Origin: an uncultured Oscillospiraceae bacterium
GTDB taxonomy: Bacteria > Bacillota > Clostridia > Oscillospirales > Ruminococcaceae
Assembly: GCA_949291395.1 (NCBI GenBank)
Contig: CASEVW010000185.1
Location: forward strand, 1 to 44,920
Reading direction: 5' to 3'
Length of the DNA stretch: 44,920 nt
Positions 1 through 44,920 of the stretch are shown here, piece by piece. Both the position numbers and the translations under genes were made by a program. Under the pieces are notes generated by a model, which did not search any database, was not told the DNA's origin, and saw only the letters and a list, made by a program, of their open reading frames with translations. Positions within the stretch are counted from its first letter, which is position 1; every line of letters begins with the position of its first letter.

Positions 1-108
1 CAATTACTAATGGGGAGCCGGATACTTCGAGAGGAGTAAGTCCGGTTCCGAGGGAGGGAGTAGGAAACCTACCGCCAACGGCGGCAAGGCGCCTTTACCC
101 TACCCTAC
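1..108 (+). mobile_element. Group II intron, 3' end (domains V and VI)
   Basis: Positions 15-48 fold as a 34-nt group II domain V. The lower 8-bp stem pairs 15-22 with 41-48 and includes the G-U pair at G17-T46. The catalytic AGC triad is at 16-18, there is a two-base AG bulge at 39-40, and an upper 6-bp stem is capped by a GAGA tetraloop at 29-32. Positions 49-108 fit domain VI: AGGG at 51-54 and 55-58 pair with CCCT at 103-106 and 98-101, leaving A102 bulged as the branch point. The intron then ends CCCTAC at 108, which puts the branch A 7 nt from the 3' splice site, as is usual. The rest of the intron and any reverse transcriptase lie outside the window. The element sits just beyond the stop codon of the minus-strand FAD oxidoreductase gene. 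Confidence 0.85.
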
Positions 109-122
109 GCCGCTTTGGCGTT

Positions 123-1487
123 TCAGCCGGCGTATTCTTCCAAAAACGCGCCGTTCTCCTTTAAGGTCTGGCGCAAAAGGTCCGTATCCAGCCTGTTGAC
201 CGGCTGGCCGGTGGCCGCGCTTTGGGCCGCCGCCGTGCCTGCGGCCTGGGCCGCAGCCATCACGATGGGGGTGACGCGGATGGCCGCGCAGGCCTCGTGG
301 CTGGTGCTGATGCACCGCCCCGCCACGATCAGGTTCTCGATCTGGCTGGTCACCAGGCAGCGGTACGGGATGGAATACCAGCTGCCCGGCTTCAAAAAGC
401 GGTGTTTCATGGCGGCGCCGTCCGGCGAATGCACGTCGATGGGATATCCGCCCATGGCGATGGCATCCGGGAACATCTTGTTTTGCAGCAGGTCGTCCGC
501 CGTCAGCTTGTAGATGCCGTCGATCTTCCGGCTTTCCCGCACGCCGATGTGGGGTCCGGTGGTGAGGATGTAGCAGTGCTCAAACCCCGGGATGTACTTT
601 TTCATAAACGCCACGATCTGGTGGGCCTGGCGGCGGCCCTCCACCTCCGCCCAGGTCAGGTCAAAGGCGTTCACCGCCGATTTTTTGATGATGCGGGACA
701 TATTCAGGATAAACTCTCCCGGGTTGTTGGTCTCAAAGCAGAGCACCATATCCCGGTCCACATCAAACTCGCCCTTTCCCTTGGCGAGTTTGATAATGGA
801 ATACGCGCCCTGGATGCCCGCGCGAGGCAGCTGGCGCAGCCGGTCAAAGGGAATGGTGGGCAGCATATCGTCCTGGTGGGTCTGGACAAACTCGATCATT
901 TTGTCCCGATCCACATTGCCCACCTTGACGTTCATGCTCATGGGCTGGGCCAGATGGTCGCTCTCCCGTCCATAACAGGAGGGTACGCCCGCATGGGTAG
1001 CTAGGTCGGCGTCGGCGCTGCAGTCCAGGAACACCTTGCCGGTCACGTCAAAAAAGCCGTTTTTGGAATACAGGTGCACCTTCGTGATGGCCTGATCCTC
1101 GACCTCGCAGCCGGTGTACACGGTGTGGTACAGCAGCTGCACCCCGGCCTCCAGGGCCATGGTCTCCAGCACCAGCTTCATGCCCTCCGCATCGAAGGGG
1201 GTGATGCTGCTGGCATAGCCCACAAAATCCTCCATATGCCCCGGCGACAGGCCCAGCTCTTTCAGCCGCTCCACGATCTCATCCGGGATGCCCCGCACCA
1301 CCTGGGTCTGCCCGGCGTGGAAGGTCATCTGCGGCCCGGTGCCCGCCATGGTGAGCATGCCGCCCAGATAACCGTTCTGTTCCACCAGCAAAGTGGAAGC
1401 GCCCTGGCGGGCCGCCGCGATGGCTGCTACCGCACCCGCCGGGCCGCCGCCGATGATGACCACATCATAAGAAAGCATTTGATTCAT
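123..1487 (-). CDS. FAD-dependent oxidoreductase (FAD_oxidored family)
   Basis: A 454-residue flavoprotein. The N-terminal dinucleotide-binding motif GGGPAG is at residues 13-18 after a hydrophobic beta strand. A second FAD-contact motif near residue 390 (VAGRCISTSHEA) is characteristic of this family. There is no signal peptide, so it should be cytosolic. The family oxidises or reduces varied organic substrates and the specific reaction cannot be read from sequence. AGGAGG lies 7 nt before the ATG. The start codon overlaps the stop of the upstream HExxH gene by 4 bp (ATGA), so the two are probably translationally coupled. It is the last gene of the ROK-led operon. A short inverted repeat (CGCC/GGCG, 108-120) follows the stop and abuts the group II intron, so the original terminator may have been disturbed. 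Confidence 0.85.
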   Translation of the reverse strand: MNQMLSYDVVIIGGGPAGAVAAIAAARQGASTLLVEQNGYLGGMLTMAGTGPQMTFHAGQTQVVRGIPDEIVERLKELGLSPGHMEDFVGYASSITPFDAEGMKLVLETMALEAGVQLLYHTVYTGCEVEDQAITKVHLYSKNGFFDVTGKVFLDCSADADLATHAGVPSCYGRESDHLAQPMSMNVKVGNVDRDKMIEFVQTHQDDMLPTIPFDRLRQLPRAGIQGAYSIIKLAKGKGEFDVDRDMVLCFETNNPGEFILNMSRIIKKSAVNAFDLTWAEVEGRRQAHQIVAFMKKYIPGFEHCYILTTGPHIGVRESRKIDGIYKLTADDLLQNKMFPDAIAMGGYPIDVHSPDGAAMKHRFLKPGSWYSIPYRCLVTSQIENLIVAGRCISTSHEACAAIRVTPIVMAAAQAAGTAAAQSAATGQPVNRLDTDLLRQTLKENGAFLEEYAG

Positions 1488-2041
1488 TGCCTTTCCTCCT
1501 GTTGCTGTGCAAGTTCATAATAGGTCCGCGCAAAGGCGTGGGCCCCGATCTCTGACAATGCCCGGATGCCCGTTTTCCCGATGGACAGCGGCCCCAGCCG
1601 CAGCATCGGCACCTGATAGTCCCGGCTGGTGAGGCCCAGCTTGGTCCATTCCAGAAAATGAAAATATTCGTGGCTCAAGATCAGATTTTCCGCCGTGCGG
1701 CGGTCCATCCCGTTTTGCTGTGCCCACAGGTCGATGGACTTCACATAGAGGTTCACCACGCTCTGGCCGGAAATATAGTCGCTGAAATAGCGCTGGCCTC
1801 CGGCCACATAATCCACGTCCTTTTCCAGCAGCTTTAAGCCGCTGGCCCGGGCAATGGCAAAAAAATCGGTGGAGCCGTTCTGCTCCTGAAACACCCGGCG
1901 GGCCGCGTCACAGCCCTTCTGCCAGGCCATTTCCACAATGCGCTCCCGGTCCTGTTCCGGGATCCGATCGTAGCACAGGTCATAGGACAATTCCTGCTGC
2001 GCCAGTTCCCGGCCGGGAAACGGCAAACTGAAATCCGGCAT
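1484..2041 (-). CDS. HExxH zinc-metallopeptidase-like protein (ImmA/IrrE-like)
   Basis: 185 residues. HEYFH at residues 124-128 is a zinc-metallopeptidase signature, and Glu164 in SEIGAHAF is a possible third ligand. The layout (an all-alpha start, then HExxH about 60 residues from the C terminus) resembles ImmA/IrrE-type domains, but I see no DNA-binding domain. There is no signal peptide, so it should be cytosolic. A GAGGAG ribosome binding site precedes the ATG. It is 22 bp downstream of the hydantoinase gene and overlaps the oxidoreductase gene by 4 bp, so it belongs to the operon. Its role there is unknown: it could be a protease acting on a pathway protein or a repurposed hydrolase fold. 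Confidence 0.65.
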   Translation of the reverse strand: MPDFSLPFPGRELAQQELSYDLCYDRIPEQDRERIVEMAWQKGCDAARRVFQEQNGSTDFFAIARASGLKLLEKDVDYVAGGQRYFSDYISGQSVVNLYVKSIDLWAQQNGMDRRTAENLILSHEYFHFLEWTKLGLTSRDYQVPMLRLGPLSIGKTGIRALSEIGAHAFARTYYELAQQQEERQ

Positions 2042-2063
2042 GCGCTCTTCTCCTCTTTTATGG

Positions 2064-4214
2064 TCAGGTATCCACCCGCTTGGTGGCCGCCAGGATCAGC
2101 GGCTCCTGCTGGCCGCAGCCCGCCAGCTCCACATTGCCCAGGCTGACGATCTGCTCCGGGCTCTGCATGCCGGACAGGTCGATGATGCGCTTGCCCAGCA
2201 CCACATACATGTTGGGCAGGTTGGTGCCGCCGTCGTTGTAGACGGTCAGCTCTTCCAGCAGCCAGTCCAGGTCATTTTGCCAGGTGCCCACCGTGCTCTG
2301 GCGTACCAGGGCGTTGTTCTTTTGCAGGCGGATCACGCCTTCCTCGTCCACCAGGCGCAGCTGCTTGACGCTTTTCTTCATCAGGCCAAACAGCCTTTTC
2401 TCCACCTTTTCACACTGCACCGCCGTCATGGAGCCGTTGCGGGCCACCACCGACAGCTCGCTCACAGGGGCGTTCAGGTTTTCCGCCACCACCTTGAGCA
2501 GTTCCTCTTCGCTCAGCGCCTTATGCAGCCTGTCCTTGCTGCGCAGCTCCGTTGCGCCCACCGCAACGGCCCGCACGATGTTGCGCTGGGTGTCCACTTC
2601 CACGCTGACCTCCACCGTGCCGGGGGCGGCGCCGTTTTGGATCGCTTTCAGCTCCGCCTCACGCCGCACGCTGATGATATCGTCCTGCGTGGGGTTGGTC
2701 ACGCTGCGCTCCACCATGTCCCGCACCATGGCCAGCGCCACGCCGATGGTGGAAATGACCGGCGCGTTTTTGGCAAGATGGTGTTTGTGCTGCATAGTCT
2801 CGGCCAGATGGGGCACCACGGCAGCCGCGCCGCCGCCGCCGCCCACGAAGATCGTGGTGCGGGGGTCCATTTTATAGTCTTTCATCAGCTGGCTGGCCAC
2901 CTTGCTGTTTTTTGCCGCCGCATAATCCAGCACCTTGCGGGCCGCCTCTTCCACCGTGCAGCCCATGCTGTCTGCCAGAGGCTGCCAGGCCTTGCGGGCC
3001 GCCTCCACGTTGCCGTAGGCATAGTCTTCCGGGCGCACATAGCCCGCAATGTTCGCCGCGCCCGCCATGGTCAGCGAGACCCGCACGCCGCCCGCGCACT
3101 CGATGCAGGCGTATTCCGGATCGGTGGGGGTAGGCTTCACCGTGGTGAGCCGGGGCTCCACGATCTTGTCCGGGTCGGTGTAGACCTCGTAATCCAAACC
3201 GGCGATGTGGGCGCTGCGGGGGCCGGTGTCCACCGCTTTGCCGTCCCGGATCTGCACCATGGAACCGCCGCCGATGCCCACGGTACGTACGTCCAGGCTG
3301 TTCAGATAGGTCTTATGGCCGCCCACTTCGGCGTATTGAACCATGACCTTGCCGTCTTTCACGCAGGAAATATCGGTGGAGGTGCCGCCCACCTCGAAGA
3401 AGATGCCGTCGGTGAGCTTTTCATACATCAGCGCGCCTGCCACGCCCGCCGCCGGGCCGGACAAAATGGTCAGGATGGGCCGGTTGCGCACCTCGTCCAC
3501 CGTCATAACGCCGCCGTCGCACCGCATCACCATCAGGGGGCTCTGGATATCGGCACCTTTGATGCTCTGTTCGGTCATGTTGGCGGCTTCCAGCATTTTG
3601 GGCATGATACTGGCATTCACCACCGCCGTGCGGGTGCGGATCTTCAGCCCGTACAGCTTTGAGATGTCGTTGGTGGCTGTGGCGGGCAGGCCGTGTTCGC
3701 TGCACACTTTCACCGCCAGATTCTCGTTGGTGGGGTCGTCCACGCTAAAAGCCTCCGCCGCCACGATGCTGGTGCACTGCTGGCTTTTGAGCTTTTCCAC
3801 CGCCTGGTTGATGGCGGCTTCCACATCACCCGCCGCAGTGTCCACATATTCGTTGCAGGAAACCAGGTATTTGCCGGGGGCAAGCTCGATGTCGCCCATG
3901 GTGGTATCGCCCTTGCTCTTCGCGCCCTGCAGGCCGCTGCCCAGCGTGATCACGCCTACCTTCGCCACATCGCCCTCCAGCAGGGCGTTGGTGGCCTGGG
4001 TGGTGCCGTGGGCGATGAAGACCACGTCCTCCGGCTTGATACTGCACTGCTCCATGACCTTGTGCAGCACCTGCACGATGCCGGCCGCCACGCCCTCCTT
4101 TGCGGTGTGGGTGGTGGGAACTTTCACCGTGCCGATCAGCTCGTAGGTGTCGTTGTCAATGGCGACGGCATCGGTAAAGGTGCCGCCCACGTCTATGCCA
4201 ATGCGGACTTTCAT
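2064..4214 (-). CDS. Hydantoinase/oxoprolinase family protein (HyuA-type)
   Basis: 716 residues. The N terminus carries the ASKHA-type nucleotide-binding motif DVGGTFTD (residues 8-15), followed by AHGTTQATNALLEG and FEVGGTSTD, all hallmarks of the hydantoinase A/5-oxoprolinase/acetophenone carboxylase A group. These enzymes use ATP to open a cyclic amide or to activate a ketone. The length fits HyuA subunits of about 700 residues. No separate HyuB-like partner is present in the operon, which is unusual because many family members work as A/B pairs. The C-terminal 150 residues are less typical. GGAGG precedes the ATG. Substrate unknown. Confidence 0.85.
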   Translation of the reverse strand: MKVRIGIDVGGTFTDAVAIDNDTYELIGTVKVPTTHTAKEGVAAGIVQVLHKVMEQCSIKPEDVVFIAHGTTQATNALLEGDVAKVGVITLGSGLQGAKSKGDTTMGDIELAPGKYLVSCNEYVDTAAGDVEAAINQAVEKLKSQQCTSIVAAEAFSVDDPTNENLAVKVCSEHGLPATATNDISKLYGLKIRTRTAVVNASIMPKMLEAANMTEQSIKGADIQSPLMVMRCDGGVMTVDEVRNRPILTILSGPAAGVAGALMYEKLTDGIFFEVGGTSTDISCVKDGKVMVQYAEVGGHKTYLNSLDVRTVGIGGGSMVQIRDGKAVDTGPRSAHIAGLDYEVYTDPDKIVEPRLTTVKPTPTDPEYACIECAGGVRVSLTMAGAANIAGYVRPEDYAYGNVEAARKAWQPLADSMGCTVEEAARKVLDYAAAKNSKVASQLMKDYKMDPRTTIFVGGGGGAAAVVPHLAETMQHKHHLAKNAPVISTIGVALAMVRDMVERSVTNPTQDDIISVRREAELKAIQNGAAPGTVEVSVEVDTQRNIVRAVAVGATELRSKDRLHKALSEEELLKVVAENLNAPVSELSVVARNGSMTAVQCEKVEKRLFGLMKKSVKQLRLVDEEGVIRLQKNNALVRQSTVGTWQNDLDWLLEELTVYNDGGTNLPNMYVVLGKRIIDLSGMQSPEQIVSLGNVELAGCGQQEPLILAATKRVDT

Positions 4215-4279
4215 GATTTGTATCCTCCTGTTGTTTGTATTGTGGCATTGCTCTGCCCGGTGTCCATGGAAGATCTCAG

Positions 4280-4342
4280 CCCGCAGCGTTTTTTCTGCGG
4301 GTTCAGATCCTCAATGGAGCGGGCGCTGCGCGTGGCGCCCGC
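4280..4342 (-). promoter_or_regulatory. Two intercistronic hairpins between permease and hydantoinase genes
   Basis: Two perfect inverted repeats lie in the 144-bp gap: CCCGCAG (4280-4286) with CTGCGGG (4295-4301), and GCGGGCGC (4319-4326) with GCGCCCGC (4335-4342). On the transcribed minus strand neither is followed by a T-run, so they are not good rho-independent terminators. They may protect the upstream mRNA end or lower downstream expression. Confidence 0.6.
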
Positions 4343-4358
4343 TTTTGGGGAAAGAGGA

Positions 4359-5660
4359 TCAGAAGTACAGCACCGCGCTGATGATCACGCCGAGAACGGC
4401 GATGACCCACAGGTAGGGCAGCAGCTTCTTGGTAACGCCGTTCACGTCCACTTCCACGAAGTTGGCGGTCCAGACGTTCTGAGTGTTGGTGGGGTCACCG
4501 CAGCCCTGGATACGCTCGGCAGCCAGGAACGCGCCCATGACCGCCAGCGGGGTGAGGGTGCCCAGACCGATGACCAGGGCGGCAATGCCGCTGCCCAGGC
4601 CAAACAGGTTCATGGGGCCGCGGTACAGTGCCAGAGGCGCCAGCAGGCTGAAGAAGATGATGTAGCCGACCTTGCTGGAGGGGATGACCGTTAGCAGGAA
4701 GGGGTTCAGCACCTCGGTGACCATGGGATGGGTCACGGCCAGATACAGGATGCCGATGCCGATCATCAGGATGATGGCGGGGCCGCCGTCGGTGATGCCA
4801 TCATAGCAGGTCTTGACCAACAGGTTCATGGCCTTGGAGAAGCTCTTGGAGGTGAACACCAGGATCCACAGGATGCCGACCATAAATGCCGGGCAAACGG
4901 GGAACTTGAATACTGCCACCAGGATGATGGGGATCAGCGGGGTGATCATGGCCAGCACGCCCCGCACCCCGGTGAGCTGCTTGGTGGGCTTGGTGTCCTG
5001 CACAGGAGCGGAAAACGCGAACTTTACGCCGTTGCGCTTGAACTCCACGAACACCAGGACCAGGGTGGCGATGAAAGTGGCTACCAGCATGTAGATCTCA
5101 AAGCTCTTGATCTGCTCGATGTCCAGATTGAAGATGCTGGAGAAGGTCTTCCAGTTGGCGATGTTGAAAGTAAGGCCGGTGGTGAATGCCATCAGGAAAA
5201 TGCAGGCCGCGCTCATGGCCGGCACACCGACAGACAGCAGGATGGGCAGCACGATGGAGCCCACCATGATGATGGAACCCAAGCCGCTCAGGGTGGTGAA
5301 CAGGATCGCACAGGCCACCACCATGATGAGGGTCACGATCAGGGGGCGGTCGCCGCCCAGCTCGGCACTCTTCTTGATGATGTTCTCGGTCACGCCGGTC
5401 TTGTTCATCAGCTGGCCCAGCCAGGCGCCAAAGACCACCGCCATAATGGCGCTGCCCATGCGCACGGTACCAGCTTCCAGAACCGACTGCAGCCAGCCGA
5501 TCTCAACGCCCTCGGCGTTCTGACCAACGGCGGGCACGCCAGCAATGATGCAGATCACCACTGCCATCAGCGGCAGCGCCAGCAGAGTGGGGATCTTTTT
5601 TGTCATCATAAGCGCCGCAATGATGACAAACGCCACGATAATAAGACAGCCTTGTATCAT
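4359..5660 (-). CDS. Ion-transporter-superfamily permease (GntP/CitMHS-like)
   Basis: 433 residues, almost wholly hydrophobic with about 11-12 membrane segments. The pattern of two homologous halves with small-residue hairpins (for example TLSGLGSIIMVGS) fits secondary carboxylate/sugar-acid transporters of the ion transporter superfamily. It probably imports the organic acid or cyclic substrate used by the operon enzymes. The ATG at 5660 follows AAAGGAG with good spacing. It sits between the TIM-barrel and hydantoinase genes, all co-directional. The exact subfamily and substrate are not determined. Confidence 0.7.
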   Translation of the reverse strand: MIQGCLIIVAFVIIAALMMTKKIPTLLALPLMAVVICIIAGVPAVGQNAEGVEIGWLQSVLEAGTVRMGSAIMAVVFGAWLGQLMNKTGVTENIIKKSAELGGDRPLIVTLIMVVACAILFTTLSGLGSIIMVGSIVLPILLSVGVPAMSAACIFLMAFTTGLTFNIANWKTFSSIFNLDIEQIKSFEIYMLVATFIATLVLVFVEFKRNGVKFAFSAPVQDTKPTKQLTGVRGVLAMITPLIPIILVAVFKFPVCPAFMVGILWILVFTSKSFSKAMNLLVKTCYDGITDGGPAIILMIGIGILYLAVTHPMVTEVLNPFLLTVIPSSKVGYIIFFSLLAPLALYRGPMNLFGLGSGIAALVIGLGTLTPLAVMGAFLAAERIQGCGDPTNTQNVWTANFVEVDVNGVTKKLLPYLWVIAVLGVIISAVLYF

Positions 5661-5715
5661 AGATTACACTCCTTTATTGATGTATAGCAGGAGACGCGCC
5701 TCCCGCGGGATCACG

Positions 5716-6411
5716 TTACAATGCCTCCACGGCTTCCCGGAAAGCGGCGGTGGCCGCTTTCACCCGCTCGGGGCCGGGCTCTTTGCCCATGACCACCGCA
5801 CCGATCATCACCGCTTTGCAGCCAGCGCCATACAGGTGCTTGACCTCGCTGGGTTTGATCTTGCGCTGTGTGGGGATCAGGCAGGGCTTTCCGGTCTTTT
5901 CCACAATGTCGGAATACCGCAGGATATCAGCAAAGTTCAGGTCGGTGCCGTAATTTTCGCCCGGCTGCACCGAGCACTCCAGCACGTCGATGGCGCTGCG
6001 GCGAACCGCATCCAGCGTGTTCTGGTTGTAGGTATAGTCGATGGCCGCCATTTTGGTGAGCACCGTGCTCTCCATCATATGGCAGGGCAGATGATGGGTG
6101 TAGGCGCTGAAAAAGCCCAGGCCCATCTGCTCCAGCTCCCGGCGTTCCTCCTCGTTGATGAAGGCGTCTTCCCCGCCGGGCACCAGGCCCACCGGCACAT
6201 CGCCGCACAGGGCGATCAGTTCTTTCAGGAACTGCCGGTTCTCGGCGAAAGTGCCGAAGGTGTGCCCGCTGGCCCGATGCCACACGTTGCAGTGCACCTT
6301 CACGGCCTGCGCACCGCCTTCCAGCGCAGCCTGCGCCAGCTTCAAATCGTTGGAGGGCAGGCTGACCACCAGAGAGAACTTGTTCTGCGTGATGATCTGC
6401 TTAAAGTTCAT
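5716..6411 (-). CDS. TIM-barrel protein, ribulose-phosphate-binding-barrel-like
   Basis: 231 residues with alternating beta/alpha units. Late segments IPTQRKIKPSE and GAGCKAVMIGAVVMG resemble the phosphate-gripping loops of beta7/beta8 in small phosphate-binding barrels such as NanE or HisA. The early segment AVKVHCNVWHR and HHLPCH supply possible metal or acid/base residues. No named family is recognised with certainty. The second gene of the ROK operon, it follows an AAGGGG ribosome binding site. It could be an epimerase, aldolase or isomerase acting on a phosphorylated intermediate; that is inference only. Confidence 0.5.
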   Translation of the reverse strand: MNFKQIITQNKFSLVVSLPSNDLKLAQAALEGGAQAVKVHCNVWHRASGHTFGTFAENRQFLKELIALCGDVPVGLVPGGEDAFINEEERRELEQMGLGFFSAYTHHLPCHMMESTVLTKMAAIDYTYNQNTLDAVRRSAIDVLECSVQPGENYGTDLNFADILRYSDIVEKTGKPCLIPTQRKIKPSEVKHLYGAGCKAVMIGAVVMGKEPGPERVKAATAAFREAVEAL

Positions 6412-6428
6412 GGTTTCCCCTTCTTTCC

Positions 6429-6445
6429 GGGCAGCGGCGCTGCCC
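6429..6445 (-). promoter_or_regulatory. Intercistronic hairpin after the ROK gene
   Basis: GGGCAGC (6429-6435) pairs perfectly with GCTGCCC (6439-6445) across a 3-nt loop, between the repressor gene and the TIM-barrel gene. No T-run follows on the minus strand. It could separate repressor expression from that of the enzymes. Confidence 0.5.
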
Positions 6446-6476
6446 TTGGATGCAATGATTTATATGGTGCCGAAAC

Positions 6477-7532
6477 TTATCCGGCGCACAACACATTTTG
6501 CCGCACGTGGGCTGCCAGCATCTGGGCCATGTTACTGGGGCCGATGGGCTGGAGCGTTTCAAACCGGGGCGTCTTACCGGCCAGCTGCGCCTGCACACGG
6601 GCCTCCACCACTTCCACAAAGCCGCTCTTCTGGGCCGCGGGGCCGGACAAAAACACAATGTCCAGCGGGAACAGGATGCAGAGCAGCGCCGCCAGGCTGC
6701 CGATCTGCTGCGCCAAAAGCGCCAGGCGGTTCTCGCCTTTTGCGCTGGCTTGCGAAAGAGGCTGCTCTCCCGCTTTTTCACGCAGCATGGGAAGCGTTTC
6801 CGGCGGCAGCAGCGGCGTGATATCCGCACAGACCCCGTTTCTTAGGGGCACCGGCTTGCCCTGCACGGTGACGCTGGCCACCACGCTTGCCCCAATGGCA
6901 ATGTGGGCGCTGTTCGCCGCCTCGGCCTTTGCCGTCTGCATCGCCTGGGCCGCCGTGTAGTTTTGGCTGTATTCCTCCACCACCGGCACCCGGAACTGGG
7001 TGAACAGCGCCTCTTCCAGCGAGATGCTGGCTGAAGCAAAGCCGGTGGAGTACATCACGTTAAAATCACTGGCCCGCATGTCCTTTTGGAACAAAAGCCC
7101 GATGCCCAGCAGCCCGCCTTCCCGGATCCGCTCATGACCCATCTGATCGAACAGCGCCGAGGTGAGGGCCACCAGCAGGTCGTTGCCGGAAATATAATGG
7201 TCTGCCAGGTTCACGCAGGCCTGCTGGCCAAGGGCCAGATCAAACAGGGTAAGATCCGCGCCCTGGCGGCTGATCTCCGCAACGGCGATCACGCCCCGCT
7301 CCTTGTTTACGGTCAGCTCGGTGCGGCTGCGGCCCGCCGTGGACACCCGCACCCCGCTCTCGATCAAAAGGCCTTCCTCCAGCAGTTCCCCCACCAGGCT
7401 GGAGACCGTGCTGGGAGAAAGTTCTGTCTTTTTTGCGATCTCAATGCGAGACAGACTGCCCTCGTTTAAAACCGCCTGCATCACGATCTGTCGGTTGCGC
7501 CGTTTCATATCCTGTAAGCCACTTTTTTTCAT
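6477..7532 (-). CDS. ROK-family transcriptional regulator
   Basis: 351 residues. An N-terminal winged helix-turn-helix (residues about 13-65, with IEIAKKTELSPSTVSSLV as the recognition region) is followed by a ROK-like domain. The usual ROK zinc motif (CxCGxxGCxE) is absent and the sugar-kinase catalytic signature is degraded, so this is a regulator, not a kinase. It is the first gene of the minus-strand operon and lies directly downstream of a strong promoter overlapped by a palindromic operator, so autoregulation plus control of the five following genes is likely. The ligand is presumably the pathway substrate or an intermediate. Confidence 0.85.
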   Translation of the reverse strand: MKKSGLQDMKRRNRQIVMQAVLNEGSLSRIEIAKKTELSPSTVSSLVGELLEEGLLIESGVRVSTAGRSRTELTVNKERGVIAVAEISRQGADLTLFDLALGQQACVNLADHYISGNDLLVALTSALFDQMGHERIREGGLLGIGLLFQKDMRASDFNVMYSTGFASASISLEEALFTQFRVPVVEEYSQNYTAAQAMQTAKAEAANSAHIAIGASVVASVTVQGKPVPLRNGVCADITPLLPPETLPMLREKAGEQPLSQASAKGENRLALLAQQIGSLAALLCILFPLDIVFLSGPAAQKSGFVEVVEARVQAQLAGKTPRFETLQPIGPSNMAQMLAAHVRQNVLCAG

Positions 7533-7555
7533 TGTCTCTTCCTCATTTTCTCAGG

Positions 7556-7599
7556 CTTATTTCGGACTTCAAACTCATTTTTTCGGATTCCGAAATAAG
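7556..7599 (-). promoter_or_regulatory. Palindromic operator of the ROK regulator
   Basis: TTTCGGA-T-TCCGAAA (7581-7595) is a perfect 15-bp palindrome. Its outer half TCCGAAATAAG (7589-7599) is matched again by CTTATTTCGGA (7556-7566), giving three half-sites. The cluster covers the expected transcription start just downstream of the -10 box, as expected for a repressor site. Confidence 0.75.
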
Positions 7600-7608
7600 T
7601 ACAATCAA

Positions 7609-7637
7609 ACTATACCACTCTTGTTTTCGTTTTTCAA
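7609..7637 (-). promoter_or_regulatory. Sigma-A type promoter of the ROK-led operon
   Basis: On the minus strand TTGAAA (7637-7632) and TATAGT (7614-7609) are separated by exactly 17 bp. The predicted start near 7602 falls at the edge of the palindromic operator. Confidence 0.8.
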
Positions 7638-7720
7638 TGCAGCCCGTCCACTTTCTACATTTTTTCTATATGATCCTATCACTTTTTGTAAAATTCAACC
7701 ATAAGCGTTTACCTTTTCAC

Positions 7721-7761
7721 AAAAAAGCACCGGTTCTGCGCATTTCCACGCAAAAACCGGT
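7721..7761 (-). terminator. Rho-independent terminator of the 7815-8945 gene
   Basis: ACCGGTTCTGCG (7729-7740) pairs with CGCAAAAACCGGT (7749-7761). On the minus strand the stem is followed by a run of six T (7726-7721). An opposite-strand T-run also exists (7764-7770). Confidence 0.8.
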
Positions 7762-7814
7762 ACTCTTTTTTCGAAGTGATCTTAGCTGCCCTTGCAGCGC
7801 CGGGCGGCCGACCG

Positions 7815-8945
7815 TTATTTTTTGAGGCACGCCACCACCAGAGCCACCGCCGCCACACCCAAAAGGCCCATGACCCACAAAAGGATCTGGGGGTTATGGC
7901 GCAGGGTGCGCATCAGGGAGCTTTCATAGCCGCCCTGTTCTTCTGGCGTTTCGGTACTGCCGGCCCCGTCGCCGCTTTCCGCCGCCGGGCTGCCAGTCGC
8001 TTCCGGCGGGGTGGGCTCTTCGGCTTGTTCCGTGACCTGGACGCCGCCCACCATCTCGGCCAGACGGTCCGCCATCAGGCTGCAGGCTGCGTTCAGCGGC
8101 TGCCGCATGGACTCCACGATCGCCCCGTTTTTCTCCTCGTCCAGGGTGTAATACTCCTTCGTCATCAAAAACAGCTGCACGCCGGAGTCCTTCGCAAAGG
8201 TGTCCTTCACCAGCTGGCGGAAGGTCTCGGTATCCCCAGTGTCCACCGGGCCGAACTGATGCAGCACGAACTGGTAGGCCCGGCTTTCCGCCGTGACCGT
8301 TTGATAATAGCTTTGGATGGCCTCGCTCAGGTCCTCCCCCGCCGAAAGACCGCTGCCGATGTTTACGCCGTCCAGGTCCGCCAGCCAGTCGCTTTGGGGC
8401 AGCAGGCTGGCGTTCTCATTTTCGCTGGCAAAGTAGGGTTCCAGCTGCTGGATGCAGGCGGCTTCATCCCCGCCGCTGCCCTTGATGCTCTCCGCCAGCT
8501 GCACCAGGTCTCCGCCCCAGGTGCAGATCACCGGCACCCGCTTGTAGGTGGCCCCGATGCCCGCCACCAAGTGTACAAAATCCACCGGTTGGCCGGTCTG
8601 GCTCACGGTCACATTCTCCATTGTCTGTAATCCGGCCAGTTCCGGCGCATTCTGCTGCACATGAGCGGTAAAGTTCCCATCTGCTGCTCCCAGGATCATA
8701 TCCCAGGTAAAATCGCTGTACCGCTGGGCACGGATGTAATTGATGGTGAGCACCAGCGGGTCGCTGCCCGCGCTGTTTTGTTCGGCATACTGTTCTGCCA
8801 GCATTTGAAGTTGGCTCACCTGCCGCAATACGCTGTCCAGCGTTTGCCCTTCCGCCCCATGAGCGGTAAGGGCAGGCGCACCGCAGCAGACCAGCAGCAA
8901 AGCAGCGCAGCAGGCGGCGGCTTTTCGCAGCCAATGTTTCACCAT
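7815..8945 (-). CDS. Secreted, C-terminally membrane-anchored protein of unknown function
   Basis: 376 residues. There is a positively charged start and a hydrophobic signal peptide ending near HGAEG (about residue 31). The extracytoplasmic domain is about 270 residues, followed by a Pro/Glu/Thr/Ser/Gly-rich linker (about residues 300-345). A C-terminal membrane segment ends in a short Lys tail, with no LPxTG sorting motif. The gene is monocistronic: AAGGAGG 5 nt before the ATG, its own terminator downstream and a TATAAT upstream. I do not recognise the family. The layout suggests a surface protein held by its C-terminal helix. Confidence 0.65.
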   Translation of the reverse strand: MVKHWLRKAAACCAALLLVCCGAPALTAHGAEGQTLDSVLRQVSQLQMLAEQYAEQNSAGSDPLVLTINYIRAQRYSDFTWDMILGAADGNFTAHVQQNAPELAGLQTMENVTVSQTGQPVDFVHLVAGIGATYKRVPVICTWGGDLVQLAESIKGSGGDEAACIQQLEPYFASENENASLLPQSDWLADLDGVNIGSGLSAGEDLSEAIQSYYQTVTAESRAYQFVLHQFGPVDTGDTETFRQLVKDTFAKDSGVQLFLMTKEYYTLDEEKNGAIVESMRQPLNAACSLMADRLAEMVGGVQVTEQAEEPTPPEATGSPAAESGDGAGSTETPEEQGGYESSLMRTLRHNPQILLWVMGLLGVAAVALVVACLKK

Positions 8946-8985
8946 GTCGGCCTCCTTGTGTCGTTGTTGGTATCATTGCGCATCT

Positions 8986-9014
8986 ATTATACCAACAACC
9001 CCGCTCCAAAGCCA
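8986..9014 (-). promoter_or_regulatory. Possible promoter of the surface-protein gene
   Basis: A consensus TATAAT is present on the minus strand (8991-8986), 41 bp before the start codon. At 17 bp spacing the -35 region (TGGCTT) is poor, so the -10 box carries the call. Confidence 0.45.
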
Positions 9015-9026
9015 TGAAAAATTTGC

Positions 9027-9062
9027 AAAAAAGCGCCGTCGCTGTCATCAAACAGCGGCGGC
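9027..9062 (-). terminator. Rho-independent terminator after the transaldolase gene
   Basis: On the minus strand GCCGCCGCTGT (9062-9052) pairs with ACAGCGACGGC (9045-9035, one mismatch), followed by GC and six T (9032-9027). It ends the long minus-strand operon that starts near 22655. Confidence 0.8.
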
Positions 9063-9076
9063 AGCATATTGCAGAC

Positions 9077-9733
9077 TTACTCGCCAAATACGGCGATATA
9101 ATCTTTTTTAAATTTTTCGATGCCCTGATCGGTCAGGGGGTGTTTTGTCATCTGCTCGATCACCTTGTAGGGCACGGTGGCGATGTCCGCCCCGGCCAGG
9201 GCGCAGTCGGTCACATGGATGGGATTGCGCACGCTGGCGGCGATGATCTGGCAGTGGATGTCCTCGTAGTTGTCGAAGATCTGGCAGATGGCGGCGATCA
9301 GATCAATGCCGGGCTGGCTGATGTCATCCAGACGCCCCAGGAACGGGGACACATAGGTGGCGCCGGCACGGGCAGCCAGCAGCGCCTGGTTCGCGGTAAA
9401 GATCAGGGTGCAGTTGGTCTTGATGCCCTCCGCGCTCAAGGTTTTGATGGCTTTCAGGCCCTCGCAGGTCATGGGGATCTTCACCACCATGTTGGGGTGC
9501 AGGGCAGCGATGGCCCGGCCCTCCTGGATCATGCCTTCGGCATTCTCGGTGGTGGCCTTCACCTCGCCGGAGATGGGGCCGTCCACAATGGTGGCGATCT
9601 CTTTCAGGGTCTCCTGATAGTCCCGGCCCTCTTTGGCGATCAGGCTGGGGTTGGTGGTCACGCCGGCGATCACGCCCATTTCGTTGGCTTTGCGGATCTC
9701 GTCCACATTAGCGGTATCAATAAAAAATTTCAT
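9077..9733 (-). CDS. tal: Transaldolase, small (MipB/TalC-like) type
   Basis: 218 residues, the short single-barrel class shared by fructose-6-phosphate aldolase and small transaldolases. Asp6 (FIDTA), TTNPS (26-30) and the Schiff-base lysine K85 in VVKIPMT are all present. It transfers dihydroxyacetone units between sugar phosphates in the non-oxidative pentose phosphate pathway. The start at 9733 is chosen over an upstream ATG at 9805 because AAGGAG lies 8 nt before it and the protein aligns from this Met. It is the last gene of the nucleoside/pentose operon and may also have its own promoter. Confidence 0.92.
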
Positions 9734-9790
9734 GCTACAAATCTCCTTCCTGCAACATGTTTCCGGCTGCAAATTCGGTGCGTTTTTCTT

Positions 9791-9832
9791 ATTATAACAC
9801 ATCATCCCGCAGGCTTGCAGCGTGGGCGCTGC
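9791..9832 (-). promoter_or_regulatory. Hairpin and possible internal promoter before transaldolase
   Basis: GCAGCG (9817-9822) pairs with CGCTGC (9827-9832), directly after the fucose-isomerase-like gene. A consensus TATAAT follows on the minus strand (9796-9791). The -35 region overlaps the hairpin and is weak (TGCAAG at 17 bp). Transaldolase may be transcribed separately. Confidence 0.45.
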
Positions 9833-9835
9833 CCT

Positions 9836-11032
9836 TTATCTCTGTTTGAAAAACTCGTGCACCACATCCGCCCAGTGGCCCCGGCAGATCATATGGTGAT
9901 TGGAGATGGGCGCGCTGACAAAATAATCCGTTCCTTCCGGCAGGCGAATGTGCAGCTGGGTTCGGCACATATCCGGGCGGCGCAGGCTGGCCACCAGCTC
10001 GGCATCCTGCACATAATAGCGCTCCATGGTTTCGTCGCATTTGAAAATGGTGATGGGCCCGGCCGCCATTTCGCCGGAAAGCGCCACGCCCAGGCCCGAT
10101 TCAAAATGCGTGGTCAGCTGATAGGAATCGGGCATATTCACCGGCAGGGTGCAGTGCGCAAAGATCATCTCGCTGGTATGGCGGTCCAGCTGGCTGGGAT
10201 TGGCCATGAACACCGGCTGGCCGGTGAGCTGATACAGCACAGCCATGGCCAGCATGCTGCGGGTATCGCCCTCGCAGGCCGCCGGGATGCCTTCCGCATT
10301 CAGGATGGCCAGTGCCAGGCAGCCCGTGGTGCCAATGCTGCCCAGCAGATCAAAGCAGCGCAGCGTCATGGCCTGCAGGCCGTATTTCTGGACCAACCGC
10401 TTGGCCGCTCCATACACGTTCAGCGCTTTTTCCATCTCTTCCGCATCGTATCCGGTCTGTTTCAGCGCCCGGGTGTAGGCGTTTTCTTCATAGCCGCCCT
10501 TATGGTATTCGTCGATCAGCTCCTGCACTTCCAGCGTGAGCAGATCCGCACCAAAGCGGTTTTTCAGCATTGCATGGTCGGCCCGGCTGGCCACCAGCGT
10601 GATGGCCTCGCCAATGGCGCCCATGCGCATGCCGGCAATGTTCTGGCGGGCTTTGGCCGCCCGCAGCAGCACCTGCAGCCGCCGGGCGTTTTCCTCCACC
10701 GTGCCGTGCAGGATCTCGCCCTGCTCGCCATTCCGCTGCAGATACGCCAGGATCTCCATCGAAGCCGCCAGCGAGTTCCAGGCAGGCACGGTCAGCAAGA
10801 TATACGGCCCGTTCACACAGCGGCATACCCGGCTGAAGGGCTCCGCTGTTCCGCCGGAACCAATAAAGAACACGTGGATCTGCTGCTGACGGAACGTTTC
10901 TTCGTCCGCCGCAAACACCTCCATCCCCATCGCTTTGCCCAACTGAGCAAGATAATCCGCACAGTACTCCGGAATGTGGGGATCATTACAGTTGGTGGGG
11001 CCTAAGATTTGACAAACACCAAGTTTTTCCAT
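9836..11032 (-). CDS. L-fucose/D-arabinose isomerase-like protein
   Basis: 398 residues. Alternating beta/alpha N-terminal and central domains are followed by a C-terminal region (CEGDTRSMLAM, then GHWADVVHEFF at the end) typical of the FucI/AraA isomerase superfamily, where Glu/Asp/His residues bind the metal. The usual FucI length is close to 590 residues, so this is a shortened, family-level match as in the fucose-isomerase-like group found in sugar operons. The start at 11032 is set by AAAGGA 10 nt upstream. In an operon for ribose from nucleosides it may interconvert a free pentose and its ketose, but that is inference. Confidence 0.65.
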   Translation of the reverse strand: MEKLGVCQILGPTNCNDPHIPEYCADYLAQLGKAMGMEVFAADEETFRQQQIHVFFIGSGGTAEPFSRVCRCVNGPYILLTVPAWNSLAASMEILAYLQRNGEQGEILHGTVEENARRLQVLLRAAKARQNIAGMRMGAIGEAITLVASRADHAMLKNRFGADLLTLEVQELIDEYHKGGYEENAYTRALKQTGYDAEEMEKALNVYGAAKRLVQKYGLQAMTLRCFDLLGSIGTTGCLALAILNAEGIPAACEGDTRSMLAMAVLYQLTGQPVFMANPSQLDRHTSEMIFAHCTLPVNMPDSYQLTTHFESGLGVALSGEMAAGPITIFKCDETMERYYVQDAELVASLRRPDMCRTQLHIRLPEGTDYFVSAPISNHHMICRGHWADVVHEFFKQR

Positions 11033-11123
11033 ATCGTTTTCCTTTCCTGGCACAACCTGCGGCGTTGGATGCCGTCGCGGTCCGCCTGCCTTTTTTGATC
11101 GCAACCAATCGGTGCGCCTGCTT

Positions 11124-12071
11124 TTATTTGCGCTTCAGCACACGACGCACCGCTTCGGCAATGTTCGCAGCCCGCAGGCCAAAGGAGTCCATCAGGACCC
11201 CACCCGGGCCGGAATAGCCATACACATCCTGAACGCCCACCTTTTCCATGGGCACCGGGCAGCTGCGCAGCAGAACGTCGCCCACCGCATCGCCCAAACC
11301 GCCGATGACGCTGTGTTCCTCCGCTGTAACGATGGCGCCGGTCTCCTGCGCCGCCTTGCATACCGCCTCTTCGTCAATGGGTTTGATGGTGTGCATGTTG
11401 ATCACACGCACGCTCACGCCCTCGCCTTCCAGCAGCTTGGCTGCTTCCAGCGCCTCGTAGACCTCGGCCCCCATTGCAATGATGGTGGCGTCGGTGCCGC
11501 CCCGCTTTTGGATGCTCTTGCCCCAAACGAAGGCATAATCGTCATTGTGGTTGACGCTCTCCACCGGGAGGCGCCCCAATCTTAAATAGACCGGGCCTTC
11601 ATAGTCCAGCATGGCCTTCACCGCCGCCATCGTCTCGTAATGATCCGACGGGCAGATCACCGTCATGCCCGGAATGCTGCGCATGGTAGCACAGTCCTCG
11701 TTGCACTGGTGGGTCGCGCCGTCCTCGCCCACGCTGATGCCTGCGTGGGTGCCAACGATCTTCACATTCAGATGGGGATACCCCACCGAGTTGCGCACCT
11801 GTTCCATCGCCCGCTCGGCGCTGAACATCGCAAAGGTGGCCGCCACGGGGATCTTTCCGCAGGCCGCCAGGCCCGCCGCAACGCCGATCATGTTGCCCTC
11901 GGCAATGCCGCAGTCCACAAAACGTTCGGGGCACTCCGCCTTAAACAGATCGGTGCGGGTGGCTTTTGCCAGGTCTGCGTCCAGCACCACCAGCTGCGGA
12001 TATTCCTTTGCAGCCTGTGCCAGCGCCATGCCAAAGCTTTCCCGTGTCGCTTTTTTGATTTTTTCAGCCAT
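11124..12071 (-). CDS. Transketolase, C-terminal subunit
   Basis: 315 residues, covering the pyrimidine-binding and C-terminal domains of transketolase. GIAEGNM (55-61) carries the catalytic glutamate (E58) that activates the thiamine ring, and the phosphate/acceptor-site region SVGEDGATHQ is present. It pairs with the upstream gene to form a split transketolase. GGAGGTGG precedes the ATG and the reading frame overlaps the N-terminal subunit gene by 8 bp, so the two are translated together. Confidence 0.93.
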   Translation of the reverse strand: MAEKIKKATRESFGMALAQAAKEYPQLVVLDADLAKATRTDLFKAECPERFVDCGIAEGNMIGVAAGLAACGKIPVAATFAMFSAERAMEQVRNSVGYPHLNVKIVGTHAGISVGEDGATHQCNEDCATMRSIPGMTVICPSDHYETMAAVKAMLDYEGPVYLRLGRLPVESVNHNDDYAFVWGKSIQKRGGTDATIIAMGAEVYEALEAAKLLEGEGVSVRVINMHTIKPIDEEAVCKAAQETGAIVTAEEHSVIGGLGDAVGDVLLRSCPVPMEKVGVQDVYGYSGPGGVLMDSFGLRAANIAEAVRRVLKRK

Positions 12072-12915
12072 CGTTCTCCACCTCCAACATTGCAGCCCGC
12101 AGTTCGGACATGGCCTGCTGATATTGCTCGTCGTTGGGTGCGGCGCCGTGCCAGCCCACCTGGTTTTCCATGTAACTGACGCCCTTGCCCTTTACGGTCT
12201 TGGCCAACAGGACCGCCGGCTGACCCTTGTGGGCCCGCGCCTCGTCAAAGGCTTTTTCCAGCTGTTCCAGATCGTTGCCGTCGGCCACCGGGATCACATG
12301 GAACCCGAAGCCCTCAAACTTTTTATCCAAAGGCTCGATCCCGCCCACGGCTTCCACCGGGCCGTCGATCTGCAGGCCGTTGCAGTCCACGATCCAGCAT
12401 AGGTTATCCAGCTTTTTGTGGGCAGCAAACATGGCCGCCTCCCACACCTGGCCCTCTTCCAGCTCGCCATCGCCCAGCAGCACGTAGGTGCGGTAGTCAT
12501 CGCCAAACAGTTTGGCGGAAAGCGCCATGCCGCATGCGGCGCTGACGCCCTGCCCCAGGCTGCCGGTGGTCATGTCCACACCGGGGATCTTTTTCATGTC
12601 CGGATGGCCTTGCAAGATCGAGCCAGGGGCGCGGAAGCTGCCCAGCAGCTCCGGCGAGAAGAACCCGCGGGCACTGAGCGCGGCATAATAGCCAGGGCTG
12701 CTGTGCCCCTTTGACAGCACAAACCGGTCACGGCCTGGGGCTTTCGGCTGGCTGGGATCGATCCGCAGCTCCTTTTGATACAGCCAAGTGAAGATCTCGG
12801 CGCTGGACAGCGCGCCGCCGGGATGGCCGGAACTTGCCGCGTGCACCTGGGTCACCACGTCCATCCGCAACTGACAGGCCGCCTTTTTCAGGCGTTTCAA
12901 TTCCTGCTTTTCCAT
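12064..12915 (-). CDS. Transketolase, N-terminal (TPP-binding) subunit
   Basis: 283 residues, the diphosphate-binding half of transketolase. SSGHPGG (28-34) is the conserved substrate/cofactor loop, and GDGELEEGQVWE followed by VDCNGLQIDG is the thiamine diphosphate/metal motif (GDG...N). It moves two-carbon units between pentose and other sugar phosphates together with the 12071-11124 product. Only 12 bp separate it from rpiB upstream. Confidence 0.93.
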   Translation of the reverse strand: MEKQELKRLKKAACQLRMDVVTQVHAASSGHPGGALSSAEIFTWLYQKELRIDPSQPKAPGRDRFVLSKGHSSPGYYAALSARGFFSPELLGSFRAPGSILQGHPDMKKIPGVDMTTGSLGQGVSAACGMALSAKLFGDDYRTYVLLGDGELEEGQVWEAAMFAAHKKLDNLCWIVDCNGLQIDGPVEAVGGIEPLDKKFEGFGFHVIPVADGNDLEQLEKAFDEARAHKGQPAVLLAKTVKGKGVSYMENQVGWHGAAPNDEQYQQAMSELRAAMLEVENDG

Positions 12916-12927
12916 CTGTTACCCTCC

Positions 12928-13362
12928 TCACTGGATCTCGTCGATCATGTTGACGCGCGGCTCATGGATGCCGTGCTGAAACTCTGCCTGCATGTAGGCC
13001 TGTACCATGGCCCAGGCATGCTCGATGCCGACCGTGCGGCCGCCAAAGGCGATGACGTTGGCATCGTTGTGTTCTTTGGCCATGCGGGCGCTGTAACAGT
13101 CGGTGCACAGTGCGGCCCGGATGCCCCGGATCTTGTTTGCGGCAATGGAGATGCCAATACCAGTGCCGCAGCACAGCAAGCCGAAATCGTACCCTTCCGC
13201 CAGCAGCACCTTGCCCAGGTCCACCGCGATCTTGGGGTAATCCACCATCGTCTTGTCGTGGCAGCCCACGTCAAACACGGTATGGCCTTGCTCCTCCAGC
13301 CGCTTTTTCAGCTCTTCTTTCAGCTCAAAGCCGCCGTGGTCGCTTCCTACTACGATATTCAT
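12928..13362 (-). CDS. rpiB: Ribose-5-phosphate isomerase B
   Basis: 144 residues, the normal RpiB/LacAB length. SDHGGFELK (7-15) and the active-site cysteine C65 within CCGTGIGISIAANK are diagnostic. It interconverts ribose 5-phosphate and ribulose 5-phosphate. Its ATG overlaps the stop of the epimerase gene by 4 bp (ATGA), with AAAGGAAGG as ribosome binding site inside that gene. Confidence 0.95.
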   Translation of the reverse strand: MNIVVGSDHGGFELKEELKKRLEEQGHTVFDVGCHDKTMVDYPKIAVDLGKVLLAEGYDFGLLCCGTGIGISIAANKIRGIRAALCTDCYSARMAKEHNDANVIAFGGRTVGIEHAWAMVQAYMQAEFQHGIHEPRVNMIDEIQ

Positions 13363-14054
13363 TGTGCCTTCCTTTCTGCCGTTGGCTCCGTGCTCTCCAA
13401 ACGCTGGACAAAGCGCCGGGCCGAAGCCTCTATCCCATCCGGCTGGCCGAAGCAGACAAACGCGCCGCCCACCAAGATGTCCGCCCCGAGGGCGGCGCAG
13501 CGGGGGCCGTTTTCAAAGTCGATGCCGCCGTCCACCAGGATGCGGAACGAAAGCTGCCGCTGCTTGCGCAGCCGGTCCAATTCCGCCAAGCGGCGGTAGG
13601 TCTGTTCAAAAAAGCGTTGGCCGGAAAATCCCGGCTCCACACCCATCAGCAGCACATAGTCCACCTGGTCGATGACCTCGTCCAGCAGGCTCACCGGCTG
13701 AGAGGGATTCAGTACGACGCCGGCCTGAATGCCCAGTGCCTGGATCTTTTTTACCATGCGCAGAGCAAACGGGGTGGCGTCCAGATGAAAGGACGCCATC
13801 TCCGGATGCACCCGCTCCAGTTCTCCCAGCCAATCAAAGGGTCTGTCAGCCATCAGGTGGATGTCCATGGGGATGTCCGGGCGGTAACGCTTGATGGCTG
13901 CCGCCTGATCGAAGCTCAGGCACAAATTGGGCACATAGTGTCCATCCATCACATCCACGTGCAGCATCCGCGCCCCGCCGGCCACCACGTCATCGATCTC
14001 ACGAGCAAGATGCAGCGGGTCTGCACAAGCAAGCGTCGGGTTCAGGATCGTCAT
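13359..14054 (-). CDS. rpe: Ribulose-phosphate 3-epimerase
   Basis: 231 residues from the chosen ATG. The TIM barrel carries HVDVMDGHYVPN (metal-binding His/Asp), HLMADRP, VEPGFSGQRF and DGGI, all Rpe hallmarks. It converts ribulose 5-phosphate to xylulose 5-phosphate. A GTG at 14063 would give three more residues but lies directly on the GGGAGG sequence; the ATG at 14054 has this site 8-9 nt upstream and is preferred. It is coupled to the nucleoside hydrolase gene, whose stop is at 14060. Confidence 0.93.
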   Translation of the reverse strand: MTILNPTLACADPLHLAREIDDVVAGGARMLHVDVMDGHYVPNLCLSFDQAAAIKRYRPDIPMDIHLMADRPFDWLGELERVHPEMASFHLDATPFALRMVKKIQALGIQAGVVLNPSQPVSLLDEVIDQVDYVLLMGVEPGFSGQRFFEQTYRRLAELDRLRKQRQLSFRILVDGGIDFENGPRCAALGADILVGGAFVCFGQPDGIEASARRFVQRLESTEPTAERKAQ

Positions 14055-14059
14055 GCCGG

Positions 14060-15031
14060 TCACCTCCCGCTTTCTTGATAGCGGGCCAGCACCTGCAAAA
14101 AGTATTCCACGTATTTTTCCCGGTCCACCTTCTTGAGGAACAGGACAGTCTTATCCTCGAGAGGCTTGCGCAGATTGTCTTCAAAGTCCACCAGGGTGAA
14201 GCCGGTGGTCAGTTCGCCCTTGGTCTCCACGTCCGCAAAGTAGTGCTCGCCCTCAAACAGCTCAGGATGGGTCACGTACATCACGGTGCACAGATCGTGG
14301 ATGTCGACGCCCTTCTTCTGGCCGTCCACGGTATTTTCCGCCTTGGTGCTCTCCAGATAAAAACCGGTCACCTTATCCACCATATCCGCCACCGGATTGT
14401 GGAGCGCCCGGACCTTGTCCAGATCCTCATAGGTCAAAAAGCTGCCGCGGGTGCAGTCCAGGCTGCACATGACAAAGGGCACCTTTGTGGCGATCACGTA
14501 CTTGGCAGCCTCAGGGTCCGCCAGCACGTTGAAGGTGGCCACCGGGGTGGGGTTCCCCGTGCGCAGCGACCCGCCCATGAAAACGATCCGCTGGATCTTT
14601 TCCCTTGCGTCCGGGTGCTGCTGCAGCAGCAGGGCAATGTTGGTCAGCGGGGCCAGCGCGATGATGGTCACCGGCTCCGGCTGCGCCTGCAGCATGTTAT
14701 ACAAAAACTCATGGGCAGGCTGGGGTTCGGGCTGTTTGCTGGTCTTTTCGGCAAATTCGTAGCCGCCCAGGCCGTTGCTGCCGTGGATGTAAGCGGCATC
14801 CCACAGTTCCCGTTCCAGCGGCTTGGCCGCCCCTTTTGCCAGCGGCAGCTCGTTGCGCCCCATCAGATTCAGGGCATTCAGCGTGTTATAGGTGGTGATG
14901 TCCACCGGCAGGTTTCCGCACACCGTGGTCACCCCCAGCACATCCAGCCGCTCGGTCTTTAACGCATAGGCCAGCGCCACAATGTCATCAATGCCGGTGT
15001 CACAGTCGATCAGGACCTTGATCTTTTCCAT
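14060..15031 (-). CDS. Nucleoside hydrolase (IunH family)
   Basis: 323 residues. DCDTGIDD at 9-16 is the calcium-binding signature that activates water for N-glycosidic cleavage. TVCGN and a central FMGGSL stretch also fit the family. It splits ribonucleosides into base plus free ribose in the cytosol. AAAGGAG lies 6 nt before the ATG. Lying just downstream of cytidine deaminase and the BMP importer, it makes the role of this operon as nucleoside salvage for carbon very likely. The precise base preference cannot be read. Confidence 0.92.
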   Translation of the reverse strand: MEKIKVLIDCDTGIDDIVALAYALKTERLDVLGVTTVCGNLPVDITTYNTLNALNLMGRNELPLAKGAAKPLERELWDAAYIHGSNGLGGYEFAEKTSKQPEPQPAHEFLYNMLQAQPEPVTIIALAPLTNIALLLQQHPDAREKIQRIVFMGGSLRTGNPTPVATFNVLADPEAAKYVIATKVPFVMCSLDCTRGSFLTYEDLDKVRALHNPVADMVDKVTGFYLESTKAENTVDGQKKGVDIHDLCTVMYVTHPELFEGEHYFADVETKGELTTGFTLVDFEDNLRKPLEDKTVLFLKKVDREKYVEYFLQVLARYQESGR

Positions 15032-15064
15032 ACTATCTCCTTTCCATGGCCGCTTTGGGCCAGC

Positions 15065-15496
15065 TTAGGTATCCGTTCGGGACCAGGCAAACGGCAGCAG
15101 CTCGTCCAGCCGATGTGCCTGGATGTCGTCCGGTGTTTTTACACAATATACCATCATATCCGGCGGGCAGAACTGGCTCAGCACCTGCCGGCAGATGCCG
15201 CAGGGCGTGCAGTGGACCTGAGGGGGCTGGTTTTCCTCCCCGCCGCAAACAGCCAGCGCCGCAAACCGATCGCAGCCTTCGCTGACCGCCTTGAACAGGG
15301 CCACCCGCTCGGCACAGATGCTGGGTGTTTGGCCGTAGCACTCAATGTTGCCCGCCAAAAACACCCGACCGTCCTGCGCCAGCAAAGCAGCGCCCACCGT
15401 GTATCCGGAAATAGGCGCCCGGGCGCGGGTCTCTCTTGCCTGCAAGGCGGCTTTGGCCAGGTCCTGGATCTGCCGGGCCGAAACATTTCGCTCCAT
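15065..15496 (-). CDS. cdd: Cytidine deaminase
   Basis: 143 residues, the usual tetrameric class length. ICAERVAL carries the zinc Cys and catalytic Glu of this class, and PCGICRQVL supplies the other two zinc cysteines. It deaminates cytidine and deoxycytidine to uridine/deoxyuridine, feeding the nucleoside hydrolase. AAAGGAG precedes the ATG at 15496. Co-directional, 70 bp after the permease gene. Confidence 0.95.
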   Translation of the reverse strand: MERNVSARQIQDLAKAALQARETRARAPISGYTVGAALLAQDGRVFLAGNIECYGQTPSICAERVALFKAVSEGCDRFAALAVCGGEENQPPQVHCTPCGICRQVLSQFCPPDMMVYCVKTPDDIQAHRLDELLPFAWSRTDT

Positions 15497-15527
15497 GATA
15501 CGCTCCTTTTTTCTTTGTCATACACCT

Positions 15528-15552
15528 GCGCCCGGACGATTCGTCCGGGCGC
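15528..15552 (-). promoter_or_regulatory. Strong intercistronic hairpin between permease and cdd
   Basis: GCGCCCGGACG (15528-15538) and CGTCCGGGCGC (15542-15552) form a perfect 11-bp stem with a 3-nt loop. No T-run follows on the transcribed strand, so it is more likely a 3'-end stabiliser for the transporter mRNA than a terminator. Confidence 0.6.
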
Positions 15553-15566
15553 TGGGGATCAGTCAG

Positions 15567-16499
15567 TTAACGCTGCTGTACAAATTTGGTGTAGGGCTGG
15601 CCGCCGGAAGCGATGCCAACATTTTCCTTGCTGGCGCTCAGAGCCAGCACGATCACGGTGGCCACGTAGGGGATCATCTGGATGAATTCCGCAGGCACCG
15701 GATTGTTGGGGATGGTCTGCAGGTAAAGCTGCAGTGCGCTGAAGAAGCCGAAGAACATGGCGGAGCCAAACACGCCCCAGGTGTTCCAGCGGCCCATGGT
15801 AACAGCGCCCAGAGCCAGGTAGCCGCGGCCGGCGACCATGTCTTCCTGGAACATGTTCATGCCGCCGATGGACAGCATGGCGCCGCCCAGGCCGCCCATC
15901 ACGCCGGAAAAGATCACGCTGAAATAGCGGATGCGGTGCACCGACAGGCCGGCGGTCTCCGCTGCTTTGGGGTTTTCGCCCACAGTCATGATGCGCAGGC
16001 CCAGGCGGGTGTGCTTGAACAGGTACCAGACCACGAACAGCATGATGAACAGAATGTACACAAAGGGAGACTGCTGCGCCAGGAACGGGCCGATCACAGG
16101 GATGTTCTCCAGCGGGGTGGTGGTAGGCAGATAGGGCACCTGGGGGCTGTTGCCCTGCTGGTTGAACAAGGCTTTCAGGCCCACGCCGGAGATACCGGTG
16201 GACAGCAGGACCAGCGCCATGGAGCTGACCGCCTGGGTGCCGCCCCAGGTGATGCACACCAGCGAGTGGATGGCGGAGATCGCAATGCCGATAATGATGG
16301 CAAAGAGGATGCCCATCCAGGCGTTCTGGAACAGATAGCTGCCCACGGCCGCACCAAAGGCGGACGCGGTCATAATGCCTTCCAGACCGATGTTGTTCAC
16401 ACCGCTGCGCTCACTGGTCATGCCGCCCAATGCGGTAAAGGCAATGGGAGTGCCCATGCGCAGAGTGGCCGAAAGCAGATAGCTGATGGCATTAATCAT
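15567..16499 (-). CDS. Nucleoside ABC transporter permease 2 (BMP-type)
   Basis: 310 residues with about 8-9 membrane helices and the conserved start typical of the second BMP-system permease (GGMTSERSGVNNIGLEG). This EAA-like loop is shared with YufQ/NupC-type permeases. It forms the channel with the 16492-17577 product and is energised by the double ATPase. GGGAGGG precedes the ATG, which overlaps the upstream permease gene by 8 bp. Confidence 0.9.
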   Translation of the reverse strand: MINAISYLLSATLRMGTPIAFTALGGMTSERSGVNNIGLEGIMTASAFGAAVGSYLFQNAWMGILFAIIIGIAISAIHSLVCITWGGTQAVSSMALVLLSTGISGVGLKALFNQQGNSPQVPYLPTTTPLENIPVIGPFLAQQSPFVYILFIMLFVVWYLFKHTRLGLRIMTVGENPKAAETAGLSVHRIRYFSVIFSGVMGGLGGAMLSIGGMNMFQEDMVAGRGYLALGAVTMGRWNTWGVFGSAMFFGFFSALQLYLQTIPNNPVPAEFIQMIPYVATVIVLALSASKENVGIASGGQPYTKFVQQR

Positions 16500-17577
16500 T
16501 CTTTTTCCCTCCCATACGCTTGATGTAGTAACGGATCACATGCTCCGCACACAGGAACACGATGATGAGGCCCTGGATGACATCCACCATATTCTTGGAA
16601 ATGCCAGCGCTGGACTGCATCATGGCCGAACCGCTGCGCATGGCGCCGATCAGCAAAGCGGAGAAGATGATCGCAAAGGGATTGTTGTGGGCCATAAGCG
16701 CAACGGGAATGCCGTTGAAGCCGTAGTTTGCGGAGAAGTTGTTCACGATCTTATCCAGGCTGCCGGTGACCTCGATGCCGCCGGCCAAGCCCGCCAGGGC
16801 GCCGCTGATGAGCAGCGCCAGGAACATATTCTTTTTCACATTGATGCCGTTCACCCGGGAGGCATTCGGGTTGAAGCCCACGGCCCGCATCTCGTAACCC
16901 ATGCTGGTGCGGTTCAGGATGATATACACCACCACCACCGCCACCAAAGCGAGCACAAAGCCCAGGTTCAGCACATAGGGTTTGGGCAGCAGATCCGGCA
17001 GCTGCGCCGTGGTGTCGATGGTGGGCGTTGCCGGGGATTCACCGGGGCCCTTAAAGGGTCCCAGGATCAGGTAAGACACCAGGTACTGCGCAATGTAGTT
17101 GAACATGATGGTGCTGATGACCACGTTCACGTTCCGTTTCATTTTCAGGGCCGCAGGCACCAGCGCCCACAGCATACCGCCCACCATGCTGGCCAGGATG
17201 GTAAGGGGCAGATGCAACGCCATGGGCAGATGCACATAAGCACCCACCAGCGCCGCGCACATGGCGCCGATCAGCAGCTGGCCTTCCGCGCCGATGTTGA
17301 ACACGCTGCACCGAAACGCGATGGCCACCGCCAGACCGGTGAGCATAACGGGGACCGCTTTTCCCAGCGTAACGATAAAGGCGATGCCGGTGCCGAACGC
17401 GCCCCGCCACAGCGCACCGTAGGCCTCGATGGGGTTCGAGCCGAAGGCCCAGATCACCACAGCGCCCACCAGCAGCGCCATGACCAGCGCGATCAGGGTG
17501 ATCAGCAGGCTCAATCCAGTCTCCTGCAGTTTTTTCTTATCCACAGTGAACAGGGGTTTTTTCGTTTTCGTCTCCAA
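16492..17577 (-). CDS. Nucleoside ABC transporter permease 1 (BMP-type), TTG start
   Basis: 361 residues with a cytoplasmic N terminus and about 8-10 membrane helices. The segment FRCSVFNIGAEGQLLIGA is the family signature of YufP/NupB-type permeases. The start is a TTG at 17577: a perfect AAGGAGG (17592-17586) lies 8 nt upstream, whereas a further TTG at 17613 has no site and would overlap the ATPase gene. The AAGGAGG overlaps the ATPase stop codon, so translation is probably coupled. Confidence 0.88.
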   Translation of the reverse strand: METKTKKPLFTVDKKKLQETGLSLLITLIALVMALLVGAVVIWAFGSNPIEAYGALWRGAFGTGIAFIVTLGKAVPVMLTGLAVAIAFRCSVFNIGAEGQLLIGAMCAALVGAYVHLPMALHLPLTILASMVGGMLWALVPAALKMKRNVNVVISTIMFNYIAQYLVSYLILGPFKGPGESPATPTIDTTAQLPDLLPKPYVLNLGFVLALVAVVVVYIILNRTSMGYEMRAVGFNPNASRVNGINVKKNMFLALLISGALAGLAGGIEVTGSLDKIVNNFSANYGFNGIPVALMAHNNPFAIIFSALLIGAMRSGSAMMQSSAGISKNMVDVIQGLIIVFLCAEHVIRYYIKRMGGKKND

Positions 17578-17590
17578 AAGTCTCCCCTCC

Positions 17591-19129
17591 TTAACCTTGT
17601 TTTCCGGAACCAAGCATCATGCGGCCAAGTTCCTGCCGGGTAACGCTTTCAGCGTCCACCACGTCCACGATCTTTCCTTTGAAAATAACGGCGATCCGGT
17701 CGCTGACGGACAGGATCTCGTCCAGTTCCAGCGAAAACAGCAGCACGCCCTTGCCCTGGTCCCGCTGCTCCAGCAGCGTTTTCTGCACAAATTCCATGGC
17801 GCCGATGTCCAGGCCGCGGGTGGGCTGCACGGCGATGAGCACGTCCGGGTTGCGGCTGGCTTCCCGCGCGATGATGATCTTCTGCTGGTTGCCGCCGGAC
17901 AGCGTGCCCGCCGGAACGTCCACACTGGCGCAGCGGATGTCAAAATCCTTCTGCAGTTCCTGGGCATTGGTGTGGATCTGTTTGAAATCCATCCAGGCGT
18001 GATGGTGCGCGAAGGGCTCCTGATAGTGCAGGCCCAGCACCAGGTTGTCGGCCACGCTGTATTCCAGGATCAGGCCATCCCGATGACGGTCTTCCGGCAC
18101 CAGGCCCAAGCCGCCGTCCTTGCGGGCGCGGATGCCCTGGCGAGAGATGTCCTGGCCTTTGAAGACGATCTGGCCGGAATCCGGAACGATCTGGCCGCAG
18201 ATGGCCTGCACCAGTTCCTCCTGCCCGTTGCCGTCCACGCCAGCAATGCCCAGCACCTCTCCGGCTTTCAGCTGCAGGTCGATGCCGTCCAGCTTTTTCA
18301 CCGTTTTGTTCACGGTGTAGCTTACGTTTTTCAGTTCCAGCAGGCTGGGCTGGTTTTCAAAATGCTTGCGCTCCTTGCGGGACAGGTCCACGTCACGGCC
18401 CACCATCATGCGGGTCAGCTCGTCCACGTTGGTCTCGTCCTTGCGCACCGTGCCCACCACTTTGCCCCGGCGGATCACCGTGATGTGATCGCTGATCTTC
18501 ATGACCTCGGCCATCTTGTGGCTGATGAACAGGATCGTTTTGCCGCTTGCTTTCAGGCCCAGCAAAATGTCGCAGAATTCGTCGATCTCCTGGGGCGTGA
18601 GCACGGCGGTGGGTTCGTCAAAAATGAGGATCTCCGCTTCACGATACAGGATCTTCAGGATCTCCACCCGCTGCTGCTCGGTAACAGACAGATCCGCCAC
18701 CTTGGCGTGGGGGTCGATCTTCAGGCCGTAGGTTTCGCTTAATTGCCGGATGCGCTCTTCCGCGCCTTTGCGGTCCACTTTCAAAGGGCTGCCAGGTTCC
18801 TGGCCAACCACGATGTTTTCGGCTACGGTCAGTTTGGGGATCAGCATAAAATGCTGGTGCACCATGCCGATTTTGTGCGCGATGGAATCCTTCGAGCTGG
18901 AAAACCGCACCGGCTTTTCGTTGACCAGGATCTCGCCTTCATCCGGTTGATACAAACCGTAGATGATGTTCATCAGGGTGGACTTGCCCGCGCCGTTCTC
19001 ACCGGCCAGGGTGTGGATCTCGCCCTGCTCCACATCAATGGTAATGTGATCGTTGGCAACAATGCCAGGGAAGCGTTTGGTGATATTCTTCAGCTGAATG
19101 CTGTATTTCACGCTCACACCGCTCACCAT
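17591..19129 (-). CDS. Nucleoside ABC transporter ATP-binding protein (two ABC domains)
   Basis: About 512 residues with two fused nucleotide-binding domains, as in BMP/Nup and sugar importers. The first has GENGAGKST (Walker A) and a degenerate signature LSVTEQQ; the second has GVDGNGQEE in place of a Walker A and a good signature LSGGNQQK. So only one composite ATP site is likely to be fully canonical, as is known for this family. The start is ambiguous: the ATG at 19129 sits too close to AAAGG, and GTG codons at 19117 and 19111 are alternatives. The last stretch overlaps the ribosome binding site of the permease gene. Confidence 0.92.
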   Translation of the reverse strand: MVSGVSVKYSIQLKNITKRFPGIVANDHITIDVEQGEIHTLAGENGAGKSTLMNIIYGLYQPDEGEILVNEKPVRFSSSKDSIAHKIGMVHQHFMLIPKLTVAENIVVGQEPGSPLKVDRKGAEERIRQLSETYGLKIDPHAKVADLSVTEQQRVEILKILYREAEILIFDEPTAVLTPQEIDEFCDILLGLKASGKTILFISHKMAEVMKISDHITVIRRGKVVGTVRKDETNVDELTRMMVGRDVDLSRKERKHFENQPSLLELKNVSYTVNKTVKKLDGIDLQLKAGEVLGIAGVDGNGQEELVQAICGQIVPDSGQIVFKGQDISRQGIRARKDGGLGLVPEDRHRDGLILEYSVADNLVLGLHYQEPFAHHHAWMDFKQIHTNAQELQKDFDIRCASVDVPAGTLSGGNQQKIIIAREASRNPDVLIAVQPTRGLDIGAMEFVQKTLLEQRDQGKGVLLFSLELDEILSVSDRIAVIFKGKIVDVVDAESVTRQELGRMMLGSGKQG

Positions 19130-19147
19130 CCTTTCTGTCAAAATAGC

Positions 19148-19192
19148 AAAAGGGCCGCAGAGACAGGCCGTCCCGCCCATTTCTGCGGCCCT
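19148..19192 (-). terminator. Leaky terminator/attenuator after the BMP lipoprotein gene
   Basis: AGGGCCGCAGA (19151-19161) and TCTGCGGCCCT (19182-19192) form a perfect 11-bp stem. On the minus strand it is followed by a broken T tract (TTTGCTATTTTG). This position, directly after a binding-protein gene and before the ATPase gene, is the classic place for partial termination that keeps the binding protein in excess. Confidence 0.65.
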
Positions 19193-19232
19193 GCATATCC
19201 TTGGGGTCGATTTGGGATCCGTTCAATGCAGA

Positions 19233-20291
19233 TCAGGCCAGAGATGCCACATAAGCGTCGTACTCTTCCTGGGTGCCGGGCACCTGGATCTCGCCGTTGA
19301 TGATCTTGTTTTTCAGATCTTCGACTGTGGTCTTTGCTTCTTCCGGAATGGAGTTCAGCAGCTCATCGTTCATGGTGGTGTAGCGCAGCTCCACGCCGCC
19401 TTCCTTCAGGCCCAGCACGGTGCAGGCCCCGCCGTTGAAGGTGCCGTTTTCCACGTAATCCTTGATCATGTCATACAAAGCCGTGTCGATGCTCTTTACC
19501 ACAGAGGCCACGATCTTGTCCGGCATTTTGTCAAACTGGCCGGTAGCGGCGCCCAGGCAGTACTTGCCTTCGCCGGCCTCTTTGGCCGCGTTGAACACAC
19601 CCAGGTTGCAGGCGCCGGCAAAGCAGCTCACGTAGTCAGCGCCCTGGTCGTACAGGGCTTTGGCGGACTCTTGGCCCAGGTTGGTGTCGGTGTAGCTGTT
19701 GGTGAACATCACGCTCACATCACAGTTCGGGTCCACGGTCTTGGCGCCTGCGGTATAGCCAAACTGGTAGCGCAGCTGCAGGGGCTCCTGCACGGCCAGC
19801 ACGGCGCCGATCTTGCCGCTCTCGCTCAGGGAAGCCGCCAAAGCGCCGCCCAGGAACGCAGCCTCGTGCTCTTTGTACTCCACGCTCATCACGTTCTCCG
19901 CACCGGTCTCCTCGCCTGCCAGGTACATGAACTTGCAGTCAGGATATTCGGCCGCCACTTCCATCATGGCGTCGTGGTATTCCGAGGAAGGCACCACCAG
20001 CAGTGTGTCGCCCTGGGCGATCAGGGTCCGCAGGCTGTTGGCAGCATCGGAGACCTCGCTCACTTCGATGTACTCGGCGGTCACCGGCAGATCCTGCTGG
20101 ACCTTTTCCAGGCCGGCCCAAACGTCGTCGTTGAAGCTTTGGGTGCCCATGCTGGAAGCGATCAGGCCCACCCGCAGCTGGGCATCGCCGGTATCGCCGG
20201 CATCACCGCCGCCCTCGGCACCAGATCCGCCGCAGGCTACCAGTGACAACGCCATTGCGCCAGCCATGATCAGAGCCAATAATTTTTTCAT
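19233..20291 (-). CDS. BMP-family nucleoside-binding lipoprotein
   Basis: 352 residues. A lipoprotein signal peptide with lipobox LVAC (Cys20) is followed by a Gly/Ala/Glu linker and a periplasmic-binding fold. GLIASSMGTQSFNDDVWAGL and the later SCFAGACNLGVFNAA fit the basic membrane protein (PnrA/BmpA) family, which binds purine or other nucleosides at the cell surface. AGGAGG precedes the ATG. First gene of the ABC importer set, separated from the sulfatase gene by 85 bp with a hairpin. Confidence 0.92.
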   Translation of the reverse strand: MKKLLALIMAGAMALSLVACGGSGAEGGGDAGDTGDAQLRVGLIASSMGTQSFNDDVWAGLEKVQQDLPVTAEYIEVSEVSDAANSLRTLIAQGDTLLVVPSSEYHDAMMEVAAEYPDCKFMYLAGEETGAENVMSVEYKEHEAAFLGGALAASLSESGKIGAVLAVQEPLQLRYQFGYTAGAKTVDPNCDVSVMFTNSYTDTNLGQESAKALYDQGADYVSCFAGACNLGVFNAAKEAGEGKYCLGAATGQFDKMPDKIVASVVKSIDTALYDMIKDYVENGTFNGGACTVLGLKEGGVELRYTTMNDELLNSIPEEAKTTVEDLKNKIINGEIQVPGTQEEYDAYVASLA

Positions 20292-20340
20292 TGTTCTGTC
20301 CTCCTTAATGTTCCGATCTTCGTTCCGTATGTTTTATTGC

Positions 20341-20361
20341 AACAGGCTCGTGCCGCCTGTT
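20341..20361 (-). promoter_or_regulatory. Hairpin between sulfatase and BMP lipoprotein genes
   Basis: AACAGGC (20341-20347) pairs with GCCTGTT (20355-20361) just downstream of the sulfatase stop. No T-run follows on the minus strand (GCAATAAAAC), so this is at most a weak terminator. Confidence 0.45.
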
Positions 20362-20376
20362 CCAGACACAGTAAAC

Positions 20377-21897
20377 TCAGTTGCCCTCCGGCGGCAGCAG
20401 CCGCTGCAGCGGCACCGGGTCGCAGGCTTCTTTCTGCTTTTTCGCCAGCAGCTGCCGCATCTTCGCTTTCAGCTCATCGTATTCCGGCAGGCAGGCCAGG
20501 TTCTTCATCTCGTAGGGGTCTGCGTTCAGGTCGTACAATTCATCCTGCTGGCCTTCAAAGCAGACATATTTGATGTTGTTCTCATCCACCACCATGCGCC
20601 CCAAAAGCGTGAGGCCATAACCGTGGCCGTAGGTCTCGCACATCAGGCTGTCACGCCACGTGCTCTCCTGCGGGCGGTGGCATGCCAGGTCCAGCAGGCT
20701 GCGGCCGTCCACCCGTTCCGGGAAAGCGAGCCCGGCGGCATTCAGCATGGTCACCGGCAGATCACAGGTGAAAACAAAGTGATCGTCCTTTTGGCCGGGC
20801 TGGATCTGCCCGGGCCAGCGCACTGCCAGCGGGACCCGTTCCACTTCCTGCGCCATGTGCGAATCCTTGTCGAAGTGGCCTCCCTGGCAGGCGATGGCAT
20901 CGCCATGGTCAGTGGTCCAGATGACGATGCTGTTCTGATCCAGCCCCAATTCCCGAAGCTTGTCCACCACCAGGCCGCCGGCAGCGTCCACCATGGTGAT
21001 GTGGGCATAGCAGCGGGCCAGCATCTTCTGCCACTCGCTCCAGGGCAGCGGGTTGGGCCGCAGGATATGTTTGCCGTCTCCCAACGGCCGGCTGACCTCC
21101 CAGGTCAGGTTTTCCGGCTTATCATGCAAATCGTTTTCAAAGCTGGGATACATGGGGATGTCCGCCGGGTCGTACAGGTCCGCAAATTCCTTTGTGGGGA
21201 AGAAGGGCTGGTGCGGACCCCAAAAGTCCACCCGCAGGCTCCAGGGCTGGTCAGGATCCTGCTTTGCAAGTTCTTCCAGCTTGTCGCAGGCCAGATTGGC
21301 CAGGAAAAACGCCTCGTGGCTTTCTTTGGGGGTAACGGTCAGGCCGATGGCGTGCTCGCCGCACCAGTAATCCTCGCATTGATACAGCTCCCCTTCTTTC
21401 AGCTTTTGGAAAAAGTGGCTGTCTTCGTAGGAATCCGGCCGCAGGACCCGTTCCACCATGTGCTGCGCCCGGGGAATGCCTCGTTTTTTGCAGTACTCGG
21501 CATATTCCGGGGTGTTGTAAGGGTTGCCGTATCCGCTTTGGGAAAGCCCGGTGCAGTGATGGTCGTACGCACAGCCCGGGCCGGCATGCCATTTTCCGTA
21601 ATAGTAGTTGGTGTAGCCGTTTTGCGCCAGAATGTCCAGGTAGACATCATGCCGGTACGGCGGGTCGTTTTCATTGTGTACCTGCCCATGGGTGTGGGGA
21701 TACAATCCGGTGAGCATGGTGCGGCGGGCCGGGCCGCACATAGGGGTAACACAATAAGCGTTGGTAAACTCCATGCCTTCGGCGGCGAATTTTTCAAAAT
21801 TCGGCCGCATAGGACGGGGGCCGCCCTGCGCCATACCGTGACCATAATAGGCCTGGTGGTCGTTCAGAATGTACACAATGTTCGGTTGCCGTGGCAT
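20377..21897 (-). CDS. Sulfatase, cysteine-type, without signal peptide
   Basis: 506 residues of the alkaline phosphatase/sulfatase superfamily. PNIVYILNDHQ at the start is the first metal strand. C54-G-P-A-R58 matches the CxPxR formylglycine site, followed by YPHTHG. WTTDHGD near the middle holds the second metal Asp/His set. Cys-type enzymes need an anaerobic (radical SAM) or aerobic maturase, and none is in the window. There is no signal peptide, so it should act in the cytosol on imported substrate. The ATG at 21897 follows AAAGGAAG; an earlier ATG at 21942, overlapping the regulator stop, has no good site. It lies directly between the Crp-type regulator and the nucleoside importer. Confidence 0.9.
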   Translation of the reverse strand: MPRQPNIVYILNDHQAYYGHGMAQGGPRPMRPNFEKFAAEGMEFTNAYCVTPMCGPARRTMLTGLYPHTHGQVHNENDPPYRHDVYLDILAQNGYTNYYYGKWHAGPGCAYDHHCTGLSQSGYGNPYNTPEYAEYCKKRGIPRAQHMVERVLRPDSYEDSHFFQKLKEGELYQCEDYWCGEHAIGLTVTPKESHEAFFLANLACDKLEELAKQDPDQPWSLRVDFWGPHQPFFPTKEFADLYDPADIPMYPSFENDLHDKPENLTWEVSRPLGDGKHILRPNPLPWSEWQKMLARCYAHITMVDAAGGLVVDKLRELGLDQNSIVIWTTDHGDAIACQGGHFDKDSHMAQEVERVPLAVRWPGQIQPGQKDDHFVFTCDLPVTMLNAAGLAFPERVDGRSLLDLACHRPQESTWRDSLMCETYGHGYGLTLLGRMVVDENNIKYVCFEGQQDELYDLNADPYEMKNLACLPEYDELKAKMRQLLAKKQKEACDPVPLQRLLPPEGN

Positions 21898-21941
21898 AAC
21901 GATCTTGCTTCCTTTCCTTTTGATTTTTTCAACATCATCCA

Positions 21942-22655
21942 TCACAGGTCCAGTTCCCGGATCTTTGTTAGTTGCTCGGGCGTGCAATGGATATTTCCGT
22001 TGCTTGTGGTGGTGATCAGTCCTTCCTTTTTCAGCTCGTTCAGTGCCCTGCACACGGTGCGCACCGTGACACCCAGTTCGCTGGCGATGACCGCTCGCTT
22101 TTCCGAAATGCACAGCGGCTGGTCCTCGTTTTCGCCCGCTTCCGTCCATTTGCGGTGCAGGTAATACAGCATGTTTTCTCTCGCGGTGAAGAAGTTCAGC
22201 CGTTCGATGTGGGAATAGTTGCGGGTCATCGCCCGGGACATGCTCTCCACGCAGGCATAAGACACCACCGAATACCGGCGCATGGCCTGCAAAAAGAATT
22301 CACAATCGATCTTTACCGCCAAACAGTTGCTGCTGGCCACGATATTGGAATAAAAGACCTTATCGTCCGATACCAGCTGCATGATGCCCAAAAACTCCGG
22401 CCCCCATACCCGGGCGATCATGCCGCTGCCGCCCTTGGCCGAACTGCGCATCAGGCAAAACTCCCCTTCCACCACCAGGATCATCTTGGTGAGCACCTGG
22501 TTGCAGACCACGATGGGCTTTTCTTTGGGATAGCGGGCCAGGGTCATATATTTGTTTAAGTAGGGCTGAAGATCCGCCGAGGTAAATTTTTTTCCAATGA
22601 CCGGCTTGTCCAACATCTGCAGCAACTGGATCAGCTGGTCAAATTCCTTCTCCAC
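21942..22655 (-). CDS. Crp/Fnr-family transcriptional regulator
   Basis: About 237 residues from the GTG at 22655, the usual length for the family. An N-terminal cyclic-nucleotide-binding-like beta barrel (about 40-130), a long dimer helix and a C-terminal winged helix (ELGVTVRTVCRALNEL) are visible. No Fnr-type N-terminal cysteine cluster is seen. The GTG start is favoured because AAGGGAG lies 7 nt upstream; in-frame ATGs at 22793, 22751 and 22673 lack good sites and the first lies inside an inverted repeat. It is first in line with the sulfatase and importer genes and so is the likely regulator of the operon. Confidence 0.8.
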   Translation of the reverse strand: MEKEFDQLIQLLQMLDKPVIGKKFTSADLQPYLNKYMTLARYPKEKPIVVCNQVLTKMILVVEGEFCLMRSSAKGGSGMIARVWGPEFLGIMQLVSDDKVFYSNIVASSNCLAVKIDCEFFLQAMRRYSVVSYACVESMSRAMTRNYSHIERLNFFTARENMLYYLHRKWTEAGENEDQPLCISEKRAVIASELGVTVRTVCRALNELKKEGLITTTSNGNIHCTPEQLTKIRELDL

Positions 22656-22773
22656 ACGTTCACTCCCTTGCATCGGCCACCATTCCGCCATACCCGTTCG
22701 GGAGCGCTGGTCTGTCATCTGGGAGCCGTTTTTGTTTGTTTTGTTACCCATAGCATAACGAAAACCCGGACAG

Positions 22774-22799
22774 CGAAACATGTCAAATGTCATGTTTCG
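22774..22799 (-). promoter_or_regulatory. Perfect inverted repeat upstream of the Crp-type gene
   Basis: CGAAACATG (22774-22782) and CATGTTTCG (22791-22799) are perfect inverted copies separated by 8 bp. Weaker flanking symmetry GACA/TGTC extends the match. It lies about 120 bp upstream of the chosen start codon and is a good candidate for the regulator's own operator. No convincing -35/-10 pair could be fixed here; the DNA further upstream (22800-22912) is markedly AT-rich. Confidence 0.6.
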
Positions 22800-22904
22800 T
22801 GTCGTTTCTCTTTTTTCGACAACTCCTTCTCTTCATATCTGTTAGATATTCACAATAATTTATTACAATTTAGATAATATATAGAAAAAACGAACACAAA
22901 TAGT

Positions 22905-22958
22905 AAAAAAATATGCTTGAACGTTTTGCCTCGGCGCACAAAACATTCAAGCTTTTTT
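22905..22958. terminator. Bidirectional rho-independent terminator after the dedA-like gene
   Basis: GCTTGAACGTTTTG (22915-22928) pairs with CAAAACATTCAAGC (22939-22952) with one mismatch. Six T follow on the + strand (22953-22958), and on the minus strand a T-rich run (22911-22905) follows. It most likely serves the minus-strand DedA-family gene. Confidence 0.8.
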
Positions 22959-22978
22959 CTTTTTGTCTCTGTTCTTTG

Positions 22979-23005
22979 GGCCGGATGAGCGTTGTCCATC
23001 CGGCC
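22979..23005 (-). promoter_or_regulatory. Inverted repeat downstream of the dedA-like gene
   Basis: GGCCGGATG (22979-22987) and CATCCGGCC (22997-23005) form a perfect 9-bp stem between the DedA-family stop and the terminator. Together with GCTGC/GCAGC at about 23013-23028 it makes a series of three hairpins in the 3' untranslated region. Confidence 0.5.
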
Positions 23006-23063
23006 CCAGCGCTGCTTTTGTGCAGCAGCTTTTCAACCTTTAATATATTATCACGCATTCTAA

Positions 23064-23708
23064 TTATAGAACACTTCCTTCTCTTTTGGCAACCCCTTTC
23101 GTCCTCTCGGCCTTTTGTTTTGTGCGCTCTGCCCGCCGTTTGGCCAGCTGATAGAGCAGCACCACCGCCGCCAGCGCCCAAAAGGCGTGGGAATACCGGT
23201 CCAGCCATTCCAACACTGTGCCCCAGGAATCCCCCGCCAGCCGGCCCAGGTTCAGCAGCACCAGGTTCCAAACGGTGCTGCCCGCCGCCGTGTAGCACAA
23301 AAACCGGGCCAGCGGCATGCGCTCCATGCCCGCCGGGATGGAGATCAGGCTGCGCACCACCGGCACGAACCGGCACAAAAACACCGCCCGCCGGTCGTAC
23401 CGGCGAAACCAGGCCAGCGCCCGCTCCAAATCGCCCTTTTTAAAGCCCAGCCGCCCCAGCAAGCTATCCAGCTTTTGCACCGGTAGTTCGGCGCCGATCT
23501 CGTACAAGGCCACCGCCCCGGCCAGCGAGCCCGCCGTGGCTGCCAGCAGCATGCCGCCCAGGGTCAGATCCATCTGAGCCGTCAGCACCCCGCCAAACAG
23601 CAGGATCACCTCGGAGGGAATGGGCGGCAGCAGATTTTCCAGTGTGATCAGTAAAAACATGGCCAGATACCCAAATTGTTCCATCATCGCCAGCAAATTT
23701 TCCTGCAC
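23064..23708 (-). CDS. DedA-family membrane protein
   Basis: 214 residues with about four to five membrane segments. The DedA/SNARE-associated features are visible: LENLLPPIPSEVIL near the start, a central GYEIGA-like AVALYEIGA, and RFVPVVRSLISIPAGMERM. These are conserved proteins needed for membrane homeostasis, with some acting as lipid flippases. The C terminus is a highly charged Lys/Arg/Glu tail. The GTG at 23708 is chosen since AAAGGAG lies 6 nt before it and family alignment begins there; the longer frame to 23804 has no ribosome binding site. Monocistronic. Confidence 0.88.
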   Translation of the reverse strand: MQENLLAMMEQFGYLAMFLLITLENLLPPIPSEVILLFGGVLTAQMDLTLGGMLLAATAGSLAGAVALYEIGAELPVQKLDSLLGRLGFKKGDLERALAWFRRYDRRAVFLCRFVPVVRSLISIPAGMERMPLARFLCYTAAGSTVWNLVLLNLGRLAGDSWGTVLEWLDRYSHAFWALAAVVLLYQLAKRRAERTKQKAERTKGVAKREGSVL

Positions 23709-23806
23709 AGAACGCTCCTTTCCGCGGGCCGCAGCGCCGCTTTGGGCTAGATTTGTCGTTACTGTTATATATGTGCCAGGGTCCGTTTTCTTGCCTTGGC
23801 GCAAGC

Positions 23807-23849
23807 AAAAAGCAGGGCCATCCTCCCTTTTAAAAAGAGACAGCCCTGC
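23807..23849 (-). terminator. Rho-independent terminator of the Crp/Fnr gene
   Basis: On the minus strand GCAGGGC (23849-23843) pairs with GCCCTGC (23818-23812), with further inner pairing, and is followed by TTTTT (23811-23807). Confidence 0.75.
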
Positions 23850-23857
23850 GTTTATTA

Positions 23858-24532
23858 TTAAAAGCGTTCCGGCATCTGGAACAGCTGGAACTTATTTTTA
23901 TTGAATTTCAGCACACCTTCCCGCTGCAGCTTGCCCAGCTCGGTGGACATGGCGCTCCGGTCCACCGAAAGGTAATCCGCCAGCTCCTGCCGGTTGTAGG
24001 GGATGAAAAAGGCATCGCTGCCCGCCCGCTGGGCCTCTCCGGAAAGATAAGAGAGCAGCTTTTCCCGGGTGGTCTTTTGGGCCATGTGCTCCACCTTTTG
24101 GGTGAGCATCACGTTGCGCCGGGCCAGCACCATCATCAGGTTCTGGATGACCTTTGTGTGGAACGAGCAGGCCGTGGCGCACACCAGCAGCAGCCGGCCC
24201 ACGTCCAAAAACATCACCTTGGCCGGGGTCGCCGCCAGCACGCTTACCGTCAGCGGCTCGCTGCCAAGGCAGGCGTAAGACTCCGCAAACAGCTGACCGG
24301 GGGCGGACTGGCCAATGATGACCCGGTTGCCCCAAAAATCCTCCTTTATAATATGTGCCGTGCCCTCCAGCACCAGGCCCATGCGCCGTACCGGGCTGCC
24401 CCGGTGCAGGATGAACTCCCCTTTTTGGTAGTCCACCGTTTCCGCCTGCAAGCAATCCAGCAGATGATCCAGATCCTCTTCGTTGACGCCCTGAAACAGC
24501 AGCGCTCTTTTCAGCACCTCGATTTTTTCCAT
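23858..24532 (-). CDS. Crp/Fnr-family regulator divergent from hcp
   Basis: 224 residues with a cyclic-nucleotide-binding-like barrel (about 10-120), a dimerisation helix and a winged helix ending with NRQELADYLSVDRSAMSTELGKL. There is no N-terminal cysteine cluster as in Fnr. It is divergently placed to the hybrid-cluster protein gene, the arrangement seen for HcpR-type regulators that respond to nitrosative stress. By position it is a good HcpR candidate, but that is inference. The ATG at 24532 follows GGGGAGAAGG. Confidence 0.85.
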   Translation of the reverse strand: MEKIEVLKRALLFQGVNEEDLDHLLDCLQAETVDYQKGEFILHRGSPVRRMGLVLEGTAHIIKEDFWGNRVIIGQSAPGQLFAESYACLGSEPLTVSVLAATPAKVMFLDVGRLLLVCATACSFHTKVIQNLMMVLARRNVMLTQKVEHMAQKTTREKLLSYLSGEAQRAGSDAFFIPYNRQELADYLSVDRSAMSTELGKLQREGVLKFNKNKFQLFQMPERF

Positions 24533-24547
24533 ACCTTCTCCCCTTTC

Positions 24548-24561
24548 GTTGGAATTCCAAC
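24548..24561. promoter_or_regulatory. 14-bp perfect palindrome in the hcp/regulator divergent region
   Basis: GTTGGAATTCCAAC is a perfect palindrome, 16 bp before the regulator start codon and just downstream of its promoter. It is a likely binding site for autorepression by the Crp/Fnr regulator. Confidence 0.6.
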
Positions 24562-24576
24562 CGAACATCCTCCTCC

Positions 24577-24605
24577 ATTTTAGTATACTTAGACCACAAA
24601 GTCAA
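24577..24605 (-). promoter_or_regulatory. Promoter of the Crp/Fnr gene in the hcp divergent region
   Basis: On the minus strand TTGACT (24605-24600) and TAAAAT (24582-24577) are 17 bp apart. On the + strand the same DNA offers TATACT (24584-24589) as a possible -10 for hcp, without a clear -35. An inverted repeat AAGTC/GACTT (24599-24615) lies between the two genes. Confidence 0.65.
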
Positions 24606-24645
24606 ATCCAGACTTGATGTTTGAAGAAATAAAAGGAGAATCACT

Positions 24646-26286
24646 ATGGAAAACAAGATGTTCTGTTATCAGTGCCAGGAGACCGCCGGATGCGCCGGCT
24701 GCACCCAGGCTGGTGTTTGCGGCAAGACCGCCCGCACCGCCCGCCTGCAGGATCTTTTGGTGTATGTGACCAAGGGCCTGGCCGCCGTGACCACCCGTCT
24801 GCGGGCCGAGGGCAAGCCGGTGGAGGCGGCCGTGAACCACTGGATCACCGAAAACCTATTCACCACCATCACCAACGCAAACTTTGACGACGAGGCCATC
24901 CTGGCCCGTGTCCGGGGCACCATCGACCTTTGCGCCCGGCTGCGCAGCCAGCTGGCGGACAGTGCAAACCTGCCCGCCGCCAGCCTGTACCAGGGCGGCA
25001 GCGACGCCGAGCTGGAAGCCAAGGCCGCCGGGGTGGGCGTGCTGGCCACCGAAAACGAGGATATCCGCAGCCTGCGGGAGCTGATCCTCTACGGCCTGAA
25101 GGGCATGGCCGCCTACACCAAGCACACCAACGCCCTGCATCAGGAGACCGAGGAAGTGGACGCCTTTTTGCAGTCCGCCCTGGCAAAGCTGCTGGACAAC
25201 AGCCTCACCGCCGACGATCTGGTAGCCCTGACCCTGGAAAGCGGCAAGTTTGGCGTGGATGCCATGGCCGCCCTGGACGCTGCCAACACCGGCGCATACG
25301 GCCACCCCGAGATGACCACCGTAAACATTGGAGTGCGCTCCAACCCTGGCATCCTGATCTCCGGCCACGACCTGCACGATCTGGAGATGCTGCTCCAGCA
25401 GACCGAGGGCACCGGCGTGGACGTTTACACCCATTCCGAGATGCTGCCCGCCCACTACTACCCCGCTTTTAAAAAGTATGCCCATTTTGCGGGCAACTAC
25501 GGCAACGCCTGGTGGAAGCAGAAGGAGGAGTTTGAATCCTTCAACGGCCCCATCCTGCTGACCACCAACTGCCTGGTGCCCCCCAAGGCCAGCTACAAGG
25601 ACCGGGTGTACACCACCGGGGCCGTGGGCTTTGCGGGCTGCCCCCACATTGAGGCGGACGCCGAGGGCCGCAAGGACTTCTCCGCTATCATCGAGCATGC
25701 CAAGCGCTGCGCCGCCCCCACCGAAATTGAGACCGGCACCATCCTGGGCGGTTTTGCCCACAATCAGGTACTGGCGCTGGCAGACAAGATCGTAGACGCT
25801 GTGAAAAGCGGTGCCATCAAAAAGTTCGTGGTCATGGCGGGCTGCGACGGCCGCGCCAAGAGCCGGGACTACTACACGGAGTTTGCCAAGGCCCTGCCCA
25901 AGGACACCGTGATCCTCACCGCCGGCTGCGCCAAGTACAAGTACAACAAGCTGGAACTGGGCGACATTGGGGGCATCCCCCGTGTGCTGGACGCCGGCCA
26001 GTGCAACGACTCCTATTCCCTGGCAGTGATCGCCCTCAAGCTGAAGGAGGTCTTTGGCCTGGAGGACATCAACGACCTGCCCATCGTGTACAACATCGCC
26101 TGGTACGAGCAGAAAGCGGTGATCGTGCTGCTGGCCCTGCTGCATCTGGGCGTGAAGAACATCCACCTGGGCCCCACCCTGCCCGCCTTCCTCTCCCCCA
26201 ACGTGGCCAAGGTACTGGTGGAGACCTTCGGCATCGCCGGCATCACCACTGTGGAAGAGGACATGAAGTTGTTTTTCGGCGAATAA
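24646..26286 (+). CDS. hcp: Hydroxylamine reductase / hybrid-cluster protein
   Basis: 546 residues, the class of hybrid-cluster proteins from strict anaerobes. Four N-terminal cysteines in CxxC-x8-C-x5-C spacing (C7, C10, C19, C25) bind the cubane cluster. Downstream cysteines and glutamates such as [27 protein letters not shown] and [10 protein letters not shown] supply the hybrid Fe-S-O cluster. The enzyme reduces hydroxylamine and nitric oxide in the cytosol. AAAAGGAG precedes the ATG. It leads a three-gene set with an unknown protein and a hemerythrin, under a divergent Crp/Fnr regulator. Confidence 0.97.
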
Positions 26287-26321
26287 ACCTGTAATACTGA
26301 TACAAAAGGAGAACGGACCCC

Positions 26322-26936
26322 ATGAGCGCGTTTTTAGGCCCCATCCACCATAAAATGTACGGCAAGATGCTGGCACAAAGTCAGTTTGCCCACGCCCTGG
26401 CCGCCTACGCAGACCAGCAAGGCTGGACCAGCGGGCTGGAAGAGCGCCTTGCCCGGGAATTTCCCCTGCCCCAGGGCCAGCTGGAAGCCATCATCGACCT
26501 GTCCAACATCCACGGCTGGCTGAACGGCAACGTGGCCGCTGCCGAGGGGCAGCTGGCCCTGGCCGTGGGCGGCGCCCTGGCAGGCCATCCGGACCGACGG
26601 GACGCCCTGCTGGACGCTGCCGCAGCCTATGGACAGGAACGGGCCGGGCAGGATGCCGCCCCCGCGCGGGACTGCGTGGACCTGTGGCAGAAGATGGACG
26701 CTTACTGGCTGGACGGCATGCCCTGTGACCGCAGCCTGTCCTTTACCGCCAGCGACCCCGGCCAGGTGACCTTTTCCATCCGCCCGGACTGCCACGCCGA
26801 GGGCTGGCAGGACATTGCCGCCCTTTCCTACGGCGACCTGCGCTGGGCCTGGCTGGAAGCCTTCGCCCGCCGCCAGGGCTTTGCCCCCGCCCGCCCCGGC
26901 GAACTGACCTTTACGTTACAGCAAAGGGAGGAATGA
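26322..26936 (+). CDS. Conserved protein of unknown function between hcp and hemerythrin genes
   Basis: 204 residues. It opens with FLGPIHHKMYGKM and is mostly alpha-helical and Ala/Leu/Gln-rich for the first 100 residues, with no membrane segment or signal peptide. Two cysteines in the middle (RDCVDLW, MPCDRS) and one His-Cys pair (DCHAEGW) could bind metal, but there is no recognisable motif. AAAAGGAG lies upstream of the ATG and the next gene starts 3 bp beyond its stop. Placement between hcp and hemerythrin suggests a role in nitric oxide/oxygen stress or in maturing a metal centre; this is inference. Confidence 0.75.
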   Translation: MSAFLGPIHHKMYGKMLAQSQFAHALAAYADQQGWTSGLEERLAREFPLPQGQLEAIIDLSNIHGWLNGNVAAAEGQLALAVGGALAGHPDRRDALLDAAAAYGQERAGQDAAPARDCVDLWQKMDAYWLDGMPCDRSLSFTASDPGQVTFSIRPDCHAEGWQDIAALSYGDLRWAWLEAFARRQGFAPARPGELTFTLQQREE

Positions 26937-26938
26937 CT

Positions 26939-27442
26939 ATGAGCGAACTGATCCAAGCCCTGTATGAGGAGCACGAGAACATCAGCCGTTTTCTGGACAA
27001 GGTCCAGCAGCTCTGCCTGGATCTGATGGAGCGGGATGTGTTTGACCCGGCAGCCTTCCGGGAAGCCATCCGGTTCATCCGGGAGTACGCCGATAAGGAG
27101 CACCACCAAAAGGAAGAGCGGCTTTTGTTCCAGGCCATGACCGACGAGCTGGGCGGCGTGGCTGTGAATCTGATCCAGCACGGTATGCTGGTGGAGCACG
27201 ACCAGGCCCGGCTGTTCGTGGCCGATCTGGAGCAGGCGGTGAACGGCTACGAAGCTGACCGCAGCCCGGCCCACAAGCTGGCGATCCTAGCCAATGCGGC
27301 CAGCTACCGCGCCCTGCTGCGCCGCCACATCGAAAAGGAAAACAATGCCATCTATCCCTTTGCCCAGCGCTCCCTCAAGCCGGAAACGCTGGCCGCCCTG
27401 GACCAGTCATTCCGCAAAGAGCAGCTTGCCAAACAAGGCTAA
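26939..27442 (+). CDS. Hemerythrin-like HHE-domain protein
   Basis: 167 residues in a four-helix pattern. The metal-ligand set of hemerythrin-like proteins is visible: EEHENI (H12), KEHHQKEERLLF, HGMLVEHDQAR and LLRRHIEKENNAIYPFA. Such proteins bind a di-iron centre and sense or scavenge O2 or NO, or help repair iron centres. The ATG at 26939 is chosen since AGGGAGG is 7 nt upstream; an ATG at 26933 abuts this site. Last gene of the hcp set. Confidence 0.92.
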   Translation: MSELIQALYEEHENISRFLDKVQQLCLDLMERDVFDPAAFREAIRFIREYADKEHHQKEERLLFQAMTDELGGVAVNLIQHGMLVEHDQARLFVADLEQAVNGYEADRSPAHKLAILANAASYRALLRRHIEKENNAIYPFAQRSLKPETLAALDQSFRKEQLAKQG

Positions 27443-27457
27443 GCCCAATTTTGCAAA

Positions 27458-27494
27458 GCAGCAGGCCGAGCATACGCCCGGCCTGCTGCTTTTT
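27458..27494. terminator. Terminator after the hemerythrin gene (shared with convergent AraC gene)
   Basis: GCAGCAGGCCG (27458-27468) and CGGCCTGCTGC (27479-27489) form a perfect 11-bp stem followed by TTTTT on the + strand. The minus strand shows TTTGCAAAATT after the stem, so it may also stop the convergent AraC gene. Confidence 0.85.
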
Positions 27495-27496
27495 CT

Positions 27497-28372
27497 TTAT
27501 TCGGTATGTTTCGGCCCGTTCGGCTGCGCCTGCCGGGGGTATTCCCTGGCTTTTTGGCAGCATTGCCGGTAGTATTCCGCCGGGCTGACGCCAAACTCCT
27601 GCTTGAAGCTGCGCAGCATCGCCCCATAGCTGGAAAAGCCGCACCGGCTCCAAATAGCGGCAAGGGGCAGGCCGTCGCACACGAGCGCCCGGCAGCGGCT
27701 CAGCCGGGCCTTGGTGATGTACTGGTGCAGCGTCTGGCCGGTGCGGGCCTTGAACTGGCGGGCCAGATGCTCCGGGCTCACGTAAAACCGGGCCGCCAGG
27801 TCTTTCAGGCGCAGCGGGCTTTCCAGATGGGCGTTCACGTAGGCGAACACCTCATCCACCACCAGCCGCCTGCGGCCCACCAGGGCGGTCTTGCGCTCTT
27901 CCGCAATGCAGGCCCGCAGCACCCACACCACCAGCAGCTCCAAAAGGCCCCGCTGGCAGACGGTGTTTGCAAAGGCATCCGGGTCTTTCTGTTCCCGTTC
28001 CAGCAGGGTGAACATCCGCTTGATCAGGGTGGCGTCCTGGGCGCCCAGCCGCACCGCCGCGCAGCGAAAGGGCACCACCGAAAAGCTGGCGGCCAGGTCG
28101 CAGCTTTCATCGGACAAGCGGGCCAGCTGCTGGGGCAGCAGCCTGCATTCCTTCAATTCCATCCCCGCGCCCGCCGGAGCGGTCAGCTCCGCTTTGCTGC
28201 CGGGGCGCAAAAGCAGCACCGTTTCGGTGTGCAATGCCGCCCGGCCCTGCTGCCATGCGGCCTGGCCCCGGCCGCTTTGCACCAGAAGGATGGTCTCGTA
28301 TTCCCCCGCCTGCACCGAACGCTGTTCCCCAGCGCTCAAAACCAGAGTGTGCAGCTCACAGCCCGCCTTCAT
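27497..28372 (-). CDS. AraC-family transcriptional regulator
   Basis: 291 residues. An N-terminal cupin-like sensor domain (about 1-150) is followed by two AraC helix-turn-helix motifs: LKDLAARFYVSPEHLARQFK and the second around AAIWSRCGFSSYGAMLRSFKQEFGVSPAEYY (residues about 240-275). GGAGGGAAAG precedes the ATG. It is divergent from the old-yellow-enzyme-like gene, which it probably activates. Effector unknown. Confidence 0.9.
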   Translation of the reverse strand: MKAGCELHTLVLSAGEQRSVQAGEYETILLVQSGRGQAAWQQGRAALHTETVLLLRPGSKAELTAPAGAGMELKECRLLPQQLARLSDESCDLAASFSVVPFRCAAVRLGAQDATLIKRMFTLLEREQKDPDAFANTVCQRGLLELLVVWVLRACIAEERKTALVGRRRLVVDEVFAYVNAHLESPLRLKDLAARFYVSPEHLARQFKARTGQTLHQYITKARLSRCRALVCDGLPLAAIWSRCGFSSYGAMLRSFKQEFGVSPAEYYRQCCQKAREYPRQAQPNGPKHTE

Positions 28373-28569
28373 GTTCGCTTTCCCTCCAATACTTTTTCAA
28401 TTTCTTTTTTATATTTTATCAAAAAAGTGCCCTCATATCAATTTTTGCGCAAACCACATCAACAAATAAGATATATTTTTAACAACTCAAGCTTTATAAT
28501 GGAGACAGAGAGAGGCGGGCGGCGCCCTGCCGCCTGTTGTTTGTTTGGAGCTGAAAGGAGAGTTTTCCC
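28373..28569. promoter_or_regulatory. Divergent AT-rich control region of AraC and flavin reductase genes
   Basis: This 197-bp gap is sharply AT-rich against its GC-rich neighbours. A consensus TATAAT lies at 28495-28500 on the + strand, 70 bp before the reductase ATG, with no recognisable -35 box at 17 bp (TATATT), as expected for an activator-dependent promoter. Strings of ATATCAATTTTT and ATATATTTTTAA could be half-sites. No clear inverted repeat was seen. Confidence 0.5.
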
Positions 28570-30492
28570 ATGGAACTGCTTACCCCTATTCAAGTTGGCG
28601 GCATCACCCTGAAAAACCGCATCATGTTTCCCCCGCTGACCACCGGCTACGAAGGCCGCGACGGCAGCATCACCGAGCAGAGCAAGGGCTTTTACACCCG
28701 CCTGGCCAAGGGCGGCGTTTCCTACATCGTGCTGGGCGACGTGAGCCCCGTACCCTCCTTCTCCCCCACTCCCCGCCTGTACCACGACGGTCAGATCGAG
28801 AGCTTCAAGGCCCTGGCGGACAGTGTGCATGCCTACGGCGCAAAGATCGGCGTGCAGATCTTCCACCCGGAATACGACGTGAACGCCCTGCTGGAACTGT
28901 TCCAGAAAAAGGACATGATGGGCGTGCGCCAGAAGATGCATCACGACATGCAGCACTATGTGACCGACGTGACCGAAGCGCAGCTGATGGACATCATCGA
29001 CAAGATGTGCGCCTGTGCGGTGCGGGCCGAAAAGGCAGGCATCGACTTTGTGCAGGTGCACGGCGACCGGCTGGTGGGTTGCCTGTGCAGCCCCCTCATG
29101 AACCACCGCACCGACAAATTCGGCGGCAGCTTTGAAAACCGCACCCGCTTTGCCGTGATGCTGGTGGAGGCCCTGCGCAAGGCCGTGCCCAACATGGGCA
29201 TCGACTACAAGTTCTCGGTGGTCACGCCCCAGCGGGGCAAGGGCGGCATCCCCCTGGACGAGGCCGTCGCCTTCGCCAAGCTGCTGGAAGAGGCGGGCGT
29301 GGATATGCTCCACGTGGCCCAGGCCAACCACACCGGCAACATGGCGGACACCATCCCGCCCATGGGCGTGCAGCCCTACGGCTTCTTTGTGGACATCGCC
29401 GGCCAGATCAAAGCCCAGGTGAAGATCCCGGTGAGCTGCGTGGGCCGCATCATCGACCCGGAAATGGCCGAGCGGGCCCTGGTCAGCGGCAAGGCCGACA
29501 TCGTGGCCCTGGGCCGTCCGCTGCTGTGCGACCCGGACTGGGCGGCCAAGCTGGAAGCCGGAAAGCCGGAGGACATCCGCCGCTGCATCTCCTGCAACAA
29601 GGGCTGCACCGACAACATCCAGAATCGCAGCTTCTTGTCCTGCGTGCTGAACGCCGAGAACGGCTACGAACTGACCCGCTCCATCACCCCCGCCGAGACC
29701 AAGAAGAAAGTGGCCGTGGTGGGCGGCGGCGTGGCCGGCATGGAGGCCGCCCATGTGGCCGCCGCCAAGGGCCATGAGGTGGTGCTGTTTGAAAAGGCTG
29801 CCCAGCTGGGCGGCCAGCTGAACATCGCCTGCGTGCCTCCCCGCAAGGAGGAGATGCGCCGCGCCACCGAGAATCTGGTGCACCAGGTGACCAGCGCCGG
29901 GGTGCAGCTGCGCATGGGCAAGGCGGTCACCGCCGACGATGTGCTGGCCGAAAAGCCCGACGCAGTGATCGTGGCTGTGGGCGCGAACAGCTTCGCCCCC
30001 GCCATCCCCGGCAAGGACGGCCCCAACGTCTGCGATGCCTGGCAGGTGCTGGCCGGCCGCCAGCAGGTATACGGCCAGGTGGCCGTGATCGGCGGCGGCA
30101 TGGTGGGCTGCGAGACCGCCGAGTATCTGGCCGAGCGGGGCTGCCAGGTGAGCGTGGTGGAGATGATGGACAAGATCGCCAACGGCGAGAGCAACACCAT
30201 CCTGCCCACCCTGATGGAAAACTACGCCCGTTACAACGTACAGCAGTATGTGAACCACAAGGTCTGCCAGATCGGCACCGACCACATCCTCTGCGAGGAC
30301 AAGGACGGCAATTCCGTCACCATCCCCTGCGACTATGTGGTGATGGCCCTGGGTGCCCGGCCCAACGCCTTTGACACCCAGGCCCTCCAGGCCGCCGGCA
30401 TCCCCGTGCACTTTGTGGGCGACTGCGGCGAGCAGGCGGCGGATATCTCCAACGCGATCCGCACCGCCTACGACGCTGCCAACAGCCTGTGA
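28570..30492 (+). CDS. NADH:flavin oxidoreductase, old yellow enzyme/2,4-dienoyl-CoA reductase type
   Basis: 640 residues in the three-part layout of this group. A TIM barrel with FMN (residues 1 to about 340) carries NRTDKFGGSFENR-like NHRTDKFGGSFENR and GRIIDPEMAE. A 4Fe-4S motif follows (CISCNKGC, then C 11 residues later). The C-terminal half binds FAD/NADH, with GGGVAGMEAA, GGGMVGCETAEYL and a late FVGDCGEQ. The family reduces alkene or enoate bonds, including bile-acid and trimethylamine-type substrates; the substrate here is unknown. AAAGGAG precedes the ATG. Control by the divergent AraC regulator is likely. Confidence 0.93.
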   Translation: MELLTPIQVGGITLKNRIMFPPLTTGYEGRDGSITEQSKGFYTRLAKGGVSYIVLGDVSPVPSFSPTPRLYHDGQIESFKALADSVHAYGAKIGVQIFHPEYDVNALLELFQKKDMMGVRQKMHHDMQHYVTDVTEAQLMDIIDKMCACAVRAEKAGIDFVQVHGDRLVGCLCSPLMNHRTDKFGGSFENRTRFAVMLVEALRKAVPNMGIDYKFSVVTPQRGKGGIPLDEAVAFAKLLEEAGVDMLHVAQANHTGNMADTIPPMGVQPYGFFVDIAGQIKAQVKIPVSCVGRIIDPEMAERALVSGKADIVALGRPLLCDPDWAAKLEAGKPEDIRRCISCNKGCTDNIQNRSFLSCVLNAENGYELTRSITPAETKKKVAVVGGGVAGMEAAHVAAAKGHEVVLFEKAAQLGGQLNIACVPPRKEEMRRATENLVHQVTSAGVQLRMGKAVTADDVLAEKPDAVIVAVGANSFAPAIPGKDGPNVCDAWQVLAGRQQVYGQVAVIGGGMVGCETAEYLAERGCQVSVVEMMDKIANGESNTILPTLMENYARYNVQQYVNHKVCQIGTDHILCEDKDGNSVTIPCDYVVMALGARPNAFDTQALQAAGIPVHFVGDCGEQAADISNAIRTAYDAANSL

Positions 30493-30530
30493 CCCGGTTT
30501 CCCCTTCCCCAAAAACAGGTTTCCTTTTCG

Positions 30531-30571
30531 CTGCCCCAAGAGCAAACTGCTTTTGGGGCAGTTCTTTTTTT
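30531..30571 (+). terminator. Rho-independent terminator after the flavin reductase gene
   Basis: CTGCCCCAAgAGC (30531-30543) pairs with GCTtTTGGGGCAG (30549-30561), followed by TTC and seven T (30565-30571). Confidence 0.85.
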
Positions 30572-30599
30572 GCGGTTTTTGTTTTTTCCGTTTCTTACA

Positions 30600-30628
30600 T
30601 GGACTTTTGTTGAATCTTCTGGTATACT
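30600..30628 (+). promoter_or_regulatory. Promoter of the second AraC gene
   Basis: TGGACT (30600-30605) and TATACT (30623-30628) are 17 bp apart. A GGAGGTG ribosome binding site follows at 30715-30721, 8 nt before the start codon. A short stem GCCGC/GCGGC (about 30681-30694) lies in the leader. Confidence 0.6.
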
Positions 30629-30729
30629 GGTTAATGCTGCGGCAGGCCGCTTCGTTTCGTTGTTGCAAAAACCGCCGCGCGCCGCTTTTGCGGCTTTGAT
30701 CCCCTTTGATCTCGGAGGTGCCAACAACC

Positions 30730-31566
30730 ATGGCCGAAACGTATAAGCAGTCTTTTAAGCAGGACTATACCGACAATGTGGAGCTTTCCATCTTCAACTG
30801 CGGCTTGCAGTCCTGCGCCCCTTCCCACAGCTGGGGCCCCGGCGTGCGGGACCATTATCTGGTCCACCTGGTGGTCAGCGGCCACGGCCAGTATACCCTG
30901 AACGGCCGCAGCTTTTCCCTGGGGCCGGGAGACCTGTTTCTGGTCAAGCCCAACCAGCTGGTGGCCTACAGCGCCGACGCCTCCGACCCCTGGGAATATT
31001 ACTGGGTGGGCTTCAACGGGGCCTTTGCCAACAAGCTCATCCAGCAGACCCCTTTTACTGACCAGTCGCCGGTGTACCACTGCTGCGAGCCGGAAGCCTT
31101 AAAGCAGGCCCTGCTGGCCATCTACCAGGCCCGCGGCCCGGAACCGCACCAGGAAGCCGCCATGGTGGGCAATCTGTATCTGTTTTTGTCCTGCCTGATG
31201 AAGCAGGCCCAGGAATGCGACCCCCGCATCAGCAACACCAGCTCCCAGTACGTGCATGGGGCCATCAAATACATCCAGTTCAACTATTCCCACGACATCA
31301 GCATCGACGACATCGCCAAAGCCGTGGGGGTGAGCCGCAGCCATCTGTACCGGGTATTCATGAGCAACGTGGGCCAAAGCCCCATCGACTATCTGACCAA
31401 CTACCGCATCGGCGAGGCCTGCAACCTTTTGCGGGATTCCCGTCTTTCCATCGCCGAGATCGCGGTATCGGTGGGCTTTTTTGATCAGTTCTATTTTTCC
31501 CGTGTCTTTAAAAAGACCAAAGGCGTGCCCCCCAGCCGCTATCTGAGCAGCATGGAAAAAAATTGA
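30730..31566 (+). CDS. AraC-family transcriptional regulator
   Basis: 278 residues. An N-terminal sugar-sensing cupin domain (about 20-130, with GPGDLFLVKPNQL and PWEYYWVGFNG) is typical of AraC regulators of carbohydrate genes. A C-terminal double helix-turn-helix follows: IDDIAKAVGVSRSHLYRVF and SIAEIAVSVGFFDQFYFSRVF. The start at 30730 is set by GGAGGTG. It is followed after 37 bp by a membrane-anchored binding-protein-like gene, which suggests the two work together in sensing. Confidence 0.92.
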   Translation: MAETYKQSFKQDYTDNVELSIFNCGLQSCAPSHSWGPGVRDHYLVHLVVSGHGQYTLNGRSFSLGPGDLFLVKPNQLVAYSADASDPWEYYWVGFNGAFANKLIQQTPFTDQSPVYHCCEPEALKQALLAIYQARGPEPHQEAAMVGNLYLFLSCLMKQAQECDPRISNTSSQYVHGAIKYIQFNYSHDISIDDIAKAVGVSRSHLYRVFMSNVGQSPIDYLTNYRIGEACNLLRDSRLSIAEIAVSVGFFDQFYFSRVFKKTKGVPPSRYLSSMEKN

Positions 31567-31603
31567 GTTGCGCCGCCCCGGTTCCGGCGGCAGGAGGACC
31601 TGC

Positions 31604-32605
31604 ATGAAGCGTGTTTTGATCGTCATCGCCAAATTGCTCACCGTTTTGGGCGGGTTGGCGGTTTGTGTTCTGCTGTACCTGTACAGCATCGGCTATTTTT
31701 CCGCCCAGCCGGCCATCGGCTACATCCACTCCCCCAACGAGCTGCCTTACATCGACCTGGCGGTGCTGAAGGAGCACTTTGCCGCCCAGGAGATCCCCTT
31801 TTACCAAAGCGACCCGGACGCGTCCTATCCAGACGCCGCCCGCAGCTTGATCGAACAGGGGGCGGAGGTGCTGGTGGTCAGCCAGGATACCCCGGAGATC
31901 GACCCGGAGATGCTGCAGCTTGCCCAAAGCAATGGCGTGACCCTGCTTTTGGTGGGCCGCAGCCCGGAGACCGCGGCCCTGAACAGCTATGACAAGGCCT
32001 GGTATGTGGGCAGCAACGCCGCTTTGGGCGGCGAGCTGCTGGGCCGCCAGCTGGCCCTGGGCTTCCGGAACGGCACCATCCCGGACCTGAACGGCGACCT
32101 TCTGCTGCAATATGTTTCCTATTTGAGCAACGACGGCCCCTATTACCAGGAGCTGGCCCAATATGCCATGATCGAGTGCGAGCATTACGGCGTGTACTCC
32201 AACCTGCTGGAATATGCCGGCGAGGACGGAACCCCGCTGGAATTCACCGCCGAACAGCTGGCGGGCCAGCAAAAGCCGGAGCTGTTTGTCTGCACCACCG
32301 AGGAAGACGCCCGCATGCTGCATGACCTGGCAGCCCAGCTGGGCTGGCTGGAGGGCGACGCCCCCGCCCGCATCGGTGCTATCGCCCAGGACAAGGACCG
32401 CGCCCAGGCCCTGATGGACGAGGGCATCGTGATGGCCGTCTCCTACTACGATCTGGAGACGGTGTCCCAGCTGACCGCCCAGTTTGCCGTGAACGCCCTG
32501 GAACATCAGTTCATCGGGCAGGATTCCGAGCTTCAGCCCGATGCGGCCGGCCGGTTCCTGGTGCCCTACGGCCTGATGACCACCCTGGAAGATGAACCCC
32601 AATGA
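31604..32605 (+). CDS. Membrane-tethered periplasmic-binding-protein-like protein
   Basis: 333 residues. One N-terminal membrane helix (residues about 5-28) lacks a lipobox, and the rest is a soluble extracytoplasmic alpha/beta region. Segments such as AARSLIEQGAEVLVVSQDTPE, NGVTLLLVGRSPE and YDLETVSQLTAQFAVNALEHQFIG follow the pattern of type 1 periplasmic sugar-binding proteins. No transporter genes lie beside it. AGGAGG precedes the ATG. It follows the AraC gene and probably captures or senses a sugar for it; this is inference. Its 3' end overlaps the open frame of the methyltransferase gene, whose real start is further down. Confidence 0.7.
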   Translation: MKRVLIVIAKLLTVLGGLAVCVLLYLYSIGYFSAQPAIGYIHSPNELPYIDLAVLKEHFAAQEIPFYQSDPDASYPDAARSLIEQGAEVLVVSQDTPEIDPEMLQLAQSNGVTLLLVGRSPETAALNSYDKAWYVGSNAALGGELLGRQLALGFRNGTIPDLNGDLLLQYVSYLSNDGPYYQELAQYAMIECEHYGVYSNLLEYAGEDGTPLEFTAEQLAGQQKPELFVCTTEEDARMLHDLAAQLGWLEGDAPARIGAIAQDKDRAQALMDEGIVMAVSYYDLETVSQLTAQFAVNALEHQFIGQDSELQPDAAGRFLVPYGLMTTLEDEPQ

Positions 32606-32627
32606 CCATAGAAAAAGGAGAAACTTC

Positions 32628-33989
32628 GTGCCCATCCAGAAAAATTCCATCCTTCCCCTTACCATCGAAAGCCTTTCCAGCGATGGCAGCGGCGTGGCCC
32701 ATTACGAGGGCAAAGCCGTCTTTGTGCCCGCCACCGCCCCTGGCGACCAGATCCAGGCCCGCATCGTAAAGGACATGGGCCGCTATTCCTTTGGCATCGT
32801 GGAGGAGATGCTGGTGCCCTCTCCCGCTCACATCCAGCCGGACTGCCCGGTGTGCAAGCCCTGCGGGGGCTGTTGCTTCCGCCATCTGGATTATGCTGAG
32901 GAGGCGAAGGCGAAGCAGGGCTTTGTGGCAGATGCCTTTGTCCGCATCGGCGGTCTGGACACGCCGGTGCTGCCCATCCTACCCTCTCCCCTGCCGGACC
33001 GCTACCGCAACAAGGTGCAGTTCCCGGTGGGGCTGGACGCCCAGGGCCATGTGGTGGCCGGCTTTTACGCAGGCCGTACCCACCGCATCGTGCCCTGTGC
33101 CGACTGCAAATTGCAGCCGGAGGAACTGAACCAGATCGCCGGGGCTGTCTGCCGTTTTTTGGATGAGCACCGCATCCCGCCCTATCAGGAGGAGACCCAC
33201 ACCGGCCTTGTGCGCCACATCTTTCTGCGCAAGGGCTGGCACAGCGGCCAGATCCTGGTCTGTCTGGTGATCAACGGCAAAACGCTGCCCCATGCCGAGG
33301 AGTTCTGCGCCGCGCTGCGGGCAGAGTTCCCCAACGTGCGCAGCATCGTGCTGAACGTGAACCAGCAAAAGACCAACGTGATCACCGGCAAGCAGAACAT
33401 TGCTCTGTACGGGCCGGGATACATCGAGGATACCATGTGCGGCGTTCCGGTGCGGCTGGGGCCCCTCTCCTTCTATCAGGTGAACACTCCCGGCGCAGAG
33501 CAGCTGTACGGGGTGGCCCGGCAGTTTGCCCAGCTGCAGCCCGGCGACACCCTGCTGGACCTCTATTGCGGCATGGGCACCATCGGCCTTTCCATGGCGG
33601 CGGACTGCGAAAAGCTGATCGGCGTGGAGATCATCCCCGAAGCGGTGGACAGCGCCAAGGCCAACGCAAAAGCCATGGGCGTGACCAATGCCCGATTCTT
33701 CTGCGCCGACGCAGGCAAGGCCGCCACCAAGCTGGCGGCGGAAGGGCTGCGGCCGGACGTGATCTGCCTGGACCCGCCTCGCAAGGGCTGCGACCAGCCC
33801 ACCCTGGATGCAGTGCTCACCATGGCCCCCCGCCGCATCGTGATGGTCAGCTGCAATCCGGCCACCGCCGCCCGTGACTGCCGCTATCTGGCCGACCGGG
33901 GCTACATCCCGCAGAAAGTCCAGCCGGTGGACCTGTTCGCCCGCACAAAACATTGCGAAGCGGTCATTCTGCTTTGCAAAGAGCAATAA
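32628..33989 (+). CDS. RNA 5-methyluridine methyltransferase (RlmD/TrmA family)
   Basis: 453 residues. An N-terminal TRAM-like RNA-binding domain (about 5-60) is followed by a cysteine cluster (CPVCKPCGGCC) for a 4Fe-4S centre and a C-terminal class I SAM methyltransferase. DLYCGMGTIGLSMA binds SAM, DPPRKGCDQ is the catalytic loop and MVSCNPATAARD contains the nucleophilic Cys. The family methylates uridine in 23S rRNA (U1939 or U747) or tRNA. The GTG at 32628 follows AAAGGAG and is preferred to an ATG at 32592 inside the upstream gene. SAM-dependent, cytosolic. Confidence 0.93.
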   Translation: MPIQKNSILPLTIESLSSDGSGVAHYEGKAVFVPATAPGDQIQARIVKDMGRYSFGIVEEMLVPSPAHIQPDCPVCKPCGGCCFRHLDYAEEAKAKQGFVADAFVRIGGLDTPVLPILPSPLPDRYRNKVQFPVGLDAQGHVVAGFYAGRTHRIVPCADCKLQPEELNQIAGAVCRFLDEHRIPPYQEETHTGLVRHIFLRKGWHSGQILVCLVINGKTLPHAEEFCAALRAEFPNVRSIVLNVNQQKTNVITGKQNIALYGPGYIEDTMCGVPVRLGPLSFYQVNTPGAEQLYGVARQFAQLQPGDTLLDLYCGMGTIGLSMAADCEKLIGVEIIPEAVDSAKANAKAMGVTNARFFCADAGKAATKLAAEGLRPDVICLDPPRKGCDQPTLDAVLTMAPRRIVMVSCNPATAARDCRYLADRGYIPQKVQPVDLFARTKHCEAVILLCKEQ

Positions 33990-34003
33990 GCCATAACGAA
34001 AAG

Positions 34004-34050
34004 AAGCCAGCCGGCCTTCCTGAAATTACAGGAAGAACCGGCTGGCTTTT
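34004..34050. terminator. Bidirectional terminator between convergent methyltransferase and NAD(P)-binding genes
   Basis: AAGCCAGCCGG (34004-34014) pairs with CCGGCTGGCTT (34038-34048), plus an inner TTCCTG/CAGGAA stem, and TTTT follows on the + strand (34047-34050). The opposite strand ends with TTCTTTTCG. Confidence 0.8.
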
Positions 34051-34072
34051 CTCGTTTTCGGTTATTTTGCAG

Positions 34073-34702
34073 TTATTCCGCCACCACGCTGATGCGCTGC
34101 TGCACATGATCGCCCTTTACCGCCTCGTCCACCATGGCGATGGCGTAGTCGGCATAGCTGATGGCGCTCTCTCCCTTGGAGTTGAGGGTCAGCTCTTCCC
34201 CGCTCAGGATGTAACGGCCGGTGCGTGCGCCCTCGGCCTGGAAATCCCCCGCCGGGCTCAGGTAGGTCCACTTCACATCCTTGCGCTGGCGAAGCTCGCC
34301 CAGGGCCTTGGCCATGGCCGCCGCCAAAGGCTTGAAAGCATCCGGGAAATCAGGGCCGTCCGCCACGCAGGCGGTGTGCTCGGCATTCACATACAAGCTG
34401 CCCGCACCGCCGACCACCAGCAGCCGGGTCTCTTTGCCGGAAAGGATGCTGCACAGGTGTGCCAGCGAGGTGCCGTGCTGGGGCAGGGTGTCCGGGGTCC
34501 AGGCGCCGAAGGCGTCGATCACCACGTCAAAGCCCTCCAGGTCGGCGCTGGTCAGATCAAACAGATCCTTTTGCAGCACCGTTTGGGCCGCCGTCTGGTT
34601 TTCGCCCCGTACCACTGCCGTCACGTCAAGGCCCCGGTCCACCGCTTCTTTCACGATCAGCTTCCCGGCTTTTCCGTTTGCACAAACAACTGCGATCTTC
34701 AT
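34073..34702 (-). CDS. NAD(P)-binding protein, NmrA/SDR-like
   Basis: 209 residues with a Rossmann-fold start (IAVVCANGKAGKLIVKEAV), where the glycine-rich loop is NGKAG. VVGGAGSLYVN follows mid-protein and KWTYLSPAGDFQ resembles the atypical SDR group that lacks the YxxxK pair in its usual place. The role is likely an NAD(P)H-dependent reductase or a redox sensor. AGGAGG is 7 nt before the ATG. It is divergent from an HxlR gene, a frequent pairing in Firmicutes, and its promoter carries the candidate HxlR site. Confidence 0.85.
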   Translation of the reverse strand: MKIAVVCANGKAGKLIVKEAVDRGLDVTAVVRGENQTAAQTVLQKDLFDLTSADLEGFDVVIDAFGAWTPDTLPQHGTSLAHLCSILSGKETRLLVVGGAGSLYVNAEHTACVADGPDFPDAFKPLAAAMAKALGELRQRKDVKWTYLSPAGDFQAEGARTGRYILSGEELTLNSKGESAISYADYAIAMVDEAVKGDHVQQRISVVAE

Positions 34703-34781
34703 AATGGTCTCCTCCTGGATCAATTTCAGATGATTTTGGGTACCGAGCCTTGAAGCGGCCGTCTCCTTAGCTCTTGCCTAT

Positions 34782-34810
34782 AGTATAATCCGCAAAGTTT
34801 CCATCGTAAA
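34782..34810 (-). promoter_or_regulatory. Promoter of the NAD(P)-binding gene with HxlR site
   Basis: On the minus strand TTTACG (34810-34805) and TATACT (34787-34782) are 17 bp apart. The spacer contains AAAGTTTCCATCG (34794-34806, + strand), a motif repeated at the divergent gene. Confidence 0.7.
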
Positions 34811-34976
34811 GTAAGCACTTTATTGTGCTGTAGTTACCAAATAGAAACTATTGGATGCCAGGCCGTTTTTGAGGCATGAAGAAGAGCAGGCGGACCATTT
34901 TTTGCCCGCCGTTTTTTCCCGCAGCATTGATTCCGGGCAGGCAGTATAGTAAAATAATGAGTAAAGTTTCCAATGG
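34794..34976. repeat. Direct repeat AAAGTTTCCA, probable HxlR operators
   Basis: AAAGTTTCCATCG (34794-34806) and AAAGTTTCCAATGG (34963-34976) are copies in the divergent region, one in each promoter. A related GAAACTATTGG (34844-34854) lies between. The pattern fits operators of the divergent HxlR regulator. Confidence 0.6.
34927..34955 (+). promoter_or_regulatory. Promoter of the HxlR gene
   Basis: TTGATT (34927-34932) and TAAAAT (34950-34955) are 17 bp apart, with a second -10-like TATAGT at 34945-34950. The candidate operator follows at 34963-34976. Confidence 0.7.
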
Positions 34977-35001
34977 ATACAAACAGTCGGAGGCAAACGC
35001 T

Positions 35002-35332
35002 ATGAACGGACCCAAACCAGAAAAAGAACTGCCCGGTGGAGACTACCCTGTCGCTGATCGGCGACAAATGGAAGGTATTGATCCTGCGGGATCTGCTGCC
35101 CGGCACAAAGCGCTTTGGTGAGCTGAAAAAGTCCATCGGCAGTGTGTCGCAAAAGGTATTGACCGCCCAGCTGCGGGATATGGAGGCCAGCGGCCTGGTG
35201 GATCGCAAGGTCTATGCGGAGGTGCCGCCCCGGGTGGAATATTCCCTCACCCCGCTTGGCCGCAGCCTGAAGCCCATCCTGGACGCCATGTGGGACTGGG
35301 GCGAGGGATACAAAGAATCACTGAACCGCTGA
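35002..35332 (+). pseudogene. HxlR-family regulator with apparent 1-nt frameshift near its start
   Basis: The expected start ATG at 35002 has a good GGAGG site at 34989-34993, but this frame runs off the HxlR frame after about ten codons. The homologous frame opens only from GTG 35036 (98 residues: winged helix with LSLIGDKWKVLILRDLL and a wing ending VEYSLTPLG). Removing one A from the A5 run at 35021-35025 joins the two frames into an uninterrupted protein with KNCPVETTLSLIGDKWK, the classic HxlR start with its redox-sensing cysteine. So this is either a real frameshift, a phase-variable tract or a sequencing error. If GTG 35036 is used, the conserved cysteine is lost. It would repress itself and the divergent NAD(P)-binding gene. 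Confidence 0.7.
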
Positions 35333-35376
35333 ATCACACAAAACCACCGGCACCGGGCCAGAAAGGAAGGCGTTTC

Positions 35377-36294
35377 ATGGACACCCGGCAAAAACGAAAA
35401 GGCATTTTTTTCACCGTGGCAGGGGCCATGGGCTGGGGGATCTCCGGCGTGTGCAGCCAGTATTTATTTTCAAATTACGGACTGGACGCCGGGTGGCTCA
35501 CCGCCGTGCGGATGCTGCTTTCCGGGCTAGTTTTGCTGCTGGTGGCGGCCTGCAGCGGCGGCAAATCAGTCTTTGGCATTTTCCGCAAAGGCCGTGACTG
35601 CCTATGGCTCGTCGCCTTTGCGCTGCTGGGGCTTTTGCTCTGTCAATACACTTATCTGGCGGCCATTCAGCACTCCAATTCCGCCACGGCCACCGTGCTG
35701 CAAAGCCTGAACGTGGTGATGATGGCCCTGGTGATGGCGGTCTGGCACCGCACCCCGCTGGCCCCAAAGCAGGGGGTGGCGCTAGGGCTTGCGGTGGCCG
35801 GCACCTTTTTGATCGCCACCCGGGGCGATTTTGGCCGGATCGCTCTTTCCGGCACGGGGCTCGTGTTCGGCCTGCTCTCGGCGGCGGGGGTCGTGATCTA
35901 CACCCTGCTTTCCCGCCCCATCATCCACCGGTGGGGCAACGCCCTGGTCACCGGCTGGGGCATGCTGCTGGGCGGGGCGGTGCTGGGCCTGTTCACCCAA
36001 GCCTGGCGGCTGCCGGAGGGCCTGGACGGCACGGCGTTTTTTCTCATCGGGGTGATCGTTTTGGTGGGCACCGCCGGGGGATTCTCCTTCTTTTTGCAGG
36101 GCGTGAAATACATCGGGCCGGAAAAAGCCACCCTCATCGGCTGTGTGGAACCGGCCACGGCCACGGTGCTGTCCGCTCTTTGGCTGCACACGACCTTTGG
36201 CCTGGTGGAGCTCTTGGGCTTTGTGCTGATCTTGCTGACAGTCTTTCTTTCCGCAAAGCCGGAAGCGAAAAAATGCCCTCAGGCAGAGCAATAA
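35377..36294 (+). CDS. EamA-family (DMT superfamily) transporter
   Basis: 305 residues with 10 predicted membrane helices in two halves. The first half has GAMGWGISGVCSQYL and the motif QHSNSATATVLQSLNVVMMAL; the second has GPEKATLIGCVEPATATVLSALWL. These are the repeated EamA domains of drug/metabolite exporters. The substrate is unknown. AAAGGAAGG precedes the ATG. It is 44 bp after the HxlR gene and co-directional, so it may be under the same control. Confidence 0.92.
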   Translation: MDTRQKRKGIFFTVAGAMGWGISGVCSQYLFSNYGLDAGWLTAVRMLLSGLVLLLVAACSGGKSVFGIFRKGRDCLWLVAFALLGLLLCQYTYLAAIQHSNSATATVLQSLNVVMMALVMAVWHRTPLAPKQGVALGLAVAGTFLIATRGDFGRIALSGTGLVFGLLSAAGVVIYTLLSRPIIHRWGNALVTGWGMLLGGAVLGLFTQAWRLPEGLDGTAFFLIGVIVLVGTAGGFSFFLQGVKYIGPEKATLIGCVEPATATVLSALWLHTTFGLVELLGFVLILLTVFLSAKPEAKKCPQAEQ

Positions 36295-36320
36295 CTCCCG
36301 GCCACCGGCTTATCTCCAAC

Positions 36321-36366
36321 AAAAAGCCCCCCTGACGCAGCGTTTGCCGCATCAGGGGGGCTTTTA
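36321..36366. terminator. Bidirectional terminator between EamA gene and rubrerythrin remnant
   Basis: AAAAGCCCCCCTGA (36322-36335) pairs with TCAGGGGGGCTTTT (36352-36365), with A/T runs on both sides. It serves the EamA gene on + and the rubrerythrin-like 3' end on minus. Confidence 0.88.
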
Positions 36367-36394
36367 TTCAATTTTTGCTGTATCCGGTATGGAA

Positions 36395-36456
36395 TTAGCC
36401 GAAGTAGCGCTTCAGCAGGCCTTCCATGCCGCGGCCGTGGCGGGCCTCGTCACGGG
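36395..36456 (-). pseudogene. 3' end of a rubrerythrin-like gene at the prophage junction
   Basis: Read on the minus strand, the last 20 codons before the TAA at 36395-36397 give RDEARHGRGMEGLLKRYFG, the conserved C terminus of rubrerythrin-type proteins. Upstream of this the frame runs KK, L, I and then a stop at 36478, without further homology. The rest of the gene is missing here and should lie at the far side of the prophage. Rubrerythrins reduce peroxide in anaerobes. The bidirectional terminator lies 30 bp beyond. Confidence 0.75.
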
Positions 36457-36589
36457 GCTTTTTTAGGATGATTTCCTAATATCCTCAGTTTTTCAAGCAA
36501 TGTCAACGCCTTGTTTCTTCAAAAAGTCTTTCCAAAATTTGGTATGAATCCGCAACTGCCAAAACGACTGCCACATGGAGGAAAGAACA
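36395..36589. other. Probable phage attachment site region (attL)
   Basis: Host-like high-GC rubrerythrin 3' codons switch to AT-rich phage DNA at about 36457. The integrase gene starts at 36590. Integration into the 3' end of a protein gene, with the phage restoring the end of the coding sequence, is a known pattern. The core of the att site should lie within about 36400-36470. Exact ends need the other junction. Confidence 0.55.
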
Positions 36590-37858
36590 ATGCCAACAGA
36601 AACAAAGAAAAAAAGTACCGGCGTATTTCAACTCAAAAACGGCAACTGGGGCTATCGCGTTGTAACGGAAGTAAACGGCTTCAGAAAGGACCACCGCCGA
36701 AATGTTGATCCGGAGGGCAACCCATTCAAGACCCAAGCAGCAGCAGCTAGAGCAAGAGCCAAGGCACTTCAAGAATTCAACGAAAACCATACCCCTATTC
36801 CCAAAGGCCCGTCAAAACGCAAAAATTCTATCGAGGCCCCAGAAAATCAACTGAATCAAATCACATTTGATTATGTGTTTGCAAAATTTTGCGAAAACGG
36901 GCGAAATGACCGCGCTCCTGCAACAAAGAGAAAGCAGGACAGCTTGTGGAAGAACCATATAGGCCCCAAATTCGGAGAGAGACTGATAAAGTCTGTGTCC
37001 GTGGCAGAAATCAACGATTATCTCGTCTTCCTATATTATGTGGAAGCTAGGGCGTACCTGTATGTAGAGGGTTTTTTAAAAATGTTCTATCTGATTTATG
37101 GGCAAGCATATTCCAGAGGATACATTTCAATCGACCTCTATAATAAAATGTGCGTCAACCAGAGCACCAAAATCCGTATGCCGAAGATGAAGGTCGATGA
37201 AGACATGGACATCGTGGCATTCAGCCAGGAAGAACTTCATCTGCTAGATGCCTATTTCGTTGGAACAAATGCAGAAACGGCATACATGCTGGGGCGTTAC
37301 TGCGGATTGCGCATCAACGAAGCCTACGGTCTCAAGTGGGGAAATGTGAACTTTGAAGAAAACTACATCTTAATAGACCGGCAGATGAGATACGAGAATG
37401 GCATTATTTCTTTGGTGCAGCCCAAAACTAGAAACGCCATTCGCAAAGTAGTAATGTGTGATAAACTCAAGGAATACCTGCTGGGTGTGTACCAGAATCT
37501 GCAAATCGCCAAGCACATGATGGAACAGCAACGGAGACAGAATCAAACCTATATCATAGATGTTGATGGCAAGAGAATCTCCTCCCTTGAACTTGTGAAC
37601 TGCTTGCCCAACGGAAACATCCAGACCATCAATTCGATGAAGTATCACGCAAAGAACATCAAATCTCAGCTGGGCATCAATTTTAGATTTCACTATTTGC
37701 GGCACACATTCGGGACCATGCTGGCTTCTATGAACACTCCGATCATTCTTCTGTGCGCACAGATGGGCCACAGCAAAATTGAAACGACCAAAAAATACTA
37801 TATTTCGAAATCGAAGCTCAACACATCTGAGCTGCTGCAAAACCTAAATCAGATCTAA
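36590..37858 (+). CDS. Tyrosine-type phage integrase
   Basis: 422 residues. There is an N-terminal arm-binding region, a SAM-like core-binding domain (about 85-190) and a C-terminal catalytic domain. Catalytic residues are visible: Arg in GRYCGLRINEAYGLKW, His-x-x-Arg in HYLRHTFGTML, His in MGHSKIETTKKYY and the nucleophilic Tyr in that last motif. It recombines attP with attB near its own 5' end. The ATG at 36590 is chosen because GGAGG (36577-36581) precedes it by 8 nt; the in-frame ATG at 36575 has no site. A terminator follows. Confidence 0.95.
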   Translation: MPTETKKKSTGVFQLKNGNWGYRVVTEVNGFRKDHRRNVDPEGNPFKTQAAAARARAKALQEFNENHTPIPKGPSKRKNSIEAPENQLNQITFDYVFAKFCENGRNDRAPATKRKQDSLWKNHIGPKFGERLIKSVSVAEINDYLVFLYYVEARAYLYVEGFLKMFYLIYGQAYSRGYISIDLYNKMCVNQSTKIRMPKMKVDEDMDIVAFSQEELHLLDAYFVGTNAETAYMLGRYCGLRINEAYGLKWGNVNFEENYILIDRQMRYENGIISLVQPKTRNAIRKVVMCDKLKEYLLGVYQNLQIAKHMMEQQRRQNQTYIIDVDGKRISSLELVNCLPNGNIQTINSMKYHAKNIKSQLGINFRFHYLRHTFGTMLASMNTPIILLCAQMGHSKIETTKKYYISKSKLNTSELLQNLNQI

Positions 37859-37867
37859 CCCACTTCT

Positions 37868-37899
37868 CCCCTGTGCATCGCCAGCACAGGGGATTTTTT
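37868..37899 (+). terminator. Rho-independent terminator of the integrase gene
   Basis: CCCCTGTGC (37868-37876) and GCACAGGGG (37884-37892) form a perfect stem followed by A and six T (37894-37899). Confidence 0.88.
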
Positions 37900-37910
37900 G
37901 TTTGTCTGCT

Positions 37911-37939
37911 AAAAAATAGCCCTGCAAAAGCAAGGCTAT
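37911..37939 (-). terminator. Rho-independent terminator of the phage late operon
   Basis: On the minus strand ATAGCCTTGC (37939-37930) pairs with GCAGGGCTAT (37925-37916, one mismatch) and is followed by a run of T (37916-37911). It lies back to back with the integrase terminator. Confidence 0.8.
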
Positions 37940-37949
37940 CGAAATAAAA

Positions 37950-38300
37950 TTATTTTGCAACCACTTCGCCCAATTGTTCAGCGGCGATCAACTTACCGGC
38001 GCTACCTCCCGTGATGTTCTTGAACTTTGCCACCAGATCGGACACATAGTTCGCACCACGAGAAACAAAAATGCCGGTCAGCACAGTACCGGTGGCGGCA
38101 ACCTTAAAGGTAATGCCAATACCAGCATAAAAATCTGCACCCACCAACACACACAGGGCGACACCAGCGCAGCAAGCGGCGATCTGCTTCACAGCAGTCT
38201 TCACTTCACCGGCTGAAAATGCCTTATAAATGGTGCTGGCATACTCTACCAGACCTTCAACGGTCACGGCCATCAACATAGCGAGTACAATAGAATTCAT
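37950..38300 (-). CDS. Phage holin-like membrane protein
   Basis: 116 residues with a hydrophobic N terminus and a central pair of membrane segments (about 40-80), then a short polar tail. Small size, membrane topology and position directly downstream of the endolysin fit a holin that opens the membrane for the lysin; sequence similarity to a named holin family was not certain. A GGAGG-type site precedes the ATG. Confidence 0.7.
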   Translation of the reverse strand: MNSIVLAMLMAVTVEGLVEYASTIYKAFSAGEVKTAVKQIAACCAGVALCVLVGADFYAGIGITFKVAATGTVLTGIFVSRGANYVSDLVAKFKNITGGSAGKLIAAEQLGEVVAK

Positions 38301-38314
38301 AATTGTTCCTCCTT

Positions 38315-38686
38315 TTATCGATTGATTAAATAGTTCTGAAGCGAATCTCTGGCATCTTCCATCTGTGTGGTGTTGTTGCCGTCAATTGCATGGCCAAGTA
38401 AGGCCAATAGGGCCTTTTGGGTGTATCGGCCACTCTCTTCGATCGCATCAATTCTCAGTTTGTCGTTCGCAAAGAACTTGTCATAATCATTGAATTTCAG
38501 ATCAATTTTGTCCAAACGCTCTTCGTGCTCATCCAGTCTTTTGTTTTGGTCCTCGTTGGGCTGATTCTTCCATTTCAGGAATTTTGTAATCGCCGTCACG
38601 CCCACAGAAATCGTTCCAAGGGCACCGCAGACACCTAAAAGGATACCAATGACTTCAGATGGTGATACAATAATCGTTCCTTCCAT
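38315..38686 (-). CDS. Phage protein with one membrane segment and a coiled coil
   Basis: 123 residues. An N-terminal hydrophobic stretch (about 9-38, GVCGALGTISVGVTAITKF) is followed by a charged coiled coil (KRLDEHEERLDKIDLKFNDYDKF, residues about 50-72, paraphrased here by its ends). This layout is common for holin-associated or XhlA-like lysis proteins in Firmicutes phages. It lies between holin and endolysin genes. Confidence 0.6.
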   Translation of the reverse strand: MEGTIIVSPSEVIGILLGVCGALGTISVGVTAITKFLKWKNQPNEDQNKRLDEHEERLDKIDLKFNDYDKFFANDKLRIDAIEESGRYTQKALLALLGHAIDGNNTTQMEDARDSLQNYLINR

Positions 38687-38752
38687 TTACCATCCTCACC
38701 TTCTGCAATATAAAGGGCGACTTGCGCCGCCCCGGTTGATTGCTTGTTCTTT

Positions 38753-40201
38753 TTACTTAGCGTGATCGCCCAGCCACAGAGAGCACTCCATCAGCTTCAG
38801 CATCGCAAAATTGGTTTCACGGCTTGCCGGTAGATCTTCAATCTCATCACTCAACAGATCAAGCAAATCTCTGATAGTGTACTTCTCAGGAGCTGGATCT
38901 GGGATCGGATCGGGTTCAGGAGTAGGCTCCGGGATAGGCTCAGGCTCGGGTTTCTGTGCGGGCTTGTCCTCTACCACACAACGATCAGGCAGGGCCAGGC
39001 AATACACGTTTTTACCGTTCACGCTGATGATGTACCATACGCCAGTCATACCGCCAACTTCCTCTGCATCTCCCTTGGCGATCACAGCATAACAGGCACC
39101 ATGCTGCAAATTGCCGCCCGGAACTACGTCAGAAATCTTGTTCACATCGGTTTCCTCAAACACCTGGCAGTTTTTCGCACTCTCGCCATCAAAGATTCTC
39201 AGCTGCTTGTTTTCTACCGACACAAATTCCATCTTGTATTCCTCAACAACGCAACGATCTTGATAGGCCCACACATAACCAACGCCGCCATTGTATTCGA
39301 TGGAGTACCAGGTGCCCACCATTCCACCGATTGTCAGATTGCTTCCCTTTCCGATCACATTATATGTTTTGCCAAGCTCCAGCACGGCCAGAGGTGCGTC
39401 AGTATGCGGCGCAGAAAACACTTCACATGCGGGCTTCGTTGCGCTTGTCACTCGAATTTGATAATTTTTCAAAGGTACAAACTCCATAGATCCATCCTCC
39501 ATTCCATCAGTTGTGAGATACATCCAGTTTCTATCGAGATTAGGACTTCCCATGCCGTATGCGGGGCCACAACCAGTTGATCCATATTGCCAAGCCACCA
39601 GCTTATTAGCCATCTTCATTGCCTTCATCATGTTTCCGTAGCGGGATGCCGGAAAAGTTCCATCCCCATACAAGCCAAAATCATTCGCCTTAGTTGCTGA
39701 ATGATAATATGCGATCCAATACGGATACTTCAAGGCATTCTGATCGATGTATGAATCGACCCAGCTCGCAGAGCAATACACACACGGTGAAAAACCTGCG
39801 GCAGCAATCATGTCACATGCCTCGTTCAACAGCGAAGTATTTTGCGCCTTATTGGTAATTCCCATCACGCCGCCCGGCTCAAGCTCTTGATCGACAGCAA
39901 ACCAGCTGTGTACACCGGCAGCCTTGGCCAGCGCAATCCACTTGTTCACTTGTTGGACCATAACCGCTCTTGCAGTGTTGTAGTCTCCATTGTTTCTACT
40001 CTTATAATGAGCAGTAAGGAATCCGTATGTACCTAATTCCATGCCCGCAGATTTCACCGCAGAGCTGAACTGTTTCCACTTCACGTCCTCAGATGTGGCA
40101 TATGCACACCGACAAATTACGGTGCGAATACCCTTGGACGCAGCTACTGAAGCATTAAAGGTTGACTGGTGTTTTGAAATATCCAACATTTTGTATGACA
40201 T
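38753..40201 (-). CDS. Phage endolysin, GH25 muramidase with SH3-like repeats
   Basis: 482 residues. A glycosyl hydrolase 25 domain (about 1-200) carries DISKHQ, the catalytic pair in WFAVDQELEPG and YWIAYYH. Two SH3-like cell-wall-binding repeats follow (about 240-310 and 320-400; each ends in a DRCVVE motif). A Pro/Glu-rich linker (EPIPEPTPEPDPIPDPAP) leads to a 45-residue helical C terminus. It cuts peptidoglycan between MurNAc and GlcNAc. The ATG at 40201 follows AAGGAGG; the in-frame ATG at 40222 is upstream of this site. Confidence 0.93.
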   Translation of the reverse strand: MSYKMLDISKHQSTFNASVAASKGIRTVICRCAYATSEDVKWKQFSSAVKSAGMELGTYGFLTAHYKSRNNGDYNTARAVMVQQVNKWIALAKAAGVHSWFAVDQELEPGGVMGITNKAQNTSLLNEACDMIAAAGFSPCVYCSASWVDSYIDQNALKYPYWIAYYHSATKANDFGLYGDGTFPASRYGNMMKAMKMANKLVAWQYGSTGCGPAYGMGSPNLDRNWMYLTTDGMEDGSMEFVPLKNYQIRVTSATKPACEVFSAPHTDAPLAVLELGKTYNVIGKGSNLTIGGMVGTWYSIEYNGGVGYVWAYQDRCVVEEYKMEFVSVENKQLRIFDGESAKNCQVFEETDVNKISDVVPGGNLQHGACYAVIAKGDAEEVGGMTGVWYIISVNGKNVYCLALPDRCVVEDKPAQKPEPEPIPEPTPEPDPIPDPAPEKYTIRDLLDLLSDEIEDLPASRETNFAMLKLMECSLWLGDHAK

Positions 40202-40274
40202 ACACATCCTCCTTCTCTTCAAAAAATGGATAGCCGATTTATTTCAACCGGCTTATCCTTATGTTGATCTGTGA

Positions 40275-40625
40275 TTACACAACCACAGAGTCAGTTTCCT
40301 CCTCAACGGCGGGCAGAACAGCAGGTTCCTCTACCGTCGTATCTTCCGTTGATCCCTCATCTACTGGCTCATCTTCCGGGAAAATTGGAAGAACTGTCGG
40401 GACATCATCAATTGCTTCCTGGGCCTTCTTTTCTTCCTCGATCCGAGCCAGTTCAGCATCCCACTCAGCACAAGCGGTTGCAATGTCGGCAGCATCGGTT
40501 TGAGTAAGCATACCCGCCACAATATAGTTGGCCGTCATCGTTGTAATGTATGGCATCGAGAAACTGGCCTGTTTGTAACCGTCAATCAAACCGGTTTTTA
40601 ACCAAATCTTAAAATCAAAAGACAT
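40275..40625 (-). CDS. Small phage protein, XkdX-like start with acidic tail
   Basis: 116 residues. The N terminus (FDFKIWLKTGLIDGYKQASF) resembles the short XkdX-type proteins coded beside tail fibre genes, with a central helix to about residue 70. The last 45 residues are strongly acidic and Pro/Val/Thr-rich, which probably makes them disordered. It follows the large tail protein gene by 12 bp. The role is unknown. Confidence 0.55.
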   Translation of the reverse strand: MSFDFKIWLKTGLIDGYKQASFSMPYITTMTANYIVAGMLTQTDAADIATACAEWDAELARIEEEKKAQEAIDDVPTVLPIFPEDEPVDEGSTEDTTVEEPAVLPAVEEETDSVVV

Positions 40626-40637
40626 AATTACTTCTCC

Positions 40638-43600
40638 TTATAAACTCAGTTTTGCTCCCAGGGCCAGAATGGCTGACTGAAGCTCCATGAAAGCATGTGT
40701 CAGATCTTTGTTGTATTCGGCAGAAACTTTTCCGTTTGCCTCGCCGGTGATTACTAAGCTGCCGTCTTCTGCTGGGATGGCTTCGAGGTCTACTGCTGGA
40801 TGGGCGTATACCACAGGGGTGGCAAGCTCGTAGACGATGGTGACAGGAGTACCTGCGGCGTATTGGGCAGCGAGGTATGCCTTCCAGTCAGACGCGCTTT
40901 GGTAGCCCTGTGCAGAAATAAATCCGGTTCCAATTGCCACGTTTCCGTCTTTGTCTACAAAAATCCCATTTCCTGCATAGCTGTATGTGTAAGGCATGTG
41001 AGAGCATTTTCCACTGCTTGTATTTGTTCCTTTCAACCCAGTCACAAACCGGTACAGGCCAATCCCCCACGTCGCCCAGTTCTCCGTCCCATTCAGCACC
41101 CGCACCCCTTTTTTGTGCGTTTCCAGGCTCACCGGGATATCCTTATCCTCGGTGTACTCGGTGGAGCGATACCAGATGGTGAGGGGGGCGCTTTTCAGAT
41201 GGGCTTTCAGCGCACTAACTGTAGAAATCCCTGGAATTCTGACGTGAATAGAAGTAGCCTGATCGGCTAAATAATCGACCATACTAAAACTTCCGTCATA
41301 ATTTGCGGAATATGTTTCGTGTGCTGTTTTCACGAACAAATAAGAACTGTAAGCTGTTGCGGTGTCACTTGCCCTATAGTTTGTTAATCCAGGCACTTGA
41401 ATGAAAAATCGACGGCTTCCGCTTGCTGCGGTTGCAGCAGGTCCATCCAGAATCCAGTTCTCATCCTCGCTTCCGTCAAAAACAACCACCTTATCACATC
41501 CACTCTTTGTCCGACTGATAACCATGTCGCCTTCGCATAGAGGCTGGGTGAGTTTCAAATAATTACTCTTGTACTCTCTGCCGGTAAGCTGGATGGAGGT
41601 ATATGAAACATCACCTGGCAAAGGTTTTTTCTCTTTGCCATTAACCACCTTGTTATAACATATTGTAAGCGGGATGCCTGCGTTGTTAAGCCTGCTTAAT
41701 TTTTCCTTAAAAGCAGAAATATCCGCACACTCAAGGTCAGTAACAATAATACTTACTGTGTAATTTAGATATATTCCATTTTTAGTGCCAATCTCTGTAC
41801 CAGAAGAGAACAGGGGATACATGTTGGATACTCCCTTATAAATATATCCACCAGAAGGAACAAAAGTAGTGAATGTGTTAGCTTTTTCTTTGTATACATA
41901 CCAACTTTCAACCCCGGTAAAAAACGTTACATTACAATAGTTTCTTGCATTTATAATTTCCCTCACATTCGCTGGGCCAGAATCACCAGTTCCATTCTGC
42001 ACCGTAAACCCATGGGCAGTAACAGCAACATTACTATGCTTGTCAGGATAAATAGTAACAGAAGTCGCAGCATCAGAAGTACCTTTCAGAGCACGAGCGA
42101 AAATATTACTATTTTTCTTTTTGGAGTAACTCTTCTCTTCTAGCTCATTGACAGTTTTGTCCAGTGATTTATGATAAGATACTGAAATTTCGTTATCACT
42201 TAACACGGACATTTTTCCATCTGAACCAGGTACGGCCACCAAGTCAACAGCCGGATGGGCGTAGGTGATGGGGGTGGCAAGCTCGTATACGATGGTAACG
42301 GGAGTGCCGGCGGCAATCTGAGCGGTAAAGTACTCATTGTATTCTTCGACCGTACTAAACCCATCCATTTTAAAGGCCAATGTCACCCCATCTGCGCCAG
42401 CATACACACCGGATGGTTCCGAGTACGGCGACGTGGACGGTGCATGGGAACATATAGGATATGTTTTAGGTTTTAGATTTCCAATTTTAAAGTACAGGAT
42501 AGTGGCCGCACCACTGCCGGTTACATTGGTGACCACCAGAACCCCCTTTTTGTGCGTTTCCAGGCTCACCGGGATGTCGTTGGCCTCGGTGTAGGCTGTG
42601 GAGCGATAGTGGACGAGGAGCGGGTTAGCGGCAAGGTGCTCTTTAAGAGCAGAAACAGACGAAATTCCAGGTATTGCGATATTGATAACGCCATTAACAT
42701 TAACGCCAAAACCGCATTTTGAGGAGTAGACGGTTTCAATTGATAAAGCCGCTACTGTGTCACCATAAATAACAGCTGGCACTGCGTTTGAGCTTGGTCT
42801 TGCAACACTTGCTTGAATAGCATTTGTATAAAATACACCGCCAGTATTGTCTCCCCACTTCTCATCAGCGCTTCCGTCAAAAACAACCACCTTATCGCAC
42901 CCGCTCTTTGTCCGGCTTACCAGGGTATCACCTGCGCACAGAGGTTTGGTCAGGGGCAAGCAGATGCCCCGGTACTCGCCGCCGGTTAGCTGGATGGGGG
43001 CGTAGAGGCCGGTCACATCGGCGGATTCAGCGGGGATATACCAAGCAATGACCGGTTTACCTTCGGACTTCTTTCTGCGTAAAAAGGCTTTAAGCTCTGC
43101 CTCCGTAGTTCCGATTTCACTTTTTCTGTACCGGATATGCACCCCACCAGAGGGCGATACCTTTACGACTTCCATATTTCTACTGGGAAAAGTATCTCCG
43201 GTGATCACATCCCCAATAGTCGATATCGTGTAATCTTTCTCCGAGCCGATCGCCTTAGGCACCACACCGCCCACATAAAACTGGGAATGAGTGTCACTCC
43301 ACCACTCAACGTTATTTGCCGTCCAGGCCCAATCCGCACTCAATTCGATTTCTCTTAATTCTAGCCCGCCATTGGTCAGCTGGCGCACATTCGTGGGGCT
43401 GGGGTCGCCGGTGCCAAGCTGCTTCGTGAAACCATAAACAGTCACTGCCAGATTACTTCCGGCTTCCGGATATACTTCAACAGTGGTTCCCCTCTCAGAC
43501 TCTTTGACCTGAGACTTCGCATACATTGTATTTGACTCGTTTTTGGTATACGCCTCGTTGCCAGCCACAATTTTCTCAACTCTTGCCTCTGCTTGTTCCG

Positions 43601-44252
43601 CACCTTGACGAGCAGCCTGGGCACCATCCATATATCCTTTCGCCTTGCTCAGGTCTGATTTCATCACAGTATTCGCATCAGCAATCTGTTTTCTGATCTC
43701 ATTGTTCAACGCCTGCATCTTAGCGTTCCATTCAATTAGTTCGGTCGGGAAATCCTCAATGACACTGCCAGACACATTCAGTCCGTCCAGCACAGGCAGC
43801 GTTTCAGGGATTGTATTCCAGCAGTATGTGTACAGCTTAGTCGCATTATCGATCTCATAAAATCTCACAGAAAAAGAAACAGCGCCAGCATACTTGCATA
43901 CAATACTATCGACTTCCCATTTGAAAACGATCTTTCCAGGCACTGTGGTCGTGTCCAGATCAATGACAGGATAGATTCCTTCGTCTGCATCCTCGGCTCC
44001 TGCGTTGATATATTGAATAACACAGGTTTTGGTACTTAGATCCACATCATCAAAAATGCGGTCAATCTCGAAGTAGATTTTCTCCGAACGCTGGTCAGTT
44101 CTAACACCTAAGAATTTAAATTCCGGTGGGATAACAATAGTACGCTTTTCAGAATCAATAATAAACCGTGGCTCGTTACTCTGATCCAATAAAAAGAACG
44201 AATGGTCTGTTGAATTTTGAATTTCTCGAAGTTGTTCAAAATAAGAATCCAT
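40638..44252 (-). CDS. Large phage tail/baseplate protein with duplicated module
   Basis: 1204 residues. The N-terminal 170 residues (IIDSEKRTIVIPPEFKFLGV, then a beta-rich domain) resemble the BppU/upper baseplate domain that attaches to the phage. A helical segment with VMKSDLSKAKGYMDGAQAAR follows (about 185-235). Two large related modules come next (about residues 256-696 and 730-1187). They share LSxPLCxGDxxxSRTKSGCDKVVVFDGS (paraphrased), DIPVSLETHKKGV and TPVTIVYELATP. The modules probably bind the host surface or mediate trimer contacts. A short helical C terminus closes the protein. Very long for a single tail gene; the duplication explains the size. Confidence 0.8.
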   Translation of the reverse strand: MDSYFEQLREIQNSTDHSFFLLDQSNEPRFIIDSEKRTIVIPPEFKFLGVRTDQRSEKIYFEIDRIFDDVDLSTKTCVIQYINAGAEDADEGIYPVIDLDTTTVPGKIVFKWEVDSIVCKYAGAVSFSVRFYEIDNATKLYTYCWNTIPETLPVLDGLNVSGSVIEDFPTELIEWNAKMQALNNEIRKQIADANTVMKSDLSKAKGYMDGAQAARQGAEQAEARVEKIVAGNEAYTKNESNTMYAKSQVKESERGTTVEVYPEAGSNLAVTVYGFTKQLGTGDPSPTNVRQLTNGGLELREIELSADWAWTANNVEWWSDTHSQFYVGGVVPKAIGSEKDYTISTIGDVITGDTFPSRNMEVVKVSPSGGVHIRYRKSEIGTTEAELKAFLRRKKSEGKPVIAWYIPAESADVTGLYAPIQLTGGEYRGICLPLTKPLCAGDTLVSRTKSGCDKVVVFDGSADEKWGDNTGGVFYTNAIQASVARPSSNAVPAVIYGDTVAALSIETVYSSKCGFGVNVNGVINIAIPGISSVSALKEHLAANPLLVHYRSTAYTEANDIPVSLETHKKGVLVVTNVTGSGAATILYFKIGNLKPKTYPICSHAPSTSPYSEPSGVYAGADGVTLAFKMDGFSTVEEYNEYFTAQIAAGTPVTIVYELATPITYAHPAVDLVAVPGSDGKMSVLSDNEISVSYHKSLDKTVNELEEKSYSKKKNSNIFARALKGTSDAATSVTIYPDKHSNVAVTAHGFTVQNGTGDSGPANVREIINARNYCNVTFFTGVESWYVYKEKANTFTTFVPSGGYIYKGVSNMYPLFSSGTEIGTKNGIYLNYTVSIIVTDLECADISAFKEKLSRLNNAGIPLTICYNKVVNGKEKKPLPGDVSYTSIQLTGREYKSNYLKLTQPLCEGDMVISRTKSGCDKVVVFDGSEDENWILDGPAATAASGSRRFFIQVPGLTNYRASDTATAYSSYLFVKTAHETYSANYDGSFSMVDYLADQATSIHVRIPGISTVSALKAHLKSAPLTIWYRSTEYTEDKDIPVSLETHKKGVRVLNGTENWATWGIGLYRFVTGLKGTNTSSGKCSHMPYTYSYAGNGIFVDKDGNVAIGTGFISAQGYQSASDWKAYLAAQYAAGTPVTIVYELATPVVYAHPAVDLEAIPAEDGSLVITGEANGKVSAEYNKDLTHAFMELQSAILALGAKLSL
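40693..42065 (-). repeat. Tail-protein module, copy 2
   Basis: This is the second copy of the 1.3-1.4 kb module in the large tail gene, from TSVTIYP to SAEYNKDLTH. Nearly identical blocks to copy 1 include the TKSGCDKVVVFDGS region (41470-41513) and the TPVTIVYELATP region (40800-40862). Confidence 0.75.
42165..43487 (-). repeat. Tail-protein module, copy 1
   Basis: First copy of the duplicated module, from TTVEVYP to SVSYHKSLDKT. Its TKSGCDKVVVFDGS region is at 42871-42914 and its TPVTIVYELATP region at 42250-42320. Between the blocks the copies differ strongly, so the variable parts have diverged or been replaced. Confidence 0.75.
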
Positions 44253-44376
44253 GTCTATTATGTCACATCCTTTCTATTATTGATTTTATTTAAAAGATTT
44301 TTGCAAAAAGAAAAATCTCCACCACCCACAATAAAGTGAATGATGAAGTCTCTTTATCAAAACACATTGCAATGAA

Positions 44377-44920
44377 TTAAACTGTAGCCTGCCCATTTAA
44401 GTACAAGAAAACATAAGACGCAGCTTTTGGTACATAGCCACCAATTTCAATCATAAGTTGATCGCCAGCATTACAGGTATAGTCTTGCGTCCACAAACCA
44501 CTCAAATCATAGTCATCATACGCATTGACTGCCCAGTTCCCGTTTACTCCGATTTTCACATTGAATTTTCCGTTTCTGTCTGAGTCGTGTCCAGAATATC
44601 TAACCTGAATTCTATATTTTCCTGCAACTGGGGCAGACACGGTTGTTCTAGCAGGAGTTGGCCACGGAGAGTCTGCATTAAGATTGAAATTCAAAACTTC
44701 AGGATAAGACAGTTGCCATTTCAGAGTTCCCGTCAAGCCTAACATAGTCACACCGCTTTTGAGTTTATCTGCTGTCAGCCCGATCACATTTCTCACCTGA
44801 TCGTAGCTCAAATACGAATATTGCCCACCGTCCCACCAACATCCGTGAATTCCTGCGGGTGGGGCAATTTCAAAACGGCCATTCGCAAGGCGAACATATT
44901 CACACCAGTTTGGCGTTCCC
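44377..44920 (-). CDS. Phage tail protein, C-terminal part (runs off the window)
   Basis: The frame stays open to the end of the window; its real start lies beyond. About 180 residues are visible. It contains LANGRFEIAPPAGIHG, then IGLTADKLKSGVTMLGLTGT, the glycine/threonine repeat found at the ends of many tail proteins. A beta-rich carbohydrate-binding-like domain follows (VAGKYRIQVRYSGHDSD to the end, about 95 residues). It is probably a tail or baseplate component upstream of the large tail gene in the late operon. The 124-bp gap to the next gene shows no feature beyond the ribosome binding site. Confidence 0.75.
   Translation of the reverse strand, partial: GTPNWCEYVRLANGRFEIAPPAGIHGCWWDGGQYSYLSYDQVRNVIGLTADKLKSGVTMLGLTGTLKWQLSYPEVLNFNLNADSPWPTPARTTVSAPVAGKYRIQVRYSGHDSDRNGKFNVKIGVNGNWAVNAYDDYDLSGLWTQDYTCNAGDQLMIEIGGYVPKAASYVFLYLNGQATV

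What the first reader, a model, noticed from the sequence alone, without database searches (positions are those of the whole stretch)
9077..22655. Sulfatase built into a nucleoside-to-pentose-phosphate operon
Seen: one minus-strand run of Crp-type regulator, signal-less Cys-type sulfatase (CGPAR), BMP lipoprotein, double ATPase, two permeases, cytidine deaminase, nucleoside hydrolase, Rpe, RpiB, split transketolase, fucose-isomerase-like protein and transaldolase. Known: these families give nucleoside import, deamination, base release and the non-oxidative pentose phosphate branch. Inference: an imported sulfated nucleoside or sulfated pentoside is desulfated in the cytosol and then burnt through the pentose pathway. 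I know of no described pathway with this content.
Basis: partly seen in the sequence, partly recalled or inferred. Interest (0 to 1): 0.8.

Follow-up and report, generated by a model that had tools for sequence, protein, structure and literature searches.

The report
Sulfatase in a nucleoside-eating operon
A gut bacterium carries a 14-gene operon that most likely imports sulfated nucleosides, strips the sulfate and burns the sugar; relatives carry the same pairing, and the importer and two enzymes look re-tooled for a charged sugar, which would point to a microbial food source that has gone unnoticed.

Summary
Fourteen minus-strand genes (9077-22793, gaps at most 102 bp) encode a Crp-like regulator, a cytosolic Cys-type sulfatase, a BMP/PnrA-type ABC importer, cytidine deaminase, nucleoside hydrolase (NH), Rpe, RpiB, split transketolase, an arabinose/fucose-isomerase-fold protein and a TalC-type transaldolase. 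The pairing is not strain-specific. In the sulfatase's tree group (Bacillota and Spirochaetota), 16 of 17 members lie within 10 kb of BMP, NH or nucleoside-phosphorylase genes, against 0 of 12 sister sequences (8 on short pieces) and 7 of 46 listed other sulfatases. Relatives use non-homologous enzymes for the same job (uridine or purine phosphorylase, DeoB, DeoC).

New here: sugar-contacting residues of three operon proteins have changed. The importer's ribose-binding Asp225 is Ala in 11 of 11 sulfatase-adjacent BMPs (33 of 41 comparable non-adjacent ones keep Asp). A ribose-site Glu of NH is Thr in 10 of 40 NHs, all ten beside that BMP type. The CDA's 5'-side contacts are changed. The genome also has an ordinary BMP plus CDA pair. 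The best reading is catabolism of sugar-sulfated nucleosides. Step order, sulfate position and the kinase step are unproven; no ribokinase reached the family cut-off. Nothing was assayed.

The parts
21942..22793 (-). Crp/FNR-type regulator (cNMP_binding + HTH_Crp_2); first gene of the run
   Evidence: Pfam over cut-off. Crp-like genes also precede the sulfatase in L014-L019.
20377..21942 (-). Cytosolic Cys-type (formylglycine) sulfatase; alternative start at 21897 (506 aa)
   Evidence: PF00884 138.6 bits, SGSH_C 89 bits; C-x-P-x-R, GKWH and DHGD in the clade members aligned (truncated L038 lacks the DHGD stretch); AlphaFold pLDDT 91.7 for the 506-aa form; sulfatase/PMH fold.
19233..20291 (-). 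BMP/PnrA-type substrate-binding lipoprotein with changed ribose site (GVDxDQ to GAATGQ; AIID to MYLA)
   Evidence: PF02608 197.5 bits; alignment with BmpA, BmpD and Lbp.
17591..19180 (-). ABC transporter ATPase with two ATP-binding domains
   Evidence: Pfam ABC_tran, 2 stretches; nearest NCBIfam is a BMP-type importer ATPase, 495.9 bits below its cut-off of 670.
16492..17613 (-). Importer permease 1
   Evidence: PF02653 155.8 bits.
15567..16499 (-). Importer permease 2
   Evidence: PF02653 115.9 bits.
15065..15496 (-). Cytidine deaminase variant; N42 and E44 kept, A46 to Y and Y48 to Q (numbering of PMC9897663, placed by motif)
   Evidence: PF00383 54.4 bits, NCBIfam PRK05578 96.1 over cut-off 74; alignment with the ordinary CDA of the same genome.
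14060..15031 (-). Nucleoside hydrolase variant; calcium motif DCDTGIDD intact, ribose-site Glu replaced by Thr166, Arg157 nearby
   Evidence: PF01156 294.4 bits.
13359..14063 (-). Ribulose-phosphate 3-epimerase (Rpe)
   Evidence: NCBIfam PRK05581 subfamily 173.6 over cut-off 165; TIGR01163 195.7 just below its 212.6.
12928..13362 (-). Ribose-5-phosphate isomerase B (RpiB)
   Evidence: TIGR01120 169.6 over cut-off 138.65.
12064..12915 (-). Transketolase N-terminal half; one of three copies in the genome
   Evidence: NCBIfam transketolase matches over part of the model; two paralogues, 58-59% identical.
11124..12071 (-). Transketolase C-terminal half
   Evidence: NCBIfam transketolase matches over part of the model.
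9836..11032 (-). Arabinose/fucose-isomerase-fold protein; possible aldopentose-ketopentose isomerase
   Evidence: AlphaFold plus Foldseek, 41 matches at E<=0.001, all arabinose or fucose isomerases; NCBIfam SftI 58.7 bits, far below its cut-off of 700.
9077..9733 (-). TalC/Fsa-type transaldolase; last gene, hairpin plus T-run just after it by eye
   Evidence: PF00923 217.6 bits; TIGR00875 312.7 over cut-off 245.95; sequence.

Best explanation
The run is a dedicated operon for using nucleosides that carry a sulfate ester on the sugar. The BMP-type ABC importer takes up the sulfated nucleoside. Cytidine deaminase and nucleoside hydrolase variants deaminate it and release the base. The formylglycine sulfatase, matured by a radical-SAM maturase encoded elsewhere in the genome, removes the sulfate in the cytosol. 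The pentose enters the non-oxidative pentose phosphate branch through RpiB, Rpe, transketolase and transaldolase. Shown by sequence: the genes, the families, the conserved linkage, and the altered sugar-contact residues. Inferred: the ligand, the 5' position of the sulfate (weakest), the order of sulfatase against CDA and NH, and the way the pentose is phosphorylated.
For: (1) Linkage. 33 loci with sulfatase homologues were fetched and one more was met later. In the 17-row tree group (SH-aLRT 92, quick tree), 16 of 17 lie within 10 kb of BMP, NH or phosphorylase genes, against 0 of 12 sisters (8 of the 12 sit on pieces without 10 kb on both sides) and 7 of 46 listed non-clade sulfatases from 11 of the same genomes. 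(2) Swapped enzymes. NH type (window, L014-L017, L022, L028, L121); Udp + DeoB + DeoC (L020); Udp + DeoC (L025); PNP + DeoC + GPH symporter (L018), these NCBIfam matches over cut-off. L121 holds Udp, DeoC, CDA, sulfatase, importer, RpiB, Rpe, NH and transketolase together (by tblastn). (3) Importer pocket. In 11 of 11 distinct BMPs within 5 kb of a clade sulfatase, Asp225 is Ala (motif GxAxGQ) and an Arg stands just before the Phe151 column; of 41 comparable BMPs with no sulfatase found within 5 kb, 33 keep Asp, 1 has the motif and 5 have the Arg. Asp225, Asp98 and Lys242 engage the ribose in BmpA (passages of PMC13325309). (4) NH: Thr instead of Glu in 10 of 40 distinct NHs, all ten beside a GxAxGQ BMP; Arg/His157 in 10 of 10 against 4 of 30. 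That Glu lines the ribose cavity (passage of PMC10778931). (5) CDA: Tyr48 lost in 6 of 6 operon CDAs, Ala46 in 5 of 6. (6) The genome has a second, ordinary BMP + CDA pair. (7) Maturase over cut-off in the genome; a maturase-like gene (below cut-off) and a TauE-family exporter beside the sulfatase and importer in L044.
Against: No biochemistry. No abundant sulfated nucleoside is known to me for guts; the papers found describe them from spider venoms and a beetle. L024's only BMP in the locus (8.7 kb away) keeps Asp. L028 has GxAxGQ but ordinary Glu NHs. L122 has the BMP and NH variants with no sulfatase in the 18 kb held (its genome's sulfatase is on another contig, L027). L121's CDA keeps Ala46. 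The variant proteins may each be one clade, so the counts are not independent events. No ribokinase over cut-off in the window genome nor in 7 of 10 related genomes; 3 of 10 have one. Phosphorylase-type loci would need desulfation before base removal if the sulfate sits at 5'.
Confidence: 0.6

Rival explanations
1. The importer, CDA and NH handle 5'-phosphorylated or phosphosulfated nucleosides. The sulfatase makes a nucleoside monophosphate (for example from a 5'-phosphosulfate), and the Thr-type NH is a nucleotide hydrolase that yields ribose 5-phosphate directly, so no ribokinase is needed.
For: It would explain the missing ribokinase, the direct entry at RpiB and Rpe, and the anion-friendly changes near the sugar site of BMP, NH and CDA.
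Against: Uridine and purine phosphorylases in sister loci act on nucleosides, not nucleotides (established enzymology). Only APS and PAPS are familiar natural nucleoside phosphosulfates (recalled). One paper's CDA panel worked very poorly on CMP (passages of PMC9897663).
Confidence: 0.12
2. Ordinary nucleoside operon: the importer takes plain nucleosides, and the sulfatase is a neighbour acting on an unrelated sulfate ester such as a glycan fragment.
For: The sulfatase fold is nearest to glycan sulfatases and phosphonate monoester hydrolases, with choline sulfatases next. Other sulfatases are sometimes near nucleoside genes, 7 of 46.
Against: Linkage 16 of 17 with swapped enzyme sets; the importer pocket tracks the sulfatase; the genome already has an ordinary importer; none of the 14 proteins is a glycoside hydrolase.
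Confidence: 0.15
3. A sulfo-sugar pathway like sulfo-TK/sulfo-TAL: isomerase, RpiB, split transketolase and TalC process a sulfated or sulfonated sugar as such.
For: Same enzyme kinds as sulfo-TK/TAL (isomerase, transketolase, transaldolase; passages of PMC12890257; that SqwGH is two-part and SqwI RpiB-like is recalled); the isomerase-fold protein's best NCBIfam match is sulfoquinovose isomerase.
Against: That match is 58.7 against a cut-off of 700. RpiB is over its own cut-off; the transketolase halves match only generic models. A sulfatase acts on esters, not sulfonates; no sulfoquinovosidase among the 14 proteins; the isomerase was not seen in L018, L021, L025, L028 or L121.
Confidence: 0.08

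Closest known systems
BMP/PnrA nucleoside ABC importers (Borrelia BmpA and BmpD, Treponema TmpC/PnrA, S. pneumoniae PnrA)
   Same: Family, ATPase with two domains, two permeases, aromatic clamp for the base, Lys242 kept.
   Different: Ribose-binding Asp225 (and Asp98 in the Gemmiger group) replaced by Ala; an Arg just before the Phe151 column.
Ordinary cda-bmp cluster of the same genus (L050-L054)
   Same: CDA next to a BMP gene.
   Different: Canonical pocket GVDTDQ and canonical CDA; the same BMP type in the genomes of L014, L015 and L017 has no sulfatase in about 6 kb either side (L163-L165).
Bacterial nucleoside catabolism (deoCABD, rih genes, ribokinase)
   Same: Nucleoside hydrolase or phosphorylase, DeoB, DeoC, pentose phosphate enzymes.
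   Different: Built-in sulfatase; no ribokinase in the run; NH sugar site changed.
S1 (formylglycine) sulfatases, e.g. 7oz8 (labelled choline-sulfatase; BT1918_S1_46), 5g2v, 6pt4
   Same: Fold and active-site motifs.
   Different: 18-24% identity in the structural matches shown; no secretion signal by eye; nucleoside-gene context.
Sulfo-TK and sulfo-TAL sulfoquinovose pathways
   Same: Isomerase, transketolase and transaldolase kinds.
   Different: Sulfonate rather than ester; no sulfatase, NH, CDA or BMP importer named in the passages read.

Membership tests
Formylglycine (S1) sulfatase | C-x-P-x-R maturation motif | tested here: met
   CGPAR; C54, P56 and R58 invariant in 20 aligned members.
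Formylglycine (S1) sulfatase | Lys/His of GKWH and the Asp-His metal pair | tested here: met
   K102, H104, D330 and H331 invariant in 20 aligned members; the role of these residues is recalled.
Formylglycine (S1) sulfatase | A maturase in the genome | tested here: met
   TIGR03942 388 bits against a cut-off of 349.45 at C94.
Formylglycine (S1) sulfatase | Sulfate-ester hydrolysis | not testable with these tools
   Needs an assay.
Phosphonate monoester hydrolase/phosphodiesterase (PMH) | PMH-type residues in place of GKWH | tested here: inconclusive
   GKWH is present, but the PMH residues are recalled; the fold resembles PMH about as well as sulfatases.
BMP/PnrA nucleoside-binding protein | Family match and aromatic base clamp | tested here: met
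   PF02608 197.5 bits; Phe27 kept, Phe176 is Tyr.
BMP/PnrA nucleoside-binding protein | Ribose anchors Asp98, Asp225 and Lys242 | tested here: not met
   Ala, Ala, Lys. So it works like a nucleoside-type importer, but plain-nucleoside binding is doubtful.
Nucleoside hydrolase (IU-NH) | N-terminal DxDxxxDD calcium motif and the Asn of the (E)FN segment | tested here: met
   DCDTGIDD and TFN.
Nucleoside hydrolase (IU-NH) | Ribose-site Glu (E166, C. fasciculata numbering recalled) | tested here: not met
   Thr; Glu in 30 of 40 NHs, Thr in the other 10.
Tetrameric cytidine deaminase | CAE and PCGxC zinc site; Asn42 and Glu44 | tested here: met
Tetrameric cytidine deaminase | Ala46 and Tyr48 at the sugar | tested here: not met
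   Tyr and Gln.
Sulfoquinovose isomerase (SftI) | Curated NCBIfam cut-off | tested here: not met
   58.7 bits against 700.
Ribokinase in the window genome (needed for the ribose route) | TIGR02152 cut-off 299.65 | tested here: not met
   Three PfkB proteins, best 104.4 bits, scanned as 264-290 aa pieces; genome 94.87% complete.

The most novel reading that the evidence does not exclude
A dedicated sulfonucleoside pathway in which the sulfate stays on the ribose (most likely 5'-O) through import, deamination and base removal. It would use an importer, a cytidine deaminase and a nucleoside hydrolase adapted to 5'-sulfated nucleosides (none such known to me); the sulfatase would then act on the released pentose sulfate, and an arabinose-isomerase-fold enzyme would help route the pentose without ribokinase. 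It would imply an unnoticed pool of sulfated nucleosides in guts and other anoxic places.
Probability: 0.25. Interest if true: 0.85.

Novelty: new variant of a known kind. Interest (0 to 1): 0.7.

Why it matters
In the papers searched, sulfated nucleosides appear mainly as animal venom components, and no listed paper describes their microbial catabolism (open-licence library, and searches showed 15 of 65 and 12 of 44 papers). A conserved operon with a co-diverged importer would predict that such compounds are common enough in guts to be food, give sulfatases a new substrate class, link nucleoside breakdown with sulfate release in the gut, and supply ready binding-protein and enzyme tools to find the compounds.

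Tried and rejected
PMH/phosphodiesterase identity for the sulfatase: disfavoured because GKWH is conserved, but the fold search does not separate the two.

Strain-only linkage: rejected. In the genus sample the variant BMP is in 3 of 7 genomes and the sulfatase is beside it in all 3. G025 and G137 have neither; G148 and G151 were not searched for the sulfatase. In the family sample 8 of 148 genomes had a sulfatase match at E<=1e-40, 3 of them (the window's included) at 54% identity or more, 5 at 32-33%.

Lateral spread on plasmids: one near-identity search of 2665 bases gave no match.

A ribokinase or ribulokinase to close the pathway: three PfkB and four FGGY kinases in the genome. By best match the PfkBs are KDG-kinase/IolC-like, 1-phosphofructokinase (over cut-off) and pseudouridine-kinase-like; the FGGYs are one glycerol-kinase-like (scanned as a 245-aa piece) and three rhamnulokinase-like (two over cut-off). 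No ribokinase or ribulokinase reached its cut-off. In genomes of loci with the isomerase-like gene (L014-L017, L020, L022) 0 of 6 have a ribokinase over cut-off, against 3 of 4 without it in the locus (L018, L021, L025, L028). This is only a hint; the best below-cut-off score was 284 in the genome of L016.

Promoters and terminators: seven promoter-like sites against 5.9 expected, and 25 terminator-like sites against 14.2 expected, so no firm claim of one transcript.

Limits. The sulfatase list was cut, so the 46 controls are the best-scoring ones; I took those listed for the Bacillota and spirochaete genomes G152-G165, G172 and G174 (11 of these 16 had any listed), and for neighbours typed the places on the same contigs, leaving out a few distant ones. 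BMP matches of lowest score were not fetched. 13 of the 41 sulfatase-free BMPs had under 4.5 kb of flank on one side. For the sisters, a check with profile searches found no NH or phosphorylase and one weak BMP-profile match in L035 (E 1.7e-6), a protein that Pfam assigns to NMT1/THI5-like; I did not count it. Fisher values (1.3e-6 for the pocket; 9.8e-9 for linkage against the 46) ignore relatedness. Residue roles in the sulfatase and the CfNH numbering are recalled; BmpA numbers were placed on the copied chain by a constant offset of 4 that fits the residues named in the passages that I checked.
Full report
WHAT IS THERE. The window is contig C185 of a 2.58-Mb, 198-contig genome, 94.87% complete. 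Its nearest named relatives by sulfatase are Gemmiger sp. An87 and An50 (91-92% identical). On the minus strand, 14 genes run from 22793 to 9077 with gaps of -23 to +102 bp: Crp-like regulator, sulfatase, BMP lipoprotein, ABC ATPase with two domains, two permeases, cytidine deaminase (CDA), nucleoside hydrolase (NH), Rpe, RpiB, transketolase N and C halves, an isomerase-fold protein and a TalC-type transaldolase. The sulfatase has no visible signal peptide and starts either at 21942, overlapping the Crp stop, or at 21897. A hairpin with a T-run follows the last gene by eye. The transketolase N half is one of three copies in the genome, so it need not be the housekeeping one.

IS THE LINKAGE REAL? 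A scan of genome contigs with the sulfatase gave 33 loci. The order Crp, sulfatase, BMP, ATPase, permeases, CDA, NH, Rpe, RpiB, TktN, TktC recurs in L014, L015, L016 and L017. In L016 and L017 the isomerase lies on the other side and strand; in L014 and L015 it is at the locus end. A spirochaete, L022, has isomerase, BMP, ATPase, permeases, NH, sulfatase, Rpe, RpiB, TktN and TktC. A quick sulfatase tree of 49 rows puts the window in a group of 17 rows (SH-aLRT 92, under the 95 mark; Bacillota and Spirochaetota) inside a clade of 29 (SH-aLRT 98). In the 17-row group 16 of 17 have BMP, NH or a nucleoside phosphorylase within 10 kb; L027 is the exception, and the same genome carries the variant importer and NHs on another contig. 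Of the other 12 rows of the clade (six Lokiarchaeota among them) 0 of 12 do, though 8 of these 12 lie on pieces without 10 kb on both sides, and one weak BMP-profile match in L035 was set aside because Pfam reads that protein as NMT1/THI5-like. As a control, of 46 listed non-clade sulfatases from 11 of the genomes, 7 are within 10 kb of such a gene, some of them in the same loci as clade members.

SAME JOB, DIFFERENT ENZYMES. L020 has uridine phosphorylase, phosphopentomutase DeoB and DeoC around the sulfatase; L025 has the importer, sulfatase, uridine phosphorylase and DeoC; L018 has purine nucleoside phosphorylase, DeoC and a GPH-type symporter. These NCBIfam matches are over the curated cut-offs. 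L121, a second locus in Hungatella hathewayi WAL-18680, has DeoC, Udp, CDA, sulfatase, importer, Crp, RpiB, a LacI regulator, Rpe, NH, transketolase and a YjjI-like glycyl radical enzyme with a radical-SAM protein. Replacement by non-homologous enzymes of the same pathway is hard to explain by passive gene order. The presence of both pyrimidine enzymes (CDA, Udp) and purine enzymes (PNP) argues that the sulfate is on the sugar rather than on one base (inference). L044 has sulfatase, importer, a maturase-like gene (338.8 bits, just below the TIGR03942 cut-off of 349.45) and a TauE-family exporter in a row.

SULFATASE CHEMISTRY. C54-x-P56-x-R58, K102, H104, D330 and H331 are invariant in 20 aligned clade members. 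The genome has a sulfatase maturase over cut-off. The model (pLDDT 91.7) is nearest to S1 sulfatases, with phosphonate monoester hydrolases close behind.

THE IMPORTER POCKET. In BmpA, Asp98, Asp225 and Lys242 are placed to engage the ribose and Phe27/Phe176 clamp the base; ribose alone is not bound (passages of PMC13325309). In the window BMP both Asp are Ala; Lys and the aromatic pair (Phe, Tyr) are kept. I collected 73 distinct BMP-type proteins, 56 with Lys/Arg at the Lys242 column. Of the 11 within 5 kb of a clade sulfatase, all 11 have Ala at the Asp225 column in a GxAxGQ motif, and all 11 have Arg at the column before Phe151. Of 41 with no sulfatase found within 5 kb, 33 have Asp there, one (L122) has the motif and 5 have the Arg; the other seven without Asp have Asn (3), Gly (2) or Glu (2). 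Of 4 beside sulfatases of other clades, 1 keeps Asp. The 17 proteins without Lys/Arg at that column were left out of these counts; none of them had a sulfatase found in its flanks. The window genome and four of its six searched genus relatives also carry an ordinary BMP (motif GVDTDQ) next to an ordinary CDA. So the second importer is not needed for plain nucleosides.

NH AND CDA. Among 40 distinct NHs (three of them solved-structure references), 30 have Glu and 10 have Thr at the ribose-site column. The ten Thr proteins (window, L014-L017, L022, L115 which is the NH of L121, and three of L122) all lie beside a GxAxGQ BMP, and all ten have Arg or His at position 157 against 4 of 30. The two NHs of L028 keep Glu; there a ribokinase over cut-off stands just before them. 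The Glu is listed as part of the ribose cavity of RihC enzymes (passage of PMC10778931); that it touches O5' is recalled. In CDA, the residues docked to the 3' and 5' oxygens are Asn42, Glu44, Ala46 and Tyr48 (passage of PMC9897663); which of them serves which oxygen is recalled. All six operon CDAs keep Asn and Glu and lose Tyr48; five of six lose Ala46; three ordinary CDAs of the genus keep all four.

MECHANISM. I read this as import of a sugar-sulfated nucleoside, deamination where the base is cytosine, release of the base, loss of sulfate, and entry into the pentose phosphate branch. Because CDA and NH are changed at the sugar, I favour the sulfate still being on during those steps in the Thr-type operons; in phosphorylase-type and L028-type loci desulfation probably comes first. 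The gap is phosphorylation of ribose: in the window genome three PfkB and four FGGY kinases gave no ribokinase or ribulokinase over cut-off, and of 10 related genomes 3 have a ribokinase over cut-off. Either another kinase does it, or the isomerase-fold protein opens a ribulose route, or the NH makes ribose 5-phosphate from a nucleotide. The last is listed as a rival.

WHAT IS KNOWN. Five bore on sulfatases with nucleosides or on sulfated nucleosides, and none of the papers they listed is, by title and start of abstract, about microbial catabolism of sulfated nucleosides; two searches listed only 15 of 65 and 12 of 44 papers. Sulfated nucleosides appear in spider venom (passages of PMC6832493) and sulfated purine glucosides in a beetle pupal case (outline and abstract of PMC6940665). 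The library holds open-licence papers only, so absence there is weak evidence.

VERDICT. Novelty: a new variant of nucleoside catabolism with a likely new substrate class.

Noticed in passing
L184 (G154:C44) 3250-11205; L145; L153: Sulfatases of other clades also lie beside BMP importers whose Asp225 position is not Asp (GGASGQ, GVGPNQ, GVGSNQ), so BMP-sulfatase pairing may have arisen more than once.
   Followed up: partly
G164 (Candidatus Schneewindia), L122: 35 nucleoside-hydrolase-family matches, some of them partial at contig ends, in a 1.8-Mb genome; three stand in tandem beside a GxAxGQ BMP.
   Followed up: partly
L183 (G163:C1:5000-24900), sulfatase 10604-12046 and orf 12098-12853: A non-clade sulfatase directly beside a PNP_UDP_1 gene in the Hungatella genome of L025.
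   Followed up: no
Window genome C67: sulfatase 7226-8266 (L002) and FGGY kinase 9425-10084 (L193): Another sulfatase beside a rhamnulokinase-like kinase (447 bits, below the 528 cut-off): possibly a sulfated deoxysugar pathway.
   Followed up: no
window:22952-22915 (-): A 15-pair hairpin with a T-run between the gene at 23064-23804 (DedA/VTT-like by eye, not scanned) and the Crp gene, downstream of an 11-of-12 promoter match at 23092-23063: terminator or leader.
   Followed up: no
window:23858-26286: A second Crp-like gene (by eye) beside a hybrid-cluster (Prismane) protein gene on the other strand, 606 bits; probably an ordinary nitrosative-stress pair.
   Followed up: no
L026, L029-L032, L038: Lokiarchaeota carry sister sequences of this sulfatase (47-53% identical) without nucleoside genes in the flanks held; substrate unknown.
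   Followed up: partly
L121:17662-19898: YjjI-like glycyl radical enzyme (671.7 bits) and a radical-SAM ferredoxin-type protein at the end of the Hungatella nucleoside locus.
   Followed up: no
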